From Arenicola marina (Eukaryota; Annelida; Polychaeta; Arenicolidae), in NCBI GenBank assembly GCA_964019135.1, contig OZ025257.1, positions 151,501-215,500 of the forward strand: DNA of 64,000 nucleotides, read 5' to 3'. Shown here piece by piece: positions 1-64,000 of this stretch. Position 1 is the first letter of the stretch. Each line of letters opens with the position of its first letter. Both the position numbers and the translations under genes were made by a program. The notes below the pieces were generated by a model that worked only from the letters and a program-made list of their open reading frames with translations, was not told the origin of the DNA and made no database searches.

Positions 1-129
1 TCTTACCGAGTGGTCCACATAATTTATGTTCTGTTCTATATATACACATAATTAATGGAGTGAATATCTTCATTAAAGCGCGATGTTAACGGCTATAAAT
101 CTGTTACACAGATGTTGATTGTATCATGG

Positions 130-945
130 TCCCATTTAGCTGTGTCAAGGTCGTTGTTTCAGGTGGACTGCCCGTCTGTTTGGTCCAATGTAGCTGGGTC
201 AACGTCGTTGTTCCAGGCGGACTGCCCGTCTGTTTGGTCCAATGTAGCTGGGTCAACGTCGTTGTTCCAGGCGGACTGCCCGTCTGTTTGGTCCACTGTA
301 GCTGGGTCAAGGTCGTTGTTCCAGGCGGACTGCCCGTCTGTTTGATCCAATGTAGCTGGGTCAACGTCGTTGTTCCAGGCGGACTGCCCGTCTGTTTGGT
401 CCAATTTAGCTGGGTCAAGGTCGTTGTTCACGGCGGACTGCCCGTCTTTTTGGTCCAATGTAGCTGGGTCAACGTCGTTGTTCCAGGCGGACTGCCCGTC
501 TGTTTGGTCCAATGTAGCTAAGTCAACGTCGTTGTTCCAGGCGGACTGCCCGTCTGTTTGGTCCACTGTAGCTGGGTCAAGGTCGTTGTTCCAGGCGGAC
601 TGCCCGTCTGTTTGGTCCAATGTAGCTGGGTCAACGTCGTTGTTCCAGGCGGACTGCCCGTCTGTTTGGTCCAATTTAGCTGGGTCAAGGTCGTTGTTCA
701 CGGCGGACTGCCCGTCTTTTTGGTCCAATGTAGCTGGGTCAACGTCGTTGTTCCAGGCGGACTGCCCGTCTGTTTGGTCCAATGTAGCTGGGTCAAGGTC
801 GTTGTTCCAGGCGGACTGCCCGTCTGTTTGGTCCAATGTAGCTGGGTCAAGGTCGTTGTCCCAGGCGGACTGCCCGTCTGTTTGGTCCAATTTAGGTGGG
901 TCAAGGTCGTTGTTCCAGGCGGACTGCCCGTCTGTTTGGCTCCTG
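130..945. repeat. 54-bp minisatellite, about 15 units
   Basis: A tandem array with a 54-bp unit (for example the motif CCAGGCGGACTGCCCG recurs at 213 and 267). Variant units recur every five units (270 bp), for example near 400 and 670, so a five-unit block was duplicated. Because 54 is a multiple of three, long open frames exist on both strands. The minus frame gives an 18-residue acidic repeat containing DQTDGQSAWNN. Neither flank shows a recognisable gene, so coding status is undecided and I treat it as a repeat. Confidence 0.9.
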
Positions 946-2345
946 TTTGCTGTAGGTTTGTATTCTACCCGGACGCCATGTCGCGCCGTGTGTTCAGTTC
1001 AACACTGATGGTTGTAAAACATTTATAAAGAAAATGTATATATTATATCAGTATACATACTTTAGTAGCTATCAGGGGGTGTAGTTCAATGTTTTACCAG
1101 AGCTTTCTTATGCATTACATGTCCTGTGACAAGTCGATTTTATACAAATTGAGTATTTTCTTCGTGACTCATTATTACGTCAATGATGCTTTTGGTTTTG
1201 TTACCCATTATTTCTTCTGTATATATTTATTATTTGTGTAGGTAATTATGATTTATATACAATTGGTTTTATTTTTATTATGTGTTCACATACCAGTTAT
1301 TATTTTATTTATGAAAGTACAATCTGTGATAACGTAACAGTTTAGAAATTAAAGATGATGGTTAACTTGTGGGGTTGTCAATTACTAAGCATGACGGGGC
1401 GTGGGGGGGGGGCGTCAATGTCACTGTTCAAGTTACTCGTTTCGATGTTATTGTTGGTTTTTGATGCCTAAACGAGGCAGTAAATATGAAAATAGTTTGG
1501 CGGGATCCCTCGGTGAAATGTACAAGAGAATGTACCTAACTTCCACTGTAACCCAATGAAGCTTCCCACTTCTATGTCTCTCTGGGGCCGTATTCATAAT
1601 CACCACTTAGGCTACGCCACTAGACTTAGCGCTAAATGGAAGATTTGTCAAGCGATTATCGGGTTCAAAATACGTAAGTAGTCACCCAAGAAGTGGATTT
1701 TCTGAATTAAGAAAGTGCTAAAATTATAATAAAGAGGATTTCTTAATCATGAGCACCACCACAACGAGCTGTTGAGGCTAAGACGAAAATGCACTTTTCG
1801 TGCGCTACTTACGAGGGGATTATTATTACGGCCCCTGGACTATAGACTGAATACTCTTGGTCGGGTTAGTATACCATCACGATGTGTTGTATTATATATT
1901 ACGGGGGACCATGTTTGTCCCTTCCTAAAGTGAAATGTTTTGCACGCCATTATTCAGTGTCTAGTCGTCGCAGTTGTAATATATATTTGGCATGGAGCTC
2001 ATCATGCAAAATCACCAATACTCATTTATATGGATCTCCTGTTTTCCATCAATGAAGATGTACGCGCTTTGTCTTTGATTGGTAACTGTTGTGGTAGTTT
2101 GTTTATGCAACGCCTATCTTAGATAAAATTGTTCTTTATCTTTGTAAAATAAGAGTCGGAGTAAAAAAAGTCTGATGTTCACTTTTTGCGTGTAGCACAG
2201 CATAAAGCTAGTCGCCTGCGTTAACCTTTCTGGTCCCCATGTGCAACAAGTTGGCTTGTACAGTTGGAATGCTTTGAACAATTCGATTGTCACGCTAACT
2301 GAAAATAAAGTTTTTGAAACTGCCATATGTATTCTGTTCATTTAT
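946..2345. other. gene-poor stretch with one AATAAA signal
   Basis: Apart from the MITE-like element I recognise no gene here. A plus-strand AATAAA at 2304-2309 is followed by T- and GT-rich sequence and could be the poly(A) site of an unseen plus-strand gene to the left. That gene would converge on KDM8. No coding exon supports it, so this is only a candidate. Confidence 0.3.
1584..1835. mobile_element. MITE-like element with about 18-bp terminal inverted repeats
   Basis: The left end begins GGGGCCGTATTCATAATC. The right end, read on the other strand, begins GGGGCCGTAATAATAATC, which is a near-perfect inverted match. The interior of about 215 bp has no open frame. I see no clear target-site duplication, so the superfamily is not assigned. 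It lies in gene-free sequence between two minisatellites. Confidence 0.55.
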
Positions 2346-2349
2346 ATTC

Positions 2350-2855
2350 AGTGGAGGGTAACCTGTGTCGCCCCAGGGTCAGTGGGGGGTAACATGTGGC
2401 GCCCCAGGGTCAGTGGAGGGTAACCCGTGTCGCCCCAGGGTCAGTGGGGGGTAACATGTGGCGCCCCAGGGTCAGTGGAGGGTAACATGTGGCGCCCCAG
2501 GGTCAGTGGAGGGTAACATGTGGCGCCCCAGGGTCAGTGCAGGGTAACATGTGGCGCCCCAGGGTCAGTGTGGGGTAACATGTGGCGCCCCAGGGTCAGT
2601 GGAGGGTAACATGTGGCGCCCCAGGGTCAGTAGAGAGTAACATGTGGCGCCCCAGTGTCAGTGGAGAGTAACATGTGGCGCCCCAGGGTCAGTGGAGGGT
2701 AACATGTGTCGCCCCATGGTCAGTGGAGGGTAACATGTGGCGCCCCAGGGTCAGTGGAGGGTAACATGTGTCGCCCCAGGGTCAGTGGAGGGTAACATGT
2801 GGCGCCCCAGGGTCAGTGGAGGGTAACATGTGTCGCCCCAAGGTCAATGGATCCG
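2350..2855. repeat. 31-bp minisatellite, about 16 units
   Basis: Tandem 31-bp units with the core GGCGCCCCAGGGTCAG (starts at 2461 and 2492, for example). Single-base variants are scattered among the copies. The array ends about 120 bp beyond the stop codon of the minus-strand KDM8 gene. It contains neither that stop codon nor a visible splice site of a gene in the window. Confidence 0.92.
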
Positions 2856-2977
2856 CACTGGACTCCGTGGGATAATTTATGCAACAACCTGAAGAACAAA
2901 ATATATATAATGATGTGTACGTGGTGCGCAACATTTCACAAAATAAAGTAAATACCTAATTTTCAAGACCTTTAGAC

Positions 2978-2984
2978 TTTATTA
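2978..2984 (-). promoter_or_regulatory. poly(A) signal overlapping the KDM8 stop codon
   Basis: On the minus strand the stop TAA (2984-2982) is followed directly by TAAAG. The hexamer AATAAA (2983-2978) therefore uses the last two bases of the stop codon. If used, the 3' UTR would be only about 20 bases long. Confidence 0.6.
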
Positions 2985-4289
2985 TTCCCACCAAAAGCTG
3001 ACTGAGAAGCTGGTGGAGAGAGCGCGCACATAGTGCCAGTGCTTGGGGGGGATGTACAACATCTGTCCCGGGCTGAGCACGCACTCCGTGTACGGCGCCC
3101 GGGAAAACTCCGGAAAGCGGTCATGGTCCGGGTGTTCCACGTCCACCTGGGAGGTGTTGCTGAAGATAGGGCTGGTGTGGGGGTAGACGCTGGCCGTGTG
3201 CTGCCGCGCGTACAGTCGCACGTACTTGCGGCCAACCACCTGGGCCAGCAGGTTGTGCTTGGGGTCCTGGTGTAGTGGAGACACCGTACCCTGGGGACCC
3301 AGCCACGCGTTGATGTCCACGTCCCCGTCTCCCTCTCCGGAAGGGCTGAGCGCACAGTAGGACGGGACGCTGATGTCGTTCTGGAGCTCCGGGATTTGGT
3401 GGAAGAGCTGGTGCTGTGCCAGGTACCCAGTGACCCCGTCCCGGCCCCCAGAGCCGCCCTCTATGTACCAGTCGATGAAGTCCGCCAGGGTCATGAGGGA
3501 CTGCGACCAGGAGTCCTCCGTGTACCGGGATCCCAACTCCACCGGAACGGTCCGGCACCCGGCCTTGACCTTCAGGTACTCCAGGGTCCACCTTCTGTCT
3601 CCCATAGCCGGCCAAAAGTCCATCGTCCCTTCCAGGATCACAGGCAACTCTCGGTCCATGTGGCACGTCTGGAAGCGTTGTAGAGACGGACACTGTAAGA
3701 CGCCCACGGCCTTTGCCGGGTCTATGAGCACCTCGGCCACAGGCTCCCGGTCGCTGGGCCTGTATCTCTCGGCCACAGGCTCGCGGTCACTGGGCCTGTG
3801 TCGCTTGGCCACGCTGTCTGGCCCGGCGTGAAGCTGTTTCGTCCTCTGAGGTGCCTTGTCCTGCAGTGTCTGGGCCACCTTGGTGAGGATGTTGCCCATC
3901 AGTGGCGCCCCCATGAGGAGACCCATGTCGCACGTCTTGATGGCCTCGGCCACGGTCACGTGACCCCGCGTATGACTGAGCGCGTACTCACTGAGCGTCT
4001 TCAGCAAACTGACCAGCGTGTAACAATGCCGCCAACAGATGTCTATGTCCTTCCAGTGGCCAGTGTTCAGCCTCTCCCAGGTGATATCCAGCACCAGTTT
4101 GCACCGATCGCGACAAGACGCCCACTCACTGTTGTAGAACAGGTCCACGGCCAGACCGAGCTGACTGGCGTAGGCCTCGCCCGTGGTGGACATGTCCAGG
4201 GAGGACAGGGGAAGCTCACTCCTGCCAACCACCACCGCGCCAAGGTCCTCACGGAGACCTTCCAGGGAATAGCGGTCTCCTCTCGACAT
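2982..4289 (-). CDS. KDM8: JmjC-domain dioxygenase KDM8/JMJD5
   Basis: An uninterrupted 435-residue frame whose second half matches KDM8/JMJD5 closely, with PVILEGTMDFWP, INAWLGPQGT, HQDPKHNLLAQVVGRKY and a C-terminal SFSVSFWW. The family is an Fe(II)- and 2-oxoglutarate-dependent JmjC oxygenase, reported mainly as a nuclear arginyl hydroxylase and, with debate, as an H3K36me2 demethylase. The likely iron ligands are H340 and D342 of the HQD motif and H419 of WHYV. Their 79-residue spacing equals that of human H321 and H400. The N-terminal helical part retains CDMGLLMGA. A 12-residue tandem duplication (DREPVAE-type, about 3730-3830) lies in the linker. The coding region is intronless, unlike vertebrate KDM8. 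An acceptor (TTTCTTGTTTGCAG) ends at 4305, 15 bases before the ATG, so a 5' UTR exon lies upstream, unlocated. Family assignment is very secure. Confidence 0.95.
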   Translation of the reverse strand: MSRGDRYSLEGLREDLGAVVVGRSELPLSSLDMSTTGEAYASQLGLAVDLFYNSEWASCRDRCKLVLDITWERLNTGHWKDIDICWRHCYTLVSLLKTLSEYALSHTRGHVTVAEAIKTCDMGLLMGAPLMGNILTKVAQTLQDKAPQRTKQLHAGPDSVAKRHRPSDREPVAERYRPSDREPVAEVLIDPAKAVGVLQCPSLQRFQTCHMDRELPVILEGTMDFWPAMGDRRWTLEYLKVKAGCRTVPVELGSRYTEDSWSQSLMTLADFIDWYIEGGSGGRDGVTGYLAQHQLFHQIPELQNDISVPSYCALSPSGEGDGDVDINAWLGPQGTVSPLHQDPKHNLLAQVVGRKYVRLYARQHTASVYPHTSPIFSNTSQVDVEHPDHDRFPEFSRAPYTECVLSPGQMLYIPPKHWHYVRALSTSFSVSFWWE

Positions 4290-4304
4290 GGCTTCTCACT
4301 TCTC

Positions 4305-5092
4305 CTGCAAACAAGAAACGATAAATAAGAATGATATCGATGAGAAAGTGGAGGGTGTGGAGTGAAACCAAGCACAAAACCAAATATAAATAATTAATTA
4401 CCTTTCCCGTGTCCAAACTATATTTCTTATCCTCTCCGTGCCTATCTTGCCACACCTTCCTCCTGCCATTGACACAGTCACAAGAAAAGTTAATTGATAT
4501 ATGGTATGGTCATATATCAATGGGAGAACACGTGAACCCGTATTTTGAGCGTCATCGACCAGGATTCTACTCCCGGCAAATACTTTGCTTACGCTGCGAA
4601 GGTATTCCATTACGACCCTGGACCTGTATTAATAATGCGTATTTTGGCAGCATCATTAGTTGATCAGATGTTTTCATCACATGAGATCTCCTGAATACAG
4701 TGGTATTTGATTGCAACAATCCGGATCTTGAACAATGTACATATACCACCGACGGTATCTAGTCAACTAGATCCAAACCAACTCGATCCCGACAAAGTTC
4801 AGACATCCGCCCTTTTATGCGACCCCGTAATACACCAATGGATGAAACAGACACAGGCATGGCGCCCTGTTATTGCATATATATTGATATGAATTTTTAA
4901 CAATTACTGACAACTATATATATCGACACGTGTGTTGCTCGCTTCCATCGCTATTATATTAAGGAGTAACATTGGAGTGGAAATTATACAAAAACGCAGC
5001 TGTCTGTTAATTTCATTATTTTATTACAATTGCCCGATAGCATGGTACATCGAGGTCTCTGTAAGCAGCTGGGTTAGACTAAGGATGTATAC
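4305..5092. other. upstream region of KDM8
   Basis: This stretch should hold the 5' UTR intron and promoter of KDM8, because an acceptor sits at 4305 on the minus strand. I could not identify the upstream exon, a TATA box or any other gene. The sequence is AT-rich and has no long open frame that resembles a known protein. Confidence 0.35.
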
Positions 5093-5787
5093 GCCTGGTC
5101 TATTGACCAAGGGTCTATTGACCAAGGATCTATACGGCTGGTCTATTGACCAAGGATCTATACGGCTGGTCCATTGACCAAGGATCTATACGGCTGGTCT
5201 ACTGACCAAGGATCTATACGGCTGGTCCATTGACCAAGGATCTATACGGCTGGTCTACTGACCAAGGATCTATACGGCTGGTCTATTGACCAAGGATCTA
5301 TACGGCAGGTCCATTGACCAAGGATCTCTACGGCTGGTCTATTGACCAAGGATCTATACGGCTGGTCCATTGACCAAGGATCTATACGGCTGGTCTACTG
5401 ACCAAGGATCTATACGGCTGGTCTACTGACCAAGGATCTATACGGCTGGTCCATTGACCAAGGATCTATACGGCTGGTCTACTGACCAAGGATCTATATG
5501 GCTGGTCTATTGACCAAGGATCTATACGGCAGGTCCATTGACCAAGGATTTCTACGGCTGGTCTATTGACCAAGGGTCTATTGACCAAGGATCTATACGG
5601 CTGGTCTATTGACCAAGGATCTATACGGCAGGTCCATTGACCAAGGATCTATTGACCAAGGATCTATACGGCTGGTCTATTGACCAAGGGTCTATTGACC
5701 AAGGATCTATACGGCTGGTCTATTGACCAAGGATCTATACGGCTGGTCTATTGACCAAGGGTCTATACGGCTGGTCTATTGAATAGG
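5093..5787. repeat. 28-bp minisatellite, about 25 units
   Basis: Units contain GGTCTATTGACCAAGGATCT plus TATACGGCT. Several units are truncated to a shorter form of about 16 bp, made only of the TATTGACCAAGG part. Each unit carries TTGACCAA, itself close to palindromic. It lies between the KDM8 upstream region and a MULE fossil. Confidence 0.9.
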
Positions 5788-5789
5788 GC

Positions 5790-7060
5790 GCATTTCTTCA
5801 TCAGCTGTGACGCACTGATGTACTTCACGTTGTATGCATCACACGCCATGAAAATGTTCTTATGTAGCGTAGTGTACTTCTTCCGCTGGTATCGCCAGAG
5901 CTTCCCCTCCGAGGTGGGCTTCACCTGAAGGGTGACTAACTTTGCCTCCTTATGTAAGAGGGCGAGAGGGGTATAGATGTTGAGCTGTTCCCTGACAGCC
6001 GGGGAGTTCAGCCCATGGTGTCATCCCTCGCAATCCTTGTTCATTCGGATGGTCCTGTGCTCAGACTACCAATGCAAATACTTTGCTGGTGCCTGCCAAG
6101 ACTCGCTTGCGGCCTTCGCCTCCAGTTTAGCGAACATGTTCGGTATACGTTCATGAGGCAGGAGCCACGAGTCTCCTGACGAATTGCAAGCAGCGGTTCC
6201 TCTCGTGGTAGGCTGTGGCGAGACCGAGAGCTTGCGTCTTGCTCCAGACTGATTCCAATGACACAGGCAGCCATATATTTCCGTGGTGTGAAGCACATTG
6301 CACAATGCCTTCCACGTAGCTGGGAGAGAAAAAGATAAGTTGATCAGATGCTTTGTAGCATGTTCTGATTGTTTGCATTATAAATCTTAAATTAATAAAT
6401 GACGGAGAAAAAAGAATGTCCAAAAAGATGCAAAGAGTACTCGATCAGATGCTTTGTAGCACGTGCTATTTACACGTACCACATAAATTACAAAATAATC
6501 CAATTTAGGGGAACACTGCCTGCCAAGAATATGCAAACAGGACTCTTTACTCTGTTCGAAGTCCAGAATGACGCGCTTCACAACTGGGGTGGATGGCAGT
6601 GATCGAATCAACGCCTTCAGTACCGGTTTATTATAACAGGATTTACTATTAGAGCTTCAATGGATCTGCACTTCAATACATATTTAGTACAATACATGTT
6701 GAGAGGGATACACAAGTAACTTAACACAAGTAAAGTTAACTCGCAAAGAACATAATAGAAATAGGAATATGCAATGTATATGTAGGCATAGTCGGCTACT
6801 TAATCAGAAGTGATAAACATGGTAGAAATTTAACCTTAGTCTTATAATGTTTCCTACGTGACATCAGTACCAATGCCTGTGGCCCTTGTTCGAAGTGTTC
6901 CCCGCTTCTGACAAATGGATGCACTGAGCACAGCTGACCGAATGAGGCATGGAAGGCTGTCCATATACTGCAGCAGCTATCGGCTCGGCTACCCAGGGTC
7001 AGCTGACCCTCCGTGCCACAGAGCTGACATCAATATCCTTTTGTGGAAAGCCAGACGGTA
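5790..7060 (-). pseudogene. MULE-superfamily transposase pseudogene (copy 1)
   Basis: Pieces of one transposase are spread over frames in the right order. HASFGQLCSVHPFVRSGEHF and QALVLMSRR lie near 6850-6960. VVKRVILDFE lies near 6560. GCLCHWNQ, then (after a frameshift) WSKTQALGLATAY, lie near 6220-6270. HERIPNMFAKLEAKA lies near 6120-6160. Then come RTIRMNKDCEG and a C-terminus (LLHKEAKLVTLQVKPTSEGK, YQRKKYTTLHKNIF, ISASQLMKKC) down to 5790. This order matches invertebrate MULE transposases whose C-terminus reads LLHREAKLVTLQVRL and so on. The conserved Trp of EGWHHRLN is a TGA stop at 6021-6023. The element is dead and its inverted ends were not found. Confidence 0.75.
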
Positions 7061-7509
7061 TGAAAACATTTTACTGAAAGAAAACAGCGCTGTTAATCCA
7101 TTGAGTTGCTATAAGACTATAGACTATAAGACAAGCAGAAATGGACAAGAATTCGTGCATAATGTAATATAATGCTATCGAATCAGAGGTATGAGTCCGC
7201 CAGAATAGAAGGCAGAAATAGGGGCCTGGAAGGAGTAAAAGGCGACACAGGCATATCTGAAACATCGACATTGACCCCCAAATTCCGACATTGAGGATTT
7301 GAAAAATCGACATCGACACAGCATTTTTCTTCTTAAATGACACTGAACTTAGCCAAAAAGCGACATGGGAGGTCGTGAAAAATTGACATTCGACACTGAG
7401 ATTTTTTCAAAATGGACTGGTTACTGCAGACCCGCCCCCCCATCCCCCCCCACCACCCCTTCTAGACCCCTAGATAGGTAACGACTGGTTCAAACTCTAG
7501 CAGTTATAC
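7061..7509. other. unassigned stretch between two MULE fossils
   Basis: There is no recognisable coding sequence here. The stretch contains a C-rich run near 7433-7455 and degenerate repeats of a CGACATTGA-type motif between 7260 and 7400. It could be decayed transposon sequence, but nothing supports a specific assignment. Confidence 0.3.
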
Positions 7510-10440
7510 TTAGTAGTTCGATTTTGGGCAACTCACTGTCGAGGAGGGCGCATTGGTCCCTACCACAGTGCGATCACAGTCACAGGCGAGGGTTCTCGTT
7601 GATGGCAGCGCAACGCTCTCTGGCTGCGTATCGCGGGTCCACCGCGCAAAACACAAGCCATTGCCAAACAATGGCAGCTTCATGTGTTGCCGGGCAGCAA
7701 GCACATGTCGACAAGGCAGGCGCAGGGCTTTATAATCCACACTGACATGTCGTGGAGAAGGTTCTGACCATTCCCTCTGACGAATGAATGTCTACCATTT
7801 CGACACATGGGAGAAGGCGTAAGGTGTGAGTTCGTCCAAAAAGGAATGCAAGGCTGTAGTTGGAGTATAGTGTTGGACTGCAATTTTCTGATATAAAGTG
7901 ACCGCGCGAGGATGTCTTTCATGGTCAGGCAGTCGATGGACCTCAACAGCTCTCGAAAAAATGTGACCAGCGTTGATTACTTTCGCACCACACTCATCCA
8001 CTTCTGGTTTGTACTTTCGACACGATAGTTTGTTGAATTCAGCAGACGGCAAGCATCGTTTGTCAGTCCTTCCGCCCATTGGTGTTTGACGCCATGCCAA
8101 TTCTTGTCAAAGTAGTCGACAAGACTTCAACTCTTTCTGTTTATCATAGCGGGCCAGGTACTCCTCTTCATGCTTCGCGTAGACTAACTGGGAGACCATC
8201 TCCAACACAGCCATCCTCGGGCCGCGGTGATAGACATATTCTCCGTCGTAATCTACCGACGGGAGGTCGGCAGTGTATGGAAAAGCATATCAGCAGCAGT
8301 CTGTGGCAGCTCTTTACTGAGCACCTCACGCTCAACCATGTCCGTGTCTGCCATTATGCACCTCGTCCCCTATATCACATTGTGCGCCTCGAAGATTGTC
8401 ATCATCGTATTGATAGTGTTTTGCGGGCCTCTGCCGCGACAAGCCATAGAGCGATAATTTCGCTCTCACTATTGCCATCTACCACCATGAGAGGATACAA
8501 GGGCATACGCAGGGCGTTTAGTTTGTGCGTAGCATTCATCAGCACCAATTCAGAAAAGTTTTCTGCATGGTCCTACGCTGGTAGAACATAACCTGCCGGA
8601 TATCCTACAGCATTTCAACAACAGCATCTACCATGAAAGGAAAGAAAATGTCAGGAAATGCAACACACAGCAAGCATATGATAACAAGCACAGCTGACAT
8701 ACACATCCTACACTGCTATATGCTTGTGAAATGCATAAGCAAGCGAAAAAATTTGTTATTACCAATACTTGCCATACTTACTCCATGAATTATGACATCA
8801 AATTCATGTAATATATGCCGTAAATGCAATTGTACCCTAGAATGTGTACCCGGTCATGAAGCGCCTTACATTCGAAACAGAAAGAAAAAAAGAATGGACC
8901 TTACCATAATGCTTTCGTATCTTTTCCATCAGCGCTTCAACATGATTCCTCATAGGTGCTTCGAAACTTGCAATGTTATGCAGGCCTTTGGATGTGACAA
9001 CTTTTCCAGTCTGAGATTCGAGGTGCTGCTCAACCAACTTCTTATTCGCTGTCATCATGAGCATTGCCAATGGTTCTTCAAGTGTATCTTTGTCTCAACG
9101 CTGTTGTTTTGGGAAATGGTCATAAGGTGTCTGTTAAATATAAAAATAGTTAAAATATAAAAATATATAACAGCGCATTTAATAATGTAAGCATTATGCA
9201 GGTACTTAATATCAAATAATAGCATAAGGTAATATATCACAACAATATATAAAGAAACAAAATAAAAATATATAAGAATAAGGTTATACAATATTTATGA
9301 TACGTTTATGGTGGTATTTACCTTTGTAACCTCATGGTTATGAGTGTCACACATTGACCGCACAATTAAAGATGCTTGTTGAGCTTTTCCCGCCAAATCT
9401 GAGCCCAGGCGACACTTATATGTCAATTTACAGAAAACTTGATTGTTTCATTCTATAAATTCACAAGCCTAATAAACATCGCCGTTTCGGTTGTGATGTG
9501 GCAAACGTGTCTATCCCGGGAAACCGCGGACCACTGACGCCGCACTGCTACTAATGACAAAGCATCGTGAAGCGCAAAAACTAATGACGTTTACCGCTAA
9601 GTTGAAAACCTGTGCTTAATTTATATCACGGGCAAGGCCAAGAGACTCCATTCGGCAGTCTGGCATGCGTGGAATATAGAATATAGACATTTTGGATGAT
9701 TCAATGACTGATTCTAATTAGTTTTTGACCTCTTTAGGTCTGGGCGGGAAAGAGTTTGATAAGTAACTTTAAACACTGTCAGTCAGCTCTGGTTCGGATC
9801 TTCAATGCAAATGGGCACCGCTTTTGGAATGTGCTGTAATAAATGAAAAAACAAATTAGTAAACACGGTAAAATGTAAGCTAACACAAGAACATAACGAG
9901 AAAGGATAACAAAACCGATTTTAAATATGATTCTGGACCTGGATTATGTTACATCATTGCCCAGATTATTGCGTTGTGATGTAAATAGCATGTAATTTTA
10001 AATATTAGGCTTAATTACCCCCAAAAAAGTATTTTGACTACCGTTTGTGAAAAAACTGGTCCCACTTGTCAGCAAATAAATTGGTATATAAACAAAATAA
10101 ACTAATATTCAACGTCAAACTTACTTTTGATGTAGTCTCTCACCTTTGTAAGTCGATTTAAACTTCTTGCCGCCATGAATGCAAGCATAGTCCAATTCTA
10201 AAAAAATTAATTTCGACTTGATTACTTTCTTTGCAGCTCTCTTCAAAGTAGCTTCAATAGACCTGGAGCTTCTGATGGACAATTGTTTTTAGGCAGTTTG
10301 CACGCACTGTTTAATTTGGTTGGATAATTCTTCGTACATTGAAAATTTATCTCCAAGAACAAATGCACATGATTCACAATCAGCTATTTTTCTTGTCTGG
10401 ATCCTGCGAGAAAAGTGCGAGATCTTGTGAGCTGTTCTCG
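7510..10440 (-). pseudogene. MULE-like transposase with SWIM zinc finger, pseudogene
   Basis: Read right to left, the fragments follow the order of transposon-derived SWIM proteins (ZSWIM-like). The N-terminal SRSIEATLKRAAKKVIKSK and YACIHGGKKFKSTYKGER lie at about 10130-10280. CPFALKIRTRAD lies near 9800. TANKKLVEQHLESQTGKVV lies near 8990-9045. The catalytic-domain parts NATHKLNALRMPLYPLMVVD, ESEIIALWLVAAEA and MADTDMVEREVLSKELPQ lie at 8290-8540. YFDKNWHGVKHQWAEGL and NSTNYRVEST lie near 8020-8120. YAFSHVSKW lies near 7800. The SWIM core DYKALRLPCRHVLAAR lies near 7680-7735. At least five frame changes or stops interrupt it, including one just before the SWIM finger. It is a fossil of a DDE transposase. 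Its order and family are secure; the exact ends are not. Confidence 0.75.
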
Positions 10441-11548
10441 CGATATCAAATTACCGCAAGAATATGTACATCATGCGACCACGTGCCGTATGAATATTAT
10501 TATTACTATTACAAATTGCAATGATTGCACATACAGATGAACAAATGAAGTAGTTGAAAATGAACCAACGAAAGCCAACAAAACGAACTCTGCACTCTGA
10601 CGGGGGGATTCGGGTTGGGTCACTTGGCCTAGCGCACAATTCTCAGCATCTTAACCCACCACCCGGCCAGCCCCTACCCCCTCCACCCCCCCCCCCCCCC
10701 CCCCGCCCCTCCTCCTACAATACCTCAGTATGTCTGACCTATATTAAGAAGATAAAAGAATGAATATTGAGCAAAACTATTGAGCGTGTATCGGGAATAT
10801 TGGGGTCGAGTTGCCACAGCCCTGTTTCCTTATAGGGGCTGAGTTGGAGTTCGAGTAGGTGTTGGGTCGAGCTCGTCGTGGGTGGACTTGGTTTTGAGTC
10901 GAGTTGTCTAGAAACCATCTTAACCATTTCCAATTCAGAACAATTCTAATTTAGACACCCACTATGTACATGCAGGTGATTCTACCTTCTGGTCGAAGTG
11001 CTCCACAAAGAAGGGCAAAACTTTCCCACAGCAGAGGCTAAAATAGAAACTACACCTCTTCGAATAACAAAACTCTAGCAATATTAGAAAGGATTGATAT
11101 TAATATATTACTTGTGAGATCTTTTGATAGGAGATATGACATTTCTCTCAGCCAGTCAAGACAACAATTAGCCAATGTATTATTTATATCCTTGTTGCAT
11201 CAAGTTATCTGTACCCTCCACCTCCAACCTCTGCACTCGTCCAAACGAATACCAGGCAAAGGGGCCGCAGACCATGCCGGCCGCCGTCCTAAAACAGACG
11301 GTGGGTGGGGGTGGGTAAGGTGGCGGGGGTCGTCGGAGTACGGGGTGTGGTGGCAGACGATAACAACTAGTCTTTGTCTCGGCAGTGTCTGGCTGCCGGA
11401 TTAGTGTTCGCGCCTAGTTGTTGAATGAACAGAGAGATTAACATGATCAAGTGCTGAAAAATGGGCTTTTGGGTCGGGTTGTGGAAATCAACAAAGATAT
11501 ATATATTAAAATATTGACATCTTTATTAACGGCAATAACGTATAAACA
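10441..11548. other. unassigned stretch
   Basis: I find no gene here. A poly-C run of about 20 bases near 10685-10705 and short G-rich sequence near 11300-11330 are the only notable features. A minus-strand AATAAA at 11527-11522 probably belongs to the MULE gene that ends at 11549. Confidence 0.35.
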
Positions 11549-13589
11549 CTATGTACCATTCTGTCCCTGGGAGGGTTGTTCTTCTGCCCTGGGGCAAATC
11601 AGCCTACTGCCGGCGGCGAGCAGGTCCCGAGGACTGCGGCGCCCCGAGCAGTACTCCTCCCAGTAGGTGACGCCCCGAGCGGTACTCCTCCCAGTAGGTG
11701 ACGCCCCGAGCGGTACTCCTCCCAGTAGGTGACGCCCCGAGCGGTACTCCTCCCAGTAGGTGACGCCCCGAGCGGTACTCCTCCCAGTAGGTGACGCCCC
11801 GAGCGGTACTCCTCCCAGTAGGTGACGAACCGGGCGGTACTCCTCCCAGTAGGTGACGCCCTAAGCGGTGCTCCTCCCAGTAGGTGACGCCCCGTGGGGT
11901 ACTCCTCCCAGTAGGTGACGCCCCGAGCGGTACTCCTTTCAGTAGGTGACGCCCCGAGCGGTACTCCTCCCAGTAGGTGACGCCCCAAGCGGTGCTCCTC
12001 CCAGTAGGTGACGCCCCGAGCGGTACTCCTCCCAGTAGGTGACGCCCCAAGCGGTACTCCCCCCAGTAGGTGACGAGCCGGGCGTTGCATTCTTTGGATC
12101 CTGCTCGTACACGGTGCACCATGTCTTCTAGAGACACGAACTGAGCCGTGACCGAATCCAGTTGGGCCTCCCTGTGCAGCAAGGTACAGAGGAGGTAGAA
12201 CGGTAGCTGGCCTGCAATGAAATATAAGGAGAAATGAAAATTTGGAGTGAAAAATAATATGTGAATACGTGCACGAAATACTGTAATTCCATCGGTATAT
12301 AAATGTTTAAACTTGAATAGATGTTTTAATATATCTAATATCGAGGTGACGGATGGACACAAACCTCACTTGCCGCGGTGGTTGAGCCGGTTGTGCCACG
12401 AGGAGGCCGTACGCACACCAATCCCGAGGGGTAAACACTGGTCCGTCAACCCAGGAGATTCTCATGTATGTGAACAGGGCTTGTAGCGGGCCGGCTTCCT
12501 CCTCTAAGGTGGTAAACACCTCCCTGATGTGTTCGCACGGTAGCAGCGGGAGGGCCATCAAGTTGCGACAGGCCCTTGATGAGATCGACTTGACCCATTC
12601 AAGTTGATGATCAAATTAATATGATATTATACTTACGCCACGGATTCTGGGTTCGGTGTTGTAAGTTGCATGCAGGCCGAGCTCTTGATTTTTCCGTGTG
12701 ATCGCCTATAAAGCAACGAAAAAAGAATGACATTTACACACAGTTTCATACACACCGCATGCATTAGGTGAACTGTACTACTATGTCCGTGTATTATTCG
12801 TTTGAATCAAATAAATGAAACATAGAGATACGAAGAGACACGAAAACTAATTTACCTGTGTGAAGTGAAAGAGGCACCAGTTAACTTTAACTTTGACTTG
12901 GGGCAGTGTGGAACGCATGGCTTGCCACATGGCGGCCTCAAAATCTGCCATGAGGCGACTCACGACTGGCGGTGTCGCAGGCTCTGCTGCGATTGCTGCT
13001 CGTAGTCGTCCTTGCGTCAGCCAGACATCAGCTCCAGTAGGACCTACAAGAAAGAAAAGACACCAGAGTAACATACAATATACGTACTATATAAGTAATA
13101 TACTGAAATATCTAAGCACATATATTGCTGACCTATACCAATTGCTTACTAATCGGTTAAGAAATTGCACAATGACGAATTGCACTAATTGCTTACTTCG
13201 TCGACAATCTCCGCTGCGCTGTGAAAGACTGTTTCGCACGCCTTCCGCTTAACGTCTCGTCGCACCTCTGCGATCAAGGCGCGGCCTGCAAAACAAAAAG
13301 ACAATTGTAACTTGGATGTCGTCACGGTTTATGCGCGTTTACGTTACTTGTAAATCAGTTATGTTCATTTACATCTTTAAAAAATACTACTATGGAGACA
13401 AATTATGGTACCTGTTGCTGCCTGGCAAATGTGTGGTACATTGCTAGGCACAATAACGCCCTCCACTTCTCGGACGGTGGCCTTGGAGGTAAGGCCCTTG
13501 CTGCGGACGGAGCAACGTCAAGTCACTCCAGGGCGTCTCTTGTCAATTTTCCTTGTGTACTGGTAGCCGTAGCTATACACCAGCAGCGT
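11549..13589 (-). pseudogene. FLYWCH/MULE transposase-type gene, decayed (copy 2)
   Basis: Spliced pieces in order on the minus strand are as follows. A FLYWCH-like exon (13412-13589, with LLVYSYGYQYTRK and RCSVRSKGLTSKA). An exon at 13197-13285 ending with a GTAAGC donor. An exon at 12856-13043 with VVSRLMADFEAAMWQAM and NWCLFHFTQ. An exon at 12637-12705 (AITRKNQELGLHATY). An exon near 12376-12590 (NLMALPLLPCEHIREVFTTL, RISWVDGP). A last exon (QLPFYLLCTLLHREAQLDSV, RLVTYWGEY, SPRDLLAAGSRL) with stop TAG at 11549-11551. Disablements include TGA at 13518-13520 where FLYWCH has Trp, loss of the region before MADFE, and a frame break near 12405 where EGWHNRLN should be (WHNRLN survives in another frame). 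AATAAA follows at 11522-11527. A once intron-bearing transposase gene, possibly host-spliced, is now broken. Confidence 0.75.
11640..12076 (-). repeat. 31-bp minisatellite made of MULE coding sequence, about 14 units
   Basis: On the minus strand the unit encodes, in one frame, VTYWEEYRSG, which is the C-terminal transposase motif found at the end of the last exon of copy 2. The transposase continues after the array with EEYCSGRRSPRDLLAAG. The array is thus an internal expansion of an exon. A 31-bp unit shifts frame at each copy, so three units cycle through 31 residues with no stop. Confidence 0.9.
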
Positions 13590-14329
13590 CTGAAAGCAAG
13601 CACATAAAGAGATCGTTAACATTTGTACAACAACAGTAAAAACGACTTTACTGTTACTGTAACAATGAAATTTGCATTGTTAGAAATTTACTGTAACATT
13701 ACTGTTACGTTAATTTTTGTAAAAGAGTGAAAGAGTTTACCTTTCCCATCTGGCTTCCTTCGGGAATGACGGAGAATCTACAGACTCTGTCATCGGCCAA
13801 GAGATGAAGAGCTGGCGCGGGATTGGCCAAAAAAGGTTCGTCATAATTGGCGGGATTTATACCGATGTTTATTATAATCTAGGAACAGTAACAGCCAATA
13901 GCCAGCCAATGTTTTTCATCCCCAGCAAGAAGCCATGATGTTATTAAAGTCATGTGGCCACCCTTTGGCCAACGCTTCTTGTCAACTGTGGTGCAAAGAA
14001 GGCAGGGTGAAGCAGACTTTTAATTGCCAAATGGCATCGGGAACTAAAAAAATTAGAAATAAGATGCAAAAAATATGCTAAACCCGACCAATTACCGCTG
14101 ATTGCCGATCTCAGACCTGCCAAGACAAAGACTAATTGTCTGCCACCACACTCCAAACTACGACCACCCCCTCCCCTTGATGCTTGTGTTTTGATAACTT
14201 TTCCCTCTGCTGTGTGATTTCTGAGCTTTTTTGGCTGCCGCGGGCGCCATGTTTTGATTGGGGTTCACGCGCACCGGAAGAAATATTCTTTGGGCGTGCG
14301 CACATTTTCGTATGCAAAGTTGGTGGGAG

Positions 14330-14520
14330 GGTTCCGTGGGGTGCCTTGATGACTGAGAGAGTGGATATTTGTGATGAAAAAGATACCCCTATAGAGCGGA
14401 TGTTAAAAAACTTCTGACCAGGGGGGGGGGGGGGGGGGGGGCTCTGAAAATGTGCATTCATAGACGGGTTGTCGCAAAAACTTAAAATGCCCTGACCAAG
14501 TGAATTTCGATGGTAAAACC
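14330..14520 (+). repeat. dispersed repeat, member 1
   Basis: The text GTGGATATTTGTGATGAAAA then AGATACCCCTATAGAGCGGAT, followed about 60-130 bases later by GGGTTG and AAAATGCCC, also occurs on the opposite strand at 20370-20640. It is a dispersed family without visible coding capacity. Confidence 0.65.
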
Positions 14521-15644
14521 TCGACCGAGCAGATGGGGGGGGGGGGGCTTTACCGTGCCTGCCCCCACCCCCAAACCAAGGCAATGAATTGAGTACCCCA
14601 CCTCCCAGAGCCCAGCGGCAGCCCCGTCCCCGGTCCGTCACAGTGACAGTGGAGCATGCATGGGTCAATGGTAATGAGAAGCCATAGCACGGAGACCAGA
14701 GCCCCCCCCCCCCCCCACCCGCCCCTTGTCCCCACCTCCCAAGCTTGATACCAACAAATTAGGGGATCCAGTACAAACAAACAGGAATGTGGTATTCATT
14801 GTTGCTCAGGGATGTTTTAGAAAAGTGGGCGGGTGAGGACTCCCGCCCCTGTATCAGCCCTTGCTCTCACTAATTTGTGGGTATTCGCGGCATCAGATGT
14901 ATTCCCCTCCATCGGAAATGGATGGAGAATTAACGGTTAAGACAAGCATCCACCTTTGGAAAATGCCGGAAAAAAAGCAATTGATCCCGCTCCAACCGTC
15001 AGCTACCTTTATTCCCGCAGGAGGGGGGGGATAGTTTTCATCAAAATACACCTTCAGAAATAAAATATTCCTAAAAAAAAAGTAAATCCACAAAACCCAC
15101 ATTTCATATGTAAACCAACGTTCGAAGAGAATGTCTGGAAATTTCACTTACATTTGGGCTGGTACCCCATCAACCCCCTCCATACTATTCATCACGCTGG
15201 GGGACCCTGTGGCTCGAAACCAACGAGGAGTCTCTTTCAGTTACGACGAGCACACAATTGGTATGTTAGTGCGCACCGCTTCTCTGCAGGAAGTGCAACT
15301 GCAAATATGGCGAAGCTTGATTCGTTTCGGTTGTTAATGGTGCAAAGTTGTTGTTTCTCTCGTTCCAGAACATCTGACAAAAATTCTACCACGGAAAATT
15401 ATACGCTAATACCTTTTCCTGCAAGTTATATTGGTAAGAGAGCGCTGTACAATGTGTAGATTCACTTAAGCGATGCAAAACGTCCCGGGTATTGTCGTCG
15501 CTTCGCTCTGCTAATGAGCGGGGTGCGCTTGGAAGTAAGACATTCATAAGTGATTGGCCAGGAATTCAGCAGAATGAATTAATTAATATGGAGACACTTG
15601 TAATGCCTCCCTCAATCTTGCGGGAGCGTTGATATTTACGGTTG

Positions 15645-16003
15645 TTCCAATCCCGGGCACTCGGTTCGTGAGATAGAAGTCCTATGGCCTGTGTATACCC
15701 TATATATAACAAGAGGGTAAGCAAGCGCTGAGGCTCCAACCAAAACACCAAAATATTAAAGGCTTATTTTAGTCTTACATGATGATGGCACAATAAAACC
15801 TGGGTTTCTTCAGATGCTACACAGTCAAGTATTTATAAATAAATACTTTTTATCTATATCCATTTGCCATTAATCAAGCATGAAAGATCTTTTCGTCAAA
15901 CTTTTGGTTTGGTTTGAGCTTGCTTACCCTCTTGTTATATATAGGGTATACACAGGCCGTAGGACTTCCATCTCACGAACCAAGTGCCCGTAGTTCCAAC
16001 ACT
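15645..16003. repeat. foldback/inverted repeat, arms about 85 bp
   Basis: The left arm (about 15645-15728) and the right arm (about 15917-16003, reverse complement) share GCCTGTGTATACCCTATATA followed by TAACAAGAGGGTAAGCAAGC with only a few mismatches. The loop is about 190 bp. It could be a foldback transposon or two copies of one repeat in opposite orientation. It has no open frame. Confidence 0.7.
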
Positions 16004-16448
16004 CAACAGCGAAGGCGCCTCCCTCCGATTTGACAAAACGCAGGCCAAAATTTAATGAGATAGTATGTTTAATTATGCTAAGCCTAAAAACCATAGTACA
16101 ACAGGCCTCAATATAGCCCCATGTGACATTGTTGGTAAACAACGCTATCGTTTGTACTATGTACTAAGTCTGTGGCAACTTTACCAGGAGATGCAGCAAG
16201 TTCACCCGAAAGTGTGGCGAGTTCACCTGTCGGAGTGCAGCGAGTTATCCAAAGTGTGGCGAGTTCTCTTGTGGCGAGTTCGTTTTGTGGCGAGTTATCT
16301 GTAAACCCTGGGCGGGATACCGATACTGGCCCAAAGAAATGCGCCTATTGATAGTCAAACTCAAAGCTATGTATTATCGCTCATATATATGTAACAATAT
16401 TAGCAATAATACGGATGAGGTCAGACACTAGAGTGTAGGATAACTTAC

Positions 16449-16600
16449 GGTTTCAATGTCTGCTTCCAACTGTCTCACCACTATATCGAGGCATTCGGCC
16501 CACGTTTCCGTTCGACACATGATCTGATGATTTCGGACCGGTCGTCTTCGCGGTTCCGTTCGATTTTTCGATTTGCACTCACCCGGAAATGCTACACATG
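16449..16600 (-). CDS. possible coding exon of unknown gene
   Basis: On the minus strand, T-rich sequence ending in TGTGTAG precedes an open stretch that includes RRRPVRNHQIMCRTETWAEC and DIVVRQLEADIET. It stops at a consensus GTAAGT donor at 16448-16443. I recognise no family. Only the splice signals and the open frame support it, and no neighbouring exon was found. Confidence 0.22.
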
Positions 16601-19600
16601 CTAAAAAAAGTGTTGTAAGCTTACAATGTTCATATAGAATGTGAATCGAAAATAAATTGTAAATAATCCATTTTTTCGCCATATATTGTGACAAAAGAGA
16701 TAACTTTGCTTGCTTTCTGTTAGCATTCTCCAATATTTGTTGCGAAAAAAAATGTCAACAAATTTAATTCTGTTGGACTACTATTTCTGACAGCTGTCTC
16801 AGACAAGTCAGTGCGCGTGCGTCTTGTAACGCTAAGGTGATTGTAAACTTCCTGCCTGAAGCAGGTTGTCTCGAATGGTAAGTATCGTTATTTGTGAGAT
16901 TATGTTCCATTGATGACAGTTTGGATGATAACACACTCTTATCAGAGAATACGTTATTCGGCTGGTGACCGCAAGTTACTTAAATGTTCATCACTTTCAC
17001 CAAGCACCGTTAATCGATCGGTGTATGAACAGAACCGCCGTAGAACGGCCGTATGACTATGTCTATGATGAGTATGACTGTATGATGTATCAGTGTATGT
17101 ATGGGTTAGGGTGGGTGGCGGGGTCACGAGCGCTTAACTTCTTCGTTCATTATTATAGTCCCCACGCGGTCATCTGCACTAAGCCTCACCTCTCAGTCTA
17201 TATATAGCAAAGAGTATGCAACAAAAAACCGGCGCTGCCAATACCGCCTCAACTTCCAAGTCCTTCGGCAAGCTAAAATGCCATTATCCCACCATACGTC
17301 TCCATTTCCAACATCACAAATAGTTTATCTTCTTAACTAAACTTACTTTAGATCATAATATTCACAGTTAATACGGCAAAATGACATATTTGTGAACACC
17401 ACACAATCCCACTTTTCACAGAGGGATCCCAGAAGAAAGGCAGGTTGTATTGAGACAAGATTATTTACTAGGGGATAAAGACATGAGGGGACTACATGAA
17501 GACACTCTTTAAACATAAAGCATAATACTGGATTCTCAGGATCGAAACAGCATACCTTAGGTCACAGAATATTCACCCACTGAAATTTACTTACGGAAGA
17601 CATAGTCACTGCTCCTTATTTAACTTTATTTAAATTCAAACTAGATACCTTTTACAAAAAGCATCCACTGAAATTTGAATGGGATACCATGTATGATTTC
17701 CTAGTTCACTATGCAAGTGCCATAAACCAGTTAAAGTAAGTTTATTTATACCAGATATATTATCTGATCATAGAGGAGCCTAATCTGCGACCAGAAAGTC
17801 CCAAAGTAGATTAAGATTAACTTAAGACTTTTATACTAATAAAATGAAGCTATCTGTCCCATTATGCGCTGTCTGTCCCACTATGCCGTGGCATGCAAAA
17901 GCCCATTGGCACCAGCAGCCGCCTTGAACCTATTAATATCCAGCCGCCGCTCTTAGATGTGTCAAAGCTATCGCATGTGTCCACACAACCGCTGGGTGCT
18001 TATCACCTTATCCCGCAGCATACTATCGCCTGCGGCGGGCTACCTGGCTTGGTGCCAACAGTAATAATATTTCTCCCAGCGCCTTATCGCCTGAACCATC
18101 ATCAAAACAAACAAATCCTGTACTGTCTCGCGTCTACAACTTCCCATTAGTAGCAAGAGAACAAACTCTGCCCGAGGAACCTTGCCTATTTGAATTGATT
18201 TGATCTTTTTGATCTTTGATCCAATTTTACAGTATAGTTAAGTGGTCTACACGTCAATTCTATAGACTAACCAGGACGTCAGGCAGATTTTATCCACTGA
18301 AGGTAGTAGTAATACATTAAATGACGAACAACAGAGGGGAAACAGCCCCTTTTTTAACTCAATCAACCCTTTTTTTTTTTTCAATCAATGTATGAGCTTG
18401 GGCCTTAGTTTTACTGGACTGATATTCGTTTATATCGTGCTTTAGCCGCAATTTGAGTATTCTGTACTGGATGCACAATAATTGCACAGGGTTTAAATAT
18501 CCTTAACATATATGTCCTGTTATTCCGTAGCTCCCGGTCTCAATATGATTATCGATATTATTTCTGCCCAATGTCTACCTTCTGCCTGCTACTATTTGAC
18601 GTATAAAACAAAATACTGTCATACTGTTATTTCTTTCGCTTATTACTACGAACGCTAGACGGCGGCTAGTAACTTAAATACTCGGGCCAGCCACCGAACC
18701 AACTTTACAACCCCCCACTAAAATTTAAGAAATGACATGTCATGTCTGTATCTGTGTGTGGTCACAGGATACCCCTGGGACATGGCCGCTCTCTTCCCTT
18801 CCTTCTCCCATTGACATGATATGACCAGATTTATTTAAACTTTCAAGCATCCTCAAAAAGCAGTAGATATTTTACTGTGACTAGCTACTGATTCTGTAGA
18901 GCTACTGTGCTGGCTCTTGCCTCTGATTGGCTGTTGTTTATGACATCCCTATATTGCCAGTCATGGAATGTTTAGCCTATTTTCCTGGCAAGCTTCAATG
19001 TGGGGATATATTGAAATATCCTATTTTACCAACTGTGTTAATGAAACATACCAATACAAAAGCGAAACACCCTTTTTTGCCTGCCGTATCCAATGTCTCA
19101 ACATTGAAGCCTTCTGGTAAAAAAGCACTGTGCATAGTCAATAAGTCAGTGGTGCCTTATCTTATGATACCCCAGGGGGGGCACTACAGTGGTGGAGATG
19201 TGTTGACCATTCCATATAGAGCAATTGGAGAGTGAGAGAAAAATGTGTGATTTTGTAGTAATTGATAGATACTTTTTGGGTTAAAATAGGTATCTCAAAT
19301 GGACACTGACAAGAAATTTTAATTAAAATGTATCTCAAATGTACACTGACAAGAAATTTTAGTTAAAAGGTATCTCAAATGGACACTGACAAGAAGTTTT
19401 AGTTATACATGTTATAAGGCATTTAAAATAGACACAGAAATTTATGGTCAAAAAAAGACATCTAAATATATACAGAAATTTATGGTAAAAAAAAGACATC
19501 TAAAATAGATACTGAAACTCATGACAAAATGTCTATAGGTTAATTATTTGAACACTTTTGGTATCAACTATTATTGATATCAAATATTTTTGCGTCAGGG

Positions 19601-21337
19601 ATTGAGAGGAAGAAAGGGGTCATTTAGGTGGCACATATGTATATACTATATGTAGTGCCCCCCCCCCCCTTTGGTGTATATAGCGCACAGCTGGCACATA
19701 TGTATGTACTATATGTAGCGCCTCCCCCAATGATGATAGATCAAGATTTTCTGGTAGCAAGCTGCATGCCTCTTTGACCAGATTGCTTTAAGCTTGGCTT
19801 AAAGGTTTTTTCTACACTTGTATTATCGTATACTTGCATAGATTTTCATTTATAACCCATTCAAATTTAAGTGGATGTGCCTTGCAAAAGACATCTACAT
19901 GGAATTTTAAAGAATTTTAAAACGGAGCTGTGACTAAGCCTGAGAGACAATTACAGTGAGTGAATATTCTGTGATTATAAAATCTGTGTCTTGCTCAATA
20001 TTGAGGCTCTCGTTGTCTTCTTTAATTTCAATGAATGTCCTCTCGAATATACTCCTATTTTCTGAAATAGGAGTGAAGCATATTACCCATTTCTTTTCTT
20101 ACCCATGTCTAATAATGCTTAGGCTTACCAATTAAAAAGTTTCACTTGCAGTACCAGTAATATGCCATATAAGGTGGCAGAGATTTTCTGTACAAACTAT
20201 GAAAACATTTTAAATATGATATTGTAGTAAAATTACGGGTAAACAAAATACTCTGAAACAGGGAGACCTGGGGGGGGGGCACTTGCCCGCATTTTTATTT
20301 TGCCTGAAAGAACAAACAAGAAAACAAATCTGGCTACCGGTAATATGCTGACCCCAGGGGGAGCGGGGTACTTAATATGTTGCTGGGTTTGGGGGGTTGC
20401 ATGGTAGCAACCCCTCAAAGCAAGCCCTCCCTCTTTTTTCATCTTCAAAATCCCCTCGGTCTGGGCATTTTACCACCAAAATCACCAAAATATGCTTGAA
20501 AGTTATATTTCTTTCGCAGCAACCCGCTTTATAAATGCAGGCTCCTGGTCGCAAGTTTTGAATTATCCACTCTATAGGGGTATCTTTTTCGTCAAAAATA
20601 TCCACTCTCTTAGGCATGAAGGCACCCACAGAACCCACCCCCCCCACCCCCCACCAGATTTGTATCATAGTGCCCCCCACCCAGAACCCTGACTGTATTA
20701 TCTGGTCTAACACAAATATAAGTGAAATAATTCAAAAATGGAAGCGGTAATACCCTGGTACAGTTTATTATGTATTATTGTGAACACCCATTATTCACAT
20801 TTCCATTAACAGTCACACACTATATGATATCTATGTCTATGCGCAAGCGTGTTGCGATAGAGTGGCACTGTGTAGAGGTCTGTAACCTGGCTATTTTCAG
20901 TAACAGTTTCAGTAACAGAAGCATCGCTACACATATTGCCACAGGATATAAGTTTTCTTACACGGAAAACGTACGTGGCATCGCCGCGAAATGGGGAATG
21001 AGTACAGGACTGTGGTAGAGCCCCATGATATAACAGAACAAGCCCTTCCACCCCACCCACCCCCCCTTTCCCCCCTCCTACTTCGAAATCCCTGTTACGT
21101 ACCTAGCCAGGGATGCATAGCCATACACAAGGCCACCCCCCACACCCCGGGTTACAGGTATTCCTTGATGTTTCGGGGTATGTCGGGTTATAACTAGTAC
21201 GACCGGGTTGTCTATAACTAGCTACCCTATATCACTCATGATTCAAGCCTAATTGACATTGATCACTTCAGTGGCGACATCTGATGGGAATCCCTGTTGT
21301 TGTCCTACGGAAGAGGATCACAATGTTCCAAGAGGTT
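16601..21337. other. unassigned stretch upstream of NEK11
   Basis: There is no convincing gene here. I see three 40-bp tandem units containing TATCTCAAATGGACACTGAC at about 19285-19405, followed by three looser units of about 35 bp containing AGAAATTTATGG to about 19520. A duplicated CACATATGTAT...CTATATGTAG segment lies at 19633-19725. A small hairpin (CTCCTATTTTCTGAAATAGGAG) lies near 20050. The promoter of NEK11 presumably lies in the last few hundred bases, but no core element was identifiable. Confidence 0.3.
20370..20640 (-). repeat. dispersed repeat, member 2
   Basis: This is the minus-strand counterpart of the repeat at 14330-14520. It shares GTGGATATTTTTGACGAAAA then AGATACCCCTATAGAGTGGAT, followed by GCGGGTTG and GGTAAAATGCCC. 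Divergence is moderate, so the copies are old. Confidence 0.65.
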
Positions 21338-21355
21338 TAGAGCTTTGAAGTCAAT

Positions 21356-24300
21356 ATGCCACTGCCCAAGACGATTCCGCGCCCTACGTCAGCCAAGTCC
21401 AAGTCTGAAAGACGGATTTTGGCCAATCGCTATGCTGTTGAAAAGAAGCTTGGCAAAGGAAACTATGGAACCGCATGGCTAGTCACGGATCTAAAGTGCA
21501 AGGAAGAAAAAGAAAAAAAGTGCGTATTGACTGCTGTAACTACCAGGGATATCACTGTTCTTGTGTTCTTTAGATATGTTTAGATGATCTACTGTATAAT
21601 GCAAAGTCAACCCCATTGCAGGAGAATAAGACAGTAATGCACGTCCTCAGGATGTATGAATGAATGAGGTTTATTTCAGTACTGTAGGTGCAACGCCCAT
21701 GGTACAAGAACAATTCATGCAAGATATATATCAAATTTAAGGAAAAGATACAAGACACATTTATAGTCATAGATCACGACACGCTGCACATATATTCAAA
21801 TTTAAATTAAAGCTGCGAGAAGGTTTTTTCGCGCACAGTGGAGGCTACATATATAAATGCTGCTAATTTCTTTATTTTTTGACTATCTGTTGAAACCATA
21901 GTTAAAATAAAATTATCTTGGCTCGGATAGAGAAAATGAGGTAGGCGCATAGATTGATATAGTGGGCATATCAGTAAAAAGTGGTATTCATGTTCTACTG
22001 GGTATTCCCTGTGTTTTCACAATATTTACAAACCCTTAAGTCTGGTGGTACATTTATATGCCTTCCTTCTTCAATCGCTAGTTTATGTACACTACATCTA
22101 ATTCTCGACAACGCGATTCTTTGCTTTACAATACTCACACAGTCCAAGTAACATTCAATTTCAATAACAGATTTAAATTCTACAGCGCTTTGAAGCTTAC
22201 TATTTGAACACATTACTGAGTACCACTCTTGCTGGCCGATGTCCCTGAGTCTTTGCTTTGCTTCGCTTAAAAATACTTCTGTGTTTCCTACATCTTGAAC
22301 AATCCAACAATACCCGAATCCTAGGCTAAACAATAAGTCTTTGACCTCGGTCGCCCAGGTTCTTCTGTCAATCCCATCGAGTTTATGCATCATATGATAA
22401 CAAGCCTTCGGCAACTGGCTCTCATCCATTCCCAATAAAGTGCACCAAAATTTTAGGAAATTAAACTTACATACAACATCTATCTTGTACCTGCCACATT
22501 CACCTAAAACAATTGAATTTGAAGTGTGGCTGGGCAGTTTCAGCACATATTTACAAAATTTCGTTTGAATCCTTTCAATAGCATCATGTGTGTTAAAGCC
22601 CCAAATTTCACTTCCATATGTTAAGATAGATAGCACCATTTTATCGAATAAATTACACAGCATTTTGACATCAATAAATTTAAGCTTTGTTGCAGTTTGC
22701 AGTATAAACACAGCTGCTTTGTTCGCTTGTTCAGCTAGGGTACGTTGTGACATTGACCAACATAGACGACTAGAAATAATTAACCCAAGATATTTATAAT
22801 ATGATGTACCTCCGAGGTCGACTCCATCAAGATACCATTTTTCATTTTGCCGCAGTGGACCCCCGTTTCGACATACCATAACTTTGGTTTTATTCAAATT
22901 TACTTTACTGTCCTCGGGATGTAACTCCCCAAGGACAGTATAACTTTATGAATCACTTCTGTCTTGAACACAAGTTAACTTCATTTCTATAACATGGGTT
23001 TTGTTGCATGGTATTCATTAAAATGTACTGAAGGTGCACAGCGAAGAATGGTACATACGATAGCTTGATTGCCTTATACAGAACCTTACGATTTATCATT
23101 TGTCTGTAATGTTTCTGAAAGTTGTATATCTATTATATGGTTGGCATCTGTCTACTATAAATGTTTCTCGTAAAAACTTCCGATTACACAAGATCCAGTC
23201 TGTATTTTCCATAGCCTGTGTGCGTTATGTTCTTGTCGTGTAGGAAGGTTGTCAAGGAGATCGCGGTGGGCGACTTGCAACCTGACGAGACGATAGACGC
23301 CATGCACGAGGCCAACTTGCTGAAGAACCTCGACCATCCGGGCATCGTGCGCTTTCACGACAGCTTCATCGAGTCAGATAACTTCTGTATCGTCACCGAA
23401 TATTGCGAGGTATGCGACACTTTGATTAGATTTCATATAGATAACGTCTCAATTAGATTTTTCTTGTATTATAATACTTATAAATTGTGCAAGTTTTGAT
23501 AATGTCACACTTCTTTACGAAGACTGTTGAGCGTTTAATGGTCGTGACATTGTAGGTATAACTAATTTGTCCCTTCATTACGACCTGAGCTATTTCTGTT
23601 TCAAGTACTCATCGTGGTGATGTAGATCGACAAGGCGTTATATATCTACGTACCTATACCTATATATATTTGAGTTATGTCAAAATTTAATTTTCTCAAA
23701 CATTGATAGGGAGGTGACTTGGACCAGAAAATTGCAGAGTACAAGAAGAAGGGTAAATCAATTCCTTCTGCGCAGGTGGTGGAGTGGATCATACAGTTGT
23801 TACTGGCTGTGCAGTTTATACATGAACGGTAAGTATAAAGTACGGATCAGAGGCTGACATGACCGGTATGTATAAAGGTCGGATCAGGGGCTGACATGAC
23901 CGGCAGGTATAAAGTACGGATCTAGAGGCTGACATGACCGATAAGTATAAAGTATGGATGAGAGGCTGACATGACCGGTAAGTATAAAGTACGGATCAGA
24001 GGCTGGCATGACCGGTAAGTATAAAGTACGAATCAGGGACTGACATGACCGGTAAGTATAAAGTACGGATCAGGGGCTGACATGACCGGTGAGTAATAAG
24101 TGCGGATCAGAGGCTGACATGACCGGTAAGTATAAAGTAGAGATGAGGGGCTGACATGACCGGTAAGTATAAAGTGCAGATCAGGGGCTGACATGACCGG
24201 TAAGTATAAAGTACGGATCAGGGGCTGACATGAACGGTTAGTATAAAGTACGACCAGAGGCTGACATGACAGGTGAGTGTAAAGTACAGACCAGGGGCTT

Positions 24301-27300
24301 ACCAGCTGACATGACCGGTAAGTATAAATACAGATCAAGGCCTGACAACAACAAAGTTTATTGCCATTACAGGAGACGCTTTTGGTATGTCTTGCATACT
24401 TCTAATTCGTTGTACGTCCAGGGTCATTGGTAACGCATTAACCACTGGGACGGTAACTCTCCATGGATAGGTGAACCGGGTAGCCCTGGGCAGATTGTGT
24501 GTGTAGGCCCTATTCTGTACCGGATTGCTTTAATATCGATGGAAATCTCATAGAAATAGACAGGTGATAGCAGAACATTTCAACAATTTTTTTGCCAACA
24601 TTGGTACAACACTCTGCGAAAATTTAGATTGCACTAACACTATGTCCTATGAGTCTTATTTAAAACCCCTACCCAGATTAAACAAATTATGTCTCACAAA
24701 AGTAAATAAGACCATGATATTGGAGGCCATTAACGAATTAAAACCTAGGTCTAGTTCGGGCCACGATGGAATCTCAGTAAAACTGCTTAAGGTAATCAAA
24801 GACAGTATTACTTTGATAATCAATCGGTGCCTGGCGACAGGGATGTTCCCCGACCAGTTAAAATTGGCCAAGGTAATTCCAGTTTTCAAAAAAGAAGATA
24901 ACACAAATATTGATAACTATAGATCAATATTACTATTACCAGCTATTTCAAACGTTTTCGAGAAAATTATATGCAACTTCCTGTATGATCATTTTCAGAA
25001 GCAAAATCTTTTAATTCTTGCCAGTATGGCTTTAGAAAAAAACACTCCACTGAACCAGCCACATTAGAACTGATGGATAAAACCATACAAAAGCTAGATG
25101 AAGGCAAAATTCCTATTCATATATATCTAAATTTATGTAAGGCGTTTGATACATTAAATAATAAGATTCTATTAAACAAGCTTCACCACTATGACGTATC
25201 CAGAACTGCTCTAAAGGTTCTTAGAAGTTATCTGAACAATAGCAAACAGTACGTTATGATTGATAACACAAAATCCGAAATTATGCTTGTCACACGCGGG
25301 GTTCCGCAAGGTTCCATTCTAGGACCGCATCTTTAAATTTATTATATATACTAACGATGCACCTCACGCTTGCTATGTCTTGACATTTATAGTATACGCT
25401 GATGATATTACACTCTTTTGCACACTGGATATATCAATAACCAGCAAAAACAATGAAACTAAAAGCATAAATAACGAATTATCTAAGTTAAATAATTGGT
25501 TGAAAGTAAATGATATGTGCCTAAACACAGCGAAAACCAAATATATGGTATTTTACAAGCTGCAGAAAAAAGTAAAATTTCCAGAGTTATATATTGACAA
25601 AAACAAACTAGTGCGTCGACACATTTAATCTGCTAGTTAACATTAGTTAAACATTTAACACATTGTTGTGTGGCACAGTCACACAAACAAACTTGCTGCA
25701 AAATGAAGTAAAGTGGTTGGTATTTTGAAATGGTTAGGACAGTTCCTGCCCCAAAACATACTGTTTACTATATATATGGCCCTGTTTCAGGGTCAGCTAT
25801 ACTATTGTATACTGGCTTGGGGATACCGAGCAGACAGGATATTCAAAATTCAAAACGGGCAATTAGTATTATTTATTATTATTATTTAAGTATCTTAAAA
25901 TATTAAAACTAAACGATATACATATATTACAACAGCTTAAGTTCTACCACCGTTTCAATAATAATAACTTACCCACATATTTCCTGGAACACTTGACATT
26001 TCTGAAAATAAATGACCTACACAATTATAATACAAGACAAAAGGACACATTCCTTGTACCGAAAAACTAAACACAAATTTAGTGAACTATCGTTAAGACA
26101 GAGTCTCAGGCAACACTTAAATAATACACCCCCGCATATCATTCGCTAAGGAACTACACATTCGCTAGCAAGTGACGCATCTCATATCAAAGAACTCTTC
26201 TTAAATGGTTCTCATCATTATTGTAATGTACGGTATAGTTCTGTTTGTAATGTACGTATGTGATAACTCTATCATTAGTTGTATTTTCATAGTTCTGTTT
26301 TTTGTTCCTGTCTATTGTTACATACTATATTTGCCGTTAACTTTAATATATTACTACCTATTTTATCTCTGATAGTATTAAAGTCAATATTGTTTTAGTG
26401 CAACTGGCCTGCTATAAACTTTTTTTGTGTATGTGTGTCTTTTTGAGGAAGCTCCCATGCTAGCGACTGCTCAGTGGTCTTAATGGGGTCCCCTCGGTCA
26501 AGCAATCCATACTACTGTCTCTATGTTTGAATTTTTTTCATATTGCATTTATGTTTGTTCTGTTCTGCTATGTTTGCTTGACCAAAAAAAAAAAGATTCC
26601 GATTCTGTACTAGTCAGACATGTGTGTAGGCCCTTCTCCGTACTAGTCAGACATGTAGGCCCTATACTGTACTAGTCAGACATGTGTGTAGGCCCTTTAC
26701 TGTACTAGTCAGACATGTGTGTAGGCCCTTTACTGTACTAGTCAGACATGTGTGTAGGCCCTTTACTGTACTAATCAGACATGTGTGTAGGCCCTTTACC
26801 GTACTAGTCAGACATGTGTGTAGGCCCTATACTGTACTAGTCAGACATGTGTGTAGGCCGTTTACTGTACTAGTCAGACATGTGTGTAGGCCCTTTACCG
26901 TACTAGTCAGACATGTGTGTAGGCCCTATACTGTACTAGTCAGACATGTGTGTAGGCCCTTTACTGTACTAGTCAGACATGTGTGTAGGCCCTTTACTGT
27001 ACTAGTCAGACATGTGTGTAGGCCCTTTACTGTACTAGTCAGACATGTGTGTAGGCCCTTTACTGTACTAGTCAGACATGTGTGTAGGCCCTTTACTGTA
27101 CTAGTCAGACATGTGTGTAGGCCCTTTACCGTACTAGTCAGACATGTGTGTAGGCCCTATACTGTACTAGTCAGACATGTGTGTAAGCCCTATACTGTAC
27201 TAGTCAGACATGTGTGTAGGCCCTTTACTGTACTAGTCAGACATGTGTGTAGGCCCTTTACCGTACTAGTCAGACATGTGTGTAGGCCCTATACTGTACT

Positions 27301-29955
27301 AGTCAGACATGTGTGTAGGCCCTTTACTGTACTAGTCAGACATGTGTGTAAGCCCTTTACCGTACTGGTCAGACATGTGTGTAAGCCCTATACTGTACTA
27401 GTCAGACATGTGTGTAGGCCCTTTACTGTACTAGTCAGACATGTGTGTTGGCCCTTTACTGTACTAGTCAGACATGTGTGTAGGCCCTTTACCATACTAG
27501 TCAGACATGTGTGTAAGCCCTTTACCATACTAGTCAGACATGTGTGTAAGCCCTATACTGTACTAGTCAGACATGTATAGGCTCTTTATCTTACTAATCA
27601 GACAGCGTAAGGTCTATGATGTCCTCGACCAGTCTCAAGGAAGATCGCTACTATTGCTGTACATTGTATGTGACTGTTTTTACCTGTTGCTCACTTTTTA
27701 TCATTTCAGGAGAGTTCTTCACAGAGACTTAAAAGCAAGGTAAATGCTAATGACCTAGCACTGATTGCTATTAGGTTGAAGGCAAGGTGAAGCTTAATGG
27801 CCGGGCACTGATTGCTATAAGGTTGAAGGCAAGGTGAAACTTAATGGCCGGGCACTGATTCCTATAAGGTTGAAGGCAAGGTGAAACTTAATGGCCGGGC
27901 ACTGATTGCTATAAGGTTGAAGGCAAGGTCAATCTTAGTGGCCGGGCACTGATTGCTATAAGGTTGAAGGCAAGGTCAATCTTAGTGGCCGGGCACTGAT
28001 TGCTATAAGGTTGAAGGCAAGGTCAATCTTAGTGGCCGGGCACTGATTGCTATAGGGTTGAAAGCAAGGTCAATCTTAGTGGCCGGGCACTGAGTGCTAT
28101 AAGGTTGAAGGCAAGGTCAATCTTAGTGGCCGGGCACTGATTGCTATTAGGTTGAAGGCAAGGTGAAGCTTAATGGCCGGGCACTGATTGCTATAAGGTT
28201 GAAGGCAAGGTGAAACTTAATGGCCGGGCACTGATTCCTATAAGGTTGAAGGCAAGGTGAAACTTAATGGCCGGGCACTGATTGCTATAAGGTTGAAGGC
28301 AAGGTCAATCTTAGTGGCCGGGCACTGATTGCTATAAGGTTGAAGGCAAGGTCAATCTTAGTGGCCGGGCACTGATTGCTATAAGGTTGAAGGCAAGGTC
28401 AATCTTAGTGGCCGGGCACTGATTGCTATAGGGTTGAAAGCAAGGTCAATCTTAGTGGCCGGGCACTGAGTGCTATAAGGTTGAAGGCAAGGTCAATCTT
28501 AGTGGCCGGGCACTGATTGCTATAAGGTTAAAGGCAAGGTCAATCTTAGTGGCCGGGCACTGATTGCTATAAAGTTGAAGGCAAGGTCAATGTTAGTGGC
28601 CGGGCACTGATTGCTATAAGGTTGAAGGCAAGGTCAATGTTAGTGGCCGGGCACTGATTGCTATGAAGTTGAAGGCAAGGTCAATCTTAGTGGCCGGGCA
28701 CTGATTGCTATAAGGTTGAAGGCAAGGTCAATCTTAGTGGCCGGGCACTGAGTGCTATAAGGTTGTGACACACGAAGGACGTTGTCGGAGCATTCAGTAG
28801 TCCTTGATCGTGTTAACAGTGGCATTGTTATCAGTATGACGGGCGACCAGGTGTGATGACGTCACGTATAATATTACCGTCATAATGTCTCCTCGACAGA
28901 AACATTTTCCTGAAGCACAACATGATCAAGATCGGGGACTTCGGCATTTCTCGGATCCTGATGGGGACCACGGACATGGCCTCGACCTTCGTGGGCACTC
29001 CCTACTACATGAGTCCCGAGGTCCTGAAGCACGAGGGATACAACGCCAAGTCAGACGTGTGGTCAGTGACGCCTCCAGATAAACGTCATGCCATGTGGAG
29101 AGCAACAACCACCTTCCTATATAGTGTATATGATGTCGGGAAGCTTAAACAACTCACCCGTAAACCTATTCTGTTCACTATTCTGATTTGTTGTCGGTAT
29201 ATTGGTTACATTTGTGATTGGGAATGTGGTCCTGATTAAGAAGCTGTGGTATTTCCTGTGCTAATGGTAATGTGTAAACTGTTGTCTTATCTTAAGCTGT
29301 ACTACTATACTTATGAAGATGTTCTTTCAATTCCTTCAATAGGTCTGTGGGCTGCATTCTCTATGAGCTAGTGGCCTTAAAGCATGCCTTTGAAGGGCAG
29401 AGTTTGATGGGAGTCATGTACCAGATAGTCGAAGGCGAGCTTCCCGCGTGGCCACAAGAATACCCTCAGGAACTGAGACAAGTCTTCAACACGTGAGCGT
29501 CCCTCATCGGCTCTCATAGTGCCGCATGCCCTGTGTCATCTCCATGGTTACCCGTATGAGTACATTACATGGTGACGCTCCATAATGGCATTCCATTGTA
29601 TATAAAATGACTAAATTAACACTTCATATGGTAATTCATTATGGTTACTGGCTATGATTAACCACTATATTAACTCACATTGATAACTGGCCATAGTAAG
29701 TCCCAATATGAAACACCTCCCTTGTGTCGCTCTCTATATGATGAGGTGCAGGCTAAGTGACCTGGACTATGCCACGTTATTTGGCTGGATGCGTGTGTCT
29801 TTAGATCCGTGTAATTGTATTGCCTTGATTAGCGACTGTTGTCACCCACGTGACCACTGTGTGCCGTGTGTTGCAGCATTCTGACGAAGAGTCCCGCAGA
29901 GCGACCCAGCGCCGGCGCCGTGCTCAAGCTGGCCTTCCTGGCCAAGCAAATGGAG
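21356..29955 (+). CDS. NEK11: NEK11 exons 1-7: kinase domain (residues 1-290)
   Basis: The glycine loop GKGNYG is at residues 33-38 and the ATP-anchoring Lys is K59 (VVKEI). The catalytic loop HRDLKARN has D156, the Mg-binding DFG is at 173-175, the activation segment ends GTPYYMSPE (E200), and DVWSVGCILYEL follows. All catalytic residues are present, so an active kinase is expected. Exon 4 is only 30 nt and carries the HRD motif, so skipping it (in frame) would remove the catalytic Asp. Exon 1 ends at a GTGCGT donor with the split Lys codon completed in exon 2. Exon 5 uses GTCAGT. Confidence 0.93.
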
Positions 29956-32900
29956 GTAACGCCACAGGCAACTAGTCTCCACTACTGTGAGGGCCAAGTC
30001 ATAACGTGGTGGTCTGGTGGGACAGCTGCAACACCCTGGGTCTGGTGGGACAGCTACAACACCCCGGGTCTGGTAGGACAGCTACAACACCCTGGGTCTG
30101 GTGGGACAGCTACAACACCCTGGGTCTGGTGGGACAGCTACAAGACCCCGGGTCTGGTGGGACAGCTACAACACCCCCGGGTCTGGTGGGACAGCTACAA
30201 CACCCTGGGTCTGGTGGGACAGCTACAACACCCTGGGTCTGGTGGGACAGCTACAACACCCCGGGTCTGGTGGGACAGCTACAACACCCCGGGTCTGGTG
30301 GGACAGCTACAACACCCCGGGTCTGGTGGGACAGCTACAACACCCCGGGTCTGGTGGGACAGCTACAACACCCCGGGTCTGGTGGGACAGCTACAACACC
30401 CCGGGTCTGGTGGGACAGCTACAACACCCTGGGTCTGGTGGGACAGCTACAACACCCCGGGTCTGGTGGGACAGCTACAACACCCCGGGTCTGGTGGGAC
30501 AGCTACAACACCCCGGGTCTGGTGGGACAGCTACAACACCCTGGGTCTGGTGGGACAGCTACAACACCCCGGGTCTGGTGGGACAGCTACAACACCCCGG
30601 GTCTCTTGGGACAGCTACAACACCCCGGGTCTCGTGGGATTCGCCTGACAGGTGTTTCAACCCCGCAGTAAACATGCCTCTTTATTTGCAGTTATTGACG
30701 AATACAATGATGGATCGCCATAGCAGTAAGCGGGAGAAGGCCCATCAGGACTCCCAGCACCTGGCCCAGGCAATGTAAGCCATTCACATACACAAGTCAC
30801 ATCACATGGCCCAGGCAATGTAAGCCATCTACATACACAGGTCACATCAACTGGCCCAGGCAATGTAAGCCATCCACATACACAGGTCACATCACCTGGC
30901 CCAGGCAATGTAAGCCATCCACATACACAGGTCACATCACCTGGCCCAGGCAATGTAAGCCATCCACATACACAGGTCACAACACCTGGCCCAGGCAATG
31001 TAAGCCATCCACATACACAGGTCACAACACCTGGCCCAGGCAATGTAAGCCACCACATACACAGGTCACAACACCTGGCCCAGACAATGTAATCATCCAC
31101 ATACACAGGTCACATCACCTGGCCCAGGCAATGTAAGCACCCACATACACAGGCCACAACACCTGGCCCAGGCAATGTAAGCCATTCACATACACAGGTC
31201 ACAACACCTGGCCCAGGCAATGTAAGCATCCACATACACAGGTCACATCACCTGGCCCAGGCAATGTAAGCATCCACATACACAGGTCACGTCATCTGGC
31301 CCAGGCAATGTAAGCATCCGCATACACAGGTCACATCACCTGGCCCAGGCAATGTAAGCCATTCACATACACAGGTCACAACACCTGGCCCAGGCAATGT
31401 AAGCATCCACATACACAGGTCACATCACCCGGCCCAGGCAATGTAAGCCATCCACATACACAGGTCACATCACCTGGCCCAGGCAATGTAAGCCACCACA
31501 TACACAGGTCACTTCACCTATCGTGTCACACTGTCCTGTCACACTGTCCTGTCACACTGTCCTGTCACACTGTCTTGTTACACTGTCCTGTCACATTGTC
31601 CTGTCACACTGTCCTGTCACACTGTCCTGTCACACTGTCCTGTCGCACTGTCCTGGCGCCACTGTCCCGTCACACTGTCCTGTCACACTGTCCTGTCACA
31701 CTGTCCTGTCACACTGTCCTGTCACACTGTCCTGTCACACTGTCCTGTCACACTGTCCTGTCACACTGTCCTGTCACACTGTCCTGTCACACTGACCTGT
31801 CACACTGTCCTGTCACACTGTCCTGTCACACTGTCCTGTCACACTGTCCTGTCACACTGTCCTGTCACACTGTCCTGTCACACTGTCCTGTCACACTGTC
31901 CTGTCACACTGTCCTGTCACACTGTCCTGTCACCCTGTCCTGTCACACTGTCCTGTCACACTGTCCTGTCACACTGTCCTGTCACACTGTCCTGTCACAC
32001 TGTCCTGTCACACTGTCCTGTCACACTGTCCTGTCACACTGTCCTGTCACCCTGTCCTGTCACACTGACCTGTCACACTGTCCTGTCACACTGTCCTGTC
32101 ACACTGTCCTGTCACACTGACCCGTCACTAAAGTCAGTCATAAATGCCGTAGACACACGTTTCGGCCCATATTTTCCGCGAATTTGCCTCAATCACTCTC
32201 GAAATTCCTGACGTGAGAAAGCAACACTAGACCATTTTAATGATACCAAACTTACGTTTGTAATGCGATGTTATCCTTTTTTATGACACAAAGAATATTT
32301 CTCCATGCTGACACGCCATTGGCAGAAAACGCTCTGTCGCCAAAATACTAAAACACGCGTCATAAAATGATGGTTGCCATGGCGCCGAACGTGCTTTGAA
32401 CAATACATGCTCTATATTTATACAAGCCACGAGGATGCCATGGCAACTAAAGAGCCTTTCATTGTCTGGGATTTAGTCTATTTGCGAAAGTGTGTCTGCT
32501 GCCAATGGAGTGTCAGCATGGAGAAATATTGTTTGTGTCATAAAAAAGGATAACATCGCAGTACAAACGTAAGTTTGGTATCATTAAAATGGTCTAGTGT
32601 TGCTTTCTCCTGTCAGTGATTTGTAGAGCGATCGCAGCACAATCGCGGAAAATATAGGCCGAAACGTGTGTCTACGGCATTTATGACTTTGACTTTACAC
32701 ACTGTTTGCAGGAAAGAGAACAAGAGCATCGATCAGCTAAAGAAAGAATCGGAGGAGAAAAAGTGGAAGAATTTGGCGCCACGAGAACGATACAGAATCC
32801 GGAAGATGGAGAAGGCTGACGAGGAGGCGAGGAAACTGAGGCAAGTTGTAATAATAATAAATAATAATAAGTTAACTGTACTAAAAGGCCTCAGGCCCAT

Positions 32901-35900
32901 TACATACAAAACATATATACAAACTCAATTGTTCTTCCCGGTCCCTATAAACCAGTTTAGATTTAAATGGTTTCCCTTGAGGACCCTGCATGGAATATAA
33001 ATTGACTCAGCTGATAAAATATTTCGTCATTTCTCGATTTCATTAGGATTATAAAGTCTGATAGGCAATAATTTCTGATCCAGGGTAAGTATTTCTTACG
33101 ACTGTCGATATATAGATCACATACGCACACAAAGTGAAATTCGTCTTCATCGTTGAAGAGGTAAGTTATCAAGGAGAGAGCTGACGAGGACGCCAAGATA
33201 TGTTGACCGTTTCGACGGCACAATACGCCGACTGCTAAATATAATACATGTAATAGTAAGATAAAAACATGCAGTGTATATTTCAAGGTTGCCATATTGT
33301 GGCCGTGATTGGCAGTGATTTGATGCGGTATATCATGTCCCCAGAGAGGCCGCTGAACACCAAGTGAAGGCCAACCGAGCCAAGTATGACGAGCTGAGGA
33401 CGACCATGAGTCCCTACCAGTCCCACGTGAGTGAGGGGTCCGCCCCTAACTAACACACATTATACCTGTGATGTGACGACCATGAGTCCCTACCAGTCCC
33501 ACGTGAGTGAGGGGTCCGCCCCTAACTAACACACATTATACCTGTGATGTGACGACCATGAGTCCCTACCAGTCCCACGTGAGTGAGGCGACCGCCTCTA
33601 ACTAACACACATTATGCCTGTGATGTGACGACCATGAGTCCCTGCCAGTCCCACGTGTGTGAGGGGTCCGCCCCTAACTAACACACATTATACCTGTGAT
33701 GTGACGACCATGAGTCCCTACCAGTCCCACGTGAGTGAGGGGTCCGCCCCTAACTAACACACATTATACCTGTGATGTGACGACCATGAGTCCCTACCAG
33801 TCCCACGTGAGTGAGGGGTCCGCCCCTAACTAACACACATTATACCTGTGATGTGACGACCATGAGTCCCTACCAGTCCCACGTGTGTGAGGGGTCCGCC
33901 CCTAACTAACACACATTATACCTGTGATGTGACGACCATGAGTCCCTACCAGTCCAACGTGAGTGAGTCGACCGCCTCTAACTAACACACATTATGCCTG
34001 TGATGTGACGACCATGAGTCCCTACCAGTCCCACGTGAGTGAGGGGTCCGCCCCTGACTAACACACATTATACCTGTGATGTGACGACCATGAGTCCCTA
34101 CCAGTCCCACGTGAGTGAGGGGTCCGCCCCTAACTAACACACATTATACCTGTGATGTGACGACCATGAGTCCCTACCAGTCCCACGTGAGTGAGGGGTC
34201 CGTTCCTAACTAACACACATTATACCTGTGATGTGACGACCATGAGTCCCTACCAGTCCAACGTGAGTGAGTCGACCGCCTCTAACTAACACACATTATG
34301 CCTGTGATGTGACGACCATGAGTCCCTACCAGTCCCACGTGAGTGAGGGGTCCGCCCCTGACTAACACACATTATACCTGTGATGTGACGACCATGAGTC
34401 CCTACCAGTCCCACGTGAGTGAGGGGTCCGCCCCTAACTAACACACATTATACCTGTGATGTGACGACCATGAGTCCCTACCAGTCCCACGTGAGTGAGG
34501 GGTCCGTTCCTAACTAACACACATTATACCTGTGATGTGACGACCATGAGTCCCTACCAGTCCCACATGAGTGAGGCGACCGCCCCTAACTAACACACAT
34601 TATACCTGTGATGTGACGACCATGAGTCCCTACCAGTCCAACGTGAGTGAGGCGACCGCCTCTAACTAACACACATTATGCCTGTGATGTGACGACCATG
34701 AGTCCCTACCAGTCCCACGTGAGTGAGGGGTCCGCCCCTAACTAACACACATTATGCCTGTGATGTGACGACCATGAGTCCCTACCAGTCCCACGTGAGT
34801 GAGGGGTCCGCCCCTAACTAACACACATTATACCTGTGATGTGACGACCATGAGTCCCTACCAGTCCCACGTGAGTGAGGGGTCCGCCCCTAACTAACAC
34901 ACATTATACCTGTGATGTGACGACCATGAGTCTCTACCAGTCCCACGTGAGTGAGGGGTCCGCCCCTAACTAACACACATTATACCTGTGATGTGACGAC
35001 CATGAGTCCCTACCAGTCCCACGTGAGTGAGGCGACCGCCCCTAACTAACACACATTATACCAGTGATGTGACGACCATGAGTCCCTACCAGTCCCACGT
35101 GAGTGAGGGGTCCGCCCCTAACTAACACACATTATACCTGTGATGTGAAGACCATGAGTCCCTACCAGTCCCACGTGAGTGAGGCGACCGCCCCTAACTA
35201 ACACACATTATACCTGTGATGTGACGACCATGAGTCCCTACCAGTCCCACGTGAGTGAGGGGTCCGCCCCTGACTAACACACATTATACCTGTGATGTGA
35301 CGACCATGAGTCCCTACCAGTCCCACGTGAGTGAGGGGTCCGCCCCTAACTAACACACATTATACCTGTGATGTGACGACCATGAGTCCCTACCAGTCCC
35401 ACGTGAGTGAGGCGACCGCCCCTAACTAACACACAGTATACCTGTGATGTGACGACCATGAGTCCCTACCAGTCCCACGTGAGTGAGGGGTCCGCCCCTA
35501 ACTAACACACATTATACCTGTGATGTGACGACCATGAGTCCCTACCAGTCCCACGTGAGTGAGGGGTCCGCCCCTAACTAACACACATTATACCTGTGAT
35601 GTGACGACCATGAGTCCCTACCAGTCCCACGTGAGTGAGGGGTCCGCCCCTAACTAACACACATTATACCTGTGATGTGACGACCATGAGTCCCTACCAG
35701 TCCCACGTGAGTGAGGGGTCCGCCCCTAACTAACACACATTATACCTGTGATGTGACGACCATGAGTCCCTACCAGTCCCACGTGAGTGAGGGGTCCGTT
35801 CCTAACTAACACACATTATACCTGTGATGTGACGACCATGAGTCCCTACCAGTCCCACGTGAGTGAGGCGACCGCCCCTAACTAACACACATTATACCTG

Positions 35901-38900
35901 TGATGTGACGACCATGAGTCCCTACCAGTCCAACGTGAGTGAGGCGACCGCCTCTAACTAACACCCATTATGCCTGTGATGTGACGACCATGAGTCCCTA
36001 CCAGTCCCACGTGAGTGAGGGGTCCGCCCCTAACTAACACACATTATACCTGTGATGTGACGACCATGAGTCACTACCAGTCCCACGTGAGTGAGGGGTC
36101 CGCCCCTAACTAACACACATTATACCTGTGATGTGACGACCATGAGTCCCTACCAGTCCCACGTGAGTGAGGGGTCCGCCCCTAACTAACACACATTATA
36201 CCTGTGATGTGACGACCATGAGTCCCTACCAGTCCAACGTGAGTGAGGCGACCGCCTCTAACTAACACACATTATACCTGTGATGTGACGACCATGAGTC
36301 CCTACCAGTCCCACGTGAGTGAGGGGTCCGCCCCTAACTAACACACATTATACCTGTGATGTGACGACCATGAGTCACTACCAGTCCCACGTGAGTGAGG
36401 GGTCCGCCCCTAACTAACACACATTATACCTGTGATGTGACGACCATGAGTCCCTACCAGTCCCACGTGAGTGAGGGGTCCGCCCCTAACTAACACACAT
36501 TATGCCTGTGATGTGACGACCATGAGTCCCTACCAGTCCCACGTGAGTGAGGGGTCCGCCCCTAACTAACACACATTATACCTGTGATGTGACGACCATG
36601 AGTCCCTACCAGTCCCACGTGAGTGAGGCGACCGCCCCTAACTAACACACATTATACCTGTGATGTGACGACCATGAGTCCCTACCAGTCCCACGTGAGT
36701 GAGGGGTCCGCCCCTGACTAACACACATTATACCTGTGATGTGACGACCATGAGTCCCTACCAGTCCCACGTGAGTGAGGCGACCGCCCCTAACTAACAC
36801 ACATTATACCTGTGATGTGACGACCATGAGTCCCTACCAGTCCCACGTGAGTGAGGGGTCCGCCCCTAACTAACACACATTATACCTGTGATGTGACGAC
36901 CATGAGTCCCTACCAGTGCCACGTGAGTGAGGGGTCCGCCCCTAACTAACACACATTATACCTGTGATGTGACGACCATGAGTCCCTACCAGTGCCACGT
37001 GAGTGAGGGGTCCGCCCCTAACTAACACACATTATACCTGTGATGTGACGACCATGAGTCCCTACCAGTCCCACGTGAGTGAGGGGTCCGCCCCTAACTA
37101 ACACACATTATACCTGTGATGTGACGACCATGAGTCCCTACCAGTCCCACGTGAGTGAGGCGACCGCCCCTAACTAACACACATTATACCTGTGATGTGA
37201 CGACCATGAGTCCCTACCAGTCCCACGTGAGTGAGGCGACCGCCCCTAACTAACACACATTATACCTGTGATGTGACGACCATGAGTCCCTACCAGTCCC
37301 ACGTGAGTGAGGGGTCCGCCCCTAACTAACACACATTATACCTGTGATGTGACGACCATGAGTCCCTACCAGTCCCACGTGAGTGAGGGGTCCGCCCCTA
37401 ACTAACACACATTATACCTGTGATGTGACGACCATGAGTCCCTACCAGTCCTACGTGAGTGAGGCGACCGCCCCTAACTAACACACATTATACCTGTGAT
37501 GTGACGACCATGAGTCCCTACCAGTCCTACGTGAGTGAGGGGACCGCCCCTAACTAACACACATTATACCTGTGATGTGACGACCATGAGTCCCTACCAG
37601 TCCCACGTGAGTGAGGCGACCGCTCCTAACTAACACACATTATACCTGTGATGTGACGACCATGAGTCCCTACCAGTCCCACGTGAGTGAGGCGACCGCT
37701 CCTAACTAACACACATTATACCTGTGATGTGACGACCATGAGTCCCTACCAGTCCCACGTGAGTGAGGGGTCCGCCCCTAACTAACACACATTATACCTG
37801 TGATGTGACGACCATGAGTCCCTACCAGTCCTACGTGAGTGAGGCGACCGCCCCTAACTAACACACATTATACCTGTGATGTGACGACCATGAGTCCCTA
37901 CCAGTCCTACGTGAGTGAGGGGACCGCCCCTAACTAACACACATTATACCTGTGATGTGACGACCATGAGTCCCTACCAGTCCCACGTGAGTGAGGCGAC
38001 CGCTCCTAACTAACACACATTATACCTGTGATGTGACGACCATGAGTCCCTACCAGTCCCACGTGAGTGAGGCGACCGCCCCTAACTAACACACATTATA
38101 CCTGTGATGTGACGACCATGAGTCCCTACCAGTCCCACGTGAGTGAGGGGTCCGCCCCTAACTAACACACATTATACCTGTGATGTGACGACCATGAGTC
38201 CCTACCAGTCCCACGTGAGTGAGGCGACCGCCCCTAACTAACACACATTATACCTGTGATGTGACGACCATGAGTCCCTACCAGTCCAACGTGAGTGAGG
38301 CGACCGCCCCTAACTAACACACATTATACCTGTGATGTGACGACCATGAGTCCCTACCAGTCCCACGTGACTGAGGGGTCTGCCCCTAACTAACACACAT
38401 TATACCTGTGATGTGACGACCATGAGTCCCTACCAGTCCCACGTGACTGAGGGGTCTGCCCCTAACTAACACACATTATACCTGTGATGTGACGACCATG
38501 AGTCCCTACCAGTGCCACGTGAGTGAGGCGACCGCCCCTAACTAACACACATTATACCTGTGATGATCCCAGACATGTTCAGATGACCAGAAACCCAAAA
38601 AGCATTATATATATCCAGGTATTGCTGAAGTGACGTCTCAAAGCAGCATTCGTCATGCTCCTCGTGCTGTGCTGGCAAATCTCTTACAATTATAGACCGA
38701 TTGGGTCGGTATTGCAAAAAATACATGCTATCAAGTGAATAATGTAGAATAAGAATTTCGTTTAAGATTAGTTGTTCCATTATTCTTCGTTGTCTTTTAC
38801 AATTACTTACATACTGTGACCTTAAGATCTATTTTCGGCCTGAGCAGGTTAACCTCCCGGCGTGGTCCGCACAGGGAGCTGAGGGCAGCCGACGGCGGAG

Positions 38901-41900
38901 CACCGGGGGGGTCACCCAGCAGGAGCGGCCCTTCACCACCCCAGGTAGGACCCACGGGGGGTAAGGGGGGGTCACCCAGCAGGAGCGGCCCTTCACCACC
39001 CCAGGTAGGACCCACGGGGGGTAAGGGGGAGGTCACCCAGCAGGAGCGGCCCTTCACCACCCCAAGTAGGACCCACGGGGGGTAAGGGGGGGTCACCAAG
39101 CAGGAGCGGCCCTTCACCACCCCAGGTAGGACCCGAGGGGGGTAAGGGGGGATAACCCAGCAAGAGCGGCCCTTCACATCCCAGGTAGGACCCACGGGGG
39201 GTAAGGGGGGATCACCCAGCAGGGGCGGCCCTTCGCCATCCCAGGTAGGACCCACGGGGGGTAAGGGGGGTCACCCAGCAGGAGCGGCCCTTCACCATCC
39301 CAGGTAGGACCCATGGGGGGGGGGGTAAAGGGGGGTCACCCAGCAGGAGCGGCCCTTCACCATCCAAGGTAGGACCCACGGAGGGTAAGGGGGGATCACC
39401 CAGCAAGAGCGGCCCTTCACCACCCCAGGTAGGACCCACGGGGGGGGGGGGGTAAAGGGGGGTCACCCAGCAGGAGCGGCCCTTCACCACCCCAGGTAGG
39501 ACCCGCGGGGGGGGGGGGTAAAGTGGGGTCACCCAGCAGGAGCGGCCCTTCACCGCCCCAGGTAGGACCCACGGAGGGGGGGGTAAAGTGAGGTAACCCA
39601 GCAGGAGCGGCCCTTCACCATCCCAGGTAGGACCCACGGGGGGGGGGGGTAAAGGGGGGTATCCCAGCAGGAGCGGCCCTTCACCACCCCAGGTAGAACC
39701 CACGGAGGGGGGGGTAAAGTGGGGGTAACCCAGCAGGAGCGGCCCTTCACCATCCCAGGTAGGACCCACGGGGGGGGGGTAAAGGGGGGTATCCCAGCAG
39801 GAGCGGCCCTTCACCACCCCAGGTTGGACCCACGGCATGAAAAAGGGGCCAGCCTGTCTTGCCCTGTCTTAGACCACTGTTTCTCTCCACAAACCGGCCT
39901 GTCTTGCCCTGTCTCATACCACTTTTCCTCTCCGCAGACCGGCCTGTCTTGCCCGGTTTCATGCCACTGTTTCTCTCCACAGACCAGCCTGTCTTGTCCT
40001 GTCTCATACCACTGTTTCTCTCCACAGGCCAGCCTGTCTTGCCCTGTTTCATACCACTGTTTCTCTCCACAGACCAGCCTGTCTTGCCCTGTCTCATACC
40101 ACTGTTTCTCTCCACATGCCAGCCTGTCTTACCCTGTCTCAGGCCACTGTTTCTCTCCACAGACCGGCCTGTCTTGCCCTGTTTCATACCACTGTTTCTC
40201 TCCACAGACCGGCCTGTCTTGCCCTGTTTCATACCACTGTTTCTCTCCACAGACCAGCCTGTCTTGCCCTGTCTTAGACCACTGTTTCTTCTCACAGATC
40301 AGCCTGTCTTGCCCTGTTTCATACCACTGTTTCTCTCCACAGACCAGCCTGTCTTGCCCTGTCTCATACCACTGTTTCTCTCCACAGACCAGCCTGTCTT
40401 GCCCTGTTTCATACCACTGTTTCTCTCCACAGACCAGCCTGTCTTGCCCTGTCTCATACCACTGTTTCTCTCCACAGGCCAGCCTGTCTTGCCCTGTTTC
40501 ATACCACTGTTTCTCTCCCCAGACCAGCCTGTCTTGCCCTGTCTCAGGCCACTGTTTTTCTCCGCAGACCGGCCTGTGGTTCTGGGGGGCGGCCTCAGGG
40601 AGGAGGATGAGAGGGAGGGGGCCGACGGGGACAGTGACCAAGAAGAAGACACGTTCCACACGGCCAAGGAACCCGTCCGCTTCACGCGCAGCCTGGAGAT
40701 ACCACGTGGTGGCCGCCAGCCGCGGCCCCACCTGGCGGCGGCCCTGGACGAGCGGCCCATCACTCCCATGAAGGACACAATGGTGTACGACATAAAGAAC
40801 TCCTCTCTCGACTTCAAAGACGGTGGGTTTGACTGCACTGGGTCCTCGCGTGATCGTCTCGCGGTCCTCTCGTGGTCCTCGCGTGGTCCTCTCGTCGTCC
40901 TCGCGTGGTCCTCTCGTGGTCCTCGCGTGGTCCTCTCGTGGTCCTCGCGTGGTCCTCTCGTGGTCCTCGCGTGGTCCTCGCGTGGTCCTCGCGTGATCCT
41001 CTCGTGGTCCTCTCGTGGTCCTAGCGTGGTCCTCTCGTGATCCTCTCGTGGTCCTCGCGTGGTCCTCGCGTGATCCTAGCGTGGTCCTCTCGTGATCCTC
41101 TCGTGGTCCTCGCGTGGTCCTAGCGTGGTCCTCTCGTGGTCCTCGCGTGGTCCTCTCGTGGTCCTCTCGTGGTCCTAGCATGGACTTAAATATCACTTTT
41201 TAAAATGTTTGTATTTGTATGTCGTGCTCAATATCTGTATGTTTGATAGCTATTGAAAGGAATGTGTTTGTTGAGTGACTTTGCCGCCTGACTGGCAGTA
41301 ACGAGGGTTTATACTCCGTGCTCTGTGCAGGTATACCAGAGAACCCAGACCTCGCCAACACCTACTATTCCCAGTTCGAGGAGTTCGAGAGGCTGAGCTC
41401 TGACAGCGACGGGGACGAGGGCACGCTGGTGGCGACCAGCGGCAACCCGGAGATGAACAACTTACTGTCCCTGATGAGAGACCAGCTCGACCACGGCAAC
41501 AGCGCGGAGGACACAGGTACGGGGGTCAAACAGGGCGGAGGACACAGGTACGGGGGTCAAACAGGGGGGAGGACACAGGTACGGGGGTCAAACAGGGGGG
41601 AGGACACAGGTACGGGTGTCAAACAGGGCGGAGGACACAGGTACGGGGGTCAAACAGGGCGGAGGACACAGCTACGGGGGTCAAACAAGGCGGAGGACAC
41701 AGGTACGGGGGTCAAACAGCGGGGAGGACACAGGTACGGGGGTCAAACAGGGCGGAGGACACAGGTACGGGGGTCAAACAGGGCGGAGGACACAGGTACG
41801 GGGGTCAAACAGGGCGGAGGACACAGGTACGGGGGTCAAACAGGGCGGAGGACACAGGTACGGGGGTCAAACAGGGCGGAGGACACAGGTACGGGGGTCA

Positions 41901-44900
41901 AACAGCGCGGAGGACACAGGTACGGGGGTCAAACAGCGCGGAGGACACAGGTACGGGGGTCAAACAGCGTGGAGGACACAGGTACGGGGGTCAAACAGCG
42001 TGGAGGACACAGGTACGGGGGTCAAACAGGGCGGAGGACACAGGTACGGGGGTCAAACAGGGCGGAGGACACAGGTACGGGGGTCAAACAGGGCGGAGGA
42101 CACAGGTACGGGGGTCAAACAGCGCGGAGGACACAGGTACGGGGGTCAAACAGGGCGGAGGACACAGGTACGGGGGTCAAACAGGGCGGAGGACACAGGT
42201 ACGGGGGTCAAACAGGGCGGAGGACACAGGTACGGGGGTCAAACAGGGCGGAGGACACAGGTACGGGGGTCAAACAGCGCGGAGGACACAGGTACGGGGG
42301 TCAAACAGGGCGGAGGACACAGGTACGGGGGTCAAACAGGGGGGAGGACACAGGTACGGGGGTCAAACAGCGCGGAGGACACAGGTACGGGGGTCAAACA
42401 GGGCGGAGGACACAGGTACGGGGTCAAACAGGGCGGAGGACACAGGTACGGGGGTCAAACAGGGCGGAGGACACAGGTACGGGGGTCAAACAGGGCGGAG
42501 GACACAGGTACGGGGGTCAAACAGGGCGGAGGACACAGGTACGGGGGTCAAACAGGGCGGAGGACACAGGTACGGGGGTCAAACAGGGCGGAGGACACAG
42601 GTACGGGGTCAAACAGGGCGGAGGACACAGGTACGGGGTCAAACAGGGCGGAGGACACAGGTACGGGGGTCAAACAGGGCGGAGGACACAGGTACGGGGG
42701 TCAAACAGGGCGGAGGACACAGGTACGGGGGTCAAACAGCGCGGAGGACACAGGTACGGGGGTCAAACAGGGCGGAGGACACAGGTACGGGGGTCAAACA
42801 GGGCGGAGGACACAGGTACGGGGGTCAAACAGGGCGGAGGACGCAGGTACGGGGGTCAAACAGGGCGGAGGACACAGGTACGGGGGTCAAACAGTGCGGA
42901 GGACACAGGTACGGGGGTCAACCAGGGCGGAGGACACAGGTACGGGGTCAAACAGGGCGGAGGACACAGGTACGGGGTCAAACAGGGCGGAGGACACAGG
43001 TACGGGGGTCAAACAGGGCGGAGGACACAGGTACGGGGGTCAAACAGGGCGGAGGACACAGGTACGGGGGTCAAACAGGGCGGAGGACACAGGTACGGGG
43101 GTCAAACAGGGCGGAGGACACAGGTACGGGGGTCAAACAGGGCGGAGGACACAGGTACGGGGTCAAACAGGGCGGAGGACACAGCTACGGGGGTCAAACA
43201 GCGTGGAGGACACAGGTACGGGGGTCAAACAGCGTGGAGGACACAGGTACGGGAGTCAAACAGCGCGGAGGACACAGGTACGGGGGTCAAACAGGGCGGA
43301 GGACACAGGTACGGGGGTCAAACAGCGCGGAGGACACGGGTACGGGGGTCAAACAGGGCGGAGGACACAGGTACGGGGGTCAAACAGGGCGGAGGACACA
43401 GGTACGGGGGTCAAACAGGGCGGAGGACACAGGTACGGGGGTCAAACAGCGCGGAGGACACAGGTACGGGGGTCAAACAGGGCGGAGGACACAGGTACGG
43501 GGGTCAAACAGCGCGGAGGACACGGGTACGGGGGTCAAACAGGGCGGAGGACACGGGTACGGGGGTCAAAGAGGGCGGAGGACACAGGTACGGGGGTCAA
43601 ACAGGGCGGAGGACACAGGTACGGGGTCAAACAGCGCGGAGGACACAGGTACGGGGTCAAACAGGGCGGAGGACACAGGTACGGGGGTCAAACAGGGCGG
43701 AGGACACAGGTACGGGGGTCAAACAGGGCGGAGGACACAGGTACGGGGGTCAAACAGGGGGGAGGACACAGCTACGGGGGTCAAACAGGGCGGAGGACAC
43801 AGGTACGGGGGTCAAACAGGGGGGAGGACACAGGTACGGGGGTCAAACAGGGCGGCGGACACAGGTACGGGGGTCAAACAGCGTGGAGGACACAGGTACG
43901 GGGGTCAAACAGCGGGGAGGACACAGGTACGGGGGTCAAACAGCGCGGAGGACACGGGTACGGGGGTCAAACAGGGCGGAGGACACAGGTACGGGGGTCA
44001 AACAGGGCGGAGGACACAGGTACGGGGGTCAAACAGGGCGGAGGACACAGGTACGGGGGTCAAACAGGGCGGAGGACACAGGTACGGGAGTCAAACAGCG
44101 GGGAGGACACAGGTACGGGGGTCAAACAGCGCGGAGGACACAGGTACGGGGGTCAAACAGCGCGGAGGACACAGGTACGGGGGTCAAACAGGGCGGAGGA
44201 CACAGGTACGGGGGTCAAACAGGGCGGAGGACACAGGTACGGGGGTCAAACAGGGCGGAGGACACAGGTACGGGGGTCAAACAGGGCGGAGGACACAGGT
44301 ACGGGGGTCAAACAGCGTGGAGGACACAGGTACGGGGGTCAAACAGGGCGGAGGACACAGGTACGGGGGTCAAACAGCGTGGAGGACACAGGTACGGGGG
44401 TCAAACAGGGCGGAGGACACAGGTACGGGGGTCAAACAGGGCGGAGGACACAGGTACGGGGGTCAAACAGCGCGGAGGACACAGGTACGGGGGTCAAACA
44501 GGGCGGAGGACACAGGTACGGGGGTCAAACAGCGCGGAGGACACAGGTACGGGGGTCAAACAGGGCGGAGGACACAGGTACGGGGGTCAAACAGGGCGGA
44601 GGACACAGGTACGGGGGTCAAACAGGGCGGAGGACACAGGTACGGGGGTCAAACAGGGCGGAGGACACAGGTACGGGGGTCAAACAGGGCGGAGGACACA
44701 GGTACGGGAGTCAAACAGCGTGGAGGACACAGGTACGGGGGTCAAACAGGGCGGAGGACACAGGTACGGGGGTCAAACAGGGCGGAGGACACAGGTACGG
44801 GGGTCAAACAGGGGGGAGGACACAGGTACGGGGGTCAAACAGGGCGGAGGACACAGGTACGGGAGTCAAACAGCGTGGAGGACACAGGTACGGGGGTCAA

Positions 44901-46784
44901 ACAGGGCGGAGGACACAGGTACGGGGGTCAAACAGGGGGGAGGACACAGGTACGGGGGTCAAACAGGGCGGAGGACACAGGTACGGGAGTCAAACAGCGG
45001 GGAGGACACAGGTACGGGGGTCAAACAGCGCGGAGGACACAGGTACGGGAGTCAAACAGCGCGGAGGACACAGGTACGGGAGTCAAACAGCGGGGAGGAC
45101 ACAGGTACGGGGGTCAAACAGGGCGGAGGACACAGGTACGGGGGTCAAACAGGGCGGAGGACACAGGTACGGGAGTCAAACAGCGGGGAGGACACAGGTA
45201 CGGGGGTCAAACAGCGCGGAGGACACAGGTACGGGAGTCAAACAGCGGGGAGGACACAGGTACGGGGGTCAAACAGGGCGGAGGACACAGGTACGGGGGT
45301 CAAACAGCGTGGAGGACACAGGTACGGGGGTCAAACAGGGCGGAGGACACAGGTACGGGGGTCAAACAGGGCGGAGGACACAGGTACGGGGGTCAAACAG
45401 GGCGGAGGACACAGGTACGGGGGTCAAACAGCGCGGAGGACACAGGTACGGGGGTCAAACAGGGCGGAGGACACAGGTACGGGGGTCAAACAGGGCGGAG
45501 GACACAGGTACGGGGGTCAAACAGGGCCGCATTGCTACCTATTAAGCATCGATATGATGCTTAAGTAATAGATAAATAATGAGTTGTAGGTCCTTCTTGG
45601 GATCAAATAACTTCGAGGCGTAGCCGAGAAGTCGTAAGTTTCCAATAAGGACCCACAACTCTTTCCTTATCTGGCTTAATGTTTATTCCTATTGTTTCCT
45701 TCGATGAGGCGGCGATGGCATGGAGTATGTGAGCGAGGAGTCATTATTGTGACAGAAGTATAATGACCCGCTCAGCCACAATAGAAGTATGCATTAAGAT
45801 GGAATACTGATAGGTGGTTTGTCATTAATTGTTTCTGTGTAAGGTAAGAGTTCCAGTTGACTATATGGCCCGCCTGTGTGACTGTAGTATGTGTGGTATG
45901 TTGCAGTGGCCGGCCAGACGCTGGTGGAGGACAGGGACAGCGGCGCCTTCGGCCCGGCAGCCAGGGACTCGCGCATTCTCAAGCTGCGCAGGTCAGTCTC
46001 CCGCCGTCTGCACCTAAACAGAGAATGGGTCTGACCCTTTAACGGGTGCTTACCTCCTAACGGGGGCTTACCTCTCAACGGGGGCTTACCTTTTAACGGG
46101 GGCTTACCTCTTAACGGAAGCTTACCTCTTAACGAGGGCTTACCTCTTAACGGAAGCTTACCTTTTAACGGGGGCTTACCTCTTAACGGAAGCTTACCTT
46201 TTAACGGGTGCTTATTTCTTAAAGGGGGGCTTACCTCTTAACGGAAGCTTACCTTTTAACGGGGGCTTACCTCTTAACGGAAGCTTACCTTTTAACGGGT
46301 GCTTATTTCTTAAAGGGGGGCTTACCTCTTAACGGAAGCTTACCTTTAACGGGTGTTTATTTCTTAAAGGGGGCTTACCTCTTAACGGAAGCTTACCTTT
46401 TAACGGGTGTTATTTCTTATAGGGGGCTTACCTCTTAACGAATGCTCATCTCTTAACGGGAGCTTACCTCTTACCGGGGGTTACCTCTTAACGCTAACGG
46501 GGTGACGCCCTTAACGGAGGGAGTGGGTTGGGATGACGGAAGAGCCAGCGTGCTGACGTGCTGTCGTTGTTTGCAGTGAGAGTGAGAAGAAGTTCGGCGC
46601 TGAGAACTTTGCCCGCGTGTACAGCTACCTGAAGACTGCGCGCGGCTTCAGCGAGCGGAGCGTGCGGACCGTGGACGAGTCGGTCATCATGCGGGAGCTC
46701 AAGAAGATCGTCAAGAACGTCAACGACTGCTTCCTCGTCGACCAGCTCCTCTTCCTCGAGTCCCAGGCCGAAATACCCTCATAG
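21356..46784 (+). CDS. NEK11: NIMA-related kinase NEK11, complete, 15 coding exons
   Basis: NEK11 is a Ser/Thr kinase of the NIMA family; the vertebrate protein acts in the G2/M DNA-damage checkpoint, promoting CDC25A degradation. Coding exons: 21356-21519, 23244-23409, 23710-23828, 27710-27739, 28900-29061, 29343-29492, 29877-29955, 30692-30774, 32712-32840, 33345-33426, 38875-38944, 40568-40822, 41331-41516, 45907-45991, 46577-46784. They sum to 1968 nt (655 residues plus TAG), and every junction keeps the reading phase. The ATG follows an in-frame TAG at 21338-21340. Layout: kinase domain, basic coiled-coil region, acidic linker, conserved C-terminal helix domain (FARVYSYLKTA, NDCFLVDQLLFLESQ) as in human NEK11. 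Six of fourteen introns have splice-site-bearing minisatellites. Intron 9 is GC-AG. Confidence 0.95.
21643..22923 (-). mobile_element. 5'-truncated LINE in NEK11 intron 1, with 14-bp target duplication
   Basis: A minus-strand open frame of 300 residues (22897-21995) begins inside a reverse transcriptase (NLNKTKVMVCRNGGPLRQNE) and runs through SILTYGSEIWGF to a C-terminal zinc-finger-like CKYC. A one-base frameshift near 22000 separates this from VEHEYHFLLICPLYQSMRL, which ends in TAA at 21807-21809. Flanking duplications GTCCTCAGGATGTA (21643-21656) and GTCCTCGGGATGTA (22910-22923) differ at one base. The 3' end has a short TGAA-type repeat tail. The element itself is about 1253 bp, and the endonuclease and most of the polymerase are missing. 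Clade not assigned. Confidence 0.9.
23819..24345 (+). repeat. 37-bp donor-site minisatellite, NEK11 intron 3, about 14 units
   Basis: The exon 3 end ACATGAACG followed by GTAAGTATAAAG is reiterated every 37 bp as ACATGACCG followed by GTAAGTATAAAG. About ten copies keep a usable GT donor (GTAAGT, GTGAGT, GTATGT), while others have lost it (for example CCGATAAG). The first unit is the genuine junction. Confidence 0.93.
24496..27605. repeat. 33-bp minisatellite split by a LINE
   Basis: One partial unit lies at 24496-24520. The main array of about 30 units (GTGTGTAGGCCCTTTACTGT plus ACTAGTCAGACAT) runs from 26603 to 27605, with the LINE between. Because 33 is a multiple of three, one frame is open for nearly 300 residues (CRPFTVLVRHV repeated), but this is intronic. 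No genuine splice site of NEK11 is part of the unit. Confidence 0.92.
24512..26611 (+). mobile_element. decayed LINE inserted into a minisatellite, NEK11 intron 3
   Basis: Reverse-transcriptase fragments in order are AEHFNNFFANIGTTL, VIPVFKKEDNTNIDNYRSIL, then after a frameshift YGFRKKHST, LNLCKAFDTLNN, GVPQGSILGP and (next frame) YADDITLF. The motif A Asp expected in LDLSKAFD is Asn (codon AAT at 25130-25132), so the polymerase would be dead even without the frame breaks. The 3' end has a 12-base A run (26584-26595). Repeated ATTCTGTAC at 24512-24520 and 26603-26611 looks like a 9-bp target duplication. The same word belongs to the 33-bp minisatellite unit, one copy of which lies on the left side. 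Confidence 0.85.
27729..28766 (+). repeat. 47-bp donor-derived minisatellite, NEK11 intron 4, about 22 units
   Basis: The exon 4 end AAAAGCAAG followed by GTAAAT is the first unit. Later units read GAAGGCAAG followed by GTGAAG or GTCAAT, so the GT is kept but the donor context is weaker. Unit variants repeat as an eight-unit block of about 376 bp (compare 27765 with 28141), showing a block duplication inside the array. Confidence 0.9.
30005..30650. repeat. 28-bp minisatellite, NEK11 intron 7, about 23 units
   Basis: Unit GGGTCTGGTGGGACAGCTAC plus AACACCCC, starting about 50 bp after exon 7. It does not include the genuine donor or acceptor. Units alternate CCCC and CCCT endings. It reads open in several frames but lies entirely in the intron. 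Confidence 0.93.
30692..33426 (+). CDS. NEK11: NEK11 exons 8-10: basic coiled-coil region (residues 291-388)
   Basis: The region is rich in Lys, Glu and Arg. It includes LAPRERYRIRKMEKADEEAR, which aligns with human MTPRERMRLRKLQAADEKAR, then HQVKANRAKYDEL. It probably forms the coiled coil that follows the NEK11 kinase domain. Exon 8 ends at GCAAT followed by GTAAGC. Exon 9 ends at CTGAG followed by GCAAGT, a GC donor otherwise perfectly matching the consensus. Exon 10 ends at CAGTCCCAC followed by GTGAGT, the first of 68 such sites. Confidence 0.9.
30757..31520 (+). repeat. 45-bp donor-site minisatellite, NEK11 intron 8, about 17 units
   Basis: The exon 8 end ACCTGGCCCAGGCAAT followed by GTAAGC is reiterated every 45 bp (donors at 30775, 30820 and so on). 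Nearly every copy retains GCAATGTAAGC. Reading on from exon 8 without splicing gives an immediate in-frame TAA (GCA ATG TAA). Confidence 0.94.
31524..32125. repeat. 13-bp minisatellite, NEK11 intron 8, about 46 units
   Basis: Units of CCTGTCACACTGT, with rare CCCTGT, CGCACT and GACCTG variants. It directly follows the 45-bp donor array and abuts the foldback element at 32129. Confidence 0.95.
32129..32697. mobile_element. foldback element with long inverted arms, NEK11 intron 8
   Basis: The two ends are inverted copies over about 200 bp each. They share TCATAAATGCCGTAGACACA, TAATGATACCAAACTTACGT and GATGTTATCCTTTTTTATGA. The likely ends are TAAAGTCA and TGACTTTA, flanked by CAC on both sides (32126-32128 and 32698-32700). 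The element ends 14 bases before exon 9, so it must contain the branch point of intron 8. No transposase is encoded. Confidence 0.85.
32841..33344 (+). other. NEK11 intron 9, GC-AG type
   Basis: Exon 9 ends CTGAG and the intron starts GCAAGT. The acceptor is GTCCCCAG at 33337-33344. Phase across the junction gives KLREAAEHQ, consistent with the family. No nearby GT gives the same reading frame. The intron has no array. Confidence 0.8.
33399..38564 (+). repeat. 76-bp donor-site minisatellite, NEK11 intron 10, 68 donor copies
   Basis: The last 28 bases of exon 10 (ending CCCTACCAGTCCCAC) plus GTGAGT and about 42 further intron bases form the unit. The genuine donor is at 33427 and the last copy at 38519, exactly 67 units of 76 bp apart. 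Nearly all copies keep CAC followed by GTGAGT; variants include CAACGTGAGT, TACGTGAGT and GTGTGT. If the intron is retained, translation stops after nine more residues at a TAA. Confidence 0.96.
38875..46784 (+). CDS. NEK11: NEK11 exons 11-15: acidic linker and C-terminal domain (residues 389-655)
   Basis: Exon 12 carries an acidic stretch (LREEDEREGADGDSDQEED). Exon 13 carries IPENPDLANTYYSQFEEFE, aligning with human IPEDPLVAEEYYADAFDSY. Exon 15 carries FGAENFARVYSYLKTARG and IVKNVNDCFLVDQLLFLESQ, aligning with the human C-terminus. Exon 11 (70 nt) is less conserved; it was chosen because its acceptor (CCGCACAG) and donor keep phase and because its last bases seed the adjoining array. It is the least certain exon. 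Confidence 0.85.
38917..39830 (+). repeat. 60-bp donor-site minisatellite, 5' half of NEK11 intron 11, about 15 units
   Basis: Each unit contains the exon 11 end CCCAGCAGGAGCGGCCCTTC then ACCACCCCAG followed by GTAGGA, and then a long G run. Donors are at 38945, 39005 and so on. Unit length varies by one to a few bases because the G run varies from 5 to 11. The sense strand has strong G-quadruplex-forming potential. Confidence 0.94.
39847..40577 (+). repeat. 45-bp acceptor-site minisatellite, 3' half of NEK11 intron 11, 16 units
   Basis: Each unit contains a complete acceptor, ACTGTTTCTCTCCACAG, followed by the first bases of exon 12 (ACCGGCCTGT or ACCAGCCTGT). The genuine acceptor ends at 40567. 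All copies except the first (CACAA) keep the AG. Units are 15 codons long and stop-free in the exon 12 frame, so upstream acceptors would insert multiples of 15 residues (DRPVLPCFIPLFLST type). Confidence 0.95.
40838..41185. repeat. 11-bp minisatellite, NEK11 intron 12
   Basis: Units of GTGGTCCTCGC or GTGGTCCTCTC, about 31 copies, beginning about 15 bp after the exon 12 donor (GTGGGT). The array resembles the donor sequence only loosely and does not carry a splice site. Confidence 0.93.
41498..45528 (+). repeat. 31-bp donor-site minisatellite, NEK11 intron 13, about 129 units
   Basis: The exon 13 end AACAGCGCGGAGGACACAG followed by GTACGGGGGTCAAA is reiterated as ACAGGGCGGAGGACACAG followed by GTACGGGGGTCAA. 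The genuine donor is at 41517 and the next at 41548. Many units keep the exon's CAGCGCGG; others read CAGGGCGG, CAGCGTGG or CAGCGGGG. Some units lack one G (30 bp). No stop occurs in any sense frame, so the exon 13 frame stays open for about 4 kb to 45568. Confidence 0.96.
46030..46490. repeat. 18-bp minisatellite, NEK11 intron 14
   Basis: Units of GCTTACCTCTTAACGGGG, with GGAAGCTT variants, about 25 copies. It does not include the exon 14 donor (GTCAGT at 45992) or the exon 15 acceptor (TTTGCAG at 46576). Confidence 0.9.
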
Positions 46785-47530
46785 CGCTGTCTGACACCGT
46801 CATAGCGCTGTCTGACACCCTCATAGCGCTGTCGGGTACCCCCATAGCGCTGTCTGACACCCTCATAGCGCTGTCTGACACCCTCATAGCGCTGTCTGAC
46901 ACCCTCATAGCGCTGTCTGACACCCTCATAGCGCTGTCTGACACCCTCATAGCGCTGTCTGACACCCTCATAGCGCTGTCTGACACCCTCATAGCGCTGT
47001 CGGGTACCCCCATAGCGCTGTCTGACACCCTCATAGCGCTGTCTGACACCCTCATAGCGCTGTCTGACACCCTCATAGCGCTGTCGGGTACCCCCATAGC
47101 GCTGTCTGACACCCTCATAGCGCTGTCTGACACCCTCATAGCGCTGTCTGGCACCCTCATAGCGCTGTCGGGTACCCCCATAGCGCTGTCTGACACCCTC
47201 ATAGCGCTGTCTGATACCGTCATAGCGCTGTGTGATACCGTCATAGCGCTGTCTGACACCCTCATAGCGCTGTCTGATACCGTCATAGCGCTGTCTGACA
47301 CCCTCATAGCGCTGTCTGACACCCTCATAGCGCTGTGTGGTGCCCCCATAGCGCTGTCTGACACCCTCATAGCGCTGTCTGATACCCCCATATCGCTGTC
47401 GGGTACCCCCATAGCGCTGTCTGACACCCTCATAGCGCTGTGTGATACCTTCATAGCGCTGTGTGATACCCTTATAGCGCTGTCTGATACCCCCATAGCG
47501 CTGTCTGACACCCGCATAGCGCTGTTTGAT
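46774..47530 (+). repeat. 21-bp stop-codon minisatellite at the NEK11 end, about 36 units
   Basis: The last NEK11 codons ATA CCC TCA TAG are the start of the first unit. The unit is ACCCTCATAGCGCTGTCTGAC. Variants include GGTACCCCCATAGCGCTGTC and ACCGTCATAGCGC. The coding end and 3' UTR junction is thus reiterated along with the TAG. Confidence 0.94.
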
Positions 47531-48905
47531 AGCGTTGTCTATGACGATACTGTCATGGCGCTGTCTGATACCGATGCACGATTTGTGTCTGGGGCAGTTT
47601 CATGTTGACATGTAATTGTTCCTTTGCACTACCGTGGCCTAAAGCGCGGGCCAAATATCGGGCGGCCGCTGATCTGCAGTCATAGCTAGCCCGGAGTGCC
47701 GGGGGTGGGGGGGGGCACCCCCTCTATCCCCCACCTGACATCCTTCATGGCACTAGATCCGTGGTTGGTCCCATCTTACCGACTGTTGCTGCAGCCTGGA
47801 CTGTGACCCCCGAGCGACACGCTTTGACCGGGAGTCGTGGTCACCTTCCGGTTGTCACGTGGTAGCTCTTTGCCAGACTGCTACGTGGGTGTGGCATCTA
47901 CTGGCGTCGCGCAGGACCAACTCACCCACAGGATCATGTGTAGTTTATAGAGATCCGGGGTAACAGATAACAGGTCGTCTTGGTCAGTAACCTGTCATGG
48001 AGAGTGGTGAGACATTATATCAACCTCCCCTACTGCGTTAGTTACCCCCCCCCCCCCACCCCCTTTAGTTTCAGGACATTATGAGGCCTTTTCGCATAAT
48101 AGGGTATGTAAGTGACATCACGGACAGCGCGCGCTCACCTCCAGCGAATTCGGTTTTGGGTACATGACGCTTCACCGCCCCATATACAAAGCATAGGGAG
48201 CTCTTTGTAATGGTGTGAAACGCACAGAAAACCAGGGTCTTGCGATTTAAAACTAGTACGAGTATGAAGGTACACCCCCAAACATTTATTCCATATGGTT
48301 TTCAAATCTAACATTGCATTCATATCTCGAACATCACTGAGTCTAGTTTGAGGCCCATAGTAAAGTATAGGGACCCGCTGACGCGTTGTACCCAGAACGG
48401 TTGTTTCTAGAGGTGAGCGCGCGCTGTCTGTGACGTCACTTACAGACCCTATTACCTATTGTACCCCCCCCCCCCCCTCCGTCCTAATGTTACCCCGTGT
48501 CTGTGAGAGCCAATCACAGACTTGGATATACTGTTACCCCTACGTGTTTGTGTTGACCAATGGCAGCCTTGGGTACAATGTATAGTACCGGGGGGCTGTG
48601 TGGCTGTGATAGGACTGTTAAGTGGGATTTACGTGCCAATAATGAACTTGCGATGGTTGTACCTGGCTTTGTATGTGTTTAATCACTAGTGTGACTATGG
48701 AATAAGAGCGTTGACGTGGTTTGACACACATTGTTGTGTGGGTTTTAGTAAGACTGAGATCAGGTATTCGTCCATGTATATCATTCCCAAGAGCTTTTCT
48801 CCGATGTTTTACTTATGACACTGTTATATATGTACATCCGTCCAATATAGATGTTTTCTGGTAGCCGCACTTTATCCGTCCAGCTGATGAAGCGCCCACC
48901 ATTCC
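47531..48905. other. NEK11 3' flank, no further gene
   Basis: Apart from the inverted-repeat element at 48099-48452 I see no coding exon. C runs lie near 48047-48058 and 48466-48478, and a G run near 47701-47715. This may be NEK11 3' UTR, since no strong poly(A) signal was seen before 50277. Confidence 0.35.
48099..48452. mobile_element. MITE with long terminal inverted repeats and TA target site
   Basis: The left end reads ATAGGGTATGTAAGTGACAT then CACGGACAGCGCGCGCTCAC. The right end, on the other strand, reads ATAGGGTCTGTAAGTGACGT then CACAGACAGCGCGCGCTCAC. Homology of the arms continues more loosely inward. TA flanks both ends (48097-48098 and 48453-48454), as in Tc1/mariner-type MITEs. 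It has no coding capacity. Confidence 0.75.
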
Positions 48906-49405
48906 CCTCACTCTGCTGTGTACCGGCACATCTCACTGTCGTCCAGGCGCCTCGTGACGTCATGGTGTCATACTCTGCTGTGTACCGGCACATCTCACTG
49001 TCGTCCAGGCGCCTCGTGACGTCAGGGTGTCATACTCTGCTGTGTACCGGCACATCTCACTGTCGTCCAGGCGCCTCGTGACGTCATGGTGTCATACTCT
49101 GCTGTGTACCGCCACATCTCACTGTCGTCCAGGCGCCTCGTGACGTCAGGGTGTCATACTCTGCTGTGTACCGGCACATCTCACTGTCGTCCAGGCGCCT
49201 CGTGACGTCAGGGTGTCATACTCTGCTGTGTACCGGCACATCTCACTGTCGTCCAGGCGCCTCGTGACGTCATGGTGTCATACTCTGCTGTGTACCGCCA
49301 CATCTCACTGTGGTCCAGGCGCCTCGTGACGTCATGGTGTCATACTCTGCTGTGTACCGGCACATCTCACTGTCGTCCAGGCGCCTCGTGACGTCATGGT
49401 GTCAT
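48906..49405. repeat. 62-bp minisatellite with a CRE in each of 8 units
   Basis: Units contain TGCTGTGTACCGGCACATCT and end with CGCCTCGTGACGTCATGGTG or CGTGACGTCAGGGTG. Each unit carries the palindrome TGACGTCA, the consensus cAMP-response element. Whether any factor binds it is unknown. Confidence 0.93.
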
Positions 49406-49454
49406 GCTGACTGGTTCAGTTTAACAATGAGCGTACCAGACACTTTAAATAGTC

Positions 49455-49900
49455 TAGCGTAACTTACACCTAGATGACAGTTAGCGTAACTTACACCTAG
49501 ATGACAGTTAGCGTAACTTACACCTAGATTACAGTTAGCGTAACTTACACCTAGATTACAGTTAGCGTACACTTGGCGTTCCGGATGCCTAGACTACAGT
49601 GAGAGTACCGGACCCCCAGAGAGTTCCAGAGTGCAGTGAGTGATCAAACAGTATTATTTACGACAAGCTGCACTTAGTCTGATAGCGCGGTAGTCCGGCT
49701 TGTTTGTTGTTGTTGTTTGCTGTTGGTTGTCGTCACTCAAGGAACCTTCAGAACGCCACGGTCCAAGGCGAAATGTCACAAGTCACGTGACGGTCCAAGG
49801 CGAAATGTCACAAGTCACGTGACGGTCCAAGGCGAAATGTCACAAGTCACGTGACGGTCCAAGGCGAAATGTCACAAGTCACGTGACGATCCAGGACACC
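49455..49900. repeat. two short minisatellites (27 bp and 32 bp)
   Basis: AGCGTAACTTACACCTAGAT plus GACAGTT repeats about four times at 49455-49565. CGGTCCAAGGCGAAATGTCA plus CAAGTCACGTGA repeats four times at 49759-49888, with one further diverged copy. Each 32-bp unit contains the palindrome TCACGTGA, which includes an E-box (CACGTG). Confidence 0.85.
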
Positions 49901-50276
49901 ATGGCACAAGTCCCGTGACGACCTAGGACCAGTGACGTGACGGGTTGTTTGGCCCAGGTGGAGGGGTGGCACTGGCACTGGTGAGAGTGCACGCGGTGTG
50001 GTTAGCGCACTGTGGGTGTGATGCCTTAATGCCTGTAATGTGACTAGGCGCCCGGCAGGAGATGCTATGTATGACGTATTGCTGCCAAGTTACCGTAGTC
50101 TCTCCCTGTATATAGTGAGATGTTGCCTATCGCAGGCACACGTGGCGTTAAACCCAATCAAAACAAACCGTGGCTCGAACCAATCTCCGCAGCGAGTGCA
50201 GCGCCATCTGGTTACATTGTCAGGTTGGATACAGCAATCCTAAAACACTGATTGTATTGCATCTCATGTCCTAAAT

Positions 50277-50317
50277 AATAAAAATGATAAGATATTTACT
50301 GATCGTGTCACTTTATT
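50277..50317. terminator. overlapping convergent poly(A) signals of NEK11 and SEC14L
   Basis: A plus-strand AATAAA at 50277-50282 and a minus-strand AATAAA (TTTATT at 50312-50317) lie 29 bp apart facing each other. They are the best candidates for the 3' ends of the convergent genes. Cleavage of each would occur inside or beyond the other's signal. The minus signal lies about 630 bp beyond the SEC14L stop. Confidence 0.5.
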
Positions 50318-50519
50318 GTCTCTGGATCTCGTGTCGATGGCTACAAGTTGGTATTTAGGAAATGGTTTAGTATCGCCATTTATAAATTACGGTCACATAC
50401 AATGTTCTGCTTTCCATGAGAAACTACGTTTATGCCAACAGTTGCCATGACTACTCGTCCCATATTATACCCACAACACCCATTACAAATTACGGTAAAA
50501 ACTCTAATATACAGCAAGT

Positions 50520-50720
50520 TCCGGCCACACCTCTAATATCAACGATAACAAGTTACGGTCATCGCTATCATATCAACGATAACAAGTTACGGTCATCGCT
50601 ATCATATCAACTATAACAAGTTATGGTCATCGCTATCATATCAACTATAACAAGTTATGGTCATCGCTTTCATATCAACGATAACAAGTTACGGTCATGG
50701 CTCTCATATCAACGATACAA
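50520..50720. repeat. 34-bp minisatellite, about 5 units
   Basis: Units contain ATATCAACGATAACAAGTTA followed by CGGTCATCGCTATC. It lies in the presumed 3' UTR of the minus-strand SEC14L gene. Confidence 0.85.
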
Positions 50721-50849
50721 GTCACGGCCACAAGTCCACATTGCCTATTGTAAGTTATGACCGCAACTCTGATATCATAATCCATTATAAGACATCAGCC
50801 AACAAACATTAGAGGTAGACATGTGACACACCCATCACCCCAGCCACAC

Positions 50850-50948
50850 ACATCACAGCTAGACATCTGAAAGACCTATCACCCCAGCCACACACATCAC
50901 AGGTATACATCTGATAGACCCATCACCCCAGCCACACACATCACAGAT
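50850..50948 (-). repeat. 44-bp stop-codon repeat at the SEC14L end, 3 units
   Basis: On the minus strand the gene ends ATC CAT CTG TGA and continues TGTGTGTGGCTGGGG. CTGTGATGTGTGTGGCTGGG recurs with its TGA at 50897-50899 and 50853-50855, exactly 44 bp apart. The stop codon is part of the unit, as in NEK11. Confidence 0.88.
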
Positions 50949-53900
50949 GGATATCTTCGTTCATGTCGTCATCAAGTTGTTGCCCTTCAACGATTTCTTT
51001 GGAAGCGTCTGTCAGCGTGTAGTCGTCCGACATCTTCACAACCTCCACACTGTATGTCAAAGTTCGCTTGACAAGCTTACTCGGGTTTTTAAATAACAAT
51101 ATATCTGCAAAAAAACAACAGAGGCGTTACTTACAGGTGTCCGTCTCGTTACTTACAGGTGTCGATCTCGTTACTTACAGGTGTCGGTCTCGTTACTTAC
51201 AGGTGTCGGTCTCGTTACTTACAGGTGTCCGTCTCGTTACTTACAGGTGTCTGTCTCGTTACTTACAGGTGTCAATCTCGTTACTTACAGGTGTCCGTCT
51301 CGTTACTTACAGGTGTCAGTCTCGTTAATTACAGGTGTCGGTCTCGTTACTTACAGGTGTCGGTCTCGTTACTTACAGGTGTCAGTCTCGTTACTTACAG
51401 ATGTCCGTCTCGTTACTTACAGGTGTCGGTCTCGTTACTTACAGGTGCCGGGACTTTCACAGAAGAACATGCCGTCCTCGGGCACTCGGTGAACCTCGTA
51501 CTTGCTGCAGGGGACAACCACGTCCAGTGTGTCCAGCTCGTCCTGAGTGACCTTCACCTTGCTCTCTCGGTTTTGAGAGTTGGACTGAACAGTGACCTGC
51601 CTCGGTTCTCGGTAGACGCCAAACTCTATGTCGCTCACTTCGGTGGCAAATATCCATCTGGTGCGCAAAGTGAGATAATGTGCAAACATCACACAGATTT
51701 AGTGAGTGACTGGGGCCATTGACACCCGACATATATTGTTTTACAACGAATTCCCTTTTAACCGTGTCTTTTCCCACTCAAGACACGACCAGCATCTTTA
51801 AAACCCTTAAATAGTTATGAGAAATATTTTGATTTTTCAAACCTTAGATCTTATGACGTCCATGACCTCATCACTCACCTGATGACGTCCATGACCTCAC
51901 CACTTACCTGATGACGTTCACGGCCTCACCACTCACCTGATGACGTCCACGGCCTCACCACTCACCTGATGACGTCCATGGCCTCACCACTCACCTGATG
52001 ACGTCCATGGCCTCACCACTCACCTGATGACGTCCACGGCCTCACCACTCATCTGATAACGTCCACGGCCTCACCACTCACCTGGTGACGTCCATGGCTT
52101 CACCACTCACCCGATGACGTCCATGGCCTCACTACTCACCAGATGACGTCCATGACCTCCCCACTCACCTGATGACGTCCATGACCTCCCCACTCAACTG
52201 ATGACGTCTATGACCTCCCCACTCACCTGATGACGTCCATAGCGCCACCACTCACCTGATGACGTCCACGGCCTCACCACTCATCTGATGACGTCCATGG
52301 CCTCAGCACTCACCTGATGACGTCCATAGCGCCACCACTCACCTGATGACGTCCATTACCTCACCACTCCCCTGATGACGTCCATGACCTCCCCACTCAC
52401 CTGATGACGTCTATGACCTCCCCACTCACCTGATGACGTCCATAGCGCCACCACTCACCTGATGACGTCCATTACCTCACCACTCACCTGATGACGTCCA
52501 TGACCTCCCCACTCACCTGATGACGTCCATGGCCTCAGCACTCACCTGATGACGTCCATAGCGCCACCACTCACCTGATGACGTCCATTACCTCACCACT
52601 CACCTGATGACGTCCATGACCTCCCCACTCACCTGATGACGTCTATGACCTCCCCACTCACCTGATGACGTCCATAGCGCCACCACTCACCTGATGACGT
52701 CCATTACCTCACCACTCACCTGATGACGTCCATGACCTCCCCACTCACCTGATGACGTCCATAGCGCCACCACTCACCTGATGACGTCCATAGCGCCACC
52801 ACTCACCTGATGACGTCCATGGCCTCACCACTCACCTGATGACGTCCATGACCTCCCCACTCACCTGATGACGTCCATAGCGCCACCACTCACCTGATGA
52901 CGTCCATGGCCTCACCACTCACCTGATGACGTCTATGACCTCCCCACTCACCTGATGACGTCCATAGCGCCACCACTCACCTGATGACGTCCATTACCTC
53001 ACCACTCACCTGATGACGTCCATGACCTCCCCACTCACCTGATGACGTCCATAGCGCCACCACTCACCTGATGACGTCCATAGCGCCACCACTCACCTGA
53101 TGACGTCCATGACCTCCCCACTCACCTGATGACGTCCATAGCGCCACCACTCACCTGATGACGTCCATAGCGCCACCACTCACCTGATGACGTGGGTCTG
53201 TTCTGGGATGATATACATCAGGCGAAAGCTGCCCCCTCGGTGAAGAGTGACATTGTTTGGGTTCAGATTCGACGGGAAAAACTCTTCTTTCCTCCGATAG
53301 AACGACTTGGGCACATCTCCACCATAGCATACCTGTCAGAGTAAAGTGTAGGACTAGATCCAGGCACATCTCCACCATAACATATCTGTCAGAGTAAAGT
53401 GTAGGACTACATGTAAGCACATCTCCACCATAACATATCTGTCAGAGTAGAGTGTATGACTAGATCAAGGCAAATGTCCACCATTATATGATAACATATC
53501 TGTCAGAGTAGAGTGTAGGACTAGATCTAGGCAGATCTCCATCATAACATATCTGTCAGAGTAAAGTGTAGGACTAGATCTAGGCAAATCTCCACCATAA
53601 CATATCTGTCAGAGTAGAGTGTAGGACTAGATATGGGCAAATCTCCACCATAACATATCTGTCAAGAGTAGAGTGTAGGACTAGATCTAGGCAAATCTCC
53701 ACCATAACATATCTGTCAGAGTAGAGTGTAGGACTAGATATGGGCAAATCTCCACCATAACATATCTGTCAAGAGTAGAGTGTAGGACTAGATCTAGGCA
53801 AATCTCCACCATAACATATCTGTCAGAGTAAAGTGTAGGACTAGATCTAGGCAGATCTCCATCATAACATATCTGTCAGAGTAAAGTGTAGAACTAGATC

Positions 53901-56900
53901 TAGGCAGATCTCCATCATAACATATCTGTCAGAGTAAAGTGTAGGACTAGATCTAGGCAAATCTCCACCATAACATATCTGTCAGAGTAGAGTGTAGGAC
54001 TAGATATGGGCAAATCTCCACCATAACATATCTGTCAAGAGTAGAGTGTAGGACTAGATGTAGGCAAATCTCCACCATAACATATCTGTCAGAGTAGAGT
54101 GTAGGACTAGATATGGGCAAATCTCCACCATAACATATCTGTCAGGGTAGAGTGTAGGACTAGATCTGGGCACATGTCCACCATAACATATCTGTCAGAG
54201 TAGAGTGTAGGACTAGATCTGGGCAAATCTCCACCATAACACATCTGTCAGAGTAGAGTGTAGGACTAGATCTAGGCAAATCTCCACCATAACATATCTG
54301 TCAGAGTAGAGTGTAGGACTAGATCTGGGCAAATCTCCACCATAACACATCTGTCAGAGTAGAGTATAGGAGTAGATCAAGGCACATATCCACCATAACA
54401 TATCTGTCAGAGTAAACGGACTATACGTGGCCAAGTGACCCCTCCTACGCTATCAGTTAGTCTTTGCCTGTCATGTGGTCAGTACTCAGTCTACTGACTA
54501 CCTACGCTCTCAGTGCAACCAGATACAGGTAAAGCTCTGACCTTGGATTCGACCTTGGGGTTGCCATCTGGGTCGGTGGCTTTGCCGCCATAGTACTGAG
54601 GCAACACGTCCAGGTCCACCACCTTCATGACCTCCTCCTTCCAGCCATCTGCAACCAACGCACACACAGTCACACCACCTTCATGACCTCCTCCTTCCAG
54701 CCATCTGCAACCAACGCACACACAGTCACACCACCTTCATGACCTCCTCCTTCCAGCCATCTGCAACCAACGCACACACAGTCACACCACCTTCATCACC
54801 TCCTCCTTCCAGCCATCTGCAACCAACGCACACACAGTCACACCACCTTCATCACCTCCTCCTTCCAGCCATCTGCAACCAACGCACACACAGTCACACC
54901 ACCTTCATGACCTCCTTCTTCCAGCCATCTGCAACCAACGCACACACAGTCACACCACCTTCATGACCTCCTCCTTCCAGCCATCTACAACCAACGCACA
55001 CACAGTCACACCACCTTCATGACCTCCTCCTTTCAGCCATCTACAACCAACGCACACACAGTCACACCACCTTCATGACCTCCTCCTTCCAGCCATCTGC
55101 AACCAACGCACACACAGTCACATCACCGTTATCACCTCCTCCTTCCAGCCATCTGCAACCAACGCACACACAGTCACACCACCTTCATGACCTCCTCCTT
55201 CCAGCCATCTGCAACCAACGCACACACAGTCACACCACCTTCATGACCTCCTCCTTCCAGCCATCTGCAACCAACGCACACACAGTCACACCACCTTCAT
55301 GACCTCCTCCTTCCAGCCATCTGCAACCAACGCACACACAGTCACACCACCTTCATCACCTCCTCCTTCCAGGCATCTGCAACCAACGCACACACAGTCA
55401 CACCACCTTCATCACCTCCTCCTTCCAGCCATCTGCAACCAACGCACACACAGTCACATCACCGTTATCACCTCCTCCTTCCAGCCATCTGCAACCAACG
55501 CACACACAGTCACACCACCTTCATCACCTCCTCCTTCCAGCCATCTACAACGAACGCACACACAGCCACACCACCTTCATCACCTCCTCCTTCCAGCCAT
55601 CTGCAACCAACGCACACACAGTCACACCACCGTCATCACCTCCTCCTTTCAGCCATCTACAACCAACGCACACACAGTCACATCACCGTTATCACCTCCT
55701 CCTTCCAGGCATCTGCAACCAACGCACACACAGTCACACCACCTTCATCACCTCCTCCTTCCAGCCATCTGCAACCAACGCACACACAGTCACATCACCG
55801 TTATCACCTCCTCCTTCCAGGCATCTGCAACCAACGCACACACAGTCACACCACCTTCATCACCTCCTCCTTCCAGCCATCTGCAACCAACGCACACACA
55901 GTCACACCACCTTCATCACCTCCTCCTTCCAGGCATCTGCAACCAACGCACACACAGTCACACCACCTTCATCACCTCCTCCTTCCAGCCATCTGCAACC
56001 AACGCACACACAGTCACATCACCGTTATCACCTCCTCCTTCCAGCCATCTGCAACCAACGCACACACAGTCACACCACCTTCATCACCTCCTCCTTTCAG
56101 CCATTTACAACCAACGCACACACAGTCACACCACCTTCATGACCTCCTCCTTCCAGTCATCTGCAACCAACGCACACACAGTCACATCACCGTTATCACC
56201 TCCTCCTTCCAGCCATCTGCAACCAACGCACACACAGTCACACCACCGTCATCACCTCCTCCTTCCAGCCATCTGCAACCAACGCACACACAGTCACACC
56301 ACCTTCATGACCTCCACCTTCCAGCCATCTGCAACCAACGCACACACAGTCACATCACCGTTAGCACCTCCTCCTTCCAGGCATCTGCAACCAACGCACA
56401 CACAGTCACACCACCGTCATCACCTCCTCCTTCCAGCCATCTGCAACCAACGCACACACAGTCACATCACCGTTATCACCTCCTCCTTCCAGCCATCTGC
56501 AACCAACGCACACACAGTCACACCACCGTCATCACCTCCTCCTCCCAGCCATCTGCAACCAACGCACACACAGTCACATGACCTTCATCACCTCCTAGCT
56601 CCTTCCAGCCATCTACAACCAACGCACACACAGTCACACCACCTTCATGACCTCCTCCTTCCAGCCATCTACAACCAACGCACACACAGTCACACCACCT
56701 TCATGACCTCCTCCTTCCAGCCATCTGCAACCAACGCACACACAGTCACACCACCTTCATCACCTTCTCCTTCCAGCCATCTACAACCAACGCACACACA
56801 GTCACACCACCTTCATCACCTTCTCCTTCCAGCCATCTGCAACCAACGCACACACAGTCACACCACCTTCATCACCTTCTCCTTCCAGCCATCTGCAACC

Positions 56901-59727
56901 AACGCACACACAGTCACACCACCTTCATCACCTCCTAGCTCCTTCCAGCCATCTACAAACAACGCACACACAGTCACACCACCTTCATCACCTCCTCCTT
57001 CCAGCCATCTACAACCAACGCACACACAGTCACACCACCGTCATCACCTCCTCCTTCCAGCCATCTGCAACCAACGCACACACAGTCACACCACCTTCAT
57101 CACCTCCTAGCTCCTTCCAGCCATCTACAACCAACGCACACACAGTCACACCACCTTCATCACCTTCTCCTTCCAGCCATCTACAACCAACGCACACACA
57201 GTCACACCACCTTCATCACCTTCTCCTTCCAGCCATCTGCAACCAACGCACACACAGTCACACCACCTTCATCACCTCCTAGCTCCTTCCAGCCATCTAC
57301 AAACAACGCACACACAGTCACACCACCTTCATCACCTCCTCCTTCCAGCCATCTACAACCAACGCACACACAGTCACACCACCGTCATCACCTCCTCCTT
57401 CCAGCCATCTGCAACCAACGCACACACAGTCACACCACCTTCATCACCTCCTAGCTCCTTCCAGCCATCTACAACCAACGCACACACAGTCACACCACCT
57501 TCATCACCTCCTAGCTCCTTCCAGCCATCTGCAACCAACGCACACACAGTCACACCACCTTCATCACCTCCTAGCTCCTTCCAGCCATCTACAACCAACG
57601 CACACACAGTCACACCACCTTCATCACCTCCTAGCTCCTTCCAGCCATCTGCAACCAACGCACACACAGTCACACCACCTTCATCACCTCCTCCTTCCAG
57701 CCATCTGCAACCAACGCACACACAGTCACACCACCTTCATCACCTCCTAGCTCCTTCCAGCCATCTACAACCAACGCAGACACAGTCACACCACCTTCAT
57801 CACCTCCTCCTTCCAGCCATGTGCAACCAACGCACACACAGTCACACCACCGTCATCACCTCCTCCTTCCAGCCATCTGCAACCAACGCACACACAGTCA
57901 CATCACCTTCATCACCTCCTAGCTCCTTCCAGCCATCTACAACCAACGCACACACAGTCACACCACCTTCATCACCTCCTAGCTCCTTCCAGCCATCTAC
58001 AACCAACGCAGACACAGTCACACCACCTTCATCACCTCCTCCTTCCAGCCATGTGCAACCAACGCACACACAGTCACACCACCGTCATCACCTCCTCCTT
58101 CCAGCCATCTGCAACCAACGCACACACAGTCACATCACCTTCATCACCTCCTAGCTCCTTCCAGCCATCTACAACCAACGCACACACAGTCACACCACCT
58201 TCATCACCTTCTCCTTCCAGCCATCTGCAACCAACGCACACACAGTCACACCACCTTCATCACCTCCTAGCTCCTTCCAGCCATCTACAACCAACGCACA
58301 CACAGTCACACCACCTTCATCACCTTCTCCTTCCAGCCATCTACAACCAACGCACACACAGTCACACCACCTTCATCACCTTCTCCTTCCAGCCATCTGC
58401 AACCAACGCACACATAGTCACACCTCCTTCATCACCACCTCCTTGCAGCTATCTGCAACCAACGCACACAGTCACGCTGTGTAAATAAAGGCATCACACA
58501 CCCGGCATCACACACCCAGCATCACACACCCGACATCACACACCCGGCATCGTACACCCGGCATCACACACCCGGCATCACACACCCGGCATCGCACACC
58601 CGACATCACACACCCGGGATCACACACCCGGCATCACACACCCAGCATCACACACCCGGCATCGTACACCCGGCATCACACACCCGGCATCACACACCCG
58701 GCATCGCACACCCGACATCACACACCCGGCATCACACACCCGGCATCACACACCCAGCATCACACACCCAGCATCACACACCCGACATCACACACCCGGC
58801 ATCGTACACCCGGCATCACACACCCGGCATCACACACCCGACATCACACACCCGGCATCACACACCCGGCATCGCACACCCGACATCACACACCCGGCAT
58901 CACACACCCGACATCACACACCCGGCATCACACACCCGACATCACACACCCGGCATCGCACACCCGACATCACACACCCGGCATCACACACCCGGCATCA
59001 CACACCCGGCATCACACACCCGACATCACACACCCGGCATCGCACACCCGGCATCACACACCCGGCATCACATACCCGGCATCACACACCCAGCACCACA
59101 CACCCGGCATCACACACCCGGCATCACACACCCGGCATCACACACCCGGCATCGCACACCCGGCATCACACACCCGGCATCACACACCCGGCATCTCACA
59201 CCCAGCATCACACACCCAGCATCACACACCCGACATCACACACCCGGCATCACACACCCGGCATCACACACCCGGTATCACACACCCGGCATCACACACC
59301 CGGCATCACACACCCGGCATCACACACCCGGCATCACACACCCGGCAAATATCGCAAGAGATATTGTTAATGTGAACGTTTGCTGCACTCTCGATGGAGT
59401 CAAACTGACAGGTCGTTCTTCCATGTTAATGCGAAGCAGCGAAGCATTGTTTTAACATAGCTCACTTATGACTCATCCCTACCATTTACCATAATAACAC
59501 TTTTCTTGGGCTCTAACAAGGAAAATGGACGGACAGACGCGACACACACACAGGAGTTATGTGAACTTATTAAGGTATTATAGAAGAACGTTTACAGACA
59601 GCTGGGAAGAATCACGTGACATACGAAGGTTCACTCTACTTACGGTCACACACCACAAACTTAGCCACGGTGTTCTTGTCGATAAACTGTTTGATGACAT
59701 TGTAACCAATCTTAAAGATTTTAGGCG
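50941..59727 (-). CDS. sec14l2-like: SEC14-like protein (SEC14L2/3/4 type), 3' five exons
   Basis: Exons in coding order: 59727-59644, 54648-54542, 53332-53184, 51657-51443, 51104-50941. Reading phase is continuous throughout, ending in TGA. The first two encode the end of the CRAL-TRIO lipid-binding domain (PKIFKIGYNVIKQFIDKNT; YYGGKATDPDGNPKVESK, compare human EYGGTMTDPDGNPKCKSK). The last three encode the GOLD domain (CYGGDVPKSFYRR, EVHRVPEDGMFFCESPGTYI). A final acidic tail is LDDDMNEDIHL. Family members bind hydrophobic ligands such as squalene, tocopherol or phosphoinositides in the cytosol. The N-terminal part of the CRAL-TRIO domain lies beyond 64000, so the gene is partial. All four complete introns have a splice-site minisatellite. 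Which of SEC14L2, 3 or 4 is closest cannot be told. Confidence 0.92.
51120..51450 (-). repeat. 22-bp donor-site minisatellite, last SEC14L intron, about 14 units
   Basis: On the minus strand the fourth listed exon ends CCCGGCACCT followed by GTAAGTAACGAG. The unit reads GACACCT followed by GTAAGTAACGAGACC and continues almost to the last exon's acceptor at 51105. Nearly all units keep CCT followed by GTAAGT. Confidence 0.94.
51855..53195 (-). repeat. 29-bp donor-site minisatellite, SEC14L GOLD intron, about 45 units
   Basis: On the minus strand the exon end ACGTCATCAG followed by GTGAGTGG is reiterated every 29 bp as GGACGTCATCAG followed by GTGAGTGG(T/G)G. The genuine donor is at 53183. Only a few copies lose the GTGAGT. 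Confidence 0.95.
53310..54415 (-). repeat. 53-bp acceptor-site minisatellite, SEC14L intron, about 20 units
   Basis: On the minus strand the genuine acceptor TACTCTGACAG (AG at 53334-53333) precedes GTATGCTATGGTGGAGATGT. Units repeat CTACTCTGACAG then ATATGTTATGGTGGAGATTT. Each unit thus holds an acceptor plus about 20 exon-derived bases. Confidence 0.94.
54612..58470 (-). repeat. 56/60-bp acceptor-site minisatellite, SEC14L intron, about 67 units
   Basis: On the minus strand each unit has GTGTGTGCGTTGGTTGCAG followed by exon bases ATGGCTGGAAGGAGGAGGTC then ATGAAGGTGG. The genuine junction is the one at 54649/54648, where the exon continues into GACCTGGACGTG. Two unit lengths alternate: 56 bp, and 60 bp with an extra AGCT. 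The 60-bp form is a multiple of three and leaves long open stretches. Confidence 0.96.
58490..59345. repeat. 14-bp minisatellite, SEC14L intron, about 61 units
   Basis: Units of CGGCATCACACACC with A/G and T variants (CGACATC, CAGCATC, GCATCGTACACC). Longer blocks of the same variant order recur, for example around 58550-58620 and 58665-58710. It follows the 56-bp acceptor array and ends about 300 bp from the exon at 59644. Confidence 0.95.
59346..59643. other. remaining intron sequence next to a SEC14L exon
   Basis: Unique sequence between the 14-bp array and the SEC14L exon. It contains the minus-strand donor GTAAGT at 59643-59638. Nothing else was recognised. Confidence 0.5.
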
Positions 59728-59917
59728 CTGAAAAAGAACGATTACAATAATGAGACTATGCGAAACTACATTCGTCATTTATTTTTCTAATTAAAATATT
59801 ACAATGTACTATAAGCATATAAGTCAACATCAATTGTTTAAACACTTACGTTTAGTAACTCTTCAACAGCACACTTCTTCTTATTGTGTCGATCGACTCT
59901 AATTATCACAGAGTAAC

Positions 59918-60050
59918 TCATCCATAGATATGTAAATCTATGGATAAGTTAATAAATATGTAAATCTATGGATGTGTTAATAGATATGTAAATCTATGGA
60001 TGAGTTAATAGATATGTATATCTATGAATGAGTTAATAGATATACACTCA
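59918..60050. repeat. AT-rich tandem repeat of about 34 bp, 4 units
   Basis: TAGATATGTAAATCTATGGA followed by TGAGTTAA recurs four times with small changes. It lies in the SEC14L intron just left of the 37-bp array. Confidence 0.8.
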
Positions 60051-60089
60051 TTATATCGATTAAGTCGTTAAGAGATATCGCCAGATGTT

Positions 60090-63000
60090 CCCTTATTTAT
60101 GATGACATGTTATCAGTACTCGCTGTAATGACGGGTCGCACCCATGTTATCAGTACTCGCCGTAATGACGGGTCGCACCCATGTTATCAGTACTCGCCGT
60201 GATGACGGATCTTACTCATGTTATCAGTACTCCCCGTGATGACGGATCTTACTCATGTTATCAGTACTCGCCGTGATGACGGGTCGTACCCATGTCATCA
60301 GTACTCGCCATGATAATGGGTCGTACCCATGTCATCAGTACTCGCCGTGATGACGGGTCGTACCCATGTTATCAGTACTCGCCGTGATGACGGGTCGTAC
60401 CCATGTCATCAGTACTCGCCATGATAATGGGTCGTACCCATGTCATCAATACTCGTCGTGATGACGGGTCTTACCCATGTCATCAGTACTCGCCGTGATG
60501 ACGGGTCGTACCCATGTCATCAGTACTCGTCGTGATGACGGGTCGTACCCATGTCATCAGTACTCGCCGTGATGACGGGTCTTACCCATGTCATCAGTAC
60601 TCGCCGTGATGACGGGTCGTACCCATGTCATCAGTACTCGTCGTGATGACGGGTCGTACCCATGTCATCAGTACTCGCCGTGATGACGGGTCTTACCCAT
60701 GTCATCAGTACTCGCCGTGATGACGGGTCGTACCCATGTCATCAGTACTCGCCGTGATGACGGGTCGTACCCATGTTATCAGTACTCGCCGTGATGACGG
60801 GTCGTACCCATGTCATCAGTACTCGCCATGATAATGGGTCGTACCCATGTCATCAATACTCGCCGTGATGACGGGTCGTACCCATGTCATCAGTACTCGC
60901 CGTGATGACGGGTCGTACCCATGTCATCAGTACTCGCCGTGATGACGGATCTTACCCATGTTATCAGTACTCCCCGTGATGACGGATCTTACTCATGTTA
61001 TCAGTACTCGCCGTGATGACGGGTCGTACCCATGTCATCAGTACTCGCCATGATAATGGGTCGTACCCATGTCATCAGTACTCGCCGTGATGACGGGTCG
61101 TACCCATGTTATCAGTACTCGCCGTGATGACGGGTCGTACCCATGTCATCAGTACTCGCCATGATAATGGGTCGTACCCATGTCATCAGTACTCGTCGTG
61201 ATGACGGGTCGTACCCATGTCATCAGTACTCGCCGTGATGACGGGTCGTACCCATGTCATCAGTACTCGCCGTGATGACGGGTCGTACCCATGTTATCAG
61301 TACTCCCCGTGATGACGGATCTTACTCATGTTATCAGTACTCGCCGTGATGACGGGTCGTACCCATGTCACCAGTACTCGCCATGATAATGGGTCGTACC
61401 CATGTCATCAGTACTCGCCGTGATGACGGGTCGTACCCATGTTATCAGTACTCGCCATGATAATGGGTCGTACCCATGTCATCAGTACTCGTCGTGATGA
61501 CGGGTCGTACCCATGTCATCAGTACTCGCCGTGATGACGGGTCGTACCCATGTCATCAGTACTCGCCGTGATGACGGGTCGTACCCATGTTATCAGTACT
61601 CGCCGTGATGACGGGTCGTACCCATGTCATCAGTACTCGCCGTGATGACGGGTCGTACCCATATTATCAGTACTCCCCGTGATGACGGATCTTACTCATG
61701 TTATCAGTACTCGCCGTGATGACGGGTCGTACCCATGTCATCAGTACTCGCCATGATAATGGGTCGTACCCATGTCATCAGTACTCGCCGTGATGACGGG
61801 TCGTACCCATGTTATCAGTACTCGCCGTGATGACGGGTCGTACCCATGTCATCAGTACTCGCCATGATAATGGGTCGTACCCATGTCATCAGTACTCGCC
61901 GTGATGACGGGTCGTACCCATGTTATCAGTACTCGCCGTGATGACGGGTCGTACCCATGTCATCAGTACTCGCCGTGATGACGGGTCGTACCCATGTTAT
62001 CAGTACTCGCCGTGATGACGGGTCGTACCCATGTCATCAGTACTCGCCATGATAATGGGTCGTACCCATGTCATCAGTACTCGCCGTGATGACGGGTCGT
62101 ACCCATGTCATCAGTACTCGCCGTGATGACGGGTCGTACCCATGTTATCAGTACTCGCCGTGATGACGGGTCGTACCCATGTTATCAGTACTCGCCGTGA
62201 TGACGGGTCGTACCCATGTCATCAGTACTCGCCATGATAATGGGTCGTACCCATGTCATCAGTACTCGCCGTGATGACGGGTCGTACCCATGTCATCAAT
62301 ACTCGTCGTGATGACGGGTCTTACCCATGTCATCAGTACTCGCCGTGATGACGGGTCGTACCCATGTCATCAGTACTCGCTGTAATGACGGGTCGCACCC
62401 ATGTCATCAGTACTCGCCGTGATGACGGGTCGTACCCATGTCATCAGTACTCGCCGTGATGACGGATCTTACCCATGTTATCAGTACTCCCCGTGATGAC
62501 GGATCTTACTCATGTTATCAGTACTCGCCGTGATGACGGGTCGTACCCATGTCATCAGTACTCGCCATGATAATGGGTCGTACCCATGTCATCAGTACTC
62601 GCCGTGATGACGGGTCGTACCCATGTTATCAGTACTCGCCGTGATGACGGGTCGTACCCATGTCATCAGTACTCGCCATGATAATGGGTCGTACCCATGT
62701 CATCAGTACTCGTCGTGATGACGGGTCGTACCCATGTCATCAGTACTCGCCGTGATGACGGGTCGTACCCATGTCATCAGTACTCGCCGTGATGACGGGT
62801 CGTACCCATGTTATCAGTACTCCCCGTGATGACGGATCTTACTCATGTTATCAGTACTCGCCGTGATGACGGGTCGTACCCATGTCACCAGTACTCGCCA
62901 TGATAATGGGTCGTACCCATGTCATCAGTACTCGCCGTGATGACGGGTCGTACCCATGTTATCAGTACTCGCCATGATAATGGGTCGTACCCATGTCATC

Positions 63001-64000
63001 AGTACTCGTCGTGATGACGGGTCGTACCCATGTCATCAGTACTCGCCGTGATGACGGGTCGTACCCATGTCATCAGTACTCGCCGTGATGACGGGTCGTA
63101 CCCATGTTATCAGTACTCGCCGTGATGACGGGTCGTACCCATGTCATCAGTACTCGCCGTGATGACGGGTCGTACCCATATTATCAGTACTCGCCATGAT
63201 AATGGGTCGTACCCATGTCATCAGTACTCGCCGTGATGACGGGTCGTACCCATGTCATCAGTACTCGCCGTGATGACGGGTCGTACCCATGTCATCAGTA
63301 CTCGCCGTGATGACGGGTCGTACCCATGTTATCAGTACTCGCCGTGATGACGGGTCGTACCCATGTCATCAGTACTCGCCGTGATGACGGGTCGTACCCA
63401 TGTCATCAGTACTCGCCGTGATGACGGGTCGTACCCATGTTATCAGTACTCGCCGTGATGACGGGTCGTACCCATGTCATCAGTACTCGCCGTGATGACG
63501 GGTCGCACCCATGTCATCAGTACTCGCCGTGATGACGGGTGGTACCCATGTTATTAGTACTCGCCGTGATGACGGGTCGTACCCATGTTATCAGTACTCG
63601 CCGTGATGACGGGTCGTACCCATGTTATCAGTACTCGCCGTGATGACGGGTCGTGCCCATGTCATCAGTACTCGCCGTGATGACGGGTCGCACCCATGTT
63701 ATCAGTACTCGCCGTGATGACGGGTCGTACCCATGTTATCAGTACTCGCCGTGATGACGGGTCGTACCCATGTCATCAGTACTCGCCGTGATGACGGGTC
63801 GCACCCATGTTATCAGTACTCGCCGTGATGACGGGTCGTACCCATGTCATCAGTACTCGCCGTGATGACGGGTCGCACCCATGTTATCAGTACTCGCCGT
63901 GATGACGGGTCGTACCCATGTCATCAGTACTCGCCGTGATGACGGGTCGCACCCATGTTATCAGTACTCGCCGTGATGACGGGTCGTACCCATGTCATCA
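60090..64000. repeat. 37-bp minisatellite running off the right edge, over 100 units
   Basis: Unit CATGTCATCAGTACTCGCCG plus TGATGACGGGTCGTACC. Common variants are CATGTTATCAG, GCCATGATAATGGGTCG and CCCCGTGATGACGGATCTTACT. Shared rare variants 1517 bp apart (41 units) show a large internal duplication. It lies upstream (5') of the SEC14L exon at 59727, in an intron whose other end is outside the window. Confidence 0.96.

Follow-up and report, generated by a model that had tools for sequence, protein, structure and literature searches.

Boundary-anchored minisatellites of the amphioxus 'mirage' type at splice junctions and stop codons of two adjoining annelid genes

Minisatellites whose repeat unit straddles an exon-intron boundary have been described from amphioxus as 'mirages'. 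In the literature examined, as far as its accessible sections go, they are confined to a handful of amphioxus genes, namely Adh3 and the globins BflGb6 and BflGb9, with troponin C also cited and similar repeats in PGBD5 (PMC3087553, PMC3902484). According to the available text, mirages affect donor and acceptor boundaries alike, are unstable both somatically and between alleles and seem to leave splicing normal (PMC3087553, PMC3902484), and data including RT-PCR suggest that splicing is undisturbed by mirages (PMC3087553). Human genes located in segmental duplications contain internal tandem repeats with units of about 30 bp on average, some of them at exon-intron boundaries, where, according to the sections available, they changed splicing or made novel introns in recent paralogues (PMC2812944). 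A further related process is Rogers-type intron gain, tandem duplication of a segment containing AG/GT, as recounted in the accessible part of PMC3087553. The earthworm metallothionein gene carries minisatellites in its first intron and duplications of its fourth exon that are absent from transcripts (PMC12783039). Boundary-spanning units are not described in the accessible parts of this earthworm study, of a C. elegans study (PMC4039745) or of a Plasmodiophora study (PMC6823432), and the titles and abstract openings among the matches listed, which cover few subscription journals, contained no further annelid or other report of such arrays.

Here, we analysed a 64-kb stretch of annelid DNA, referred to as the window, in which two convergent genes, NEK11 and SEC14L, comprise 18 complete introns in total. 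NEK11 (21356..46784, plus strand) has 15 coding exons and a complete ORF of 655 aa; SEC14L (59727..50941, minus strand) is represented by its last five coding exons, with the terminal stop codon present. Domain searches identified a kinase domain in NEK11 and a CRAL/TRIO domain in SEC14L, and PDB matches were to NEK proteins and to SEC14L3/2/4 (best E 6e-35), respectively. Among the best 120 of 4364 matches, the closest named full-length NEK11 proteins were from Lamellibrachia satsuma (56%) and from Capitella teleta (54%), and lancelet proteins ranked lower. In a tree of 35 hand-chosen rows, obtained by a short search with no bootstrap, the window protein fell into a clade of seven rows with Lamellibrachia, Capitella, Dimorphilus and three further rows (SH-aLRT 99). 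The lancelet rows were placed away from this clade, and NEK11 of the annelid Owenia was also placed elsewhere, with weak support. Tree and match ranking together led us to reject an amphioxus origin for this DNA. The homologue search with SEC14L returned two distant matches only and was of no help with placement. All NEK11 introns are GT-AG save intron 9 (32841-33344), which has a GC-AG donor (TGAG|GCAAGT). The catalytic-loop HRDLK motif is encoded by exon 4 (27710-27739), an exon of 30 bases.

Tandem repeats were identified with TRF, which returned 46 rows in the 64 kb, several of them re-describing one array. The region from the NEK11 start to the last SEC14L exon accounted for 29 rows; after six had been dropped as re-descriptions with another period, 17 intronic arrays and six arrays between NEK11 and SEC14L were left. 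Eleven of the 17 intronic arrays span a splice junction, eight at donors and three at acceptors, and these lie in 10 of the 18 complete introns (NEK11 introns 3, 4, 8, 10, 11 and 13 and SEC14L introns 1-4), just as the initial annotation of this DNA had stated. For ten of the eleven, the edges given by TRF already overlap the junction. The eleventh, in NEK11 intron 4, reaches it by the edge of a permissive wraparound alignment, applied to this array alone: its TRF start (27758) lies 18 bases beyond the exon, while its permissive start (27729) takes in 11 exon bases. The exon-edge copy of this array is 79% like the other copies, which are 93% alike among themselves. Permissive edges brought no other intronic array to a junction, and without NEK11 intron 4 the count is 10 of 17 arrays in nine introns.

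On the plus strand, donor arrays of NEK11 are found in intron 3 (23820..24299, unit 37, nine exon bases), intron 4 (27729..28765, unit 47, 11 exon bases, first copy diverged), intron 8 (30758..31519, unit 45, 17 exon bases), intron 10 (33399..38565, unit 76, 68 copies, 28 exon bases) and intron 13 (41498..45527, unit 31, 130 copies, 19 exon bases). Intron 11 (38945..40567) is anchored at both ends, by a donor array (38906..39835, unit 60-64, 39 exon bases) and an acceptor array (39849..40577, unit 45, 10 exon bases); with only 13 bases between the two, 99% of the intron is array. On the minus strand, SEC14L carries acceptor arrays in intron 1 (54617..58470, unit 56, 68 copies, 32 exon bases) and intron 2 (53310..54414, unit 53, 23 exon bases) and donor arrays in intron 3 (51853..53193, unit 29, 10 exon bases) and intron 4 (51105-51442), where the array (51125..51451, unit 22, nine exon bases) makes up 94% of the intron. 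Anchoring at junctions is thus independent of strand, as had been proposed; the exon share, put previously at 10-30 bases, ranges from 9 to 39. Junctions were spread over the unit in a way compatible with a uniform distribution (p 0.10 and 0.18).

In each of the 11 arrays the unit contains an exon edge plus the splice site, the outermost copy is the genuine junction and the extra copies are confined to the intron. This is the anatomy of amphioxus mirages as given in the accessible descriptions, in which the unit spans a donor or acceptor boundary and extra copies are intronic. The initial annotation was correct in pointing to such a class at amphioxus Adh, and the class takes in Adh3, globin and other genes (PMC3087553, PMC3902484); its acceptor form is less unusual than was supposed, since one is already reported from the globin BflGb6 in the available text (PMC3087553). 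The window therefore belongs to the known mirage class and adds a second phylum. Unlike the amphioxus cases, the arrays described here occur in an annelid, affect 10 of 18 introns of two adjoining genes, reach up to 130 copies, occupy both ends of one intron and include stop codons, the last being an extension of the class. That all arrays extend into the intron only had been noted before, and this follows from coding constraint with no need for a special mechanism.

In 10 of 13 arrays, the exon copy resembles the remaining copies about as much as inner copies do. Exceptions are NEK11 intron 4, the NEK11 intron 11 acceptor array and SEC14L intron 2, the value for the last being unreliable because of indels. 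Unit identity decreased with distance from the exon copy in 5 of 12 testable arrays (p < 0.01), a trend that is unreliable for the NEK11 intron 11 donor array, SEC14L intron 2 and partly SEC14L intron 1, where unit cutting drifts with indels, which leaves SEC14L intron 3 and the array at the NEK11 stop codon.

The protein alignments bear on which copy is used. SEC14L aligns with SEC14L3 ungapped at all four junctions, and the NEK11 alignment runs on unbroken across introns 3, 4 and 8; introns 10, 11 and 13 lie in poorly conserved stretches, with a few extra residues directly before intron 13. Judged from the sequence, the conserved protein would require the exon-side copy, and splicing presumably takes place there. 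In this respect the locus differs from the human boundary repeats. If inner copies were used, nine of the 11 arrays would run into a stop after at most three copies; the first inner copy already gives a stop in eight, and SEC14L intron 2 does so only with three. One exception is NEK11 intron 13, which stays open, with one or two inner copies shifting the frame and three restoring it. The other is the NEK11 intron 11 acceptor array, which forms a 240-codon open frame in the phase of exon 12 and would encode 15-aa repeats. This reading frame suggests that alternative acceptor use in intron 11 could be tolerated, adding repeats to the protein. Ten of the 11 arrays acquire a frame shift or a stop from a single inner copy, the intron 11 acceptor array again being the exception, with frame-shift effects counted locally.

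Seven of the eight donor arrays hold 8-122 further GT sites whose scores equal or exceed that of the used donor; the donor used in NEK11 intron 4 outscores every other site in its array. With so many equal or stronger donors, strength by itself does not account for which site is used, which leaves exon context or position to decide. According to the introduction of one paper, SRSF1 favours intron-proximal donors and hnRNP A1 intron-distal ones (PMC5585400). Given these opposing preferences, the choice of donor is not self-evident.

The initial annotation regarded the coincidence of arrays and junctions as far beyond chance. Present-day introns are the wrong control for this claim because the arrays themselves lengthen introns. 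Every array was therefore collapsed to one unit and dropped at random in introns. Collapsed in this way, array-bearing introns measure 33-628 nt, except NEK11 intron 3 with 2471 nt. Random placement of each array within its own intron gave 4.6 of 17 spanning arrays against the 11 observed (P 5.8e-5), and placement pooled over the 18 introns gave 1.85 (P 3.8e-8). Arrays also prefer GC-rich DNA: their GC content is 0.41-0.69 for junction and stop-codon arrays and 0.37-0.66 for interior arrays, compared with 0.38 for non-array intron DNA, and a preference fitted on 10 interior arrays had a beta of 6.46 (LR 7.88). With seeding weighted accordingly, 5.57 spanning arrays were expected within own introns (P 5.3e-4) and 3.52 in the pooled placement (P 3.3e-5). 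Exon-edge GC was 0.573 at the 11 boundaries with arrays and 0.520 at the 25 without, not a significant difference (p 0.21). When the overlap threshold, the edge of the intron 4 array or the unit length was varied or the two shortest introns were omitted, P lay between about 4e-3 and 7e-10. All these P values are uninformative genome-wide because the window was picked for its striking look. Of the 13 intronic arrays with units of at least 20 bases, 11 reach across a junction. Short collapsed introns and the GC preference of arrays account for part of the apparent excess. The excess is real (11 against 4.6-5.6 within own introns) and smaller than had been claimed. GC-biased seeding yields 5.6 or 3.5 rather than 11, so some boundary-specific factor is missing, and a two- to three-fold excess is left after GC weighting.

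Arrays are not restricted to splice junctions. The NEK11 stop codon lies in an array at 46775..47529 on the plus strand (unit 21), which includes 10 coding bases with the TAG, and the SEC14L stop codon in an array at 50796..50946 on the minus strand (unit 44), which by its TRF edge includes six coding bases with the TGA. Two of the six arrays between NEK11 and SEC14L therefore span a stop, whereas 0.13 were expected (P ~0.006). No spanning array was found at the NEK11 start or at the start or stop of a third gene in the window, a KDM8/JMJD5-like gene with its coding sequence in a single open frame (2982-4289, minus strand). Of the 41 coding boundaries counted, made up of 36 splice junctions, three stops and two starts, 13 are anchored by an array. 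As NEK11 and SEC14L both have their stop codon within such an array, splice sites are not special, and the proposal of a process peculiar to splicing is not supported, although the KDM8 stop is free of arrays. The distribution speaks less for splicing itself than for the border where constrained sequence meets free sequence, with two cases carrying the argument.

We therefore favour, with a little better than even confidence, the view that the arrays belong to the mirage class of boundary-anchored minisatellites and were produced by GC-biased local duplication and filtered by coding constraint. A short stretch would be duplicated in place and then expanded by slippage or unequal exchange, seeds arising preferentially within GC-rich DNA. 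Selection would remove arrays that lie inside exons or alter the used junction or stop, whereas arrays at the coding edge would be tolerated, with copy number free to change outward, because the exon-side copy still serves as donor, acceptor or stop. The constrained exon copy would stay intact while the rest of the array turns over, which may help boundary arrays to persist.

Mutation tied to transcription or splicing, with R-loops, pausing or exon-end breaks seeding duplications at coding boundaries, is an unlikely alternative that has two observations in its favour. The first is the excess left after GC weighting. Secondly, donors with arrays outscore donors without (8 versus 10, MW p 0.003; scored with general donor frequencies, 18 donors compared including the GC-AG donor). 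Stronger array-bearing donors are not predicted by plain filtering and count against that explanation. However, the two stop-codon arrays have no known splice site, and donors and acceptors alike are affected.

Quite improbable, to our mind, is the birth of the introns themselves by Rogers-type tandem duplication of exon segments, considered at least for SEC14L intron 4 and NEK11 intron 11. The likeness lies in exon-derived duplicates with splice signals, and the two introns collapse to 33 nt (SEC14L intron 4, 94% array) and 69 nt (NEK11 intron 11, 99%). An intron of 33 nt is under the usual lower length limit for splicing. SEC14L intron 4 would thus have needed its array, or sequence since lost, to be an intron. 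Against simple tandem-duplication gain, in none of the 18 introns does an array overlap both exons, so that a duplicated segment at both flanking exons, judged by array overlap, is absent throughout; most introns also retain unique sequence.

Selection for spare splice sites, by which arrays of functional sites would be retained, had been suggested in the initial annotation, together with the statement that every unit carries the splice site. The latter is nearly true: the splice dinucleotides of extra copies show about 15 variant calls where 31 were expected, GT/AG varying about half as much as random column pairs. This reduction favours retention of spare sites, but it is not significant (P 0.09; 0.19 and 0.13 by two other statistics), and the frame shifts and stops entailed by inner copies weigh against such selection. 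Only 3 of the 11 units have a length divisible by three; units are thus not tuned to the reading frame, as expected if the exon-side copy alone is used. We consider such selection very improbable. That ordinary intronic minisatellites touch junctions by chance in the short introns of a repeat-rich genome deserves hardly any credence, for although random placement in own introns brings about a quarter to a third of the 17 into contact, 11 do so, and P did not exceed about 4e-3 in any of the variants.

As a tentative and rather doubtful extension, boundary-anchored duplication, not limited to splice sites, might operate genome-wide in this annelid lineage, having arisen independently of the amphioxus case, and rebuild introns and 3' ends from coding edges, some introns (SEC14L intron 4, NEK11 intron 11) almost wholly, so that the spliceosome would have to choose the exon-side copy from up to 123 identical donors. 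A second phylum, the higher density and the stop-codon cases would let the process be tested as a general one, and the arrays represent natural experiments in splice-site choice.

Several minor features of the window were also recorded. Across the 20 non-junction arrays, two of which are the stop-codon arrays, a test for donor-like motifs gave a Fisher P of 0.007, which includes the array at 46039 (p 0.001, antisense donor-like) and that at 58490 (p 0.047). The former, an 18-bp array in NEK11 intron 14 (46039-46493), carries in its unit, in antisense orientation, a strong motif resembling a 5' splice site, its p value being relative to shuffled units and one among 20 tested. At 11640-12075, a 31-bp array overlaps a minus-strand ORF that is open in more than one frame and has no Pfam match above cut-off; this may be another boundary array. 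Degenerate readings resembling LINE-type reverse transcriptase, judged by eye, are present in NEK11 intron 1 (22000-22900, minus strand) and intron 3 (24700-25600, plus strand). The homologue search with KDM8 gave no clear placement among the 120 matches listed. Its coding region contains an in-frame 36-bp repeat of 2.2 copies (3732-3812), which can serve as an example of an array tolerated within coding sequence.
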